This document shows, piece by piece, positions 1 to 64,000 of a DNA stretch of 64,000 nucleotides (position 1 is its first letter; each line of letters opens with the position of its first letter). The position numbers and the translations under genes are program-made. The notes below the pieces were generated by a model that saw only the letters and a program-made list of their open reading frames with translations, searched no databases and was not told the DNA's origin. Source of the DNA: Tetmemena sp. SeJ-2015 (taxonomy: Eukaryota; Ciliophora; Spirotrichea; Sporadotrichida; Oxytrichidae); contig JAJKFJ010021974.1 of the NCBI GenBank assembly GCA_027382625.1, positions 1-64,000 on the forward strand. The letters run 5' to 3'.

Positions 1-321
1 CTACAAATATTGAGTATCAAAGTCTTCATCAAAATTCATTGCTATGTTGCTTTGTTAGTTCTAATTGATATTACCAGAAAGATATTTACCACTCACTTGA
101 TCTGTACTGGCATAGTTATTATATTTTTGCTAATTCTAATCTCCGTTCTAAAGTTGCTTCAAAGTGCTTGAGGAATTATCTTCGTATTCATTATAGCCAT
201 TTCTATCAATGTTTTCTTATGTGAAGTGCTTCGTTTCATTATCATTAAGATTTGTTGGGTCTTCTTGTTCAAATTCAAGTTAATTATCGCATTCTTGATG
301 AATGAAATCACTATTTTCCAT
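1..321 (-). CDS. Q/N/D-rich protein, 3' end outside window
   Basis: On the minus strand an ATG at 321 opens a frame that runs to the window edge with no TGA. TAA and TAG occur many times inside it as Gln. The product begins MENSDFIHQECDN and is rich in Asn, Gln, Asp and Glu, with no domain I recognise. The frame is also open upstream of the chosen ATG, so the true start could lie further right. The composition fits the low-complexity proteins common in ciliates. Function unknown. Confidence 0.6.
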
Positions 322-479
322 TAAATTTGTATTAATTTCCAAATCTCTTCTTAATCTAATAAATTAAATGCATTAAAGCCCATTGTGAATAGAATTATGT
401 CATTAAAAATTCAGCCTCTTAACGAGATTATTGTTTGAAGGTAGCTTATAATTTTCAAATGGTTCTTCTTATTATAGAT
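322..479. other. AT-rich intergenic DNA
   Basis: No convincing frame. It separates the leftward gene from the dispersed repeat that follows. Confidence 0.4.
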
Positions 480-870
480 GAAAATTAAATTAAAATCGGT
501 GATTGTTTCAAATAATAAATAGAGAGTTGCAACTTCTGGGCAGTTGAAATCGTAGATTCACTCCCTGATTTGCCTCTTGTTCGATAGCTCATTAAAAATT
601 AATATGATTTAATTTTAATAATCGCTTCAGGAACGAGATATGTTCCTAACATTCAAGTTCTTCCTCCATTTAATTATTATCAGAACTTATGAGCTCTGTA
701 TTGAGCGCTCCCATACAAAAATTGTAAGGATAGAAAGTTCTTAGAATTGCATGCTGAATCGGATGGTCTAATAATTATTGAAATTGGACACACTTTAACA
801 GTCCCGATTTTATTCCATTTTAATTTAATATCTAATTTATTTCTCATTTTAATAAAAACCCAGCTATATT
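480..870 (+). repeat. Dispersed repeat, copy A
   Basis: About 390 bp similar to 50072-50480 in the same orientation. Shared blocks include a stretch near 500 (tttcaaataataaat), one near 570 (gttcgatagct.at.aaaaa) and the best-conserved core near 695-795, with an 8-bp palindrome GAGCGCTC and GTAAGGATA.AAAGTTCTT. The copies differ by many substitutions and small indels. No long frame is visible. A germline-limited repeat or old non-autonomous element is likely. No terminal inverted repeats or target duplication were found by eye. Confidence 0.7.
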
Positions 871-1241
871 AATCAGTATTAATATACAAATGCGATAAAA
901 TTTGAATTAAACGAATTTATCCAGGAGCACATCTCCTATTAAAAAGTTATTCAATAGTTTGGTCTCAGGGATAAAAATAAAATTTTTTTCCAGAAAAAAA
1001 AATTATTGATTTATCTGATGAATAAATTGCAACTTATCTTCTTAAATACTCCAAACATCGATAATGATTATATTTTTGGGTATAAATATATATAGAGGAC
1101 CTTTATAATTTAAAAACTATCTCTTGAAGGTGAGTGTGATTAATTAATATATTAGACGAGGCTCATTATACTTATGAGCGTAGACTTTTCATATCGACCA
1201 TATAGCCTTAATATATTAAATTTGCGAGGATCCTGCTTCTA
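871..1241. other. AT-rich non-coding DNA
   Basis: Between the repeat and the HMG-box gene. I see no coding pattern; it probably includes the upstream region of that gene. Confidence 0.4.
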
Positions 1242-4200
1242 ATGGAAAACTCAAATCAATTACTAGAATCTCAAGAAAGTAGAGCAACTTAACAAAACCA
1301 TAAAATTCCTGAGCACTCCAAATTCATACTACAAAATTTTTTTTATCACAAACTAGATTTAAATTCTCGTTTAGAGCGTTGCCCCTGATGAGCTCTGAAA
1401 AGCAAGTTGAGAATTGTGAGGTAGAGGAGCATTAAAGCGCAAAGCAGGTGAACGAGGATGCGAACCATATTATTCAAAACAGAAGTAAATTTCAACTTTT
1501 CCATTTAAAAAATAGGACTCCTTGCAGAGCGTATCTTTGCACAAGGCAACCCCTTTGCAGCAGCCTCTTCTAACAGGAAGATTAGTGCATACAATCAATA
1601 AAATTAAACTGCTAACTTAATTATGAAGCAATCACAAAGAGAGCGTATCAGGGAGCGTGAGCTAGCAATCTAATATATAGTAAGATTAATTGTAATCAGA
1701 TTCAGAGCAATTATTCACCAAGAGAAAAGTAAGTAAAGTGTTATCGTAAAAAGTTATCATGCTCCTCGACATAACTAACATCCTATCAGAGTTAATTTAT
1801 TTTTATTAAGTATTTGAATCCCTGTAACTTAGGACAACGAAAGTAGATCTGAGGACATGAACGATGGTGAATCCATAGCCAGCAAGCACTCAGTAAGCAT
1901 GGGCAGCGATGGGGAAGACGAATCTCCATTTATCGATTATATGCAAATAAGCAAAGAGGCAAAAGACATCAGGAAGTGCAGGCCAATCTAATTTTCAACA
2001 AAAAATTATAATGCATTTATATCAATTAGCTTTATTCAACTCTTAATTTTCTGACTTTGTTGCCTCAGCATAGGCCAAAATGGCTCAAACAAAAGAAGTT
2101 CAAGGAGAAAAGCCCGAGTTTTCTTAGCCGATAGCAAAGCATCCTAAGGACTCGCCTTTTGTGGACTTCAAGAGACTGATAGGACACCCTTCCTCGGGGA
2201 CTGAGAGGAAGTCTTCCTCGTCCATAGAAGACGTTCGCTCAGAAACTCCAATTTCTTCCGCTGCTATTTTTATGGATTAATATATAAATAAAAAAGCTGG
2301 AAGGGGCAGTAATGTCCAGGTTACAAAGCCTGAAAGCGGAGATGTTGGTAATTCATCTAACTCCGCCTAAACTAGGGCTGAGATTTAGCGGATAATTTTA
2401 ATATAAGGAATTAGTTTTATTGATGGATAGTTTCATTTGAGATAGGCTTTGAGCATACTATAGCTCTTTTGTTAATAAATTTAAGCTCTATTTTAATTTG
2501 CAGAGCTTTATTCTGTTCTATATTTGACATAATTATAAGGCTAAATTTTTTGTACCCTATTTTTAAGATTAAAAGTGCTTATAAGAATATTTTTTTTTGT
2601 CAAATAATGATAAAGAAATCTGACCATTCTTTAATAAACATTTCTTGTTTGCTAATTCAAAATTTTTATATAATTAGATAAAATAAGTTTTGCAAACCTG
2701 GAGCCTGTTATATAAATACATTATAGCTATTAGATTTGAGCTATATTCTAAATACTGCAGTAAACGACTCCAATAGAGATTTTGCCAGCAGTCTCTAAAA
2801 TCCTACTAACCAGTCATAGGACCATTTAATTACATATTAAGGACAACGCATAGGTAGAAGAGGGTGCGGATTAAAAACACGAATAAGCGGTGCCAGAATA
2901 AAATGAGTAGCTTCCAATCAAAACTGACGAAGACAAAATTCAAAGGATAATGTCAGATGAATTTGACAAATTTATTCAAATTAAGAAATCATTAAATATT
3001 GCTTCAATATAATAATCTTGAATTATCTTTTCAAAAAAGCATAAGAGAAAATGATAAATATCTATAGCTCTTTATTGTGAATAAAACTTAGCTTTATTTG
3101 CGAAAAAAGACATATTTAGAAAAGCAAAAAATATTTTCCCCTATTAGTTTTAACCTATTTATATTTAAAATTTAGAGAGTAAAACTAATTGGCGTCCTAC
3201 CAAAAGGCCCTTAATTTATTTTCCCTAAGCGTCCTCTGTCTCCATACATATTCTTTAGTCAGGAGAAGAGAAAAGAGCTGAAAAGGGAACATCCAGATTG
3301 GAATTCCCATTAAATCATGAAATAGGTGAGCATACTTTGGTAAAAAATGTCAGCTGATTAAAAACGTGATTTTCAAGAATAATCTAAAGTGGACAGAGAC
3401 AGGTAAACTCAAAATTAAAAAGTCAATTTTTAATTAAACACCAAATGAGTTTTCGAGAAAGAAAGAGTGGAATATGTCACGAAGAAGGAGGTCGATGGGA
3501 TAGATGTGAATCTACCCTCAGTTCTTGAAACTGTGAAGCAGAGGTCAAAGTTAGTAAAAGAACAATAGGAAAAGAAGCAAAAATATGAGGAGTATATGGC
3601 TGCTTTAGTCCCAGCCAAGAGGAAAAGAAGAGGAGATATAAATGCAATGTATTATTATACTTCATGACTTTTTTAAGACAGAATAATCTTTCTAAGTTAG
3701 AAGAGGAGCTCTATAGTGATGGAGAGGAGGAAGAAGAAAATAACAATGATACAATGAGACTTGAAGCCTAGACACAGCAATCCAAGATTCCACAAGCTAG
3801 CAACATTCATGACATCCTGCCAATTATAGACTCTCAGAGGTAAGCGAATTTACAACAAAACTAGCATTAATCTGCCGACGATAATAAGTCCCCGAAAACT
3901 TAGAAAATGGAATTTCACTAGAATTCTTAAATTCAAAATTTGCCAAGCATAAGATAGATTCCAACCAGGAATGTTAGAATAGAAGAGGAGATAAAGATTA
4001 ATAAGTAAATGAGTAGTGGAGGAGAGAAATCTCCTCACAATCAGAGAACTATGTAACTTTAGAAGACTGAGATACAGATTGAAAGAGAGAGGCTGGTTGA
4101 AAGGATAACTTCAGACATTAGTATTCACAAATAAAGTGAGTAGTCAACTGGAAGATTTTAGAGCAGAACTGGGAGCAGTATCACACAAATAACAACTATT

Positions 4201-4593
4201 ATAAAACAAGCATAGGAAGTGCAGCCAAAAGCGCAAGATTTATTATTAACTTAACCAAGAGTTCAAGCGTTCAACAGTATTTAACTTCAAAGATAGAGAT
4301 TAGCATAGAAATAAGACAAAGGAGGGGACTATTTTCCACTTTATATTTATATAAGGCATATAAATTTTGTATATATAAAAATATGGTACAAATTTTATGC
4401 TTTAATCCTAAATTTGATATGTGAAGTGAAGAAAAGGGTATAAATTTTCACATTCAAAGTTAAATTCTTTGGGCTTTTCAATAAATTTTTTTGTGATCTA
4501 AATTAGTAATATTAAAATTTTAAATCAAAATTATTAGATAAAAGATTCTCAAAATAGATCCTCTAAAATAAGACTATAACAGATCATCTGTGA
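1242..4593 (+). CDS. HMG-box protein, interrupted by IESs
   Basis: ATG at 1242 (MENSNQLLESQES). The frame is carried by several segments that must be joined by removing IESs (1987-2078, 2107-2150 and one near 3199-3235). An HMG box is clear at about 3190-3411: RPLSPYIFFSQEKR, then HPDWNSHQIMKQ and LWQKMSADQKRDFQEQS. HMG boxes bend DNA, and such proteins act in chromatin or transcription in the nucleus. The part before the box is acidic and Ser-rich. The part after it is Lys/Glu-rich coiled-coil sequence with a basic patch (AKRKRRGD), then a long Gln-rich tail. The first in-frame TGA of the tail is at 4591-4593; coding is less sure after about 4350. Other IESs are certainly present and not all placed. 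The next gene could be part of the same transcript. Confidence 0.75.
1987..2078 (+). other. IES in HMG-box gene (pointer AGGCCAA)
   Basis: AGGCCAA occurs at 1980-1986 and 2072-2078. Deleting one copy and the intervening DNA (92 bp) joins DIRKC to RPKWLKQKKF in frame. Confidence 0.75.
2107..2150 (+). other. IES in HMG-box gene (pointer AAGGA)
   Basis: AAGGA at 2102-2106 and 2146-2150. Removal of 44 bp shifts the frame and gives KKFKDSPFVDFKRLIGHP, joining two segments that each look coding in different frames. Confidence 0.75.
3199..3235 (+). other. IES inside the HMG box, ambiguous pointer
   Basis: Two solutions restore the HMG box. One uses a 7-bp pointer GCGTCCT (3192-3198 and 3229-3235; TNWRPLSPYIFF). 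The other uses a 2-bp pointer CC (3208-3209 and 3233-3234, removing 3210-3234; RPTKRPLSPYIFF). The second matches the HMG consensus K-R-P-L-S better; the first has the better pointer. Confidence 0.6.
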
Positions 4594-6351
4594 ACCTGGC
4601 TTCAGAGTTAAATTAAGTGAGATATCTGTAAACACCCTTAATTAGTAACACATCTCTTCAGCAATTCAACTACACTCCAAGAAACGATGCACATATAACT
4701 GCAGCATAAATTCATCAAGCTGCTCTTCAAAGATAAGGACCACCTTCACTTATATTCTTTTTACACCTTCCCCTCGAAGATAAACCAATCTTAATAGCAA
4801 TACAAGACTTCCATTCTAAAGTATTGCAGGCTTGAATAGTTCCCACTTGCTCTCGAGCCACAATTTACTATCAAGTCATCAACTGCCAATTCAACCATAC
4901 TTAGGGCTCTAATAGCAAGTAGGTGGTAGCTATTTACAACCACATCCTGCCTTTATTTCCTAAGATTAAATGCTGACATAGAATCAATTGAACTTCTACC
5001 TTCAGCAATAGTAACTTGCTCAGTATTAGATATAGCACGGCCAGCCTTAGCAGATTCAATAAACTACCCATCAAGTTTAAAACTGTATTTTATTAAGCTC
5101 CAATCCAAAATGGGTAGGTTATTATATAATAGCAGCAAAACCTTTAATCCAGCTCAGCATAAGTTATTCCATCTGGGTAAGTTTACATAAGAATTAGCCA
5201 TTTATATGGCAATATAAATGGATATAAGTTCTACAAGCCTCTCAAATTGAAATTCAAACCCCAAAAATTAAGACAATAAACGGCCAGCAGTATATAACTA
5301 CTTTGAGTAATGGTTAGCCAAATGGACAGTAAGTTCCCATTCAAGTCGTTCACGGTCAAGACTACAACTAATTCATACAACAATAGCAACTTACTGCGCA
5401 ACATTAGCAACCAGTCACTATATAAACACACTTAACAGCTAATTAAATTGCTGCTTATTATGAAGATCAAATGCCAAAACAGTAGGTATAATAAATAGGC
5501 TAGCTTCAGTCTCAAACTAATTTCACTCCTTTGCATTTAAATTTACTTGTAAGTTTACTTAAGCAATATTATTTGCAATCAACAGCCTAACTTCCAAATG
5601 TTCCTTTCTATGGAGCTTGGGGAGGTCAAACTTCTACAACTACTACTCTGCCATAATTAGCAACCCATATTTACGACAGCAAGGGTTAAGTCCATAACTT
5701 ACGAGGAAGCTCAGCCATTTAGTTAAATGAAGATGAATTCACCGAGTTTTCGAACCTTCATAATATGCTATTTATCCCTCTTGAGTTAATTTTAAAACGA
5801 ACATGTACCTCCAGAGATATCCCAACGGTCAAATTAACAATCTGAGTGGTATCAATCTAAACTTATTATAAGCTTATCAATAAATCATTCGTTTATGAAC
5901 TACACTCACATTCAGCATTAATCGTAGTAACCACCTAACTCTAGTTCTGCCGCCTTATTGCCAACTCACTAGCCTCAAGTTTCGTAAGGACACACTGGCC
6001 ATCACCCTCACTATTAAATCAGCTCGGGTCAGTTTAACTTGCTAAATGGAGCAGGCAGCTAGTCAAATATACACCTGATGAGCTCATTAGGAGTTCAGTA
6101 GGGATTTTACCCTCCATACATGATTCAGAGCGTAAGTGTACTTATTGTAGAGTAATTTTTTTCTATAGCTTGAGCAGCAGAAAATTAAGAGCAATGAAGA
6201 ACATGAAGAAAGTGGGTAGATAGAGTCTCATAATGATGAAGAGCTGCTTGCTTTAGGAAAAGCAGCTCTTAGACTTTATAGCTCTAACCAGCAATAGTCG
6301 AATGTCACTCACATCAACTAGGCAGCTTTATAAAACGGAGTTCAAATGTGA
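4594..6351 (+). CDS. Gln-rich protein of unknown function, interrupted by IESs
   Basis: The product is dominated by Gln, Asn, Ser, Pro and Thr, with TAA/TAG supplying most of the Gln. It reads from DYNRSSVNLASELNQ near 4575, through NGQQYITTLSNGQPNGQQ near 5280 and INNLSGINLNYTHIQHQSQQ near 5850, to a TGA at 6349-6351 after NQAALQNGVQM. IESs at 4748-4770, 5756-5802 and 5864-5901 restore the frame. A GT-AG intron is likely near 6131-6169. No ATG is convincing at the 5' side and the frame is open into the HMG-box gene, so the two may be one gene or the first exon may lie elsewhere. No domain recognised. Confidence 0.65.
4748..4770 (+). other. 23-bp IES (pointer CACCTTC)
   Basis: CACCTTC at 4741-4747 and 4764-4770. 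Removal gives QRQGPPSPRRQTNLNSNTR from two different frames. This is among the shortest IESs seen here. Confidence 0.8.
5756..5802 (+). other. IES (pointer CGAAC)
   Basis: CGAAC at 5751-5755 and 5798-5802. Removal of 47 bp gives DEFTEFSNMYLQRYPNGQ. Confidence 0.8.
5864..5901 (+). other. IES (pointer AACT)
   Basis: AACT at 5860-5863 and 5898-5901. Removal of 38 bp gives LSGINLNYTHIQHQSQQ and bypasses a TGA. Confidence 0.7.
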
Positions 6352-6496
6352 ACAAGATATGCCAGCAAAGATATTTCAAATTAGTTCAATAAATGCATTC
6401 ATTCTTTTCTTAAGCATGATAATAGTTAGTATTTTGATTTAAAGGACTATAATTTTCTCTCCAAATAAAATTAATAAATTGAAAGCTTGCAAACTT

Positions 6497-8341
6497 ATGG
6501 AGGATTCGTAGGACCTGAGTCTTGAGCACGAAGTAGCACCAAAATCTTCAAATCAGTAATACGCTAAACTCTCAGATGATTTTGAAGAGACTGAGAACTA
6601 AAACCAAGCAGATTTTTTATCTTTATAATTTGCATTCTTATTCTTACAGATATCACTTACTCTGATTAATTATTAAAAGCAATTCCTTTTTAATGTTGTA
6701 GAGTATTTATGAGTTGATTAAGCAGCAGCAGGGATTGAGTTTAAGAATCAGAGTGAGATAAATAACTTCTTAAATGACTAACTGGCTGAAAACTTTCGGC
6801 TGAGTTCGACTTCCTAGAGACCCAAAGAAAAATTAGACAACCCCTACACTCAAAGGAACAGCAGCCAGAGCAATTCAAAAAAGAAGCAAAGATTGAATGC
6901 TAATAACATCGTAGTCAGTATGAACTCGCAATCAAGTTATAAATTTATAGATGGAGATTCGAATTAAATTTAAGTGATGGAGAGGAAGAAAATTAAAACC
7001 AAATCAATGGAATTGGAAATCAAGATATCAAACAAGACTTAAATAAGAGAAACTAAAGCAAGGAGAGAAGTGAATCTATTCCCAAAAACGCATTGGAGAG
7101 CCCTCCAAACAAGAACAAGAATATCAAAAATTCAAACAACATCTTATACAATCTAAAAAATATTTGAATATCAATTATCTTTGGTAAGGCAATCATTTAT
7201 GGTGATGAAAGGATCTATAATTTTTACGTAAAGGCTCGAAGTGGGCAAAGAGATTCAGTGAAATCAGGCGACAAGCAAAGTAGATTTGATTAATTAATTA
7301 TTAGATTAGGAGGGAAGTAAGTTTCTATCTAAGAGGAGAAGGAGGCTTAGAGATCGAAAGGAGAGAAAAAAGAAAGAGAGTTCGAAAATAAATGCTTGAG
7401 ACTTATAAAAATAAGAGAGTGGGAGCAGTTGTATGATCTAGCCAATGACCATATAGAGGAAACTTCTTATAATTCTTTAATGATATAATTCTTTATGAAA
7501 GCTAAGGTCTGTCTTTCAAAGGATTTTTCTACCTGGGTGTGAGCTTTTACAAATTGGAGGAATATGATAACGCTATCAGAGCTTTTTAAAAGGCTGAGGA
7601 GTCTAATTCTGACGATCCTCAGTTGCAGTACAACTTAGGGCTAACTTACTTTAAAGTAGAATAGTATAATTAAGCAGTTGATCACTTAAAAAAGTGCACA
7701 AAGCTGGATGTGCACCATGTTCATGCTAAATCAGTGTAAATAGTTCTTGATAAATAAATTAGTATGCTTACAACAATCTAGCATACATGTTCAACATGCA
7801 TCAATTCTATTCATCATAGTTTAATTAAGTTTACTTGTTTTCTACTCTGAAACCATATAGGTGTGTGGATAAGCAAAGATGCACAACCCAAAGACTCACA
7901 CCTGCCACCGTCACTTTTCGTTTGCTCTCTTCAAGAAGGGTGAGTATGCTAAGGCAATCAAGAAAATAAAGAAAGGAGTTGAAAAGCAGCCTAAAGAGCC
8001 AGAGAACTGGATTATATGGGGACTAATTTTGAGAACTGTGGGTAACTACATAAGTGCAAGGCATAAATTTAGAAAGGCGCTCAAAATTGATAAAAACAAT
8101 GAAACTGCATAGGAAGAGTTGAAGATGGTAGAAAGAATCATTTAATTACAAGCATTAAATCTTATTTTTTATCATAGAGCTTGATAAGTAAATTCCTCTT
8201 GAATCTGTACCTAGCCTAAGAAGAAACCCTGCTAACTCTAATATTTAGGACAAGAAGAAAGGAATAAGTAAAGACAGTGACTAATAATCAGAGGGAGTGT
8301 TTGCAAGGACTTGCCAAAATAATAGTTGCTTTATTTTTTGA
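6497..8341 (+). CDS. TPR-repeat protein, interrupted by IESs
   Basis: ATG at 6497 (MEDSQDLSLEHEVAPKSS). The N-terminal third is low-complexity, Ser/Asn/Lys-rich. The second half has tetratricopeptide repeats: FYLGVSFYKLEEYDNAIRAF near 7530, LQYNLGLTYFKVEQYNQAV near 7625, AYNNLAYMFNMHQF near 7765, then FALFKKGEYAKAIKKIKKGV near 7920 and a last helix pair ending near 8115. TPRs form helical scaffolds for protein binding. The tail ends at TGA 8339-8341 after CQNNSCFIF. IESs at 6958-6983 and 7728-7768 are firm; at least one more is needed near 7780-7870. The partner and the exact family cannot be named. Confidence 0.75.
6958..6983 (+). other. IES (pointer GATGGAGA)
   Basis: GATGGAGA at 6950-6957 and 6976-6983. 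Removal of 26 bp gives SYKFIDGEEENQNQING across a frameshift. Confidence 0.85.
7728..7768 (+). other. IES inside a TPR (pointer ATGCT)
   Basis: ATGCT at 7723-7727 and 7764-7768. Removal of 41 bp gives KLDVHHVHAYNNLAYMFN, restoring a normal TPR boundary. Confidence 0.85.
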
Positions 8342-8549
8342 GTTCATTACTAGTCATTTTATCTTCCTACTCCTCTAGTGGCAAAATATAATATAAATTT
8401 AGAAATTTAGAAAAAATATAAATAATTTATTTCCTTGAAGATTGAGTGAACTTATTCAACCTAAATATCGGATCTATGATAGAAAATGCTATTAGCAAAT
8501 AAAAATATGCAACTATGTTAAACTCTTTTTATTTCCAGAGTATACCCAA

Positions 8550-8955
8550 TCCAGGGCTTAGGAAAATCCGGGTCCATAAAATTTAAGCAACACTCTGACT
8601 TATTAAGTGGGTAGAGTCTTAGCCGCTCTATCATAAACTGGAGACTAACTTTTGGCAATCAGTACTTTATTGTATTTTTTATGAGATATGAATCATTCTT
8701 CGTTTGAATGAAGAAACCGTACACGGAATCTGTGTTTGACTCGACTCTGCCTTCAAATATACCAGTTCACGCTTACTTTTTATATGTAAGCATTAACTCA
8801 GGTCTGGCTGACAATCAGGCCATCATTAATTTGGTCTTAATTGAACGGCTTTGCAAGTTTGCTAACTAAATGGGCGCAACTATTATCATCAACTCTCTAT
8901 TCTAATTTTATAAGGATAGAAAGTTAATTAAAATGCCTCTCACAACATTCATAGG
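8550..8955 (+). CDS. Unrecognised coding-like segment
   Basis: A frame read with UAR as Gln gives FGNQYFIVFFMRYESFFV, one TGA, then MKKPYTESVFDSTLPSN, HAYFLYVSINSGLADNQ and QMGATIIINSLFQFY. The codon use looks coding, and the single TGA is the kind of break an IES would explain. I do not recognise the family and cannot define the ends. Confidence 0.4.
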
Positions 8956-9730
8956 TAAGTTTCATTAGCAACCAAAAGGCCAAAAGATATTCCTAAAAAG
9001 GGTAGTGTGATGCAATCTTATTACCTCATAATTATTTTTCAAGTTAAAATTATTTATCTTTATTTCTGCAATAAGTGAGAATGAGTAGGGAGAGTAAAGA
9101 TATTCTTATTCAACTCAAGATCCAAATAGATCTATTCCCTAACTGTATCTTAACTTATTAAGTCTTATAACTTTAATTAAGAATAAACTTTGGTTATGAA
9201 ATATAGTAGTATGCCACTTATTTAAGGGCTACCTTTGCGTCAGAAAACTGACTTATTGGTTCTAGAAACGCAAGATACGCCCTGATTACCAAAGCTTTGT
9301 GTGAAATGAATTTTGGGGTGGTGTTACTAAGATCCACATCATCATTATATTCTAATCATATTATTCTCTATCTAAGGAGAAAGATTAATAAGGGATACTA
9401 TTATCTTCTTTTTACCAGTCCTTTTCTTACTTTCTCACTCATTTTTGTAGGCTTATTCTAGCTTCTCTCATACTTAAAATTATTTCTAAAAATTATGATA
9501 ATTCTTAATTTATAATTTAAATATCTTAGATAATATCTGCTCTATTTCACAACGCATTAACGGAATCACAAATCTTAATTAAATAATTTATCAAATATGT
9601 TAATATTAATTTAAGCAAGCAAATACTCTAAAGGACAATATTTTAACCAATATTTTTCTCATATGAATTATATATTTAAATGATTTTAGCAATCGAATTA
9701 TTGGTGAATTATTTTTTGTGGTGGTAATTC
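8956..9730. other. AT-rich DNA, no firm gene
   Basis: No segment here reads convincingly. The area near 9205-9300 is less AT-rich and could hold a small segment of the following Rab-like gene, but no GTPase motif was seen. Confidence 0.3.
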
Positions 9731-9922
9731 ATGCAAAGGCATAACATGAGTCACTTTATTGAAGTTTCAGCAAGAACAGGCAATGGAATAAAAGAGCTGG
9801 TCGAATTTATCGCAAGGACAATTTTCTATAAAAATAAGGAATGCCTCTCTGAGTACAAAGAATCTGACACGCCAGCTAATTTTCGTATGGAGTGGGAACA
9901 GATAGAAAAATTTCTCACATGA
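9731..9922 (+). CDS. Rab-like small GTPase, C-terminal segment only
   Basis: The frame reads MSHFIEVSARTGNGIKELVE and then FIARTIFYKNKE, which matches the G5 region (E-x-SA-x-x-G-x-x-I) and last helix of a Rab/Ras GTPase. Motifs G1 to G4, expected about 300-400 bp upstream, were not found in the preceding kilobase on either strand. The segment ends with EWEQIEKFLT and TGA 9920-9922, without a C-terminal prenylation Cys. The same frame stays open past the TGA into the next gene, so the TGA may lie in an IES. An isolated macronuclear-destined segment of a scrambled gene is one explanation. Confidence 0.55.
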   Translation: MQRHNMSHFIEVSARTGNGIKELVEFIARTIFYKNKECLSEYKESDTPANFRMEWEQIEKFLT

Positions 9923-9985
9923 ATGGTGGCCAACCAATCACTGTAATCTCAAGATATCAATTTTAATTTAAGCTCTTTAATTTAA

Positions 9986-12220
9986 ATGCTGACTAATTCC
10001 TCATCTGGAATGTATTTAAACACTTAAAATTCTCAAGGTGGATTAGCGGGTTAATTTTCAAAGTCTCTATACATTGGAAGAAACATGAGGTCCAACTCTG
10101 CTTCCCGTGGAATAAGTCAATCTAATAGAAATCAGACGATGCTTCCTCAGACTAATTCCAAATAAGGTTCTATGAAGCTGGGGAAGATAAGCGACCAAAG
10201 ACTTAAAAAGCACAGTATTATAATTTAATAGCTGCTCCTAAATAATTCATTTACTTAAGCTTTTATTGTTATGTAAATAGTAGATTGAAAAAATATTTAA
10301 TTTTATGTATTTTTAAAGTAAATATCTTAAAAAAAAGGAATAATTTTATATTCTATAAATTATATTAATGAAGACATATTTAGTAATATTTTACAAAGTT
10401 TGTCTTATACATTTTAGTAAAGATATTATAAAATAAATTAATATATATTTAAGAGTATTAGCAGCTTTAGTGAGGGAAAGGTAGGGAAGAATTAAAATGA
10501 AAGAACAAATAAAGCAAACTGCTGCTGATCAATTCTTAAATTCTACTATGAAATATTAATTTTTAAAGGTTGAAAACTAATGTCATCAAATTCTCTCAAC
10601 AATTTTAAATCATAATTTAAGTTGGTAATAAATTTAGTTCGAATAAAAATGAATTAGAAAATCCCTTTGCATATATTTAATATCCATTTGATATGTATTT
10701 AATTTATATTTGCAAAACAGGCTATGCTTCCAGAGAGAGAAGTTGAATGTAAAGATTATCAGTTTGAAGATACAACAATAATGATAAGTAATTCTGTTCT
10801 TAGAACTATTTGAGTCATGTGGAGAGACTTTCAAGCGTAAAGCCCTAACTAAAATTAGAGGAGCCGAATAAACCAGAGTTCTTAATTTCTTAGGAAACCT
10901 TCAATAGAACCAAAATGTGTAAGAAATCTCTAATATTTATTGGTGTAAACAGCTTTCATTCTAATTACTTTCACAATGTATATTAAGTCTGTTCAGGTTA
11001 AAAATGCCTATGTAATTTATATAGTGGAAGCGGAGGCTATCGTGAAAGAAAATAAGCGTTTGCTTAAAAGGATACTTGTAATTGATAATAAGCCATCTGA
11101 GCAGTTAGTCTAAATTCAAGAGAGACAAAACAATTGGCCTTTGCCCACAAGTTTGAATAAGGAACAGAGATTCCGCTAATTGGTCGAAACTACCAGAGTA
11201 AATAAGGTAAGTAGGAAGCAAATTGTCTAAATATGTAAAATTAATATTACTATGCAACTCCTCAATTAAAGTTCTGTAGGATTTTTTAAAGAGGTTATAA
11301 AAAGCAAAGACTAAATACAACTTTGAGAAATTCGACTCTGAATTTGAGCAAGCCTAAAACTATGCAAAGAATATCCAGGGAAATCAAAGTAAGTGATCTT
11401 GATTTCGTCTATCTTTTAAAATAGCAGCTGCTAATTATTCGTTATAGCCAGATTTATAAGGACAAAATTTTTTCTGCATCCCTCTATCCTGCCAGAGACG
11501 TCTTCAAAAGATAAATTAGCATCTTTAAGAGCTAATTAAAAGACCATGCGCTAAACCTTCTTAAATAAAATCCATAGTAAAACTTCAGAGATAGACTTGA
11601 TCTTGAATTCTAAGCATCTAGAAAATTATGAAAGCTAAATGGAACGAATGAATAAACTGCGTCAAAATGCAAGCAGTCAAGAAAAATACAGAACAGTCAA
11701 TTAATCTTCGGCTCTAAAAAATGGTCAAAGAAGACACTCTACAGATGATTTAATTGAAGACATGAATGAAGATTTGCAAGTCTAAGAGAGTTCTGCTGAT
11801 AAGTTTTCATCTCTGAGAATTGGTGGGAATATTTCTCAAATGACTAATCACGCAGTTGATTTTCAGAATAGACCTTCTACTTCCCCTTTAAAGTTTGATT
11901 AAAACTACATGAGTACAGGTAATCTCCTGGGGACCGGATATTAAACTTTATCAAGCATGGCTTAGCCAGATCATCTAAGGAAAAGCATAGTCAGTACTTA
12001 GAATTTCTATGAAATTGATGAAGACGGAATGCGAAGAGGCATACGAATTAAGACAATAAGATTAGCTAGAGCTGGTAGCTAGTAACAATTTAGCAATTAA
12101 ATAGAGCATGGGAAAAGGAATTCTGTTACTTAGTCTTATAAAAGCTTATTAAGCACTTAATCCTCAATAAAAGACCCTTTCTCACTTAGAGTTAAAGAGA
12201 AAATTTAGAAGTTTGTTTGA
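9986..12220 (+). CDS. Ser/Asn/Gln-rich protein with coiled-coil, unknown
   Basis: ATG at 9986 (MLTNSSSGMYLNTQNSQG) or an earlier in-frame ATG at 9923. The gene reads through several segments: a low-complexity N-terminus, a charged stretch near 11030-11210 (EAIVKENKRLLKRILVIDN), a segment near 11320 (YNFEKFDSEFEQAQNYAK), and a long uninterrupted C-terminal frame from about 11425 to TGA 12218-12220. The last holds RRHSTDDLIEDMNEDLQV and ends VKEKIQKFV. The region 10250-10700 is AT-rich and is probably IES or intron. No domain recognised. Confidence 0.6.
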
Positions 12221-12496
12221 AATTGAAAATTGGGATATCATCATTTTCTATTCTTGTATATTTTAATCCTTAAGATTACTTAGCCCCTCTAAATTATGCA
12301 AATTAATTATTAAACTATTTATAAGGGCAAACCTAACGCTTTATTATTTACTTAATAGATCTGCTTAAAATCTTATTAATGTAACTTAAATTACTCTTGC
12401 TGGAACTTTTGCTACTCTAGTTGAAATAGTAAGCGATTAAGCAAGTAAGCAGGTATTTATTTATAGAAGGATTTATTGGTAGAGATGCTTGAGGAG
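12221..12496. other. Intergenic, AT-rich
   Basis: Between two genes that converge (plus-strand end at 12220, minus-strand end at 12497). No coding pattern seen. Confidence 0.4.
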
Positions 12497-13415
12497 TCAC
12501 GAGGAGAAAATCATCAGGTCTCTCTGTTTATTTATTTATGAGGGCAACTTAAATGAAAGATTGGCTTCAACGCTTCCGCTTTCAGTCTACTCCTCTTCTA
12601 TCTCATCTTCTTATGATTAAACAATTAAAACTTAATTATGAGGAGGAGATATTCAAGTTTTGAAAAGATAACTTCAAATGAGGGCTCTAAGAGTCGCTCT
12701 GTTTCAAGCTTAAATAATCTAGATTGATAAAAATTCAAGCTATTGTTTAAGGAACTGTTTTGCGTGGAGGAGCAATTTCCTATTAACTATAAACTAGGCT
12801 AGTAAAACGTCTTCTTCATTCTTTAAAGAAAGCTTCCTAGCTTTTCGCAGTTAACTTGGCAATCATCGGCTTCAGAAAATTAGCTTGAAGAAATGTCTCT
12901 CTCTAGGTTAGTGCAAGATGCATTCTTAACGAGAGACTGGTTTGTGGAGATTCTCAACTACGCAACTTCTTAAATTCTTAACTTTAAATAAGCATACTTG
13001 ATATCTTTAAATAAATTTCTTAGTGTATATTTTCAGGATGATTATCGGTTGGGTTTGATTTAACTTTAGAATATTGCTTTTTGTTTTATGTTAGGCATAA
13101 ATTAGGGATATTAGAAGGTTCTGAAACCTATCTGCTACCTAGGGTAAACTCATTTCTTGATTCAAAGGATGTGTTTTTTGTTTCTTTTTGAATGACCTTA
13201 AGTTCTAAGTTTTGAGTGATCAAACTCTCAAAGCTGAGAATCTTATGGGCATCTAAAGACCCGAAGTCTTATAGCTCCTCTTCATAATTTTCTTCTTCTT
13301 CAAGAAGACTCATGCTTTCCACTGAATTAAAGTCTGAAAAATTGGCAGACTTTTAAGCTTTTAATGTCTTGAAGGGAGTCTTCCTAGCCTTAACATTTTA
13401 GGTGAGTTTCTCGCA
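12497..13415 (-). CDS. Acidic Ser-rich protein, unknown
   Basis: Minus-strand frame with UAR as Gln. It contains NFSDFNSVESMSLLEEEENY near 13330, KILSFESLITQNLELKVIQK near 13240, DISSSQFSEADDCQVNCEK near 12880 and a tail DEIEEEQTESGSVEANLSF, ending at TGA 12497-12499 after LMIFSS. At least one IES is needed near 12620 to reach the tail frame. The plus strand here is also open because UAR is sense, but its product is hydrophobic and atypical, so I treat it as a shadow. The start codon is not fixed. Confidence 0.55.
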
Positions 13416-13849
13416 CAAACTATAAAATTTATAAACAGAAAGGATTGCTTGTATGAGCGTTAAGAGATAAGTTTAGATTAGGAGATGGTAGCTAGTAATT
13501 TATAAATTTAATTATTTGTAGCCTTTAGCAAATGCTTTCCTATTCTTTAATTTCGTATGAGAGAAAGGGATGACTAAGAAGTTGTTTGGCAGAAAGGCGC
13601 TTCTATTATAGCAAATAATTAATAGGATTATAAATGCTAAGTGAAATTCTCTAAGAGATTCAAGTTTAAATCCAGAGCACATAAAATAAGAAGAATATTA
13701 GCATAATTTCTCTTCGCAGAGCTATGTAATTATATAAAATCGTACTAATACTTGATTGACTATAAAAGCATTTGATTGAGGAGTCTATCATAGATTTCAA
13801 CTGCCAGAATTTCAAATCTCATCTTTAATAATATATGTAACCATAAATT
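13416..13849. other. Intergenic region between minus-strand genes
   Basis: AT-rich. It may include the C-terminal end of the kinase gene, whose stop I could not place. Confidence 0.3.
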
Positions 13850-15340
13850 TTATTAAATTCTAAACTGTAATCGAATTGGAGGCAGTGGTGGATGAAGTCT
13901 AATGCTAATGGGCTTAAGCTTTTTTATTGAAGGCTCATAAACTGATAATCATAAAATTAAAGCATTTGAATCACCAGTTCTGATCTACTGATAAATTTCC
14001 CCCTTTGAGTTGCCGTAAAACGGAAAACCTCCAGTCAGCATCTCATATATACTGACACCCAAGGACCAAATATCAGCTTTGAAGTCATACGGCTGACCAA
14101 TTATTACCTCTGGAGCCATGTAAATTGGTGTTCCGTATGACTGATTTAGCATTTCGTGGGGCTTAAGAATTCTTGAAAATCCGAAATCGCACAGCTTTAT
14201 GTCGCAGCTTTCTATGAAATATAAAAGGGTAATTAATTTCTTCGCTGAGGATTTATGAATTGGAAAGTTAAAACGGCGATGATAAAGTTGCGTTAGATTT
14301 GGAGTTAGTATTTGCTTATTGGGAAGTAATTTCTTGAATATTAATTTAATTGTAAATAAAGATAATAATCTTAGTTACTAGTGGAAGAATTTAGCATAAT
14401 GTTTTATGGTTTGACATCTCTGTGTATGATTCTTTTTTCTTCGTGAAGGTAATCTCTAAAATAATTCAGAGATTATTATAAAACAGTTTATATAAGTTTA
14501 GGCAAGTGCTTTGGTTAGCTAAAGAGTGAATTGTCTCACCATTTCTAAGGGAAGGCATCCATTTTGTTTAATTATAAGTTAAAATTAAACTGGAATTGGA
14601 TTTTTCCAAAAACATATTTACTTATCATTAATTGAATGTGTAATTTTCTATAAAAATAAACATCCATTATTATCTTTTGGACAAAATTAAATAAGGTTTA
14701 AGTTTATTAAAATTATAATATTTCAGAATGAAAATTCCCTTAACATTTACTCCATCTCATAGTGGATAATTTATTTCACATTTTAGAGTAATAATTTCAT
14801 ATTAAATCTATATCAAATAGATATTTAATTATCTTTAAAATTCCTGATAATAATTGTTTTAAATCGCCCTTGTTGCAATATTCTAGGACTATATTGACTA
14901 TTAAATAAGACAAAATTATATTGTAGTAATCTTTAGTCCTTAATTTTTGAACGAGACGGATTATGTTGGGGTGGTTTGCCTTCCCTAGAATCATAACTTC
15001 GTTCAAAATATTATCTAGGTGGCTGAAAGACCCTACTTCTCGCTTCAACTATTTCACAGCAAATCTACTACCTGCAGTCTCAATCATTTATACACAAAAA
15101 TAATTACTAACACAAAATAAACTCACTTTCTAAAATGAATAGATAGTTTGAGTGAATGCAGTAAACTTTTGAGAATTTTCCAAAGCCGATCATATTCTTA
15201 GTGAGCTGAATCTGGTCAGAAAGCACGCGTTAAATTCGCAGAGGGATATCTTATTCATAATCATTCAATTTGCTTAATATTTATTATCTATATCTTAAGT
15301 TTGTTCTAGGGTGAGTGAAGAGTGGGAGACCAGCATCGTT
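13850..15340 (-). CDS. ULK/Atg1-like serine/threonine kinase
   Basis: All core kinase motifs are present after removing introns and IESs. Gly loop GFGKFSKVYC near 15165; VAIK-like lysine in FAVKQLKREV near 15050; NEVMILGKANHPNIIRLVQK; YNIVLEYCNKGDL near 14880; catalytic loop IIHRDVKPQNIML near 14425; CDFGFSRIL near 14185; YGTPIYMAPEVI near 14125; ADIWSLGVSIYEMLTGGFPF near 14050; a C-lobe helix LSPLALDFIHHCLQFD near 13890. The HRDxKPQN and DFGFxR forms and the CNKGDL hinge are typical of ULK/Atg1 and Fused-type kinases, which phosphorylate Ser/Thr in the cytosol. Introns: 15072-15126 and 14212-14378. IESs: 14897-14923 and 13949-13994; 14500-14820 also holds removed DNA. Start and stop not fixed. 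Confidence 0.85.
13949..13994 (-). other. IES in kinase gene (pointer TTATCAGT)
   Basis: The pointer (ACTGATAA on the plus strand) is at 13941-13948 and 13987-13994. Removal of 46 bp gives SKGEIYQFMSLQQKSLSPLA, linking the activation-segment half to the C-lobe. Confidence 0.85.
14212..14378 (-). other. GT-AG intron in kinase gene
   Basis: The donor follows IMLNSST and the acceptor precedes KSCDIKLCDFGFSR. Splicing restores the distance between the catalytic loop and the DFG motif. Confidence 0.75.
14897..14923 (-). other. IES in kinase hinge (pointer CAATATA)
   Basis: TATATTG on the plus strand at 14890-14896 and 14917-14923. The 27 bp are in frame and add nine residues inside the conserved hinge. 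Removal gives DYYNIVLEYCNKGDL, the normal kinase spacing. Confidence 0.85.
15072..15126 (-). other. GT-AG intron in kinase gene
   Basis: Starts GTGAGT and ends CTGCAG. It joins IHSNYLFILES to SRFAVKQLKREV in frame. Confidence 0.75.
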
Positions 15341-16056
15341 TTTTAAGTTATTATATATTTTGAGAGTCAATAATTAATTTATAGTGGAAAAGTAAGATTA
15401 TTATCTAATCAACCGGGGAGCACTCCCTTTCATTATCTTCCTTAGCGCGATTTAAGACTATGAATCAGATTTTAAATCGTAAAACCAGTCTAGCAATATA
15501 GTAAATTACTTTCTTCTATTTATTATCCCACAAAATTGGATCATCGGATAAAAATTTTAAGGTTTCTGGAGGCTAGGTGATTTTAATTAATTTTTTTTTT
15601 TAAGGAATTTTTACCTATAATCATTCTTCACTTTAATTTTTAATAAGGTTCAATGTTTTTTGCAACTTTGATTGGCTTGAATTAAGCTCAATGAGCAATT
15701 TAAATATGCTATATTAAATGAGTTAATTCTTCATGTTTAATATAAAAGGTCTACGCATATTCTTGTGCTCATGCTGCAGCTAGTTTATGTCACTCTGAAT
15801 TAAAAATAATAAATGAAAATATCATTAATTTTGCTAGCAAGATAAGTGTGCCTGTTGTAATTATGCTCGAAAGACTAGATAATCTTGTTAAAATCTTCAC
15901 TTTGATTTTCCGGATTTTAGTCATTTTAAAATTCCTTAATCTTTGATTCAAGAGTTCTCAGATTCTTCCTTATATTCTTAGCTTTAAAAATATATTTAAA
16001 TAATATTTTAAGCTTCTATGATAAATTTAAGGATTTTGCAAATGAGAGCTCTGGCC
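15341..16056. other. AT-rich intergenic DNA
   Basis: About 700 bp without a convincing frame on either strand, including a poly-T run near 15590. Confidence 0.45.
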
Positions 16057-19000
16057 TCAAATAACTTTCTACATCTAAGTAGGAGTTTGATAGTGTGAGG
16101 GATTGTTTCCTTTTCCTTCATCTCTCTAGAAGTCATTTCTGCTATATTTGTGACGTTTTGGGTCCTCCATAGATGGGAAGGCATGAGACTTGGGGCTTAA
16201 GGAATCATTTCTCAAAACTTTAGAGTTTGAAAAGTAGGGTATCTTTTTCGATAATGAAGCTGGAGAGCCCTAAATTTTCTTAGTTTTTGGAGATTCATTC
16301 CTACCTAATGCGATTGTCGAAGATAGGCCTTTTTAAGCCATCTCAAAATATTTTTAAACCTAATTAAATTCCATTCTATACTACTCTTCAATTGCCTCAA
16401 AAGCCTTATTTAGAAGTAGTTCAAACATCTAATGCTTGAGTGTTCTTATCGACTTCTCTGTTATTTCGTGTAGTTCAGGGGGAGGGATAATGTCCTTCTG
16501 GTGCATCTTCTTCTTCAAAATGGATTGCAAATAGTTTACTTCTATCTCTGTGTAAATGTCTAGATTCTTATGTATCTCAGACATGTTTAAAACGCAACTA
16601 GGAGAAATTTTAAGTTTTCAGTGCTGGCTTTGTTATAGAGCAAATCTTAGTAGAGTCTTGATCTAGTCCAATCAATTGATTAATGATAAGCTTCTTGCTT
16701 TTTGGTTGCTGAGTCTATGCTTCTGGTCTTTTCTCGCTTTTATTGACACCCTTCAGTTTGTTATAATTGTCCAGATTATACTCAGATTGAAATCTTCTCT
16801 ATGAACCTATATCGTTAATCATATTTGACACCCAGTCCTAAGAATGAATAGTGGAGCAACTCTTTCTGCAAACATGCTTTGGTCTTGAGAGCCTCCAAAC
16901 GCTTAACCTTTACTTGTGTTTTCTTAATTAGCCAGGGGACATATTTGGTAGTATCTACTTTATCTAACCTTTCTCCTTCATCTTCTTAAGAGCCATCTAA
17001 AGAATGAAGAACATGCTCTATTGCCTTTGAACTCTTCAATTTGCTATCTTATTAGAGATCAAATTATAATTTCAAAAAGATTTATCCCTTCCTGCAGTGA
17101 GACTCCTTCTTCTTTTTTGTTATTAAGCTTGTTGAAACTTCAAGCTTCCGTATTTGATTTAATTTTAGCTAGGCTCTTCATCTATTTAAGTATCTAGCTT
17201 AGACCTTTTCATGTTATTTAGTTCTTGCTTCTTCAAATTTATTGCATTTAAATACTTACAACTATTTAGCTTTAATTTATGAGTCTGACTTTTTGTGAAT
17301 ATTTTATGAGTGGATTGTCACTTATTATAGGAATGTTTGATTCCTGCAGCATCTTATCATCGATCTATTAATTTACTTCACATTTCTTGAAACTCCTTTG
17401 CATTATTTTTTTTCATTTTCAGAAGAATAATAAATAATTTTAAGTTAATGCAGCTTCTTTTTGTATAGAACAGACTTGTTTTTATTTCTCCAATGAATCT
17501 CATCGTTGTTAATTTAACTGACGTTGTTGTTTGACCTAGACCTAGATCGCTCTTCTTCTTGCTCTAGAGTTGATGAAAGCTTCGAGAATCCTCGCTTTTA
17601 ACTGATAGTACTCGTGTTTTATTTGTGTATAGTTTTCCTGTTCATTAAGCTACTTGCGAATTCTTAGTACTTTGAAGATATTTGATTTAAATATATTGAT
17701 ATTGCATTTGAAGAGTTCAGGTCATTGCTAGTAGTCTTCTTTTATTATATATGCTTTCTTGATAAAATATTAGAACTGCCCTTCCCTTAAGCAACATAAT
17801 ATTCTGTGTTATTCTTCTAATCTCTGAATTGATCAGCTCTTGTATAGCTTCTATTCAACAAATATCAAACTTCTCTTTATAAATGAAGTTACGATTTGAA
17901 TTGGCAGAGTCTTGACTGGAGATTAAATAGTTGTTTCTATTATTTGCTTATATCTTCTATTATGCTTTCATCCCAGGGTTTATAGTTTGGGAAGACTAAT
18001 TAAATTATTAGCCTTACTTGTCATTTGGGAAATATTCTTAGTCCTGTATGAAATAGGTTTAAAGTTGCTACTGATTTCCCTTCACGCTCTAAGCTGTTCA
18101 GCTTTACTTTTGGGAATAACGTTTGACTTAGGATAGTATTAGAGTTTCAAGGGTGAGGGAAGATTTTAAATTACTTGAGTTTCATGGTTGCTACTATTCT
18201 GCTACTGATGTGGTCTCTAATTTCCTTAAGTTTTAGAATTAGGATAAATAACAATATGCAATCTATAAATACTACTCCTATTAATATAAGGAGTATTATC
18301 CTGCTAAGATATTCTATTTAATTTGAATCGATTGCTATTTAATTTAGAGCCGCCTTGGCTTTGAAGGAAATTAGCGATGTCAGGACTTAGATTCGACTAG
18401 TCTTGGTATTTAAAAGACAGTTATGAACAAAGTTAATTGAAAATTTGTGAGGAGATTTCAAATTTAGACTTTGGTTGAGACCCATACTAGATAGATTCTT
18501 GACATGCCTTTTCTCATTTGAATTATTGGTGATTAGCTTTCCGTCAAAAAGTATGCTCTGAGATATTAACCTCTGTCCCATTAGATCATAAAGTAAAAAA
18601 TTAGGAAAAATTAAGTATTTATCATCATGATCAATATGGTTGAAGTAATCCATATTTAAACTCTGTCTCATTTTCTTCATCTATATCTTAATTAACGTTT
18701 TAAAAAATAGATGGTAAAATCTAAGACCTGGAGGCTAACTTTAGGGGCTGGTTTAGCTATTACTTGCCATTATTATATTTCAACTAGTTAAGACTATTAT
18801 CTTGCTGATAATCTTGCTCATTTAGGATAAAGAGGCCTCCTTAATTGAAATTCCCAGATAATTTTAACTTATTCTGCATGTTATTGTGCCATGTTGCTTT
18901 ATTTTTGGGTCCTGAGTTATAAAACAGGTGTGACTTCGTATATTGAAAGAAATAAAAGATAAGTAGAGCACTTCTAAGTTGGCTCCTTACGAATAAGACT

Positions 19001-20070
19001 TTTGCTTGGGTTTTAAATGAGCTATATTGCCTGATTAGAGCCATATTATGAATCTCGAAACTGCTCGATCTCCTTTTCAAAGTTCTACTATAAATTGCTA
19101 TAAATTCTAATATACTTGGTTTAAACTATTGTAAATGAGAATTGCCCCTGTACTTTGACTCTCCATGACCTTCATTTGTAGTGCCTAGTTAGCTGTTGGT
19201 GAAACTTTGTAGTAAATCGCCCTATGTTGGATTGGTGCTGTAATAACTTGCAGTCAACTAGTTCAACGCCTCTGCCATTTTGACATTGCTACTCTTTGAC
19301 AATTTCCATTCTGAGTTATATTTCTGTTCAGAAGCCTGATTATAGTGTGGAGAGGCTTTCTTTATCTTGAGATTTTCTCCATTTTGATTTATTAAAAGAT
19401 ATAAGGGAAAGAAAATAAGTTATTGATTTTGATTTTTGGTTTGAATGGCTGAGTTAGGATCTTCATTAAGCGAGAATTACTATTTAATAATGGGATATAT
19501 CATATCCTGATGATAGGATCCACCGTAGATGCTATTTATCTAATGGGACAAAAATATTTATATATATATATATAGGACTATTTACTCCTGTTTGTGAAAT
19601 CTGTTTAGACGTTGGTTCTCTTACTACTCTTAGCGTAAGTGTGTGGACTCAAGGTTTATTTTATGCTCTTAGTGGGAGAAAACTAAGAATCTAGTCTTTA
19701 AGGACTCATCGCAAGAGTGTTAGCTGCGTTGGGATCAATTTTATCTATCAGTGAAATATAATACTTGAAATTTAATCAACTCCATTCAAACTTATTATAT
19801 CTGAAATCATGTTATTTGGGATATATACTGAAGGAACCTTAGAGTGCATAATCTTCTGGCCCTTCTTTTAATTTCTCTCTTGCAGGAGCTGCCTCAGATT
19901 CTTTTGTAAGCCTTCTTGTCCATTTATCAATCTAATTTAAATTATTCAGTCATATTTGAATCTGGTTCCTACATCTCTAATTTAGGGAAGGATGACTTAG
20001 TTATTTTAAGTTGCTGCAAAAAGCACTTATTTTCCGAATTAATCATTTTTTGAACGCCCACGCTTTTCAT
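16057..20070 (-). CDS. Long low-complexity protein, many IESs
   Basis: The minus strand reads as one gene over 4 kb. An ATG at 20068-20070 gives MINSENKCFLQQLKITKSS soon after; then NTLAMSPQRLDSQFSPTKS near 19700, KNQNGENLKIKKASPHYNQ near 19370, RRSSSFEIHNMALIRQYSS near 19060, IDDKMLQESNIPIISDNPL near 17360, and KYVPWLIKKTQVKVKRLEAL near 16930. It ends in a clean 175-codon frame from ATG 16584 (MSEIHKNLDIYTEIEVNYL) to TGA 16057-16059. The sequence is Ser/Asn/Lys/Gln-rich with coiled-coil stretches and no domain I recognise. The last part starts out of frame with what precedes it, so it is either a separate small gene or, more likely, the same gene past an unplaced IES. Confidence 0.6.
19391..19435 (-). 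other. Probable IES (pointer AAATCAAAAT)
   Basis: A 10-bp repeat (ATTTTGATTT on plus) at 19381-19390 and 19426-19435. Removal of 45 bp joins AIQTKNQN to GENLKIKKASPH and drops a hydrophobic insert. No stop is involved, so the support is the repeat and the composition. Confidence 0.65.
19557..19575. repeat. Short (TA)n tract
   Basis: A TA-repeat of about 19 bp inside the minus-strand gene, probably within an IES, because the flanking frames do not continue through it. Confidence 0.5.
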
Positions 20071-20094
20071 TTGATTGAGCCTCAAGTCTACCCA

Positions 20095-20116
20095 GAGAAT
20101 CTTCGCTCTCCTAATT
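20095..20116 (-). repeat. 22-bp repeat, candidate long pointer (copy 1)
   Basis: Identical to 23087-23108, same orientation: on the minus strand it begins AATTAGGAGAGCG and ends GATTCTC. In the model below it marks the 5' edge of a segment that follows the displaced segment at 23087-23226. Confidence 0.8.
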
Positions 20117-20200
20117 TAATTAAGAATTGCAATCTGTAATATATAATTCCCATATAAAGCATTTCATTTCAATTATATTATAGAATAATGATGATAAATA

Positions 20201-20785
20201 GATCGTTTGAAAGTGCTGCTCTGTGAGGTTATCTTCTTTGCTAGGAATGATTGACTTAATGATGTTGGATAAGTCTTTGATATTTCTAGGGCATCTTTAA
20301 TCTTTGATCGGTTGTCTGATTATTATATGTTGAATAATATATTTCTTAATATTCTCAAAAAACAAGACTAAGAACATATACTATGCTATACTACAAATAA
20401 TTCATTTAAATTTGAGTAATAATCTTAATAACTTTAGTTTTGATAAGTTTGAGTTGATTGTAGCTAGTTATCTGAGTGTTGATTATTGCAAATTATATTT
20501 TGTAAATCGTTAGCAATAATATCCTTTTGAATTAGATTTGGTCCATTTTAGTTTTTGAAAGTGAGACCAGTTTTGTACATTTATCTCTCGCTTTCAATTT
20601 TAAAATTATGAGGGAAGTAAATGTCAATTCCCCTCTATTGAGTTTTCTAAAAATCTTTCAATGATTGTGAGCTGAAATCTTATCTAGGATATGCTAAGTG
20701 CTCTGCTCTTAACCCTTGATGCTCTTCTGAAGATTCTTAGATTAAGGATTAGCTGCCATAGAATACGGATTTAAAGAACTCAAGT
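20201..20785 (-). CDS. Coding segment ending at an 11-bp pointer
   Basis: Minus-strand frames read QESSEEHQGLRAEHLAYPRQ near 20720, ERQMYKTGLTFKNQNGPN near 20580 and, after a further break, KDALEISKTYPTSLSQSFLA, ending SSTFKR at the 11-bp repeat TTCAAACGATC (20201-20211). The same 11 bp start the displaced segment at 23226. Composition resembles the neighbouring low-complexity gene. Function unknown. Confidence 0.55.
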
Positions 20786-21229
20786 CATTAAAAATATAGA
20801 TACTATAATGTCACCTTATTTTAAGCTCATATCTTCTTCAAGCACTCCATATTAAAATTAACATAAATTTAAATTCAAAGCTAGAAGGAAAAGCTATTTA
20901 ATTAATTATTTTTTGTATGTAAAGAATAGTAATTAATGAATAATGAACTTTATAATCTTAAAATCACCATGGTTGGATGTTTTACAATAAGATGAGAATT
21001 TACATTACTGATCTTGATTGGATTCCCAATTAGCAAGCATAGTTAAAATATACATCACTACTTATTTCAATATTTAATTTATAAACTAAAATTTTGTTCC
21101 CCTATTCCTTTTAACAGAGCTTAAACTCTTGCCATTTAAAGTTTTATTTATAATTGAAACTTTTTATACAAACAATTTACTCTTTCACTAAATTTACTTT
21201 ATCTAAATTAAAAAATGAAATGATCCATC
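20786..21229. other. AT-rich DNA without clear gene
   Basis: No convincing frame on either strand. Probably germline-limited spacer. Confidence 0.4.
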
Positions 21230-21470
21230 TGATCCAAAATAGATGTTATTGTTTATGAAATCAAGCTGCACTGATTTAATTTATTTATTTCTGGATCCTT
21301 TTAAGCGACTCCTGCTCTGATTTAGAGACTAGTAGTCATTTTCTTATTTGATATCTTGATAGCGATTCTAACTGTTGCCCCTATTCTTCTTCAAACTTTG
21401 AACATACAAACTCTTGCTTAGTTAAGAAAAGTTAGAGAATCCATTCTTATCTTCATAACAAATTATTAAA
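21230..21470 (-). CDS. Coding fragment, unknown
   Basis: A minus-strand frame reads LYVQSLKKNRGNSQNRYQD then IKQENDYQSLNQSRSRLKG and KSVQLDFINNN. It is Ser/Asn/Gln/Lys-rich and has no start or stop, so it is probably an internal segment. The 8-bp repeat AGATATCA (plus TGATATCT at 21349-21356) also occurs at the end of the receptor gene at 23342-23349, and a join there stays in frame. Confidence 0.4.
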
Positions 21471-21585
21471 CTAATTCATTTTTATTAAAAAAAATAAAGA
21501 ATAATCATATCTTTATTAAAATTCAAATAAGGGATTTATTTTGACAAAGAAAAATAACAATTTTATGTTCTCAACTTCGGAAACT

Positions 21586-21633
21586 ATGAAAGGAAAGATT
21601 AAATATTTTAAGGAAAGGAAGGGCTTCATTTGA
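21586..21633 (+). CDS. Truncated cold-shock-domain start
   Basis: ATG at 21586 (or 21565) gives MKGKIKYFKERKGFI and then TGA. This matches the first strand pair of a cold-shock domain (G-x-[VI]-K-[WY]-F then KG-[FY]), a single-stranded nucleic-acid-binding fold. The rest should follow within 150 bp. The downstream DNA (CHKSSRRLTK and beyond) is suggestive but not convincing. It is either a small MDS cut by an IES or a chance match. Confidence 0.4.
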   Translation: MKGKIKYFKERKGFI

Positions 21634-21899
21634 TAAAGACATTAGATTTGCCACAAGAGTAGTCGAAGATTAACTAAAATACGAATTAACAATAAGCTTA
21701 TAAATAAATTAGTTTTTGGGAATGAGCTTGCGATTCTGGTTTTGAGTTTAAATAGCATAAAATAAGCTGATTTGAACTTTAAGAAAGTATCTTCTTCACT
21801 TTTAACATTTTTAAAAATTTTCCATATTAAAATATTTAAATTTATGATTTAAAATATTTTAATTATAATCTTCATAATAAGTGCTGTTTAAGTGATTAT

Positions 21900-22565
21900 C
21901 TCTTTACTGTTTTAATAATTAGGTGACATTCTTGCTCCTAGCATTTGAGGTGAGTTATTAACTAATTTTATTTTCCATTTTATATAGATGATTATGTTTC
22001 TATTTAGTTAAGTTAGGCTATTTTTATTGAACCTATTTATTTGATTGTGCAATTGTATCTAATCCATTATTCTTTGCCTCATTCTGCTCGCATGCTTTTG
22101 AAAAGAAGTGTTAAACTTATGAGCATCCAATTTGTTGAAATTATTTATTTGAGTGTTTGAATAATTTGGATTTTAGACTGTAACATCCAACTGAGCATCT
22201 AAACTTTATTAGTCCATATCAATATCCTCTTCTTATGAGTATTAATCATTATATCTGGGAGCGTTTACATCTGCAGTGGTCAAATCTACTTCTGGCTTAG
22301 GCTTATTTACAAAGAAAGTGCACTTTTTTCCCTAGTCAAAAATGTTTTTCTAAGTGTAGCCTTATGAACTCAGTGGACTTCATATTGAGGACAATGTTTT
22401 TCTATAGCTATCAGCTTTAGGGCTGCTAATTTATAGTTAATATATAGCATTAATTTAGTCAAGATAACTCTCTTCTTGAGATTTCCTCTTCCAGAGGCTA
22501 GTTCTGTTTTAATGTTCATTCTGAGACTTGTGTAAGTTTAAGTCTTTGGAATTGGCTAAATCCAT
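21900..22565 (-). CDS. Asn/Gln-rich protein, unknown
   Basis: ATG at 22563-22565 (MDLANSKDLNLHKSQNEHQ). Later parts read KKCTFFVNKPKPEVDLTTAD, YNDQYSQEEDIDMDQQSLD and KFNTSFQKHASRMRQRIMDQ, with UAR as Gln throughout. A TGA near 22388 interrupts otherwise continuous sequence, close to a 12-bp direct repeat (22341-22352 and 22393-22404) that looks like a pointer but does not by itself give a consistent frame. The 3' end is not fixed. Confidence 0.5.
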
Positions 22566-22699
22566 TTTATTGTTTTCTGACAGTTTATGATTTTATTTAC
22601 CTATCCAAATTTACTTTGGGCTTTCAATGATATGAATTAAAAAGATTTAAAGATGAAATATAGAGAATCAATTGGATAAGTTTACATATTTATTTTTTT

Positions 22700-22990
22700 T
22701 ATTTAATTTAATGATAGATTAAATTGTGGGATTGATAATATTTTGCGGAGGTTGTCTATCTTTTGTTGATCTAATTTAGAGACCTTTCGCTTCTACTTTG
22801 TGGTTAAACATTAAAGTATTTACTTAGCTAATTTATTTTGAGTCTGATAAATGACGAACTAGTTCTCTTCATCAGCATAGGTTTCCTAATATTGCAATTT
22901 ATCTCTTGAATATATAGTATATTGTCTATAATTCAAGCCATGGGACCAATTTAAGAGAAACAAAGAGGCTTCAAGTTATTCTTTTGCTAC
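22700..22990 (-). CDS. Coding fragment, unknown
   Basis: A minus-strand frame reads KEQLEASLFLLNWSHGLNYR, then DKLQYQETYADEENQFVIYQ and KLDQQKIDNLRKILSIPQ. It is charged and helical in character and is flanked by TGA on both sides, so it is an internal segment of a gene whose other parts I cannot assign. Confidence 0.45.
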
Positions 22991-23086
22991 TTTTCTTATT
23001 CATATCATATTCTAGAATTTTAATCCAAACTATTATAAACAAATAAATACATATAATCTACATTTATGAGAATTTTTATTTGTATG

Positions 23087-23226
23087 GAGAATCTTCGCTC
23101 TCCTAATTAAGAAGTTAACCTTCTTGAGCATCTTTCCTGTAAGTGTTGTTGCTGTAAGTATTCTAATGAAAGGAGTTGTTGTTCGATATCATTCTTCGAT
23201 GCTAAACTGGAGATGGATCGTTTGAA
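23087..23226 (-). CDS. Displaced coding segment flanked by two pointers
   Basis: A 140-bp segment with the frame RSISSLASKNDIEQQLLSLE and then YLQQQHLQERCSRRLTSQ. Its 5' edge is TTCAAACGATC (23216-23226), the same 11 bp found at 20201-20211. Its 3' edge is the 22-bp repeat (23087-23108) found again at 20095-20116. Moving it between 20201 and 20116, in place of the 84 bp there, keeps one frame from SSTFKR through SISSLASKND to LGERRFSGQT and a TGA at 20082-20084. This is what a scrambled germline gene looks like. The alternative is that the segment belongs to the receptor gene upstream, by a 6-bp GATATC join. Confidence 0.6.
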
Positions 23227-23339
23227 GAAAAAAATATGTTGCAATAAGTAAAACTTAATTTCATTTGTATATAGAGAGGTAAATGAAAATTGAATCAGTA
23301 GGTTCATGATAAATAAATTGATAATCAATCCTGCTTTTA

Positions 23340-25771
23340 AATGATATCTGCTTCTTCAAGAACTTTGCGAAGAGCGTTTTAAATTTTCCTCTAGTCTTCC
23401 ATTTCTATAAACTGCTCTGAGGCTTTAAAACCTTCGAATAGGGGTAGCAACTAATCCCTCAACCCAAGCCGTTGATTCAAGGAATAAGGACTCGTTTAGC
23501 ATTTCTAATATTTCTTCGCAGCACTCTCTTAAAGTTGGCTTATAGAAAGGATTGATTGTTGGTCTTTGCTTTGGCTATTGCAAAACAGAAAATGGAGAAT
23601 TAAAAAGTTTCAATGCTGAGCTATCTGATTTAAAGATTTGATGTCTTCTGCTTTGCATTGAATGTTTAGAATCTACTTGCCTCATAAAATATTACTTAAA
23701 ATAACTCAGCTGATTAATCTTCTTCACTATTGCTGTTCTGTAGATGTTTAGTATCTTCTTAATTATCTAATATTTCCAAAAGCTAGTCCTCTCTTTAAAG
23801 AACATGCTTAAATATAATTTTTGAAATTTTAATAAGAAGGATTTTAACCCTTTCCTCCTGTATTCTTAAAATTCTATCTGGCATGTGTTGCACTCGCAGT
23901 TCAGAATCAGAGAGGAAAAATAGACGTCCAATATCAGTAGCTATGCTCATTATTTTGCGGAGGCTAAATTTTATAACTTGCAATAGTTGGTTAAACTTTT
24001 AGTTGAACTCTCTCCTTTTGTCACAGCCTTCTAGAGTTCTATAAAATGAATTTAAATTATATTTGCTTTGAGTATCTAGTCTATTTATGCCTGAAGAATA
24101 AAGTTTCTATTCTAAAATTTGAGTAACTTCTCTGTAAATCTTGCAATATAGGAGAAAAGTGTCTAGCTCTGATAAATTAAAATGATATTTATTCTTTATT
24201 AGGTTTCCTCGATATATAGGTTAAAGTACTGATTAGCAAGACTGTCACTCACAATCATCAGAAATCAAATATTGTAATTTAATTATACTAAAGACTATAA
24301 ATGATGGTAAGTGGAGCCATGGGTTAAATATTCTAAACTTTTCTTATTCATTTTTATCTTAAGAGTCTTTACCATCGCTTGCTAATGAATCTCTATTGTT
24401 AAGTATCCTTTCCTCTCTCTAGAGCTAATTTTATAGTTATAATTATTTAAAAGCTGTAATGTTTCTTTGATTGGCTTGATAGTGCATATATAGCTAATTA
24501 AATTATTATGCTTACCAGACAAATAGTGAGATTCCGGATAACAAATAAGAGAGTAGCTATCTGCCATGATGCATCTGACTTCAAGAATACAAACATCAAT
24601 ATCAATTTTATTAGAGTCATCTTAATCTTAAATAAATTAAATAGCGCAATGAAACTGGTAGTTGACCATATCAGGAATACTGTCATTAGTTCATTCCTTA
24701 TTGAGAAAGCTTTGCTAATTTCTTTCAGTGAGTGAATGGCAAATAAGAAGAACACACACTCAAGGTATGATGTAAAGATCAATATTGTGATTGAAAGATT
24801 TGTGTGACTTTAAATGAACTCCATCGAATACTCAGAAGATATTGCAGAATGCTAAATTATTTAATATTTGGCCAACCATGTTATCTATGTAGCAAACTGA
24901 TACGTTGTATGAAGGCATATAGACTAGCAGATTTATGTTCTGGAAATGCAAGAAGTAAAACGAAACAGTAACTAGGGAAAGAAATAGTACCACGGACAGT
25001 AGTATCTTAATCAGGAAGCGCTCTTGAATCCATCTCAAAAGAGATTACTATGTTTTGGATTGCTGCTTCATTAGGTCTTGCTAGACTTTCATCACTTTCT
25101 TTAGTCTTCTTAAATTTTATGAAGACTAAAAGTTTATTTCTATGAAATTTAAATTTCAAGTTGCTTTTTAACTAAGCATAAATTATTGCGAATAAATAAA
25201 TAGTCTAATGGCTCTGAATATATAGGGTATAATTGCAAGCGGCTCCCAAACCAACAAAAGTGAAAAACCAACGAAGCAACTCACTTGAGTAAATGTTGGG
25301 CTATGGCAAGGAGGAGAATCCATTTTGAACTAGCAAGCATTTAAAACTCAAAAAATAATTTCAGTAGAGATATATTATTCACCATATTATTCACTTTAAC
25401 AAAGAATTTGATTAAGGAACAAATTAAGCAGGAATCTATAATTCTCAGGTTTGTATTTAACCACAAATAATTATCTATGCAAAATTTTTAATCATATCCT
25501 CAACACAGCTAATTTTTCCATTAAATGAAGATAATTAATATTTTGGTTTATTGTAGGAAATTTGTTGAAAGAGAACTATAAAGCAAAATATAAAGTTGCC
25601 AAAACTGGAAAGAATGATTAATCGAGAGCACTTCTTCTTGAGTGGTTGCCTATCCTTAAGCACTATGAGATAACTCAATACAAAAACCGCTAATACCACA
25701 GTGAGTAAAAGTAGTCCCACATTTATTAGTAGGAAGATTATTGTTGACGACATTGATGTTTTTCTCATCAT
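23340..25771 (-). CDS. Seven-transmembrane receptor-like protein
   Basis: Reading from MMRKTSMSSTIIFLLINVGL at 25771, hydrophobic segments follow in order: TM1 and TM2 within 25535-25771 (LTVVLAVFVLSYLIVLKDRQ, FGNFIFCFIVLFQQ), TM3 near 25240 (SLLLVWEPLAIIPYIFRAIR), a Lys/Gln-rich loop, TM4 near 25010 (KILLSVVLFLSLVTVSFYFL), TM5 near 24760, TM6 near 24680 (MTVFLIWSTTSFIALFNLF) and TM7 near 24560 (WQIATLLFVIRNLTICLVS). A long cytoplasmic tail follows: TFLLYCKIYREVTQILEQ, RVQHMPDRILRIQEERVKIL, and PTLRECCEEILEMLNESLF. The order and spacing suit a G-protein-coupled receptor; the loops recall the plant and protist 7TM-RGS type, but I cannot confirm an RGS domain. Several IESs must be removed. The 3' end continues beyond 23340. 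Confidence 0.65.
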
Positions 25772-25986
25772 CTTATTTCCAATCGCCTAATCCTCCTGTA
25801 TACTCAAGACTAATGTTATTGAAAATTGTTTGAGAATTCTGAGAAGGATTATCTGTTTGATATATTTACAGTAGTTATTTTGATGGTATAATATCCATGT
25901 TTATTTAATTCACTTCAATTCCTCTATACTATTTAATTTTAGATAGAGCACCAAAGCATAAAATGAAATTGAATTGCAAATAAGAT

Positions 25987-28340
25987 TCAAAAATCCCTGG
26001 AATCAATAGACTTAGAGTTTAAGAAAATTGAGCTGAGCTTTTTTAAGCTTTCACGCTACTTCCTTTTTATAGTTTCTTGATGTCTGTTAGGATCTCCTTC
26101 CACTAATCTCTTGCTGTTTTGCAAAAGCAAGTCTTAATAGTCTTCACCAAAACTTTCAAGTTAATATTTTGAGGGCAATACTTAACGGTATGTATCTAGA
26201 ACAGCTGAACAATTTTCTCTTATTTTTTCCAAACTTTTATCTACATTTAACTAAAGATTAATAAATAGAATATTAGCTAAGGTGTATTTTTGTGATGTCT
26301 AAGGTTTTTTCTCGAGATATTTAGCTGTCTTTTAATCTCGAATGACTTAGTAGTTTAGGGATTATACTTTCGTTTGGAATATAAGTTAAAATAATTAAAA
26401 AATTGTAAAGAAATAATAGTTACCAGCTAAATCTCTCCTTTCATAGGAATTCGGCTGATTATTTTGTGACTATCTTTGGTTTGCGCTATCTTCAAAAGTT
26501 TCTCCAAAGTTAGAAGCGTCTTCATTTATCACTACATCTGGAAAGTATTACATGGAACCTACTCTCTTATACAAAGATCAAAATTAATATATAATCGATT
26601 CAAATCTTATTAAGAGGACTTGGAATTGCTTGAGTAAACTAACTAGATACATGCTTCTAGCCTTGGAATAACGAAAATTACGATCTCAAAGAGGGAGAAG
26701 CAATAACTGATTTTGACCCTGCTTTATGTAAACTTAACTTTGAATTCTTTTTAAGGAACAGTTCTTTATACATTTGATCAACTTTCTTAACATCTTAAAA
26801 ATATATTTCTTACATTTCTAACTAATATGCATCTTCTTCATCTAATCTACTCTTGCTTCTAAGTTCTCGCATGTAGTTTGCATTAATCCCTTTGCTTTTT
26901 TCTTCTTCCTCTTTTCTTTTCTTCTCTTCTTCTCTTATTTATTTCTCTCTTGCTCGCTTATCTTTTTCTTCTTTGCTTAAACCAATAGATTTTATTTAAA
27001 TAAGGTAAAACTAATTGAAATGTAAAACCCTCGTCATCATCGTCTTCTTCATTATAAGCTCGGACTTATAGCTGTGCTTTTTTTCTTAAAGCAGAGTACA
27101 CAGAAGTGCTCGAGTAAGTATGCAAATTTTTAAAGCACTCATGAAATACCTCCATTATATTAGGGTTTATATATTAATGATGAGTACTTTTTTTTTAGTT
27201 TTTCTTGGAGAGAAGAAACTAATCATGGTCAATAAGTCCATCTTATTTATTGCCAAAAGTAACACTTTACACTGCCAACTTATCTTAGTATCTAAGCAAA
27301 AACTAATTCAGCATGTCTTAAAATATTTTAATTGTAAATTAATCTAAAATGATAATGTTGACTCTTCTCTCATTATGAGTGATCCTCTTTCTCTAGCTGA
27401 AATTTCCATAGTTTCTCTCATCTTCTTCTTGCACTTATTTATTAGCTGAAGAGAAACAAAATTTACCCAGACTCCCATTCCCTCCTTTACCTCCACTCAA
27501 GTCCTTTCCATATTTTATCCTTTACTTATAAATATAGGTAGTACTTCAAATAATTACAACTCTTTTAGCTCTCTTTGAAGTTGCAGAATGTTCTCCTCAG
27601 TATTTCTCTGTTTGAAAATTTGGAGTATCTCTTGAGCATATTTCTTGTAGTTGACATGAATTTTCTTTCCCTAAGTTTCAATTGTGTATAATGACTCCTC
27701 AACAGGCTTCTTTTCTCCCCTGTCTTTTCTCGCTCTCTCCTCTCTATTAATTTGCTATTACTTTTCGTCAATAACTGCCTCAACAGATTGCCTTAGTAGC
27801 TCTGGATTTATTTTCTTGGTCTTTTTGAAGATCTGTGCCTTCGAGTCCATAAATATTTTGAACTCTGCCTAACTTGCACCTCCTGAGGCAAGTATTTTCT
27901 TTTGCCTCTCATCTATTTCCTCTTCCTCATCGTCAGTAGTATAAACAAATATAGTCATAATAATTTAAGTGTTTTGACACGTACCAAAGCCACTCTCAAG
28001 TTTTTAGCTCGAAGTATTAAGTTTACTTATCGAGCCAAGCTCTCTGATTGAGACTAAACTTTAAAATAGCTGTATATTATATATAAACCATAAACTTTTA
28101 GTACTATCTCTATAGCTTGGCTAATAAGTCATCTTACTTCCATAATCTAGAATCGCTTCATCCCCAGTATTTATCGAATATAAATGCTTCCCATTTTTTA
28201 AAGTGCTATTTTATTATTCTAAGGAGGCAGAACCTGTAATAAATGTCGCACTCTATTCATGAGGAGGAATTATGTAATGAGACTTTATTCCAGTTGAGTA
28301 TTTTGAATACTTGAGCGATTAATGCTGTTTGCTCTCTCAT
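25987..28340 (-). CDS. Charged coiled-coil protein, unknown
   Basis: A clean segment starts MTIFVYTTDDEEEEIDERQK at 27958 and continues KINPELLRQSVEAVIDEKQQ and ILQLQRELKELQ. Further segments read FCFSSANKQVQEEDERNY near 27450, VRAYNEEDDDDEGFTF near 27060, EKDKRAREKQIREEEKKRK near 26950 and PSKYQLESFGEDYQDLLLQ near 26180, ending SIDSRDF and TGA 25987-25989. The frame also extends upstream of 27958 through NTGDEAILDYGSKMTYQPS to about 28340, so the ATG at 27958 may be internal. The protein is mostly predicted helix and coiled coil, with acidic patches. No family recognised. Confidence 0.65.
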
Positions 28341-28870
28341 CTTTTTGTTGACTTGTAATTTTAGATCCACTTTATTAGGTTGTGGAATCTAAATCAGCTT
28401 GCTTATTTTATATCTATGGAATAATTAAAGTCATAATTTAAAATTTTAATGAAAGCTGAAGATCGCTTTCCTTAGAGTAAAAGCTCTTAAATCTTAAATT
28501 AGCTAACTCATGGTCATGTTTCTAATCATTAATTTTTCCTTTATATACGTTTTAAATTTCTTTTGATGAAGAGTATTGATTAACCCCTTGTTTATATAAC
28601 TACTAGAATTTTGTGTGGTTTCTTGATTAAATTGCAAAGCCAATTTACTGAATCTACTTCAAGTTTATGGGATACTTTGTTGAGTATTTAATTCATTCTT
28701 TCTATCATAAATCCCTTTTAATTTATCGTTCCTAAAAGCCTTAGAATTTTTATTCGCATTTATTGATAATGGATCTGAGTAATCATTGCCTTAATTTTAG
28801 TTCAAAATTATCCTAGATTGTGAAGAATCTATGGAGTTTTTTGTAGAATCAGAGATTGGCTAACTTAGAA
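28341..28870 (-). CDS. Ser/Asn-rich coding segment
   Basis: A minus-strand frame reads NSIDSSQSRIILNQNQGND, NANKNSKAFRNDKLKGIYD, one TGA, then SRFSKLALQFNQETTQNSSS. It lies just upstream of the coiled-coil gene on the same strand and could be its N-terminal part past an IES. Confidence 0.45.
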
Positions 28871-29940
28871 GGTATTTTATTATTTTAGAAAAGAAATTTA
28901 ATTGAAAAATCAATTAATTTATTAGGAATTAAGCATCCCTAAGGGGCATATAATACTTAATCGATTTAAAATAATTCAAAGGCGTAACTCCTTCATCAGT
29001 TGTGCCACGTCACCGCGAAAGGTCTGAAAAATTAAGATTTATTTAATAAATAAAGAAAAAATTCAATTTAGAAACATTTTACAGCTTGAAATTTAAGATT
29101 TTCATATTTTTTAATTATAGCATTGATTAATATTTAATTTTAAGCAAGCAATATCTTCTTTTTTGACTTTGATCTAGAGAAAGACTTAATTTATGTATCA
29201 AAGAAATCTTTACGCATTTATATATTTTATAATTATGGATATGAATTAAAAATAACAATAAAAATAAAAGGACTTATTATAATAAATTAATATTATCCAA
29301 ATATTATTTATGAAATTAAAATAGACTTATGAGAGACGTGAATTGAATTGAATTGATTTATCTATTTCTTAATTATAATTGATAATTCAACTTAAACTAG
29401 TTGTTTCTTCTGCTTCTTCAATTTAGAGAGTGCTTATTTTTTCCCTTTTTAAATTTGGACTTTTTTAAATGTATATGGGGGTTGAAATTTTGTCTAAATT
29501 TGGAGTTTTACTAGTTATTGTAAATCGTTTAGGCTTTTAGTTTGTAACGTTAATAGATTTATTAGTTTGCTCTAAATTCTTATCAACACAAAATTTGCTT
29601 AATACAACAGATTGCTTTAATTTTTGTTTTATGTTGAGAAGGTACCTAATTTAAGAAGCTCGTATTACTACTGTGCATTATTTACTCCATTTTTAATTAG
29701 TGGACTTAAACTTTTTTATTGAACTATTTTATTTCATCAAAAAATAGCTAATAAATTACTCTTTTTTTTTAATTAATTATATCAAATTATAATTTATTTA
29801 AGCATTATAAATAAGTAAAACCTTGTATTTATTATCTAAAAAGGGAAGAGATAAAGCAAACAGTATAAAAGATGAGAGTATAATTTGTGAACCGAAATAA
29901 TTATAATTAAGTTCCTAATAATAAATTAGAGAAAGTTTAC
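28871..29940. other. AT-rich non-coding DNA
   Basis: About 1.1 kb of very AT-rich sequence with no coding pattern seen on either strand. Confidence 0.5.
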
Positions 29941-30190
29941 TTTTAAAAATTTTGGGAAGGGAACTTATTTGGGAATTTCCCGGGAAAGGGGACTTTTAAG
30001 GGGGGAAAGGGTTGGGTGTTAAACCCTTGATTATTTTTTAATTGGGATGAAAAATAAAATTGAATACTCTTTCAAAAAAAAATTGGGGGAATTGAAATAA
30101 TTTCAGGTTAAAGGGAAAAAATTGAGTTTTTTAACTGGAAAAAGTCGGGAAAAAGAAAAAATTTCCCAAAATTTTAATTTTTTCAACTTA
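29941..30190. other. Anomalous homopolymer-rich stretch
   Basis: Runs of G, A and T such as gggaatttcccgggaaagg and aaggggggaaagggttggg, unlike anything else in the window. The texture suggests low-quality read sequence or a misassembly rather than genomic sequence. Confidence 0.5.
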
Positions 30191-30431
30191 CAAGGAAGGA
30201 GAATTCTATATCACCTACATTAGGGATAAAGCCCCTGAAAAGCAACTTGAATAGGTCTATAAACTCCACTGAATCGATTATTTAATCCTTCTTAAAACTA
30301 AGATAATTCAAACTTTTCAAATGTCTTAAATCTAAAGTCTTGTAAGGTTTGAGGAGAGAGTTAATTTAGGTTTGAGATTTATCATTTTATACTTTTCAAT
30401 TAAGAACCTTATTAAATTTAAATCAAATTAA

Positions 30432-33400
30432 ATGAACGAAGACGATGGCTCCTCTCAAAATTAATTTTTAAGTTAATAAAGAGTTAAATTAAAATGGTAA
30501 TGAGAGGAGCAATGAGGCTAATCAACTGAACTTAACTGACTTGCTAAATCAAGCAGACTCGGACTCCCAGAGGCTGTCTTAAATTCAAAGAAACATTTAA
30601 AACATAGTCGACAGCGACGAGGATGCGTAACTTCCTCCAAGCTCCTAAATTTTATTCTTCAATCATGAATCAAATTCTCAATCTTAAGAAGCTCAAACTA
30701 ATTAAGTTTCGAATCAGTAAATAACCAGGCCTCTCAGGCCTCAGCGCATCCTTTACAACACAGAGATTCGCTCCTTCACGATTCCACCTCAACTATGATG
30801 CAACTTCAGGGTCTGGCAGGTTTCTCATCTATTACTCCTCCAAGGAGTTACCTAATGCAAGAGTTCGCAAATTAGTCGCAATAAAATAATGGATCCATCT
30901 AGTAGTAAAATTAGTAAAGGTAGTTCAGTTTCATGCCTTTCAACAATTCTAACGTCCATGCATTTTCCATTTTCTTTCATATTTAATCTTAAAATAGTTT
31001 TTGATAATGCTTCTCAGCAAAGAGCAGGAAATAATGAGGATATAGATGGCCCATAGTTGATAAATTAAACTGATGGCGGTGAATAGTCAGATCATAACGG
31101 TTTAATACAGAGGAGACTTGATGGGGAACTGCCGAACATATCCTTTTAAGATGTTGATGTAAGCATAGATTATGTCTGATATATTTTGATTAGATGTCAG
31201 AGCAAGTCGATGAAATTACTATCAGAATCAAGACTATGGATTCTGCTGAAAGCTAAATCAAGATTGATAAAAACGCAGATATCAAAGTCCTTAAGCAAAA
31301 GATATAGGAGGTAATTATAAGATTATGATTCAATTAATTTTCAAAAATCAAGAATAATATTTGAATAATTTTTAAAATTTTTTAAATTTTTTAAAAAAAT
31401 ATTTAAAGAAAATTAAAAAATTTTTTTTTGGATTATGATAAAGAATTTAGGCGACCAGAGTACCAGTGAATAGATAGAGATTAATTTTCCAAGGAAAACT
31501 GCTGAAAGATGGGACAACTGTCGCCTCATATAAGGTAATTGTTTTGATGCTAAACTCTTTAGATTTAAGATATGCATTGTGCATATGGTTGCTAATTTAG
31601 AAAACAGATCTCCTCAGAATCCTCAGCCTCAGCAACAGTAAAGATAGCAAACATAACCTTCATAACTACTATAACCCCAGCCATAGCAAGCAATACCAGC
31701 AGGATCGACCACTCAACAAAGCTTTGGCCCAAGAATTACTTCGAGATAACTCCCTGTATAAGCAAATATGCCACTTATTAATGGAGGATAAGAAATAGAC
31801 TTGGTCTAGGAAATCACAAGAACCATAAGTATTGTTATTGATTTTATAATAACTTCTCTCTTTTAGATGACTCTAACTTTGTGATAAGTAACAGAAGATT
31901 TGCTTTTCAGCAAAACGCCAGGCAGTATCTGTCAAATATAAATCTGAATCAAAGAGAGTCATTAGAAGTTATAAGGCAAAACATTTGGCAAACCAGATAA
32001 ATTATGGATATGAGGGTACCTTTTGAAAGAGGCTAAAGTGATGCGACTCTGCCCTCTTCCACAAATTCCTTTATTTCAGAGCTGCCAGCCTTCAATCTTG
32101 AGAATAGAACTTTCTAGCTGGGACAGTGGGTTGATGTAAAAGACACTATTGATCAATGGCTTGAGGCTTAAGTTGTCCAATTAGAAGGATAATAAGTTTT
32201 GATTCACTATAATGGATGGGGCAGTAGGTGGGATGAGTGGCTAAGCACTAGTTCCCCTAGAATAGCAGCCTTCAGAGCGCACACTGTTCAAAATCCAAGA
32301 ACCTACTATCTCTCTCCTTATCCAGGCTTCGTTCCTGATTCTTTGAACTTCGTCTCTCCCTCTAGCTAGAATAGTCTAGGAGAAGTAATGACAGATGTTG
32401 TCGATATGATGAGTGAGACTGAGAAAATGATCAAGACTTTTACAGAATTGAGAGAGAGTATAGCCAGACAAGTAACCAATATTTCTCAAACATAGACTGC
32501 ACGAATTCAACTTAAGTTTAATTTTCTTAATTGAGGTAGGAGTTGAGGAAGAAGAGAAAAAGTAGACTGACTAAAGAAGAGGATCTTAGAATAGAGAAGA
32601 GTAAAAACAGAGTCACTTCAATCCTCATCAAAGAATCTCATTCCTATCAGAATCTTAGCAGAGATAAAGAAGGGCCGACTAAAATCTATAAGTGGTGTAA
32701 ATGGCTGCATAGCTTGCTCCTATTGTAGATAGAATGGGGCGTATGCTGACAGATCTTTCTCCTCATCTAAATGAAATCGTAAAGCATCATTAAGTATAAG
32801 TGAGAGAGGGGAATTTGAATGTAGGAGGATAAGGTATTCAACTTAATCTAAATCCGACAGTAAATTCAGCTCAACGAAGAGTAGGAGGTGGGCTTTAAAG
32901 TTTAATTCAACCTTATAATACAATATTGAATTACCTTAGATCCTCAACTCAATAGCAACAGTAATAATCGTAGCAGTTAAATACTCAGAACGGCTAGAGC
33001 ATCCCAGCTTAGAACGCGAACCAATTTAATTATATGCCCTACTTATATATTCTAGAGTATAACTTCTCAAGATCTGCGAACGGATTCCCATTAGTCTCAG
33101 CAAATTCAAGATGGGCTTCACTAATAACCCCAGCCCTAAAGAGCTACTATAGTTTAACAGCAAATCCCGATAATGTATACACCAGGAGATATCTTATCTA
33201 TAGCCAGAATTTATGACAACCGTATTTTCGATGATTTACAGGATCAAGTTATTGAATTCCATATTCATGCTTACCTCAGCCCTGAGGGTGTTGCTGCTTA
33301 GAATAACTAAGATTAAAATCGAGAGTGCTTAAATCTCAGAAAGTAACAATCCTCTCTCTGATTAGAACTAAGTCCCACATAGATAAAATGCACAAGTTGG

Positions 33401-34169
33401 CCCATCTGGAATGCACCCTGAAAATTAATCTATCTCAGTACCTGCATAAGCATCTAGTCAAGCAGAATAGAATGAAATAATGCAAGAATCATAGATTGAA
33501 ACTACAATAATCAGATAGCAAAACTAAATCACCCAAACCCCTTTGGAATAAGTCAACTAAGAAACTCAAACATTCTCACTCGAAACTTAACAGGAGGATT
33601 ACGCTCTAATGAATGACATTCAAACTAATTAGGAGGAAAAAATGATGGTTGAATAAAATTTAGAAAACTTGACTCTGAATCCTGCCACTGCTCGCTACAA
33701 ACCAGTTGGAGTGTTTGGCACCCTCTAAGATCTTATGGATTCTTAATAAACTGAGCAGACCTAGAGGAGGAATTTTTCTCCAAGCGGGAAGTCTAATGAG
33801 GTTGGTAAGTACTTTCATCTCCATAACTCTCATAATTCTCAATTACTTATTAATTTCTCAAGGTCTTAATTAGGAGGAATTCATAGCCAGCAAAACAGGG
33901 ATTTCAAAAACATTTCAGAACACAATGAGGCCTCCCCAATTAGAGGATAAGTTTTCTGCCAGCCAGACGTTTCACAATAATCTCTCAATCGCGACTCCTG
34001 CCCAAAAGAAGAACTTGAGAGAATTGGAGGAGCATTAGCTGGGGAATTCATCTAAACTCAACAAGTAAATTCAAGAGCAGAGAAGAAAAACTTTTAATAT
34101 GAGTAGTCAGGATAATAGCACCAAAAGCTTTCAGAGACAAATTTAAACTTATATTCATTACTATCGTGA
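30432..34169 (+). CDS. BAG6-like protein: ubiquitin-like domain plus Tudor-knot
   Basis: ATG at 30432 (MNEDDGSSQNQNGNERSNEA after removing the first IES). A ubiquitin-like domain lies at about 31200-31620: EITIRIKTMDSAESQIKID, VPVNRQRLIFQGKLLKDGTT, then VHMVANLENRSPQN. It is split by a GT-AG intron (about 31317-31450). Next is a segment near 31900, then a Tudor-knot/chromo-barrel near 32115-32280: LGQWVDVKDTIDQWLEAQVV and LIHYNGWGSRWDEWL. After that come QLAPIVDRMGRMLTDLSPHL near 32720 and a long Q-rich tail. The Ubl plus the Met-rich hydrophobic segment resembles BAG6/Scythe, a chaperone that holds hydrophobic clients for degradation or membrane insertion. The Tudor-knot is unusual for that family. 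It ends at TGA 34167-34169. Confidence 0.7.
30465..30492 (+). other. IES (pointer AAATTAA)
   Basis: AAATTAA at 30458-30464 and 30486-30492. Removal of 28 bp gives GSSQNQNGNERSNEANQL and avoids a TGA. Confidence 0.85.
33316..33364 (+). other. IES (pointer GATTA)
   Basis: GATTA at 33311-33315 and 33360-33364. Removal of 49 bp gives GVAAQNNQDQNQVPHRQN and avoids a TGA. Confidence 0.8.
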
Positions 34170-34204
34170 CAAGAGGTCTTAACTAAGTTTAAATTGTGAA
34201 TTAT

Positions 34205-34858
34205 TTTGAGGGAAACATGAGTTAGACGATGACTATGACTAATCGATTCTAGCCCTTAACAATGACTTAATTGAACGAAACAACTTCCCATAACTTACAG
34301 ACACGAGATATCAAAAATCCAATACTTAGCTAGACTCCTCATCAGCAGATAGGAGTTTTCCAATCTAATCGTCCCAACTATCCACCTAACTTAAGTTAAA
34401 CACCAGCGATGAACTCAACTGCGAAATATCTCAAAAATCCAATCAGCCAAGGTCTACTAGAAACTCAAAGCAAAGAATTAGAAATGAACCAGATTATGAG
34501 AAGGGGTAATACTCTTAAACCATCCTTCCCTTAACTAACATCAAATCAAATCTAGAAGGTGGTGGGAACTTCTAGGACTTAGAAGATAGCCAAACCCTCC
34601 GAAAAAGGCCATTCATTGATAGACAATCTTCACCAGGATTCCATATATATTACTATTCCTTTTATTAAATTCACTGATCGTCAAGAATAGTATCAAGCAT
34701 CATTTATTTATTTTAATAGTGCTCAACAACTAGATAACCAAGCGAGAAATTAATAGTAGAAGGCAACAGTTAAGAAAAAGATGATCTAAAAGCAAACTGT
34801 AGCTCAAAAAGATAAAAATTAGATTGAGTAAAGCCCATTCAAGAAGAGTCATCAATGA
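34205..34858 (+). CDS. Ser/Asn/Gln-rich segment, possibly part of the BAG6-like gene
   Basis: Two overlapping frames are open. The better one reads DQSILALNNDLIERNNFPQL, CEISQKSNQPRSTRNSKQR and TLRKRPFIDRQSSPGF. The other, from a Met-rich start, ends KDKNQIEQSPFKKSHQ and TGA 34856-34858. An IES near 34650 probably connects them. It follows the BAG6-like gene on the same strand by 35 bp, so it may be that gene's C-terminus. No domain recognised. Confidence 0.45.
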
Positions 34859-35390
34859 GTATTATATTTATCTAAGATTGAAGATTAAACCAATTTAATT
34901 TATTTGTCTCAAACAACTATCTCCTTTAAATTCTTATTATAAGCCAATAATTAAGCTAATACACTAACATAGTGCTATTATCTGTACTACAAATAGGAAG
35001 AAGAATATTAGATTTAATCTAATAGCATAATAAAACTCTTATATCTATATTTTTAGTTTAAAAACATCTTCACTTTTATTTTAACTTATTGTAATTTAAA
35101 TAATACTTAATTGTATGAGTAAAAGAATTAAAAAGTTTGAATTTAGAAATTATGTAAATATATCAATTCACAGGAGTGAGATAGTTCTTAATTTATGACA
35201 GTCAGTTTGCGAACTTTCATCAATTTCTGAAGGGTAGGAATACACAATTGATCAATTAGAAAAAAGCATATTGTGCTATCACAAATCCTAATAAGTAGAG
35301 GTACTTATTAGAGCCCTCATTCTCCTATAAGTTATCAGTTTACTAAATAATATAATTTTTAGGAGTTTATTGTTGACTTCTGATAGCATC
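34859..35390. other. AT-rich spacer
   Basis: No convincing frame. Confidence 0.4.
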
Positions 35391-35479
35391 TGTTGTTCAA
35401 TTATAAACATTTGTTCAAAGACAAAATTATTTAGTTGATGTTAAATTTTTCTCTAGATCTTGATAACCGATTTCAACTG

Positions 35480-35880
35480 AATAAATATAATGTAGGAAAT
35501 TTGACTGATGAATTTGGGGATGTTTGAGTAGAGATTTTCGAGTCCTTTACTTTATTAAAACCAGAGTCATCAGAGCTAAAGATAATACTAGATAGCGAGA
35601 ACCTATCCCGTATTTCTGGCAGATTATCCGGAATCTATGATTCAAAATCTGAATTCTTTTAGCTAAGCAAGAAATTTTGTGAGTTGGTCTATTGAAACTT
35701 TGCATTCTCATAATTTGGGACAAGAGGGATAGTACCTTAAATATTGAGATTTTATAGGTGGAGATTAAGATTATGTGTTGAATTTTGTTCATAATTTTTG
35801 CGGTAAACAGATTAGAATTCGCTATAGGGATTCATATTATGAATCTTATCTTCAGTCACTGATTGTGTCTGATCACTAAT
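35480..35880 (+). CDS. Possible coding segment, unknown
   Basis: A plus-strand frame reads EIFESFTLLKPESSELKIIL, DSENLSRISGRLSGIYDSKS and EFFQLSKKFCELVY before a TGA. It looks protein-like, but no start, stop or domain was found, and the minus strand is also open. Confidence 0.3.
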
Positions 35881-35899
35881 AGTTCATTTATATGAGAAT

Positions 35900-37010
35900 T
35901 GACAAGATTAAAAGAATAATACTCCAAGATGGCTTCCGATATTATTATAGATTAGGCTTCCATTCGGGCGGCTCGATTGGATTCAGAGAGCAGCTGAAGG
36001 GGAAGGTAGGCCATGACTTAATTGCCTTGAAGGAGGTCCTTGACCTTTCTGGCTCTTGTGAATGCTCAGGTTGTCCATGATGACGATACAGCTTTGGGAG
36101 GCAACCTGAAGGAGGCGCTGGAGGATGGTAGTGAAGTGGCCAACATTGTTGCTACCAGTGAAGATGTGGTGGTGGACGAGTCCGCTCCTCAAGCTGATTG
36201 CACCTATGATTGTGGCTGAGCAACCGCGCACATTTGGAATCGGACTGTCATCGACCGCTTGAGCCAGGTCCGCCTCAAGGACTGCCACCTGTGGAAGGAA
36301 GACTCGCCAATGTAGATCAGCTCATGGCCTTCGAACATCCACCTCGTTATGGCTTTCGAAAACTCCTGCTGCCTGTCCTCCAACTGGCGCCTACGCTCGC
36401 CCTTGCTAATGTAGGAGTAGCCCGCAGAGCGAAAGTAGACTTTGTTGTGGTGGAAGAGCTTCATCAGGGTTGCGGGGCAGACTCGTGGCATGTCCAGGTG
36501 CACCTCTTAGTAGTATACACGGTCCTTCAAGCTCATGTGGGCAGTCTCGAGCAGAAGCTTGGCAGTCGTTATGCGCTCCTCGGTTTCGGGAAGGATCTTC
36601 CTCTTGCCGCCGCTTTGCGATCCCCGCGATTCGCAGATGAAGCCATTGAGCCTCCATCTCTGCACTATCATGGCAACAGTGCTCGGTTTGATTACTGTAT
36701 TCGCGGCCACCTGGTTGTAACTCCGGAGGATGGAGTCGTCGCTGCGGAGGGTTCCATACCGAAGCAGTATCGCATAAAAGTGCAGATCGTGCGACAGCGT
36801 TACCTTCAAATGCACTTTGGAGGGCCCTCTCCTATTTAGTCTCATAGAGAGGCCATGCTGGCTAAGGCTCTCGAGATAGGGGATGAGGTTTTGGTTGGGA
36901 AGGAAGCGAACCGCCGCCTAATGATGGCTGTTTTGGCATTGATCGCCTAGGTAGACATCGAGCTTCCATTTGCGACGTGGAACAGGATGCGCCGAATCCA
37001 TTACTTGCCG
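35900..37010 (-). pseudogene. Decayed Tc1/IS630-type DDE transposase
   Basis: A GC-rich block (clearly above 50% GC by eye) in an AT-rich window. The minus strand encodes a helix-turn-helix N-terminus (NQVAANTVIKPSTVAMIVQR near 36700), then a catalytic core with the strand YIGESSFHRWQSLRRTW near 36300, TIIGAISLRSGLVHHHIF near 36200, the second acidic motif IVIMDNLSIHKS near 36070 and the third, LNPIEPPEW, near 35980. The first catalytic Asp, expected before E-S-S-F, is Gly here. Frames shift near 36270 and near 36050, so this copy cannot be active. IS630/Tc1/mariner transposases (including the TBE type) are abundant in spirotrich germlines and are removed from the macronucleus. No clear terminal inverted repeats were seen. 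Confidence 0.8.
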
Positions 37011-37055
37011 TAATTATAATATGCAATTGAATATTTAACTCTTGGGATTAACTTC

Positions 37056-37657
37056 TCAATTCTTATATAAATGAACTATAAGTTAGATTTTTGGGCTTTT
37101 AGATGCTTCATATTATCTCAGCATAGAGAGTGCATCATTCAGAAAATAATGACACATTTGTAAATAAAATTGACTTGATATCATTTTATTGCTGATGGTA
37201 TTTTCGAAAGTTTGTAACTCTTGTTTATTTTCTCCATTTTTATTGTTTATCTCTTGAGAATTAACATACTCTACATGTCCTTTGACCATATTAAATCTTT
37301 CTAATATGGAAAGGTTTGAGTTGCTAATTTGCTGGGAATTTGGGGAGCGAGATTGTGTGCTACTGCTTTGGGTAGAATGAGATTAGTTCTCTTGTTCTAA
37401 TGATGATGAAATAGTAAGGTGGTGCTATTTCGTCTGCATCATCTATTGATTAGGGTTTGAGTAGCTACTATATCTTGAGGCGTTAAAGTCAATATTAAAA
37501 TCCCTTTCGCACTCATAAGCGAAGTTAAGAATATTTTATTCTATAACTCAAAGCTTGCTGGCATGCTAGGACTACCTTATCTTTGCTGAGTGTAGTAATT
37601 TGATTTAGAATCACTTTGGATTAAAGGCTCCTGGATGAAATTTTCGTGGTGACGCAT
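37056..37657 (-). CDS. Ser/Gln/Asn-rich protein, unknown
   Basis: ATG at 37655-37657 (MRHHENFIQEPLIQSDSKSN). After a short break the frame continues RDFNIDFNASRYSSYSNPNQ, a Ser/Gln stretch, NLSILERFNMVKGHVEYVNS, and ends SQFYLQMCHYFLNDALSML and PKIQLIVHLYKN with TGA 37056-37058. One IES is needed near 37540. It abuts the transposase block on its 3' side. No family recognised. Confidence 0.6.
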
Positions 37658-37911
37658 CTGCTGTTATCAATATGTAAGAGTTGGTGATGTAATGAAGTTA
37701 CTAAGTTTATAAATTATTAGCTAAATATTCCCAATACTCCAGAGTCATCTCATCTCAATAGTATTAATCAGTAGTATATCTTAGATCAATTAGACACGTA
37801 ATGCAATATTCTATCTGCATTTCTGTGCACAAATCAATTATAGAGGAAATTACAAAATATTCATAAATAAATAATCATTCAAATCAAGTTTATAAAACAT
37901 TATTCCAAAAA
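37658..37911. other. Intergenic, AT-rich
   Basis: Short spacer between two minus-strand genes. No coding pattern. Confidence 0.4.
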
Positions 37912-39011
37912 TCAATTTTTCTTTTCACTTCTCTTCTACTTCTTTTCGGTTTAAGTAGGTTGAGGCTATCCCATTAATTGGAGTTGCTCATTATAAAGTT
38001 GTTATTATTGCGCTGTACTTGCTATTGTTACACTACCTGTGAGTCTGTTTGCTATGCCTCCCGTTCCCCCAGAATCTTTCCTTTTCTTTGCATCTTTACT
38101 CTTGCTTGAAGATTTCTTACCTCCTTTTTTGCCCTCTAAAATATTCATTATAGTGATAAATATTCCTCATGTTTCTTCTCTTCCTCTCTTTCTCTTGCTT
38201 GTTGCTCCTCTTCCAACTTCTATCTTTCTCTCTCCTCTCTTTCCTGAATCTCCCTCATTTTTTCTTCCTCTGCTCTGATAACTGATAGCTGACTATTTTA
38301 AGCCCTATCTACCTCAATCTATCTATTTCCAGCCATTATTCTGCAGACATCCATTCGCTATGTGGCAAGTCTCAGTTCCTCTTTCAGTTTGAGTATTTCA
38401 TCTTCATATATCGATTTCTTCACTCTGATCTCCCTATGCTATAATTTAATTTATATGTTAAAAGCAACTCTGTTATTATTAATATAAATGCAACTTTTTC
38501 ATGGTGTCTTTAATATTGACTTGCTCCTATTCAACATCTCTGAGAGCGTAGTCTTCCTTCTTAAAAGCAATCTCTAAGTCTAGTCGTTTTTAATGAACTC
38601 TTTACTCTGCCTGCTTTATTTCCTCATCAAGCTAAGTGAGAAAATCTGCTACTTCTTCTGCAGTTTCTTAGTACTCCTCATATTTCAAATCCTTTACTTC
38701 TCTCTACTGAACTACACTTTCTTTCAGTTGTTCTATCTTCTCCTCTAAATTGATTATTATTAGTTCTCAAATAGAAAAGTGCAAAATGTTTATCATAATA
38801 AACATAAGTTTATCTGCTCCTTATTCTAAACTGCGAACTGAATTTGTCTATGAGTTTCTTCTAGCTCCTTCTGCTTGTTATTTAGAATAAGTAGCTTCAG
38901 TTCATGTTAGTAGTGAGGCATTCGCTGTCGACTCATGGTCTCTCTATTTTTGCGACAAACTCTATTCATTTCCTCCACATCTCGCACATTTATCGCATTG
39001 TTTTCCACCAT
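37912..39011 (-). CDS. Long coiled-coil protein
   Basis: ATG at 39009-39011 (MVENNAINVRDVEEMNRVCR). The protein is almost entirely predicted coiled coil: KQKELEETHRQIQFAVQNK, EEVADFLTQLDEEIKQAEQR, LRLATQRMDVCRIMAGNRQ and REERERQKLEEEQQARER, followed by a basic KKSSSKSKDAKKRKDSGGTG and a Q-rich tail ending QTEKKQKRSEKKN with TGA 37912-37914. The region near 38770-38830 and that near 38450-38490 hold removed DNA; an IES at 38141-38160 is firm. The pattern is common in axonemal and basal-body proteins of ciliates, but the specific family is not certain. Confidence 0.75.
38141..38160 (-). other. 20-bp IES (pointer TTTA)
   Basis: TAAA on plus at 38137-38140 and 38157-38160. Removal gives EEKKHEEYLEGKKGGKKSSS and avoids a TGA. 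A longer imperfect repeat (GAATATTT) overlaps but gives a worse frame. Confidence 0.7.
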
Positions 39012-39035
39012 TATTAAAATTCTAATAAAAACTAT

Positions 39036-40819
39036 TCAATAGAATAGAATTATCCTCTAGAGATAAGGATGTGAGGCCACTGCTTCTTTTAGGGCCAGTC
39101 CTCCTTCCCTCTGAATTTGATTTTGCTTTAAGTTTAGTATTCTAAGAGAGACGTTCTAAGCTAAAGCTCTAGAGAACAGAGTTGCACCCTTGCAAGTTAT
39201 GTTATTGTATGACAAGTCTAAATTCTCCACTGGAAATGAGTAAACTTTATTTACCTATAAATATCAATATGACAATAATCCTGCAATTAGCACTTAAGAT
39301 TATATTTATAGGTAGACAATTTCTGAAAAGTTTTAAACACCTCCATCTCCAAAGTTGTTATTAGATAGCCTGAGAGTTTGAAGTTTCTTATTTTTGGCCA
39401 TGCCTTGACAGATATAGTAGGCTCCTTCCTCTTCCAGTTAGCACCAGTTCATAGATAGCGTAGTGAGGAACATATTGATTCATAAGTGTCTCTCTCATAA
39501 TTCTGAGTCTCTTGCCTTCTAGATGATTGCGATCAAGAATGATCTCCTTCACTTTATTGTTTCTTTGAAGTACTGAAAACAGAGACTATGCTCCTTTGAA
39601 GGTGAATTTGCAAGAAGTCACATTCAGCTTCTCAATATGGATAATTTAAAGAGAGTGTTTCTACATAAGTTGAATATGGTTTTTGTTGCCAAGAGCCATA
39701 GCTATCTATCTGATTCCTTTATTTCCAAGATAGTTAAAGCTGAGATCAAGTTCCTTAAGATGAGATCTAATGATTGCTTGCTTCAGCTTCTCAAAGACTT
39801 CTAAGTTACTAAGCTCACTCATTTGACATTTGAGAGACTGCAATTAGCAAGATGTGAAATATACAAACAACACTTTTTTACTAATCATTAAATTATGTCT
39901 AGTTATCTTAAGATGACTCCTCATCTAAAAACGCATCATAAATTAATGCACATATAAAATAATTCTAATTATATCACAAAGAGCCATCATTCCTTCATTC
40001 CCAAGTCCTATTGAGGAAATGTCGAGGATATTCAAATACTTATTCATTTTCAGTAAATCTCTTAGGGCAAAATAACCACTCTGAGAAATTCGATTGCGAG
40101 ACATCCCCTCTAAGGTAGATACATTCAGGGAAATTAGAGAATGATTTCTCCGCAAAGCTTTAAAAATCTCAATCATTCCCTCGTTTCCTATCTCATTAGA
40201 AGCCACATTTAAGTAAATAAAAAATAGAGTAAGATAAAAGTGTACTACAGTCTTAGATTTAGAAATTGCTTTCATAAGTATCCTCACTCCTTCGTCACCT
40301 AGCTAATTTTTATGGAGGTCTATCCTTGCAATTCTACTGTTTTAAGGATCTAGAAGTATATGTTTCAAGCATGTAAACATATTAACTTTTCAAAATATAC
40401 TTAAATGTTGCAAAATTTTGACTAAGGCCCATCTCAGGGAAAGAAATGAGTCTGTTTATTGAGATCTTTTAGCAAAGTTCTTGAAACCTGGAGAGTTAAA
40501 CTTAATAAGCAGGTATTATAAGGTCATCACACTTTGCTTTAAATAGCTTTGTAACTTCCTCACTACTTAGCGTGGGAATTTTGCTATCTACGACTTCATA
40601 TTATAGCTTGTGATAAATTTAAATAAATTCATCAATCTCAATGACTGCAGAGTTGAGTCGCTACTTTTAAAGGAACATCCTCTGTAGTATGTCTTGCATC
40701 TAGCTGAAATTTCTGTCTCCACCTGAAAAGATATTAGAGTTGTTTGGGCTCTAGCTTATCCATGGGCTTTAATCTCCATAAAGATCTTGATATGATTAAG
40801 CTTACTGCCCTTTCAACAT
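39036..40819 (-). CDS. Leucine-rich repeat (RNI-type) protein
   Basis: ATG at 40817-40819 (MLKGQQAQSYQDLYGDQSPW). The N-terminal part reads RLNSAVIEIDEFIQIYHKL. From about 40400 it consists of LRRs of the ribonuclease-inhibitor type: RIARIDLHKNQLGDEGVRIL, HLNVASNEIGNEGMIEIFKA, YLNILDISSIGLGNEGMMAL, LKELDLSFNYLGNKGIRQI, VKEIILDRNHLEGKRLRIM, LQTLRLSNNNFGDGGVQ, ENLDLSYNNITCKGATLF and LRILNLKQNQIQREGGLAL. It ends YLQRIILFY and TGA 39036-39038. LRRs give a curved protein-binding surface. An IES at 40215-40241 is firm; others lie near 39900 and 39260-39340. The start is 25 bp from the neighbouring coiled-coil gene's ATG region on the other side. Confidence 0.8.
40215..40241 (-). other. IES in LRR gene (pointer ACTT)
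   Basis: AAGT on plus at 40211-40214 and 40238-40241. The 27 bp are in frame and break the LRR. Removal gives SKTVVHLNVASNEIGNEG, a normal repeat. Confidence 0.8.
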
Positions 40820-40973
40820 CTCCTATCCACTTTATAGAATGGGATACTGCTAAGACCCGTAAGCATCATTATAGTAAAATTTAATTTCCTATTAATTGCG
40901 CAAATAATTTTTTTACAAAATGGTTTTAATTAAAACTTTTAGTTTGTACATAATTTATTGGCTTGGAAAGATA

Positions 40974-43580
40974 TCATTCAAAAGAGTTTACTGAATCATA
41001 AATTCCATCAAATACAAATTGACATTAGTCTTTAATAATAGTAAAATAAAAATTATGAATTGGAGTCTCTTCTATTTACCTATTTCCATCCATACTTTGA
41101 TTGAGATAACTTGTTCTAATTTTACCTTCTTTTTAATTGAGAATTTCAGAGCCAGTATTAACATGAAAAGAGACACTATTTTAATTTGAGCTGCTTACAG
41201 CGCCAGTGTAAGACTTTAGCTTTCTATGATGTCCTGGCTGGTTAATAGAGTTGGGATAATTGATACTATGATTATTTGAGGCAATAGCAGAATTTGTATA
41301 AGCAGTCATTGCCGACATCTCTGCTTATTAAGATCCGTTTAAGCCTTTTATTTCATGAGCTAGTAAAAATAATCCTAATAAGAAATGAACTGCTTGAAGT
41401 AAGTATCGTCAAGTTTAAGGTGAGCTTTGGGTGAGGTCTGTCTATTTTTAAAGTGTGAAGGCCTCTTAAACTATTGAAATTATCTGGTCTATGCTATTTG
41501 ATTCATCAATAGTTGGAGAGTTAGACATCATTCTGTTCAACTAATATATAATTAGAGTATTTAAAATTTTTAAAGTTCAAGCTAGAGGAAACTTATACTC
41601 TACTGTTGCTGCCGTGTCTACTATTGAAGGTAAGTGATGGCTTGGCATTGATTGAAGCATTCTGATACATTTTGTTCCTCTTTGACTTTGCAAATTTGAT
41701 AACGGCCTATTTCCGCCAAATCCCATCACTCTACTGCTGTTTTATTGAGAGTGGTACTAATCCAATGTGGTGTTAGGCTGTAGAGACGTTCTCACACTTC
41801 CAAAAGCAGTGCCTCCTCCAAGCTAATTCTTCGACACACCATTCATGGAAAAGTTCACTCCACCTAATGCGCTTCTCTAGCTTTAATAAATCATGTCGAC
41901 CTGACTACTTTAAGTCTATCCTGCATATAATATCTAACAAACAATTACTTATGCTTCGTTTGCTCCTATCATACTCTGACTTTGCTAATGATTTGAACCT
42001 GTTCTAAAATTAAGTTGAGACTTTCGCAATCTGTGAGATGTAGCTTAAGAAGGCTGGCTAGTGCCGCGTGTAATACTTATACCTAAGAATCTAAAAGAAA
42101 ATCGTGAAAGGTTTAGAGAAATACAGTTTAAGAAAAATAAGAAGAAGCTAGAGATCAGAGTTGAAGTGATATATATTAACTTATCATATATTTAAATTTC
42201 TTAATTTTTAATGTCTGTTGACTTTCTACCATCCCCACATATCTCAGTACAATGTCTTTAGGTGCTGGTTCAACTGTTTCTCGAAAGCATGAGTGAAAGT
42301 AGGGTGTCTGTTTTGCTGTCTCCACTTTAGTGGAACTCTGCTATTTCAGTTGCTTGGTTGAAGTTGAAATCCTTTTGAAAACTTTTGACACTTTGCACTT
42401 TGAGTGAGTTTTCTAACTGATCTGATAATCAATATACTCTCCGATATCCTTTTCCTTCCACTAGAGTGGAGACAAGCAAAACAGACACCCTACTTTCACT
42501 CATGCTTTCGAGAAACAGTTGAACCAGCACCTAAAGACACTTGCACTGAGATATGTGGAGATGGAAAGAAGTCAACTGCCATTAAAAATTAAGAAATTTA
42601 AATATATGATAAGTTAAAATATATCACTTCAACTCTGATCTCTAGCTTCTTCTTATTTTTCTTAAACTGTATTTCTCTAAACCTTTCACGATTTTCTTTT
42701 AGATTCTTAGGTATAGTGTTGTATCTATCTCTAATAGTTCTGACCTCAGTTTTATCAGGACTTTCAAAGATATTTTATTTAAGTAAAATGGGACTGTTGT
42801 TATTAGAATCAGGTGGAAAAATAGCATCTCTCTGTTGCTGTGCTACAAAGTTATTTACTTTGCTAAGTTGGAGTTTCCTTGCAGCTGGGTTGAATTTTTG
42901 CTGCATCTAGTAGGCTGACTTTGGGCGCTCTTTGATGAACGATTTCATAGCTGCAACCTTCTTCGAGATGCTGATTAAATAATTGATGAATTAAAATAGT
43001 AACTTGATGTTGTTATAGTCCATGTATTGCGTTTAGTCGTCTCCTTCTCTTAACTATAAGCAAAGTTTTATTTAATTTTTTATATAAAATGGTGATCTTA
43101 TAGGCTAATTTTGGCAATTCGCAAAAAATTTCAAAAAGAAATTTGATTGAGTTTATAAAGCACTTACTTATCTTTCGAGAGCTAACTTGGTCTCGAGTGT
43201 AGTGTGTTCAATTATCATTTTGAGTCTGGCTTAATTCTCCTTTAAAACGTTTCTTGCGCTCTTGCGATCAGGAGACTAACTATTCTATAATCATAGAAAC
43301 AATTCATATCTAGAATAGAGAATGTTCCTTAAATATTAAAGTAACCATTTTGATTATGAGTGAAAGGAGAAGCTCCTGTATGCTTAGTTGCTGAATTATT
43401 TGGAGAGCCAATAGCAGAGGACAAAACACTCCCTCCGCCACCTCCTACACCACTTAGAGTGCTCATCTATTTCATTAAGTTCATTCTATCTTCGTTCTTT
43501 TGAAGTTCTGCTTTTCGACTTTTCTGAGCAATAGTTTCTTTTAGGATGATGGAATTTAATGGATGATTTCTCCTTTACTT
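40974..43580 (-). CDS. Ser/Asn/Gln-rich protein with coiled-coil, unknown
   Basis: Read along the minus strand: AQKSRKAELQKNEDRMNLM near 43520, a Gly stretch, RNVLKENQARLKMIIEHTT near 43230, KKVAAMKSFIKERPKSAYQ near 42940, RDRYNTIPKNLKENRERF near 42710 (inside arm 2 of the inverted repeat), then ITRGTSQPSQATSHRLRKS near 42070, NASINAKPSLTFNSRHGSN near 41640 and INQPGHHRKLKSYTGAVSS near 41200, ending YDSVNSFE with TGA 40974-40976. Introns and several IESs are needed. No domain recognised. The start lies upstream of about 43560 and is not fixed. Confidence 0.6.
42076..42718. repeat. Long inverted repeat, arms about 255 bp
   Basis: Arm 1 (about 42076-42333) is the reverse complement of arm 2 (about 42455-42718) with roughly 10% differences, around a spacer of about 120 bp. 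The outer edge is TATACCTAAGAATC on arm 1 (plus) and its complement on arm 2. Read outward to inward, both arms carry IPKNLKENRERFREIQFK and, further in, a segment intact only in arm 2 (FFPSPHISVQVSLGAGSTVS); arm 1 has a frame-breaking change there. Confidence 0.85.
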
Positions 43581-43954
43581 ACTAAAAGCTAATAAATTTT
43601 AATTGCTAAATTTATTCCCACTCTATAAATACTCATAATCATCTCAGTACAGCATTAATTCACTCTTATTTTGAGATTAAAGGGTCAAAGTTCGTGCGAT
43701 ATTTGGTAGATAATAAGGGCAATAGAAATGATTGGCAGTCTATTTAATAAGATTCTACTCCCCTTACTCTATCTAATTCAGACCATTATTATTCCTCAAT
43801 CAATAATAGCATAAATAATTAATATACTATGATGAGTGATTTGAGAATAGAAGGGTGCAAATCTTTTATTTGCGTGTAATCCTTAGTATTTATTAATTAA
43901 AGATATTAAACCATCACTTAAATCTCTACCTAAACACAAACAAATCTTTCACAC
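43581..43954. other. Intergenic region upstream of GDH
   Basis: AT-rich spacer between divergent genes. It should contain the promoters of both; no motif could be assigned. Confidence 0.4.
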
Positions 43955-45970
43955 ATGCTTTCAGTCAACAAGCTTTCCAAGGTTTTCAGAAACAACCAAG
44001 CTCTCTCCACCCTCAGTAAGTTTCCAAACTCCTCTTAGATGGAAGAACCATCGGAGCATATGCTCTAGTGATCTAAAGTGAAAAAGCATAGTATTAAACT
44101 TACCTATAGACAGAGCCGCTTTCTCCTCATCAGCTGCAGGTGTAACCCACTCGACCCAAGCTCATTTGGACCCAAGTTGGACGAGTTCAAGGAACCTCGC
44201 TTCCTCGAGCAAGTCAAGCTTTTCTTCGATAACGCTGCCTCCAAGACTGAGGTTCCCTAGGAGTACCTCGAGCTCATCAAGGCTTGCAACACTGTTATCA
44301 GATTCAACATTCCTCTCAAGAGAGACAACGGCAAGGTTGAGACTGTCACATGCTACAGGTAAATCTTAAATGCCCATTCAATGGTTATTAATTGATTATA
44401 ATTGAGTGAATTCCAGCTTATGAATAAGATTGGAGTTTGATTGTTGTTCAGTTAATAAATATGTATGATGTAGAGCTCAGCACAGTCATCACAGACTGCC
44501 CGTCAAGGGAGGTACCAGATACTCTCCAGACATCGATCTCCAGGTAAGCTACCCCTTCACTTCCCCACATTTGGTATCTGGAGTAATCATAGTTATTTTA
44601 TGATATAAATGTATGAATCCTCGTAGGATTCGTGCAAGATTGGTAGTTAAGGTTATTAAGGAGTGATTGAAGAAGTGAATATCGTGGATTCTCTGTTTTA
44701 TTTTATTTATCCATCACCACTCAATCGCCTATTATTAACCAAACACTATTCAATTAATGCACACACTCCACTCAAATGGATTCTATATTCTACTGAACTC
44801 AACTTAACCTCACTATAGGAGACTGAAGCCCTCGCCTCACTCATGACCTTCAAGTTGGCCGTCGCTGATGTGCCCTTCGGTGGTGCTAAGGGAGGTATCA
44901 AGATTGATCCCAGAAAGCTCTCCAAGGCTGAGCTTGAGCGCGTCACTCGCCGATACACAATGGAGCTCATCAAGAAGGGCTTCATCGGACCCGCCGTCGA
45001 TTGCCTCGGCCCCGATATGGGAACCAACGAGCAGGTTATGACCTGGATCAAGGACACCTACGTGAGCGTGAAAGGTGAGCAAGACATCAACGCTGAGGGT
45101 TGCTGCACTGGAAAGTACATCTCCCAAGGAGGTATCGCCGGTAGATCTGAGTCCACTGGTCTTGGAGTCTACTACGGTATTAGAGAACTAATGAACAACC
45201 ACCCTAGCTTCTACAACAAGGTTGGACTCACTCAGGGCCTTGCAGGCAAGACCTTCGTGATGCAGGGATTCGGTAACGTTGGATACTGGGCAAGCAAGTT
45301 CTTCGTGAAGGAAAATGCCAAGATCACCACCATCATTGAGTACAACTCAGCCATCCACAACCCCGAAGGATTCGACCCCGACCACGCCAAGCAGTACTTC
45401 CAAGAGAAGGGAACCTTCGAGGGCTACTCAAAGGCAAAGGAGATTGAGACCAAGAACCCCCTCTCCTTCATGGAGAAGAAGGCTGACTTCCTCGTTCCCG
45501 CTGCTGTTGAGAAGTCCATCCACAAGGGCAACGCCTCAAAGCTACAAGTTAAGGCTGTTATTGAGGGAGCCAACGGCCCCACTACCTTCGCCGCTGAGGA
45601 GGAGCTCACCAAGCGTGGCATTGTTGTCTGCCCCGACCTTCTCATGAACGGAGGTGGAGTTACCTGCTCCTACTTCGAGTGGTTGAAGAACATCGACCAC
45701 GTCTCCCCAGGCAAACTCAGCAAGAAGTACGAGGAGAAATCCCAGAAGAAGCTTCTCGAGATGATGGGCTTCAAGGGCAACGACGAATCTATCAAGGGTG
45801 CTGAGGAGATTGATATCGTCTACTCCGGACTTGAGGAGATCATGACCACCGCTTGCAAGGAGAACTGGGAGTTCGCACAGAAGAAGAACGTGACCTTCAG
45901 AGAAGCCTGCCTGATCAACGCCATCAACAAGGTGTACCAGTGCTACAGAGAGTGCGGAATCACCATCTGA
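43955..45970 (+). CDS. NAD(P)-dependent glutamate dehydrogenase, mitochondrial
   Basis: Oxidatively deaminates glutamate to 2-oxoglutarate and ammonium. ATG 43955 gives MLSVNKLSKVFRNNQALSTL, a basic Ser-rich presequence suited to mitochondrial import. Motifs: FGPKLDEFKEPRFLEQVKLF, HRLPVKGGTRYSPDIDLQ, the substrate-binding VADVPFGGAKGGIKIDP (catalytic Lys in the GGAKGG), GPAVDCLGPDMGTNEQVM, the Rossmann glycines in VMQGFGNVG near 45265, and VIEGANGPTT and LLMNGGGVTCSYFEWL. It ends ECGITI and TGA 45968-45970. Introns 44016-44109, 44359-44473 and 44544-44818. The exon at 44110-44165 does not link smoothly: the presequence frame and the FGPKLDEF frame differ by one base step, so a small IES or sequence error lies there. 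The gene is visibly GC-richer than its neighbours, with C-ending codons, as in highly expressed ciliate genes, and its 1.15-kb last exon has no IES. Confidence 0.95.
44016..44109 (+). other. GDH intron 1
   Basis: GTAAGT donor after STL; AG acceptor (CTATAG) before AACAGAGCC or a nearby AG. The acceptor choice is tied to the unresolved frame step just downstream. Confidence 0.6.
44359..44473 (+). other. GDH intron 2
   Basis: GTAAAT donor after TVTCYR; AG acceptor at 44472-44473. It joins to AQHSHHRLPVKGG in frame. Confidence 0.85.
44544..44818 (+). other. GDH intron 3
   Basis: GTAAGC donor after SPDIDLQ; CTATAG acceptor. It joins to ETEALASLMTFKLAVADVPF in frame. At 275 bp it is longer than the others and may itself contain an IES. 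Confidence 0.85.
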
Positions 45971-46351
45971 GCAGAGAAGATCGCAATAAATAATCTCTTA
46001 AATTGACTAAGGCGCAGATTATGCTGGACTACTATCCTTACTCCCTACTATAGCTTAAGTCAGTGCTTATACTCTGAATGCATAATTCTTAGAAGCATGC
46101 CTATTTATTTAAAAGTGTATCAAACATTTATCTCTAAACACTTTCTCATTATCTACACTTCCAGTTCATAAACATTACTCCTATGTTGTGTGTGAATAAA
46201 AAGATCAATAATTTTACATACAAGCACCACCATTTATTTGTAGATATATTTATATCTGGCTTTAGTGAGCCATTTTTGCGATAATTCAATATTTTATTTG
46301 TCGTAGTGGATTAATTTTAAGGATCATACTCGATTTCTCTGTTGGATGATA
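45971..46351. other. Intergenic, AT-rich
   Basis: Between convergent genes; 3' regions of GDH and of the membrane protein. No coding pattern. Confidence 0.4.
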
Positions 46352-47338
46352 TCAATTGCTCACTACTATGATTCCAAAAAGAATTATGAGGGGAATGGCT
46401 AGTTGGTTTATTAGTTGATTAGCTGCTTGATATATGATTACTGTGATTTCTTGTGGCTCTATATCGTAGTTTACAATTCCTAGGTAGAAGTAGTTGCTTA
46501 CACATATATGCATAATAAATGAAAGAGATAAGAATGCTGCGTTATGAGAGTATACTTCCATTGTCCTGTACATAAAGCTTTTGCGCATTAAATAATTGCC
46601 CTTAAGCACAAAATTAAATATAAAAGCAATAAAAAAGCAGCTGTAAAATTACAATGCTCACCCTTATTATAAAATTCAAATCATATGCATATTTTAGAGA
46701 ATGCTTGCTTATTTATTTTAACGATAACCCAATCAAATCATAAATTAAAAAAGGCTTCCATTATTCTAAAAGATTAAATTAGCATTGAATAACTTGCAAC
46801 TGAGTTTGGATCATAATACATACCCACATAACTCCTAGTACCGTTGAGCAAATACTCACACCCAGTTTAAGGTTACATCTTAACTTTTAAAGTATACTCG
46901 TAATTAATTCTAAATTACTCAAATAATTTGACTCTTGTCTTGACTCACGAGTGTTGTAAGGACCAAAAAATTGAATGTATTAGCAGGCTGAAGAGTAGAA
47001 CTTGGTATAATTCATACACTAGCTTGGCGCTTTAAGCATTGTATAAGTTAAAAATTAGAATGTCATAAATTGATGAAATAAGTTGTGTTGGGGCAGGTAT
47101 CGTTGACAAAGTCGTAACACTTTTGGTTTTGAGTGCAGAAGTAGAAGCCCTGCTACATGCAAGACCAGCATTGCCCTGTGTAGGTTTCATTAACTGCGGC
47201 TTAGGTTTGAGTTGGAAGCGTCATTAACACAATCAAAGTCAACAGAAGGATTGCAGTTGTGCGCCCATTCAGTAGTCTGCTACTTCCACTAGTCTGACTG
47301 GAATAATTGCTGCTTATAAATTTGGTTTTCAACGCCAT
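46352..47338 (-). CDS. Cys-rich membrane protein
   Basis: ATG at 47336-47338 (MALKTKFISSNYSSQTSGSS), then a signal or anchor helix TTAILLLTLIVLMTLPTQTQ, then an extracellular Cys-rich part: YTGQCWSCMQQGFYFCTQNQ, KCYDFVNDTCPNTTYF, and further down CMNYTKFYSSACQYIQFFG and TGCEYLLNGTRSYVGMYYD, with N-x-[ST] sites. The C-terminal segment (46352-46609) has hydrophobic helices: AAFLSLSFIMHICVSNYFYL and LAIPLIILFGIIVVSN, ending at TGA 46352-46354. This suits a small ciliate surface or secretory-pathway protein. Gaps between the three parts are IESs or introns not exactly placed. No family named. Confidence 0.65.
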
Positions 47339-47449
47339 TGAAACAAAAATTATTTCTAATTATTGAATTCTATTAATTTCAAGTCAATTTAATAAAAAGA
47401 GAATAACAACATCATCAGATTATATAATTAAAACTTTATTATAAGAATC

Positions 47450-48590
47450 ATGGAAGGAAGCAACGGAGATAGATATTCATCATAAAGCAGTAGTAGTGAG
47501 GATGGAGGTGGAACTGACATCTTGGCAATGGTGCAGAAGAAAAAAGTAGATTAATTACCTTCGTGTTAACCCCCTTAAATTCTAGGTGAGTCTCACTCCC
47601 TTCCTCCTCTTCGTAATTTCTAAGGAAGCTTTGAGGGAGATATCTTTAAGATCAGAGCACTTTTAATCATCCCATTGAGTTTGTATTTACTCTTTTCTGT
47701 AGGGCATATAGAAGTGAATGACGCACGTTTGAGTGCCTAGAATTATGAATAGAACGAAAGCTTGCATTAAGGACTGACCTAAGAGGAAATAAATGAGCGC
47801 TTGAAGTAGCTAGACGAGAGATTTTAATATTTGAGGCAGTTCAATGGAAATGGAGAAAACATCAAAGCTAAAATGTAGTTACTGAATTAGCAGCCTAATT
47901 AAACCTCAGAATGTCTAGACGCCAATTTGGAAGTAAGTACCTCTTGGACATATCAATCATTTTATAGAGGAATCTGAAGTAACTTATCTCTGAGGCTGAA
48001 AGTTGGGAACAATAACAGAGGAAGAATGGAACTCATCAAGACTTCTATTTGTCTCAGTTCTTCTAAAACACTCCCTTCAACTAGAGATCGAATAATTGAT
48101 AGATGTTTTTAATTGAGATTGGTGGAGGAAAACCGCAATTTCAACAACCCCACTCTGTTTGAGAAAATAATTGTGGACTACAGTTTAGATGAAATTGGCT
48201 CCAATTTCGAAAAGAGTGTATACGATCCACATTCCATTTATTACTGAAATTTGAATAGATTAAACTATCTTATAAAGTTAAGTGCAAGTTAATTTTAATT
48301 AAGCAATAGAAAGAAGATTTCTTTGAGGAGATTGCTAAGAGATAAAATGAGATGATGCTTAAATAGCAAGAAAAGATGATGAGGAAGGGGAAAGTGCAGG
48401 AGTAACAAAGAGAAAAGTTACTAGAGAATAGAGCCCAAGAATCGCAGAGATGATGAATACTGATGTCAAGAAAGTAGAGGAGACTCTCCTTTAAAATAAG
48501 GCAAAGAAGAAAAATCTGGGTGGGGGTAGATTTGATTCTGTTATTAACGGTGGAGTTCCAATCATCAATCGTCCTCCAGGGGGTTTCTGA
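47450..48590 (+). CDS. SAP30BP/HCNGP-family protein
   Basis: ATG at 47450 (MEGSNGDRYSSQSSSSEDGG). The mid part reads DARLSAQNYEQNESLHQGL and LKQLDERFQYLRQFNGNGE. The family signature is at 48120-48245: NFNNPTLFEKIIVDYSLDEI then GSNFEKSVYDP, equivalent to R-N-P-S-x-Y-E-K-L-I-x-x-x-x-I-D-E-x-G-[ST]-N-x-x-x-x-x-[FY]-D-P. After a break comes KEDFFEEIAKRQNEMMLKQQ and a tail GGGRFDSVINGGVPIINRPP with TGA 48588-48590. Human SAP30BP is a nuclear protein linked to splicing and transcriptional repression. Introns 47585-47700 (approximate) and 47932-47968 (approximate); IES 48089-48119 is firm; removed DNA also near 48240-48305 and near 48450. Confidence 0.8.
48089..48119 (+). other. IES (pointer GAGAT)
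   Basis: GAGAT at 48084-48088 and 48115-48119. Removal of 31 bp gives TPFNQRLVEENRNFNNPTL and avoids a TGA. Confidence 0.85.
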
Positions 48591-49430
48591 GAGTACTCTC
48601 TACTTGAAATATAATTAATTTTCGCAATCTTTAAACCCTTAAAAATTGTAGTTTAAAGCTAAATTTTAAAGGCAAGTAGTTTTAAAAATAATCTGCTAGC
48701 TATTTCCCTTTTTATGATATTGTTCACTTTTTTGGGGTAAATACAAGTTTCCTGCGTAAATTTATCGCTGCCTCGATTAGAAATAATAATAATTAGGAAA
48801 CATGCTTGAATAATAAGGTTCTGCATAATCATGAAGTGAGTTCTGCATGATATTTTAAATTTAAATTAATAATAATTCCTCGAACTTATATAAATCAACT
48901 ACAAGCATTTAAAAATTGGTGTTGCTTTAATTTTCTTAATTTTTTACAAGATGCTAAACTCCTTTACAGGGTCACTCTGTTCTGAAGAAACTTCAAGGAA
49001 TTTCAGAATCAAGCTGTCCCGCTTCACGCATTATTTAATAAATATTTTGAAATAAAAATTACATGCACTTGTGGAATCTAACAGACTTAAAAATATGACA
49101 TATGCAGCTCTGCTCATCTTATAAAATAAATATTTTATTTATCTTCGACTTAGTGATATTGCTCTAATTCCTATGGAGACTTTGCTAATTTTTTCAGTGA
49201 CACATGATATTTAATAATGAAATTGATTATTTTAAGTTTAAGAGTGTGATAGCATTGTAGCAGATACAGAGAGAAGAATACTCAATCAAAATAAGATAAT
49301 TTATACCCTCCCAGATCACAATCTTTAAGATCTTAAAATTTTACTTCACCAAATTTGCAATTTTATTATCGATATCGTGAATTTTCTAAACTTACTTAGC
49401 TGTCCGAAAGCTAAACAAGTATATTAGGGG
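48591..49430. other. AT-rich spacer
   Basis: No convincing frame over about 840 bp, apart from weak open stretches near 49240-49330 that could precede the next segment. Confidence 0.4.
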
Positions 49431-49439
49431 GAAATAGCG

Positions 49440-49800
49440 AGGATAAATAAACAGAGCTTTTAAATTCCGTAATAGCCCCTATCAACTATTCACAATATTT
49501 AGAAGACTTAGAAGAGCAAGAAGAGAAATTACAAAAGGAAAAAATTAACTTCCTCCAATCAAAACACACTTAGCCACATCAAAGCACAGACTATAAACAT
49601 ATACCAAAAGAATAACTTTACTCCAATTAGTCTTTAAAAAGACTTTCAAGTTTGCCAACTAGAGCTCTTGAGAATATCCCAGTAATTATAATCAAACCGA
49701 AAATATGGGTTCTAAAAAAAATTCAATTAGCGAGCTTGCTCAAGGCTATTTCTAAATTATTGAATCATCTATTAAAATTAAATTTTAATAGCAAAGTTTA
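49440..49800 (+). CDS. Coding segment, charged, unknown
   Basis: A plus-strand frame reads NYSQYLEDLEEQEEKLQKEK, PHQSTDYKHIPKEQLYSNQ and LKRLSSLPTRALEN. A second frame follows: EYPSNYNQTENMGSKKNSI then SELAQGYFQIIESS. The two look like consecutive coding parts separated by an IES near 49680. Start and stop unknown; no domain. Confidence 0.5.
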
Positions 49801-50071
49801 TTCGATAGGGTGATTTTTAAAATTTAAATTTCTCCTTCATCTAGCCAAAGATAGCTTATTAAATTTCGCTTTAATGTAATGTTTATGGAGCTTGAGGATT
49901 CTAATCAAACAAATGGTGAAGTGAGCAATGGTAAATTCTACACTTTGAATTTCTTTCATCTGTTTGAGAACCTTGGAGTCAGCTTATACAAAAATATTTA
50001 TACGTGACTGATGCAATAAATGGATACTTAGCTATAATAAATTTTGTGACTCATTTCTTTACATTATAGTA
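49801..50071. other. AT-rich DNA
   Basis: No convincing gene; it leads into the second copy of the dispersed repeat. Confidence 0.4.
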
Positions 50072-50480
50072 TAAAATTTAATTAAAATCGATGATTGATT
50101 CAAATAATAAATGAGGAGCCGCAACATGGTGACTGTTAAAATGGCTCAAACACCACGTGATCTGCAGCTTGTTCGATAGCTAATCAAAAATTAATATGAG
50201 TTTGTTCTTTAATCATCTTCATAGAGCTGCTCAGTACCAAGATATGATGCGCGCACTGATCCCAAACTAGAATATCACTACTTTATAATATTGTGTAGCT
50301 TATAACTCTTAACTGAGCGCTCCCACACAAAAGTTGTAAGGATATAAAGTTCTTGGAATTTGATGCTGAATAGAATGGTCTAATAATTATTCAAATTGAG
50401 ACACTTCAACTGCCACTCATTTGCTCCATTTTAATTTAATATATAAATTAATTTCATTTCCATTAAATTCTCAGCTATAT
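50072..50480 (+). repeat. Dispersed repeat, copy B
   Basis: Diverged second copy of the element at 480-870, same orientation, 49.6 kb away. Best block at about 50318-50400 (GAGCGCTCCCA, GTAAGGATA.AAAGTTCTT, ATGGTCTAATAATTATT). It has a few more bases than copy A in the middle. Confidence 0.7.
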
Positions 50481-50749
50481 TATATGAGCAGCACTTGTCC
50501 TATTCATGATCTATAGCTTTCTCATTTATTTTTTTAAATAATTAATATAACTCAAGTTTTAACCAGATTCACTTTCTTCAAAAATATCAGATAAATATAC
50601 ATAAAACTGTGCTGTATCTTAATTTACATAGATAACAGCACGATTTAGTTGCTCGCATTTTTATTTTCGATTACTGGGCGTTTTGTGGGCAGCTACTTTT
50701 TTGTGTTTCACTTGTAATAATTTTAATTGAATATGTATGTTTCAGATGT

Positions 50750-53700
50750 TTGCTTTGCGATGTCGCTTTGAGTCTGGGGACTGCCACTATCCAACTTCTG
50801 CAGCAGAGTTCTACATCACATGCTTATAGATAATGGAACTATATAAACAATGCTTTTGCTTGGCGCTCAATTTAATTGTTGCCTATCTGCACCTTAGTCA
50901 CCATCAGGTCTTTTTCCCAAACTTCTTTTTCTACTATTTAATTTTCACAGTGCCTTGGGCCATGCCTCCCACCAGCTTCAGATGGCTAGAATTCCTACAA
51001 AGATATTTGGCAGCTACTTTTTTAGCATTCCTAGATCTGATTGCAATTAATCATACCTCAGTCAACGTCCAGGACGGAGAGTACAGAGAGATCAATCTCA
51101 GCTAGAATAAATGTACCTAGATATTTAAAATATGTTTGAGCTCTGATATGGGAATTAATCTAGAATACTTGATTGATATAGAATTATCCTTATATATACT
51201 ACATCATCCTGCTGCCTATTATATTCTTATCAACACTCTCCATATACTTCCAGGTTGTTAGTTGTGTTCTCTATGATCAAGTACTGGGCACCGCAAAACT
51301 TTTCAGAGATCAAAAATTAATTAATTTTTACGAGACTGCTTCATCTGGTCAGTCACATTTGTAATTTAAAAGTGCTTGTTTAATTTGTTGCGATAACTGC
51401 AGAAATTGAAAAGAAAGTAGCAGACATCTCCTACCTCTTAAAATTAAATGAGATGATATAGAAATTTCAACTCTTCCTGTCAATAGTGCTCCTTACAGTC
51501 CTTTTCACTCCAATAAAAAAATATTTCATGATTATTATTAATAAATTAAAACTCTATGCTTGTAAATGAGGAGGTAAATTTTTCTGAGACGACTCAATAG
51601 CTTCAACCTTCAATTGGCGAATGAGTAAACTGCAGTTCTTTACTTGAACTGCCTCATATAGCTCACTCTTAGACCCTAAGATACGGAAGCCTACAACTGC
51701 ATCCGCACACAGCTCTACAAACATTAGCACTAGTCAAAATCACATCAAGTGTTCTCTTATTATTTTAGTGCTAGGATATTTTGAGTTGCCCATGCCATAT
51801 CACATTTACTTCATTTTTAGTTAAGTTTGCCATAGCAACTGCTCACTTATTTTATGATTAAATGCTTTGAAGTAGATTAAGAACAAGGAATAGTGATAGT
51901 TTCCAAATGAGACAATGCCACCATTTTAGACTAGAAGCAGTATGACATATAGATTGACAATGCTGCTAAATCAGGCTCACTCCACCGAGTTAAAAATATT
52001 ATTTAAGTTCAAGATAGCCATGACAAGACACTAATGGATGTTCTTATTTTTAAATATTTGTTGCTGATTTAAGAAAAGGTCTATCAAACTATCTTGTGGT
52101 GAAGGTGTATTTAGAAACTGTCTTTTTTCATGCAATTCAGGAACACCTTGCAAACACAGAAATAGTCATGCTTGAGATATTCATAAAGATCTTATTATCA
52201 AAATTAACTAAAATAGATACTTTCATAAGTAATTGCAACGCTGCATTTATGACCTATGTAAAGTAAAATGCAGCTCTTTTTTTAAATTTCAAGTATAAAT
52301 GAGAATTTATGTCGCTTTAACAGAAGAGCATAATAAATATTCATTCAATAATTCTCTCTTTCTATATCATATCTTATCAAATGGTTATTACTTTCCTTAA
52401 AACTATAATAAAGTACAGTCTTAAAGAGTATTGAGATTTAGGTTCCATTCTCTCCATCTAAAAAAAGAGGTATATTCAGATGATAAGACTTAATGAGGAG
52501 AAAAATGTATGTAATAATTTAATAGACTTTTAATTAATTTGCTCTTAATTTAATTGATTAGCAATATAAAAATAATTAGCAGAAGTTGCATGCTCCTCGC
52601 AAATAGAAATCATATTTAGCTAGTTTGATCAATTTATATTTATGAGTATCTCTTATGTCTATAAATCAGTCTAATTATTTTTATAATAAGGATTTTTTCT
52701 TAATAAAGATCTTCTTCTACAACTAGATTATCGTTCTTATAATACTTTCCTTCATTTAAGTAAATTATTAGTGATTATCTCCTCATATTACAAACTAATG
52801 AAGCTCGAGTCTTGAATGACTAGAGCTCAAGATATCTAACGCTTTGACTATCTGCGCACCTTGATTCTGACAGCCTACTACATTTCTGAGAAAGATCATC
52901 AGTCCTTCGATGTTGACAAAGTAATGGAGGTTGAGCGATAGTTCATTCAATATAAGAAGTACATTCTAAATGCAACTAATAATTCCCTCATTCAGTAATA
53001 TATTTTGCAACAATAGAAGTGCAGAGATTCTGGGAAGGACTTTCAATTCCTTAACCTGAGCTCAAAGACCTAATGATAATTGGAAATAAAATAGTCCACA
53101 CTTTCGTTAAGCAAAAGGAAACAAATAATTATAAATCTTATATCAGTACTTATATATAAGTTGAAACTTATGACCACCTGCTAGAATTGAAGCCTGACTA
53201 TGCTGAGGCAGCTCAATATAACGTCCAATTTTCTCAAAATGTGATGAATTTCGAAGTAGAAGCCATGGAAGCAAGCAACTTCTACAAAAAGGTATTAGAA
53301 AAGCAAAGACTCCTACAGAGGAATTTCTACAATACCTAAAAGAGAGACTGCGCAATGGTCGTAGTCAGCAACCACTACACCAAGAAAAATCAAGTCATCC
53401 TAGTTAACGAACTTTTTGAAATTTCTACAGGCATACTAAATTCAAAAAGTCTCCAAATATTTTCATATACCCGCTTCCACAGTTGTTGGAAAGAATATTA
53501 AAATTTTAATGAATATTAGCGCCTTAATTCCAAACATAGTGGCAGAGTACCATGATAGGTTCATTGGCAATTACTTAAACAGATTTGATGGACCCCCAAA
53601 TGCGCTGCACCTTACAAGAGTGTGGTTGAGAAGATAAGACTTCGATACTGTGCTTCCTGTGAAAATCCAGCTAAAAATATTTAATTTTTTATAGCTTATA

Positions 53701-56700
53701 AATTAAATTCAATTAGTTTACTGAGTTGCATTTCGTAAACTCATGGATTACTGCTAGTTGGATTAGTAGAGGCAGCTGATGCAGTTAGCTTCAACAGTAT
53801 AAGCTATAAAATAACCCAATTTCATGTGATGATTGCGGATGAAAAAGGAATAATCACAAATACCTCCCCCAACTTCATTAACTCCAATACTTTTAATTGT
53901 AAGCACATTAAGCACTATTTCAATTAGAAAGATAGTCCAATGTTTGACTACAGACTCACAGTCAAGGATGTATTTCCTCTTCTAGATCAATTTAATTCAA
54001 TCATTTTACATATCGAGATGACTTCACCGACGAGGTTATATTATTTTAGAGGAGTTGGCGACTGGGGTGAGAACCAAGCTAATTAAAATCTATATAGAAT
54101 CTAATCATTTGAAATTAATAGCTGAACAAGTACTTTTATAGAAACTTCAGCACAATAGACTTACTGAATTCAAATCTAGAGGATCACTCCTAGTTCATTT
54201 AAACTAAGGTATATTTTTAATTTCATTGATGTTAGGTTGCAATTGCATAAGAAAAGATATAAGCTTGGTTTGTGTCTTTAAGAAGTTATCTTCCTGAGGA
54301 TATGCCAAGCACAAGGATTATTGTTTTATGCATGTTAGAGATAATTTTGAGTAAAATTGTTAAGAAAACAAGTTCAGCAATGGAAAAACTTTCTGCTCCT
54401 TATTTTGGGTAAGAAGATGATTCTGAATATGATCACGCAATTCAGGAATCAATTTACTTTATGCAAGATCCAATAAAAGGCCACGATGGTCTTGCATTTG
54501 ATATGAGCTTCATCTTTAATTTGCTAATTTAAGCTCTCAAAGCTCAGAGTCAAGTATTGAAATAATTATGATCAAATTAAAAAATTTGAATAGCAATTGT
54601 TTTAAATATAACACAGAGAGCTTGAAGGGACTACTCTAAATCAAGAATTTAAATCATCTCCCCTATAAGATAAATATATTTAGAACATGTTAGACTTCAA
54701 GAGTCTGCCTCCAACTCTTGTAAATTTCAAGCGAGCCATAATTCTATTCTTCATGATTCTGGCTGCAACCGCATTTTCCCTACTTGGAATGACTCTGATC
54801 TCTCATCACAATTTTCACACAAATCAAGAGCAAACTAAGAACTGCATCTTCATCAATAGAGAACTTGCAAACATGAAACTATCCTACCGCATGCTCAAAT
54901 CTTAATAAGTATTAAATAAATAAATGCTGGTTTTTATAGCGCAAAGACAAAATCTACACAGTCTATCTCACTTATGACGACCAACATTACCACATTAATG
55001 ATGTGCAAATACACATTTAAATTCTTCTTATTCAATGAGTTCTACTCTGGATTGTAAAAATTTTACGGCAAAATGTTAGACGATGATTTGTACTTATTAT
55101 TTCATTAAATGTATATTTGCATGGAAATGCGCGATTGAAATCACTTTTGTAAAATCCACTGCTAACTTTACAGGAGGTTTAAGTGGATGGAGTCATCACA
55201 TCTGCTAATACTACTTATTTCTCAGGCATGCAGCATTTAAATTCATTTATTTATTTTATAATGAGAGCAATTCCTAAGCAAGCTAAGTTTTTACTTAAAT
55301 CTTTCTGGAGACTAATGGATTGCTTATTTCAAAACCTTTGACCCTAAAGCTATAATTTTATTATAGCCACACTCAAAGATATAAAAATTTATTTTGTTGT
55401 AAAGGTCTTTCTGAAGTAGAGCGGAACGCATGGTTCATCTTGTATAATTCGAATCATGCTATCAGAGACTACACTGCTGAGCTGATTGATTTATATTTAG
55501 TGGATGGAACAGATGAAGCTAACTCCTACTAGGTCACGCTCATCATAATCTTATTTTTCTTCTAAATTGTTTGTAATTAATCTTGTGCGTGTGCATAGGC
55601 ATAACTATAGTGTCCACTTTACTGCTATCTCCTGTAACTTCCAGTGTAGATTTAAATTTAACTTAAATAGACAATGAAGAGTTGAATGTTATTCAAAAGT
55701 GGAATGAAATCTCAGATGGAATCAAGTTAGAGGTAAACTTTGATACATACAAATGAATGAAGTAATGTTAAATTAAGAGCATATTTATTAGAGAGAATAG
55801 AAGTATTTTTAGACTGGTTAACTAAGGTAGAGTCAGACCGCACTAAAATATACCAGAATCAATTTTTATATTTAAAGAATGTGAGCGATATACTTATTTC
55901 TTAGCAAATTAAATGTTCTTCATATTTATTTAGTTTACAGTTGGTCTTTCTAAAGGTGGGGATGTTACAGCTAATGGAGGAGATTTCATTGAAAAATCTG
56001 ATAGTTCATCACTCTCCATATAAAATTAGGATAGCTCTTTAAATATGTATGACTTTTTCCATAGTGCAATAAGGAGTAACTCGAAAGCGGTCAGATAATC
56101 ATGTCCATTTCGGCTAATTGAGAAAGAAATAGATTGTTAGCAAAGACCCACAAACACTACCGAAGAGTTTTTCAAACGCGCCATTAAAAAGCAAGATCAT
56201 CTACTGATCAAAACTATTTATTAGTTTAATATTTTAACTATGACACTATTCAAATGGGATTAGCTATTTTGAAAGTGTGATTGATATGAATTAAACCAAA
56301 TCTTTGATTAAAGATGCTTAATGAATTATGGTAAAGAACTTGACACGATTATTTTCCTCTCATAATCTTATAAAGAGTAAATTTAAGATTCAGGAGCAAT
56401 CTACCCGAAGAAATTTCGTAGATCATCAATATCACTTTTAGAATAGTAAAGTTTAAAACAGTGACAAGTACTTGAAGAATTAGCTATTATATTTTAATTT
56501 ATAGAACTTTAACTCTCACTAAAGAATAGACCACGATGCTGTGAATCGATCTTTAGTTTTAGTGAACCACTATTAATTAAATATGATATCTCTAGAGAAG
56601 AGGAAGAATTAATTTTAGAATTCTATTACACTCCAAAGAAAGCCAAAGTAGCAGAGTTCTTAAGTTAAAAATGAGATGGTGTACTTTGGAGATGGATTAT

Positions 56701-59589
56701 TATGTTAAAATTTAAATGAAAATGGGAGTTAAGTTAAAATAATGAATTAAGAATTTTAAATTTGTTGGCGTTAAATTGTAAAGTAGGTACCCAAATATTG
56801 AGGCTTGTTCGTTAGATTATTTAATTTAAATTGAGTCTGTTCTATTGCCATTATGAAAGAAGGTGCCTATGAAGAGATTTTGATGACACAAACTCCCAAC
56901 CAAGAAATAGACAATAAAAATCAAGTTCGCTAAAAACTTATGAACAGTTCAGGTAAACTAGCTTATCAATGAATGGTTATTACCTCTGAATTCAACTCCA
57001 ACGGATTTTAAATTTGGTAATTTATTATTAATTGAATTCACTTTTTATTAAATTCACAGCTATAATGCAGATGGATAAGATTTCACCCTAAACGATGTAG
57101 ATCTTAGAAACAAGCTAAGCGGAGAGAATAGAAAACCTATTGAAAAGAAAGGCAGTAAGTTGGGACACTTGTTTCATTAGACATTCAATAATCATGAAAT
57201 TGCAAATGAAAAGCAGCCTCAAAGTAATAAAACGAGCCAGATGGATATATTATTATAATAAGTAATATAATTTTTGAGTTGATATATCGAAGATTAGTGA
57301 CTCGCAAGATAGGTCATTTATTTCAGCAGTGGACGACAGCATGCAACAAATATTGCCAACCAATACTTAAATATACACTTAAAACATGCAAACTCTCCAC
57401 CCATTAAACAACAAGCAAGGAGCAGGGACAGTCCTCACTACTACTTAAGACTAGAGAGAGATCCAGAATAAAAGCTCATTATAATTTTACACTTATTAAA
57501 TAAACAAATTATAATAAGCTTTGACTAAAACTTAGCAAGTCAGCAGAGCTTCTTAAGAGATATTTTTGCTTTAAAATTTGAATTAAAGAGATGGACGGTA
57601 TATTTAGGAAGATTTTAAGGAGCATAAATTATCTTTCTTTGCAATGATAGTTTAATTTAAAAAGAGCAATTCAATCTTGGGGGAATAAATACAATAGAGC
57701 TGGAATATAATCGTAGAGATAGAAAACTTAAAAGCATCCTTACTCATAGCAATAACATTTTGCACACATTATTTTGAAATAACATGCAGTCATTTAATTC
57801 TGAGTCTCAAAAATCTTCATATCAGGGAATAATCATTAAATTTATATTTAATTAGTTTAAGAATGGCGTTTTAGAGGACAAAAAATACTAAAAGATAGCT
57901 AAGTTCTCTATTTGTAACATTGTAATTCTTTATTAAAGTTTGAGAAAAGAGAACTCAAAGCTTTTTGAATAGAAAGATATCGAAAGAATATTCCATGTAA
58001 TAAAGCTTAAAAGATTGGGACTATTCACCATCATATTAGAATATTTTATTTATCCTAACAATCGCCACAATATCATTCTTCATTGGGTAGTTTTTTAATG
58101 ATAATACTTTGAAATTTAGTATCTGCTGACATCTCAAGTAAAGTATTTTGTTAAATGCAATTTTTCTAATTTGAAGTATATATTTTAATATCTTAGCAGG
58201 CGGATTCCTTTAAGTACCAGTATATGTTCTCCTAGAGACTTGCCTGTCTCACAACCTCTCTAGATTTGATTTTAGAGATGTATGCTAGCAACGCCACGCA
58301 AACATATTTACTATAAATTATCTTGCTTTATTTAAATTTAACATTAGGGTATGAAAACATGACCCTCATGGACTTTATGACTTAGAATTGTGGGAAAATA
58401 GAAACTCAAATGCAATTATACATTCGCGATCCTCCAGACATCATATCTTAGATGAAAGACAAAAATATAAACTCTTAGCATTAGAATTAGAATTTTAATT
58501 AGACTAATTTGCTAAATTTAACACCAATAACTCTTGCTATGTGGAATTCTCTGACGATTTCGACATTTAAAATTGTCTTTCGAAGATTGATGGAATCATG
58601 AAATCTTAAAATTGTCCATTTAGAAGATATTTTTACGAATGAAGTCAGGGCTGCAAATAGCAATAAACTAGCTGTACTACTTTAGCGTGAATGAAGTGAT
58701 TTTCTTTGAGAGTCAAAGACCAAAGGATAGAACTAATTACTTTCTGAGGAACAGGGTTTATACATCGATGACTCAATACTATATAAGCAACAACAATAAT
58801 AAATAAAGCAGATTTTAATTATTTTATATGGACATGGTGTTTGATGTGATAATCCCCATGACCTACACTTTGAGTGAGATGGTAGATGAGGCTATAGACG
58901 TGCATTTAGATGTAATTTTAGACAAGTACTACGTTTACTTATTTCTTTTAATTTATATTAGACTTCTATTTAGTTTTGTTCGGGTGTTTTGTTGCGTTTC
59001 TAATTATCACTCTCGCTTTAATTTTACGAGTAGCCCTGTTAATGCTCCGTACTATAGTAATGCGAACTAGAATTCTAATCAAGATTATTCCCATTGAAGA
59101 GCTTAAAAGAATCATTGAAAATACCAAAGTTTTAGAGAAGGATAAATGAATTCAAATATTTTGATTTATACAAATTTCGTTAAATGCATTTAGGAATCTT
59201 AACCATTAAATGAGCAAAGATAATCATTTCAAAGAGAGTTAAATAAGAATAAAGAGAAGGAGGTTGAAATATTAAATAGTCTATTTAATAAGCAAGACCT
59301 CGTTTTGTTCTAGAAATTTGAAATCAAGAGTATTCAAACTCAGCGATTAAGAAAAGAGATTTAAGAATGGGGTTTGTTTGAAGATTATAACTAAATATTT
59401 TGATTTAATATATATTTCTAATAGTGACTTATCAATTCATCAGCAGAGTCACTTGCCTATAGACACTCGCTCAATCCAGAGATGCCATAAGAACAGTACA
59501 GATAGGGAACACTGAGAGCCTCTCTAGCAGAAGAGGGATCCAAGTGTGGGGAGAGTTTGAGTTAAGCAGGCGGTGAGGATGGTGCTTGA
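50750..59589 (+). CDS. Very large polytopic membrane protein with PAS-like region (ciliate Tmc/PAS type)
   Basis: Many segments on one strand read as one gene. Cys-containing start near 50750 (CRFESGDCHYPTSAAEFYIT). Hydrophobic helices near 50850-51250 (RYLAATFLAFLDLIAINHTS). Cytosolic VLYDQVLGTAKLFRDQKLIN near 51270. A helix near 51460 (FQLFLSIVLLTVLFTPIK). A helical linker 52810-53400 (ILTAYYISEKDHQSFDVDK). A PAS-like part near 53500-53690 (ILMNISALIPNIVAEYHDRF, then GNYLNRFDG and LRRQDFDTVLPVKIQLKIF). A TM near 54740 (AIILFFMILAATAFSLLGMT), luminal and loop segments, another TM near 58060, and a last membrane part at 58828-59000 ending IIPIEELKRII. The final segment ends QAGGEDGA with TGA 59587-59589. 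The I-P-x-x-[IV]-x-x-x-H-x-x-[FY]-I pattern is typical of ciliate PAS-containing multi-TM proteins. Joins are mostly not placed, and two genes could be present. Confidence 0.6.
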
Positions 59590-60469
59590 ACTAAACTAAT
59601 TGTATGGTGAACTTATAACCTTGTAATCATGGCTGCCTATTACAGCATCAGAGGGTTGTATCTTATTTAATTTCCCTAAATGTTCCATCTTACTTCTCTC
59701 CTTGTTCTATAAAAATAGAAATGGTATCCTAATTGTTTGAGATAGTCTAAGGCTTTGCAGTTCTGCGTATTCTTATTAAAATTTGTGACTTTTAGTGAAG
59801 TCAAATCATTTATCGGTCATTAGAAACAACAATGTTTAAACTTAGAAGAATAAAGATCACTGAGGTGAAACAAAGTTACCCGAATGTATAATGGCTCTGC
59901 TCAGTTTCCATAAGGATTCTTGTTATCAATTAGGGGAGCCTTTGAATTCAATTTATCGCTATCTGAGTAGATGCTTGAATATGGTTGAGACTGTCTTTGA
60001 TTTTGAGATTTAACTTCATTTCCTAATATGGTAGTAGTTGGCCCAGTGTAATTTTAAACTGATATTGCTCAAATTTCATTGAAAAGCTAAATTAGTAGTT
60101 CATTTTATTGAATAAGTTATATGAATGTTAGCAGGATTATCTCAGCTCATAATTTAAATTTCATTAGATAGACAATAATTTTTTTATCTTTACTGTTAAA
60201 TTTAGTTTTTGAGAACTTTGATATCATAGATGGCGATTTTATATAAAATCAAATTTGAGGATTTTGAAATTTTTTCTCTCAATATCTCAAGCAGAGCTAG
60301 CTCATTAAATTTTTTTAAAAAATTTAGTGCTATTAAAAAATGATTTGCTATATACAAATCAGTTCACAACTGTTTAAACGAATTTTAAGGGACAATATTT
60401 TATAAAACATTCTTTTAATATTGTTCTCAAGAATATTTAAACTTTTTTGAATTAAATTAGGATTAGGAG
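59590..60469. other. AT-rich intergenic DNA
   Basis: Between convergent genes. It may include the very C-terminus of the exchanger gene, whose frame stays open past 60480 because UAR is sense; no clear coding pattern otherwise. Confidence 0.4.
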
Positions 60470-62849
60470 AGAGTTAGAAGGTAGCAGGAGCCAGACTTGG
60501 TTGTGATTGCATTTCAATCAATCCAGATCTCTCACTGTCTAATCTAACAGATCTTTCAGGGTCATTTACAAAGCTGTGGTGAGACCTTCTGTGAGTTTCA
60601 CTTCCTGCAACTCCACCTGCTTTTTGATTAAGATAGTCAATCAGCATTAATCAAAAATATATCAGCTGAGAATGCTTGTCTCCTCCCTGAGCCTTCTTTG
60701 CAAATATTTCCTCAAGCTTCTCTCCCTCGAGCATCAGCAAATCGTTAAACAGCTTCAATCAAAGGAAAATAAGTATCTTGTATAGCTTCTGTTTCTTGTG
60801 AGAGCCTTTTTCGTAGTTGTAGATAAGAAGAGGCTTGATAATCATTAAGTCAAGTCTTCTCATGATTTGACCGCAACCTTGTTTCTTGTTAGTTTAAGCA
60901 GTTGCAGCCTGTGGTTCATTGTTAACGTCTTCCATGTTAGGGTGCTCTACGACTTCGTGATGACTATCATCATGCCCATGAGCACCTTGAACTATTCCCT
61001 TTGCCTCTTTCTCTGCCTAAACCTTGGCTGCCATCTCCTTTCCGAAAAGACAGTGCTATACAGTAGCTACAGTCGATCCCATAAACACTGTTGTCACTAC
61101 CACAAGAGCTAGAGATGTGGTCACGATCACTGATCTGTTAGCGACATTTAATTAAGAAAACAATCAAGTAATCCTTTAAAACTAAGACAGAGTTGTTGAT
61201 CCTAAGCACAAGACCGAAGGCCACTGCTCCTCTGATCATTCCAGCGTATGAAATGAAGATGAGATCCTTAAATCTGATTCCAGACTTGTAGCCAAACAGC
61301 CTAAAGAGGATTAAACGATGATAAGGTAGTTCATATATGACAATTAAAAATGAATTAAGTCTTACTCAAGGAACTTGATAATTCCCATAGTGCCCATGAA
61401 TCTACCGAGGATAACGATGATCAATTCTGCGATGAAGAGTTGCCATGACCACTCGAAGCTCACGTAAGCAAAGAAAGTCAAACCCAAGTATCCAAACACA
61501 AATGCCTCAACTGCATATCCGAGCATGTTAAAAGCAATTGATGTCACTTGCTTCGATTGAGGTGAGAGATTGTACCAAGAATACTTAGCCATGAAAATTG
61601 AGCAAGCCAACAGAGAGATAATACCTGAAAAGTGGAACAGCTCAGCGATACAGTAAGAAAGATAGCCAAAGCAGAAGATAAGGGTGCACTCAACAACTGG
61701 CTTGACTGTGAGGAATCTCATGTTCTTAGTTGTAATTGAGGAGGCTATTCCAGTCACAATTCCGGTCAAAATACTGAAGAAACTCAAGTTAACGAACGAT
61801 CCAACGATTTTGAAAGGGGTAGTTCCAGTGAACTCTGAATTCGGGCCTGCATATTCCATAACAGTGTTGAACAAAATAATGCACACAGCTCTATAAACAT
61901 TTTGCGCATTAATTTCATTAAAGCATCATTAGTGATACCCTCTCCGAATACAAGAGAGAAGAGCTTAGGTTGCTCTTCGTACTTGATGATTGAAATAGCT
62001 GCGACGACGTCTGTACAGCAAAGAAGAGAGCACATAAGAAGAATCTCCATGACTGAAAGAGTGAACTGCTCATACTCTCTATAATTTAGTCAAGTAAAAT
62101 GATGAATAATTAATGACAAGAGGAGCAGAACTTTAATAAGATTTTGGCCTCATAACGATATTTAAAATTTGATTAGATCTCTAAAGAGAGAAAAGAAATA
62201 TTAGCCAATAACTAGTCTGTCTGATTTAATTTGAGTGCCTTGATTTAAATATGACGCTCTATTTCTAGTTAGCAAGTGTGCAAACAATCCTTAAACTTGC
62301 ACTAATCCTGCATTACTAGTATACTGAAAATACAATTCTTCTTTCTTTCATTAAATTCTGCTTTTGTCTCGTTGACTTACCCAGTATGGCCGTTATACTT
62401 CCATAGAATATCGAACTTGCACACGATGTAGGTCATTACTGAGAAAGCAGTGAAAGTGATCAAAGTTCCGAAAAGCCCGAAGAGTAAATTTTTCATTTAA
62501 AAATAATATATCATCAATTTATGTGATGATGATAAATTTGTTTAAAGAGTAGAATGTTCGTGAAATTCTTGAAGAACTCTTTCCTCTTCATGTTGTAGCC
62601 AGATGCAAAGACTATAGGCGGCAAGCAGAAGTAGAAGAAGAAGTTGTCGTCGAAGGTCATCATTTTATTGATCTCTGAGTGGCCTGTCTGGAAAGCCAGC
62701 CAAGAGAATAGCATTCCGAATATAATGACTAGACCTGCTTCATGGCCTATCTTGCAATGGAACTTTTCAAGTATTGAGCCAATGAACATGTAGAAGAGAA
62801 GCACCATCATGATGATGAATGCTCCCATACTGAACAGATTTGCTGACAT
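60470..62849 (-). CDS. Na+/H+ exchanger (CPA1/NHE family)
   Basis: Membrane antiporter exchanging Na+ for H+. ATG 62849 (MSANLFSMGAFIIMMVLLFY). Family motifs in order: GLVIIFGMLFSWLAFQTGH, FYFCLPPIVFASGYNMKRKE, FFKNFTNILLFGLFGTLITF, YEQFTLSVMEILLMCSLLC, CTDVVAAISII, VFGEGITNDAVCIILFNTV (the GEGxxND core), a stretch of helices to IIVILGRFMGTMGIIKFLE, and YAGMIRGAVAFGLVLR. The cytosolic tail is acidic and His/Asp-containing, then KKQKLFNDLLMLEGEKLEE and SQLIDYLNQKAGG. Five IESs (62487-62551, 61890-61924, 61147-61189, 60756-60788, 60646-60666) and two GT-AG introns (62079-62380, 61301-61365) must be removed. The stop is not fixed; coding is sure to about 60475 (SLAPATF). Intracellular NHE8-like and NHE6-like types are both possible. 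Confidence 0.93.
60646..60666 (-). other. 21-bp IES in NHE tail (pointer GCTGAT)
   Basis: ATCAGC on plus at 60640-60645 and 60661-60666. The 21 bp contain an in-frame TGA; removal gives GDKHSQLIDYLNQKAGG. Confidence 0.88.
60756..60788 (-). other. IES in NHE tail (pointer AAGCT)
   Basis: AGCTT on plus at 60751-60755 and 60784-60788. The 33 bp contain an in-frame TGA; removal gives SHKKQKLFNDLLMLEGEK. Confidence 0.85.
61147..61189 (-). other. IES in NHE gene (pointer TGTC)
   Basis: GACA on plus at 61143-61146 and 61186-61189. Removal of 43 bp gives LVLRINNSVANRSVIVTTSL. Confidence 0.88.
61301..61365 (-). other. GT-AG intron in NHE gene
   Basis: GTAAGA to TTTAG, 65 bp. Splicing joins MGIIKFLE to LFGYKSGIRFKDLIF. 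Confidence 0.85.
61890..61924 (-). other. IES in NHE core motif (pointer GCT)
   Basis: AGC on plus at 61887-61889 and 61922-61924. Removal of 35 bp gives GEGITNDAVCIILFNTV. The only shared repeat is 3 bp, but the restored motif is diagnostic. Confidence 0.9.
62079..62380 (-). other. GT-AG intron in NHE gene
   Basis: GTAAGT to TATAG, 302 bp. Splicing joins LWKYNGHTG to EYEQFTLSVMEILL. Unusually long for this window; it may contain an IES. Confidence 0.75.
62487..62551 (-). other. IES in NHE gene (pointer TACTCTT)
   Basis: AAGAGTA on plus at 62480-62486 and 62545-62551. Removal of 65 bp gives FFKNFTNILLFGLFGTLITF, the family sequence. There are no GT/AG ends at the required joint, so this is not an intron. 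Confidence 0.92.
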
Positions 62850-63578
62850 TTATCTTAAAATAGTAAGATGAATTAAATTTCGAGCAAAAACTAAGAGTGC
62901 CGAGTTGAGAAAGTCAAGTAATGAAGTTTGGAGGAGTATTAGAATGGTTCCCGAGCTATCGAGTCTAAAGAAAGCTTAAGAGGGTCAAGAATGAGTGAAG
63001 GGGCTAAATTATTTCTTAACTTACTGCTGCTAGTATCGATTACTAAACTCTAGAGAATATAAAAATTTTCATTTTCTAATTAAACAAGGTTAACTACTAA
63101 TTTAATTAATTATAAGAAGTTAACATTTAGTTGTTTAAACTTTACTATTTCAATTTACACACTCTTGCTAAAAGACACATTTTATCTCCTTCTACCTGAG
63201 AACGCATTATATCTTTACTCGCTCAATTATTTGAGAAATTGATGAACTAAGGCAGCCTGTTGGTTTCCACTTCTCTAATAGATACCTGTTTAAAATTCAC
63301 AAAGATTCAGTATTTTTAAATGTGAATATAACTTCATCCGTTTTACATGATATTATACGTTCTGCCCGATTTTTCAAAAAATTTTGAATTTGCTTAAGCT
63401 CTTGGCATCTGTGTTAAAACTTGGTACTGTAAGCGCTTCTTGTCGGCTGAGTTTACTAGAAAAATTTGATGAAAAAAGGTAATTTTACTGATTTATTAAA
63501 TCCCACCAATTATACAATCAAATAATGTATAGTGTTTGATTAGATAGTTTTATATAGAGATAGTGATATGATAATCAA

Positions 63579-63612
<34 letters not shown>

Positions 63613-63615
63613 TAG

Positions 63616-63652
<37 letters not shown>

Positions 63653-64000
63653 TAAGATGTCTGAATTGCTAATTTTTAATATCTCTGGTATAGATGGTTG
63701 TTTAATATATTGATTAGTCTTAAAATTAATCTACTAATGCCTTATTAGATTACTCTATTAAAATCTTGATTAACCAATGAGGTGGCTTAATTAAATTTAA
63801 AGCAAATAATTTTGCCACTAATCTTTAAATATTGTTACCCGAGTTTTCTTTTAAAGCTAGAAAGTATTTTTCTCGAGCAGCTTGTTATCTATAATTTTAT
63901 TTAGATTATTATTTCTATAACCATCTTATAAAACACTTATTTGATTATAAATGGTTTGAAGCTACCTCTCTAAAAGTCAGTAAAAAGACTAAAATAGTGG
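62850..64000. other. AT-rich non-coding DNA with microsatellite
   Basis: Upstream of the exchanger gene. No convincing frame on either strand. Confidence 0.5.
63580..63650. repeat. (GATA)n microsatellite
   Basis: About 17 tandem GATA units, interrupted once near 63612 by TTAG. Common in non-coding germline DNA. Confidence 0.95.

Follow-up and report, generated by a model that had tools for sequence, protein, structure and literature searches.

Short AT-rich inserts bounded by direct repeats in five genes of a 64-kb window point to micronuclear DNA of a spirotrich ciliate

Why do protein-coding frames at this locus break at short AT-rich stretches, and why does the protein return when those stretches are cut out? 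The window (the whole 64-kb stretch of DNA that was analysed) very probably comes from the micronucleus, or germline nucleus, of a spirotrich ciliate, and a hypotrich is the likeliest source; its macronuclear-destined segments (MDSs) would be parted by pointer-bounded internal eliminated sequences (IESs). Protein genes would be kept as MDSs separated by short AT-rich IESs, each bounded by a short direct repeat (the pointer), and the IES would be cut out while the somatic nucleus develops, one pointer copy staying behind; ordinary GT-AG introns would stay in the DNA and leave at the RNA stage. If the window is germline DNA, its genes cannot be annotated as they stand, since a translation that runs on through an insert yields a false protein.

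The Na+/H+ exchanger gene (60672–62849, minus strand) holds four IESs and two GT-AG introns. The deleted segments measure 65 bp (62487–62551, pointer TACTCTT), 35 bp (61890–61924, GCT), 43 bp (61147–61189, TGTC) and 33 bp (60757–60789, GAAGCT), and all four sites are empty in a paralog on contig C1530 of the same assembly. Both introns, at 62080–62381 and 61301–61365, have counterparts at the same positions in the paralog, the comparison being limited to the donor for the former. Once joined, the gene is a single open frame of 545 amino acids whose Pfam score rises from 56.3 to 156.2 bits, and its protein matches the solved NHE6, NHE9, NHE3 and NHE1; the alignment to NHE6 forms one main stretch of 166.7 bits, against 94.8 for the unjoined sequence. 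No relative of the exchanger was found among viral contigs.

Two further genes on the minus strand show the same arrangement. In a protein kinase gene (approximately 13960–15002), which has a GT-AG intron at 14212–14378, removal of a 27-bp IES (14897–14923, pointer CAATATA) raises the score of a Pkinase fragment from 24.8 to 35.0 bits; the raw frame gave no match against the PDB. Further interruptions lie at 14460–14838, where a repeat of just 1 bp seemed to remain at one junction. A leucine-rich-repeat (LRR) gene (approximately 38100–40400), with a GT-AG intron at 39838–39951, carries an in-frame IES of 27 bp (40215–40241, pointer ACTT) whose removal lifts the LRR_6 score from 41.8 to 46.6 bits, and a probable IES of 72 bp (39243–39314, pointer TAC), the weakest call of the set, its boundary having been placed with the pointer in view. 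The LRR gene also has a frame break near 39420.

On the plus strand, the examined part of a TPR gene (7543–8280) contains three IESs, with deletions of 41 bp (7723–7763, pointer ATGCT), 41 bp (7816–7856, ATAG) and 34 bp (8137–8170, ATCAT), and a paralog on contig C3574 is contiguous at each. A frame break occurs near 7535 in this gene, and its paralog has frame breaks as well. A SAP30BP-like (HCNGP) gene (approximately 47449–48590) has one IES of 62 bp (48236–48297, pointer ATT), present in both alleles, and its score increases from 28.3 to 45.1 after joining. Between the alleles this IES differs by 26% substitutions, against 2.7% and 7.9% in the flanking coding DNA. At 48438 the frame breaks where the window and the allelic contig differ by one base, and the frame of the latter stays open; some frame breaks in the window genes are one-base indels. 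The glutamate dehydrogenase gene (GDH; 44144–45970, plus strand), which served as an internal control, has GT-AG introns at 44357–44471 and 44542–44816, ends in a TGA stop codon, and contains no IES within these bounds.

The five unrelated genes together hold 11 AT-rich inserts on both strands (exchanger four, kinase one, LRR two, TPR three, SAP30BP-like one), with deleted lengths of 27–72 bp and exact flanking repeats of 3–7 bp: 7, 3, 4 and 6 bp in the exchanger, 7 in the kinase, 4 and 3 in the LRR gene, 5, 4 and 5 in the TPR gene and 3 in the SAP30BP-like gene. In all 11, cutting out the insert with one repeat copy restores frame and protein, as had been predicted. With five inserts from two paralogs the set grows to 16, with a mean G+C of 0.21 against 0.40 in the flanks. 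Every one of the 16 is bounded by a direct repeat of varied sequence, 3–8 bp long. This repeat exceeds shuffled-insert expectation (p<0.05) in 10 of the 16 (Fisher p 1.2e-11), whereas the same test on eight GT-AG introns gives 0 of 8 (Fisher p 0.40); with a wider tolerance, the first eight inserts yielded 4 of 8 (Fisher 4.2e-5). Repeats at introns are 0–3 bp long, shorter than those at IESs (one-sided Mann-Whitney p 9e-5, 16 versus 8). Six of the 16 pointers are singly non-significant, among them four of the 11 in the window, all 3–4 bp long (GCT, ACTT, TAC and ATT), and six of the 16 inserts have lengths that are multiples of three. Because the inserts were picked by eye with the repeats in view, these pointer p-values are descriptive. 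Left out before counting were the kinase region 14460–14838, the frame changes near 39420 and 7535, a 7-nt near-duplication at about 31568–31583, the frame breaks in the TPR paralog, the acceptor of the exchanger paralog's first intron, and additional interruptions in L089; the Pfam search was limited to blocks of the chosen strand.

The original prediction went further, placing such inserts in at least ten unrelated genes on both strands and using an exact repeat with frame rescue as the identifier. Used as the sole identifier, this signature fails: across the whole window, repeat-bounded, AT-rich, frame-restoring inserts show no excess over reversed-repeat controls (91 versus 105 at k=5, 45 versus 43 at k=6, 16 versus 20 at k=7), and codon-model segmentation with permuted junctions shows no pointer excess (in one example with 92 junctions, a repeat of at least 6 in 8.7% against 9.9% expected). 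We attribute these failures to insufficient power, and they caution that the predicted criterion does not suffice by itself. Ab initio gene models proved too weak for gene counts. Since repeat and frame rescue do not rise above chance without homology, the figure of ten genes is not established, while the five cleanest genes, their 11 inserts and the presence on both strands hold; the genes examined were these five, GDH and part of a ubiquitin-like gene, which has an intron. The predicted repeat range of 3–10 bp likewise narrows, the window maximum being 7. Three of these genes also contain genuine GT-AG introns (exchanger two, kinase one, LRR one), and the predicted lack of GT/AG ends on the inserts is borne out.

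Judged by sequence comparison, the paralogs lend independent support to the inserts. The exchanger and TPR paralogs are contiguous at all seven of the corresponding window insert sites, and themselves carry five pointer-flanked inserts at places that are contiguous in the window. Each copy has its own set, and none of the 12 sites is common to both: at each, one copy is interrupted while its counterpart runs on unbroken. Residue counts agree at 11 of the 12 sites, the exception being the ATAG site, where the paralog has two extra residues. The exchanger paralog exists as two copies, 95.5% identical and presumably alleles, and three inserts are found in both. Comparing paralogs locates occupied and empty IES sites exactly, with no need for somatic sequence. 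It also tells the turnover of IESs apart from the conservation of introns, a distinction relevant to the origin of such inserts. A tentative reading is that IES sites turn over far faster than introns, either by pointer-flanked gain continuing after duplication or by wholesale loss followed by new gains; in the latter version, somatic DNA, free of IESs and still bearing introns, might have been recaptured into the germline and then have acquired fresh IESs. This possibility draws on two paralogous pairs, with 0 of 12 IES sites common and both compared exchanger introns co-positioned. Were it to hold across the genome, the origin of spirotrich IESs could be read directly from occupied and empty sites inside a single germline genome.

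The wider context fits as well. The germline spirotrich reading is consistent with the homology-anchored inserts with diverse pointers, the genetic code (TAA and TAG must be read as Gln for the genes in the window), C4A4 telomeres, the repeats and transposon, and the paralog empty sites; each agrees with the predicted MDS/IES/pointer architecture, which is thereby supported. Inserts, repeats, restored frames and proteins, and empty sites are present in the DNA itself; from them we infer removal at the DNA level during somatic development. The window has a G+C of about 0.33, many high-copy repeats and a 1.2-kb Tc1-like element. A 20-nt match to the C4A4 telomere repeat stands at base 1 of nine contigs in the assembly; on contig C298 the repeat is exactly 20 nt. 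This telomere-capped contig was considered as a somatic chromosome and not used as a somatic reference, because it has 21,168 bases and insert-like patches are retained, as seen in its relative C1815. No somatic copies of the locus were found among the scored assembly matches, which returned alleles, paralogs and repeats. The C4A4C4 block is the end of the telomere-bearing element (TBE), and none occurs in the 64-kb window; internal C4A4 blocks exist on contigs outside it, a few of which were inspected. Scrambled MDS order, common in hypotrichs and not obligatory, was considered and rejected for the examined parts of the five genes, where the order is colinear.

Could the inserts instead be unusual non-GT-AG introns, removed from RNA while the DNA is never rearranged? 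They interrupt coding frames much as introns do, and canonical introns sit in the same genes, but a GT-AG reading is possible for 0 of the 16 inserts (0 of the 11 in the window), their ends vary among cases, each of the 16 has a 3–8 bp repeat where the eight introns have 0–3 bp, and the exchanger paralogs keep two intron positions and none of seven insert sites, which leaves this explanation very improbable. Assembly errors, pseudogene decay or in-frame protein loops would account for the one-base break at 48438 that the allele lacks, for the breaks in the TPR paralog and perhaps for the six inserts divisible by three; they can hardly account for AT-rich, repeat-bounded segments of 27–72 bp that recur in the allelic copies covering them, that are missing at exact positions in paralogs, and whose removal leaves the exchanger fully open.

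Paramecium IESs are short, AT-rich, located in genes, precisely removed and bounded by TA, and a germline genome of that kind, or of a Euplotes-like kind, would share the first two properties with the window. A TA motif is described for Euplotes vannus pointers (PMC10901763). The pointers here are, however, diverse, and GCT, TGTC and GAAGCT contain no TA. Reading TAA and TAG as Gln with TGA as stop, as in GDH, does not fit the Euplotes code, and TA-bounded germline DNA is exceedingly unlikely.

How does this germline DNA compare with known systems? The Oxytricha trifallax and Tetmemena micronuclear genomes share with it the MDS/IES/pointer structure, a low number of introns per gene, repeats in the germline and transposons of the Tc1/mariner type, and have pointers at scrambled and nonscrambled junctions (PMC9797194). 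They are larger, at 496 and 237 Mb (PMC9797194), against 146 Mb in 5213 contigs for the present assembly. Unlike them, the window shows no scrambling in the checked parts of its five genes, its transposon is a 1.2-kb Tc1-like element, and the window has no C4A4C4 block. Oxytricha and Tetmemena orthologs have 31–38% of pointer positions in common (PMC9797194), so the 0 of 12 in paralogs, from two families, merits a genome-wide count. Halteria grandinella and Strombidium cf. sulcatum, known from partial germline genomes, likewise have IESs whose pointers are diverse, AT-rich and in most cases shorter than 10 bp, and the latter has C4A4 telomeres (PMC10901763); their G+C is higher (42.4% and 52.0%) than the window's, and their median IES lengths of 104 and 180 bp exceed the 27–72 bp found here, where long IESs would escape reading, while the Oxytricha median is 73 bp (PMC10901763). 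Inserts in the window differ from those of Paramecium in not being TA-bounded. Gene storage as MDSs, IESs and pointers is already known, and the window adds a new genome with this known organisation.

The reading of this window as micronuclear DNA, in which short AT-rich IESs bounded by direct repeats (pointers) divide genes into retained segments (MDSs), is supported by 11 repeat-flanked inserts, by the protein restored on their removal, and by empty sites in paralogs. Pfam scans of selected strand blocks detected Na+/H+ exchanger, LRR, TPR and HCNGP/SAP30BP-like genes, and kinase fragments match Pkinase. Inserts were located by reading frames and each junction was then measured. The exchanger (60672..62849, minus strand) has four, with pointers TACTCTT, GCT, TGTC and GAAGCT; the kinase (13960..15002, minus) one, with CAATATA; the LRR gene (38100..40400, minus) two, with ACTT and TAC; the TPR gene (7543..8280, plus) three, with ATGCT, ATAG and ATCAT; and the SAP30BP-like gene (47449..48590, plus) one, with ATT. 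The original prediction counted ten or more interrupted genes; the five named ones stand, but the larger breadth is not established. Its distinction between inserts and introns holds at every junction measured: none of the 11 inserts permits GT-AG ends, and true GT-AG introns lie in the same genes (two in the exchanger, for example). Seven GT-AG introns from these and other genes, picked for those ends, served as controls.

Removing the inserts improves the encoded proteins. Without its four inserts and two introns the exchanger is open for 545 aa, its Pfam score rises from 56.3 bits in pieces to 156.2 bits as a single stretch, and its match to the solved NHE6 rises from 94.8 to 166.7 bits; the main stretch of that match spans the first three insert sites with no gap at the junctions. 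The kinase fragment gains from 24.8 to 35.0 bits once its single insert is out, the LRR fragment, with one insert out, from 41.8 to 46.6 bits, and the SAP30BP-like match from 28.3 to 45.1 bits. The probable, TAC-bounded LRR insert at 39243-39314 carries a near-terminal inverted repeat, ACCTATAAATAT / ATATTTATAGGT. The kinase holds more interruptions, placed to the interval 14460-14838 that separates its N-lobe segment from its C-lobe segment. A 7-nt near-duplication in a ubiquitin-like gene (31560-31590) seemingly breaks the frame, and may be a tiny insert, a duplication or an error.

Paralogs elsewhere in the assembly provide the empty sites: one of the TPR gene on contig C3574 (locus L040) and one of the exchanger on C1530 (L087, L089), the latter with a 95.5% identical copy on C3574 (L090), presumably its allele. 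The paralog is contiguous at all seven window insert sites of the two genes. Conversely, the window is contiguous at two inserts of the TPR paralog (pointers TAGC and AAATTT) and at three of the exchanger paralog (AGTGA, TGCATTAT and ACTT). These last three occur in both C1530 and C3574 when the contigs are aligned; exact string lookup in C3574 missed one, owing to an adjacent substitution. Residue counts between conserved anchors are equal at 11 of the 12 full/empty sites, all of which were checked, and at the ATAG site of the window TPR gene the paralog is two residues longer. Exchanger intron 2 lies whole at the same position in both paralogs, and for intron 1 the donor, the end compared, shares its position. 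This contrast between IES and intron positions is worth following. No IES-free copy of the window exchanger was found among the assembly matches listed. C3574 (108.6 kb) holds the TPR paralog at 84.4 kb and the exchanger paralog at 35.4-37.5 kb, with additional exchanger-like matches up to 41.5 kb; a segmental duplication with altered gene order is a possible relation to the window.

Could the repeats be chance? Against shuffled inserts with the deleted length held fixed, pointer repeats are significant singly in 10 of 16 inserts (the window's 11 plus five in the paralogs; Fisher p 1.2e-11 for the whole set), and GT-AG introns under the same test in 0 of 8 (p 0.40). Restricted to sites that have an empty counterpart, the test gives p 2e-10 for 11 of the 12; the GAAGCT site, shown empty later, falls outside that set. 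An earlier run with wider tolerance gave 4 of 8 inserts significant (4.2e-5) versus 0.76 for seven introns. Because the inserts were selected by eye, these values describe rather than prove, and homology-free tests show no repeat excess.

Allelic contigs cover 42589-49950 (C3775, 4.3% substitutions), 16000-21139 (C4101, 3.2%) and 31583-33322 (C3508, 2.4%); C1260 and C3045, which match 1-677 at 95-96%, are probably allelic too. Of the curated inserts, the first three contigs take in one, that of the SAP30BP-like gene; both alleles carry it, and it differs by 26%, versus 2.7% and 7.9% in flanking coding DNA. That gene's frame break at 48438 is one base fewer than in C3775, whose frame is open, and is either an assembly error or a real allele. 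In the glutamate dehydrogenase gene (GDH; 44144..45970, plus), introns differ by 5.4% and 3.8% and exons by 2.3%, 2.9% and 0.5%. The GDH region (44001-46000) has G+C of 0.48, well above the rest of the window; introns are present, with no IES in the part read.

The window also holds mobile and repeated DNA, which is generally not expected in the gene-sized somatic chromosomes of such ciliates. A Tc1-like element (35875-37083; DDE_3 match, 32-nt terminal inverted repeats 91% complementary, G+C 0.42, above the rest of the window) has at least 46 assembly matches including itself, from a scoring that covered 40 of 122 candidates. Among the matches listed, the nearest copy apart from itself is 97% identical, and the family was probably active recently. 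In a 638-bp foldback element (42078-42715) the 175-nt arms are 95% complementary, and there are inner arms as well; scoring covered 39 of 182 candidate places, and matches were mostly of its own family. Contig C3775 starts within it. High-copy repeats lie at 471-871 (matches mostly 71-79% identical), 50060-50481 and 63653-63949 (both mostly 81-88%) and 28914-29021 (mostly 95-97%), and searches dominated by the first two gave 2996 and 4168 first-look candidates. An ATAG tandem repeat (17.8 copies) occupies 63579-63649.

Reading TAA and TAG as glutamine and ending chromosomes in 20-nt C4A4 repeats are usual in hypotrichs and related spirotrichs. The window, positions 1-64000 of contig C2955, has a G+C of about 0.33, and the conserved genes require this code: the standard one leaves just seven frames of at least 120 aa, and the glutamine reading gives 149 of at least 150 aa, many surely chance because TGA alone then stops. 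Nine contigs of the assembly (146 Mb, 5213 contigs) match C4A4C4A4C4 (20 nt) from base 1, and in C298 the telomere reads exactly 20 nt. C298 (locus L005, 1-1520) begins with this telomere yet extends over 21 kb; C1815 (L071), its 95% relative, lacks one there, and the two loci differ in two hyperdivergent patches edged by GACG and AAAT repeats.

The mechanism behind such interruptions is already known. In PMC9797194, Oxytricha and Tetmemena have pointers at scrambled and nonscrambled junctions, and their orthologs have 38.3% and 30.9% of pointer positions in common. According to PMC10901763, the median IES length in Oxytricha is 73 bp, pointers are AT-rich and for the most part below 10 bp, those of Euplotes vannus are TA, and within-species paralogs have many IESs at homologous sites. 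The hypotrich pattern suits this window. The two paralog pairs here, only two families, have no IES site in common, which runs counter to that last statement.
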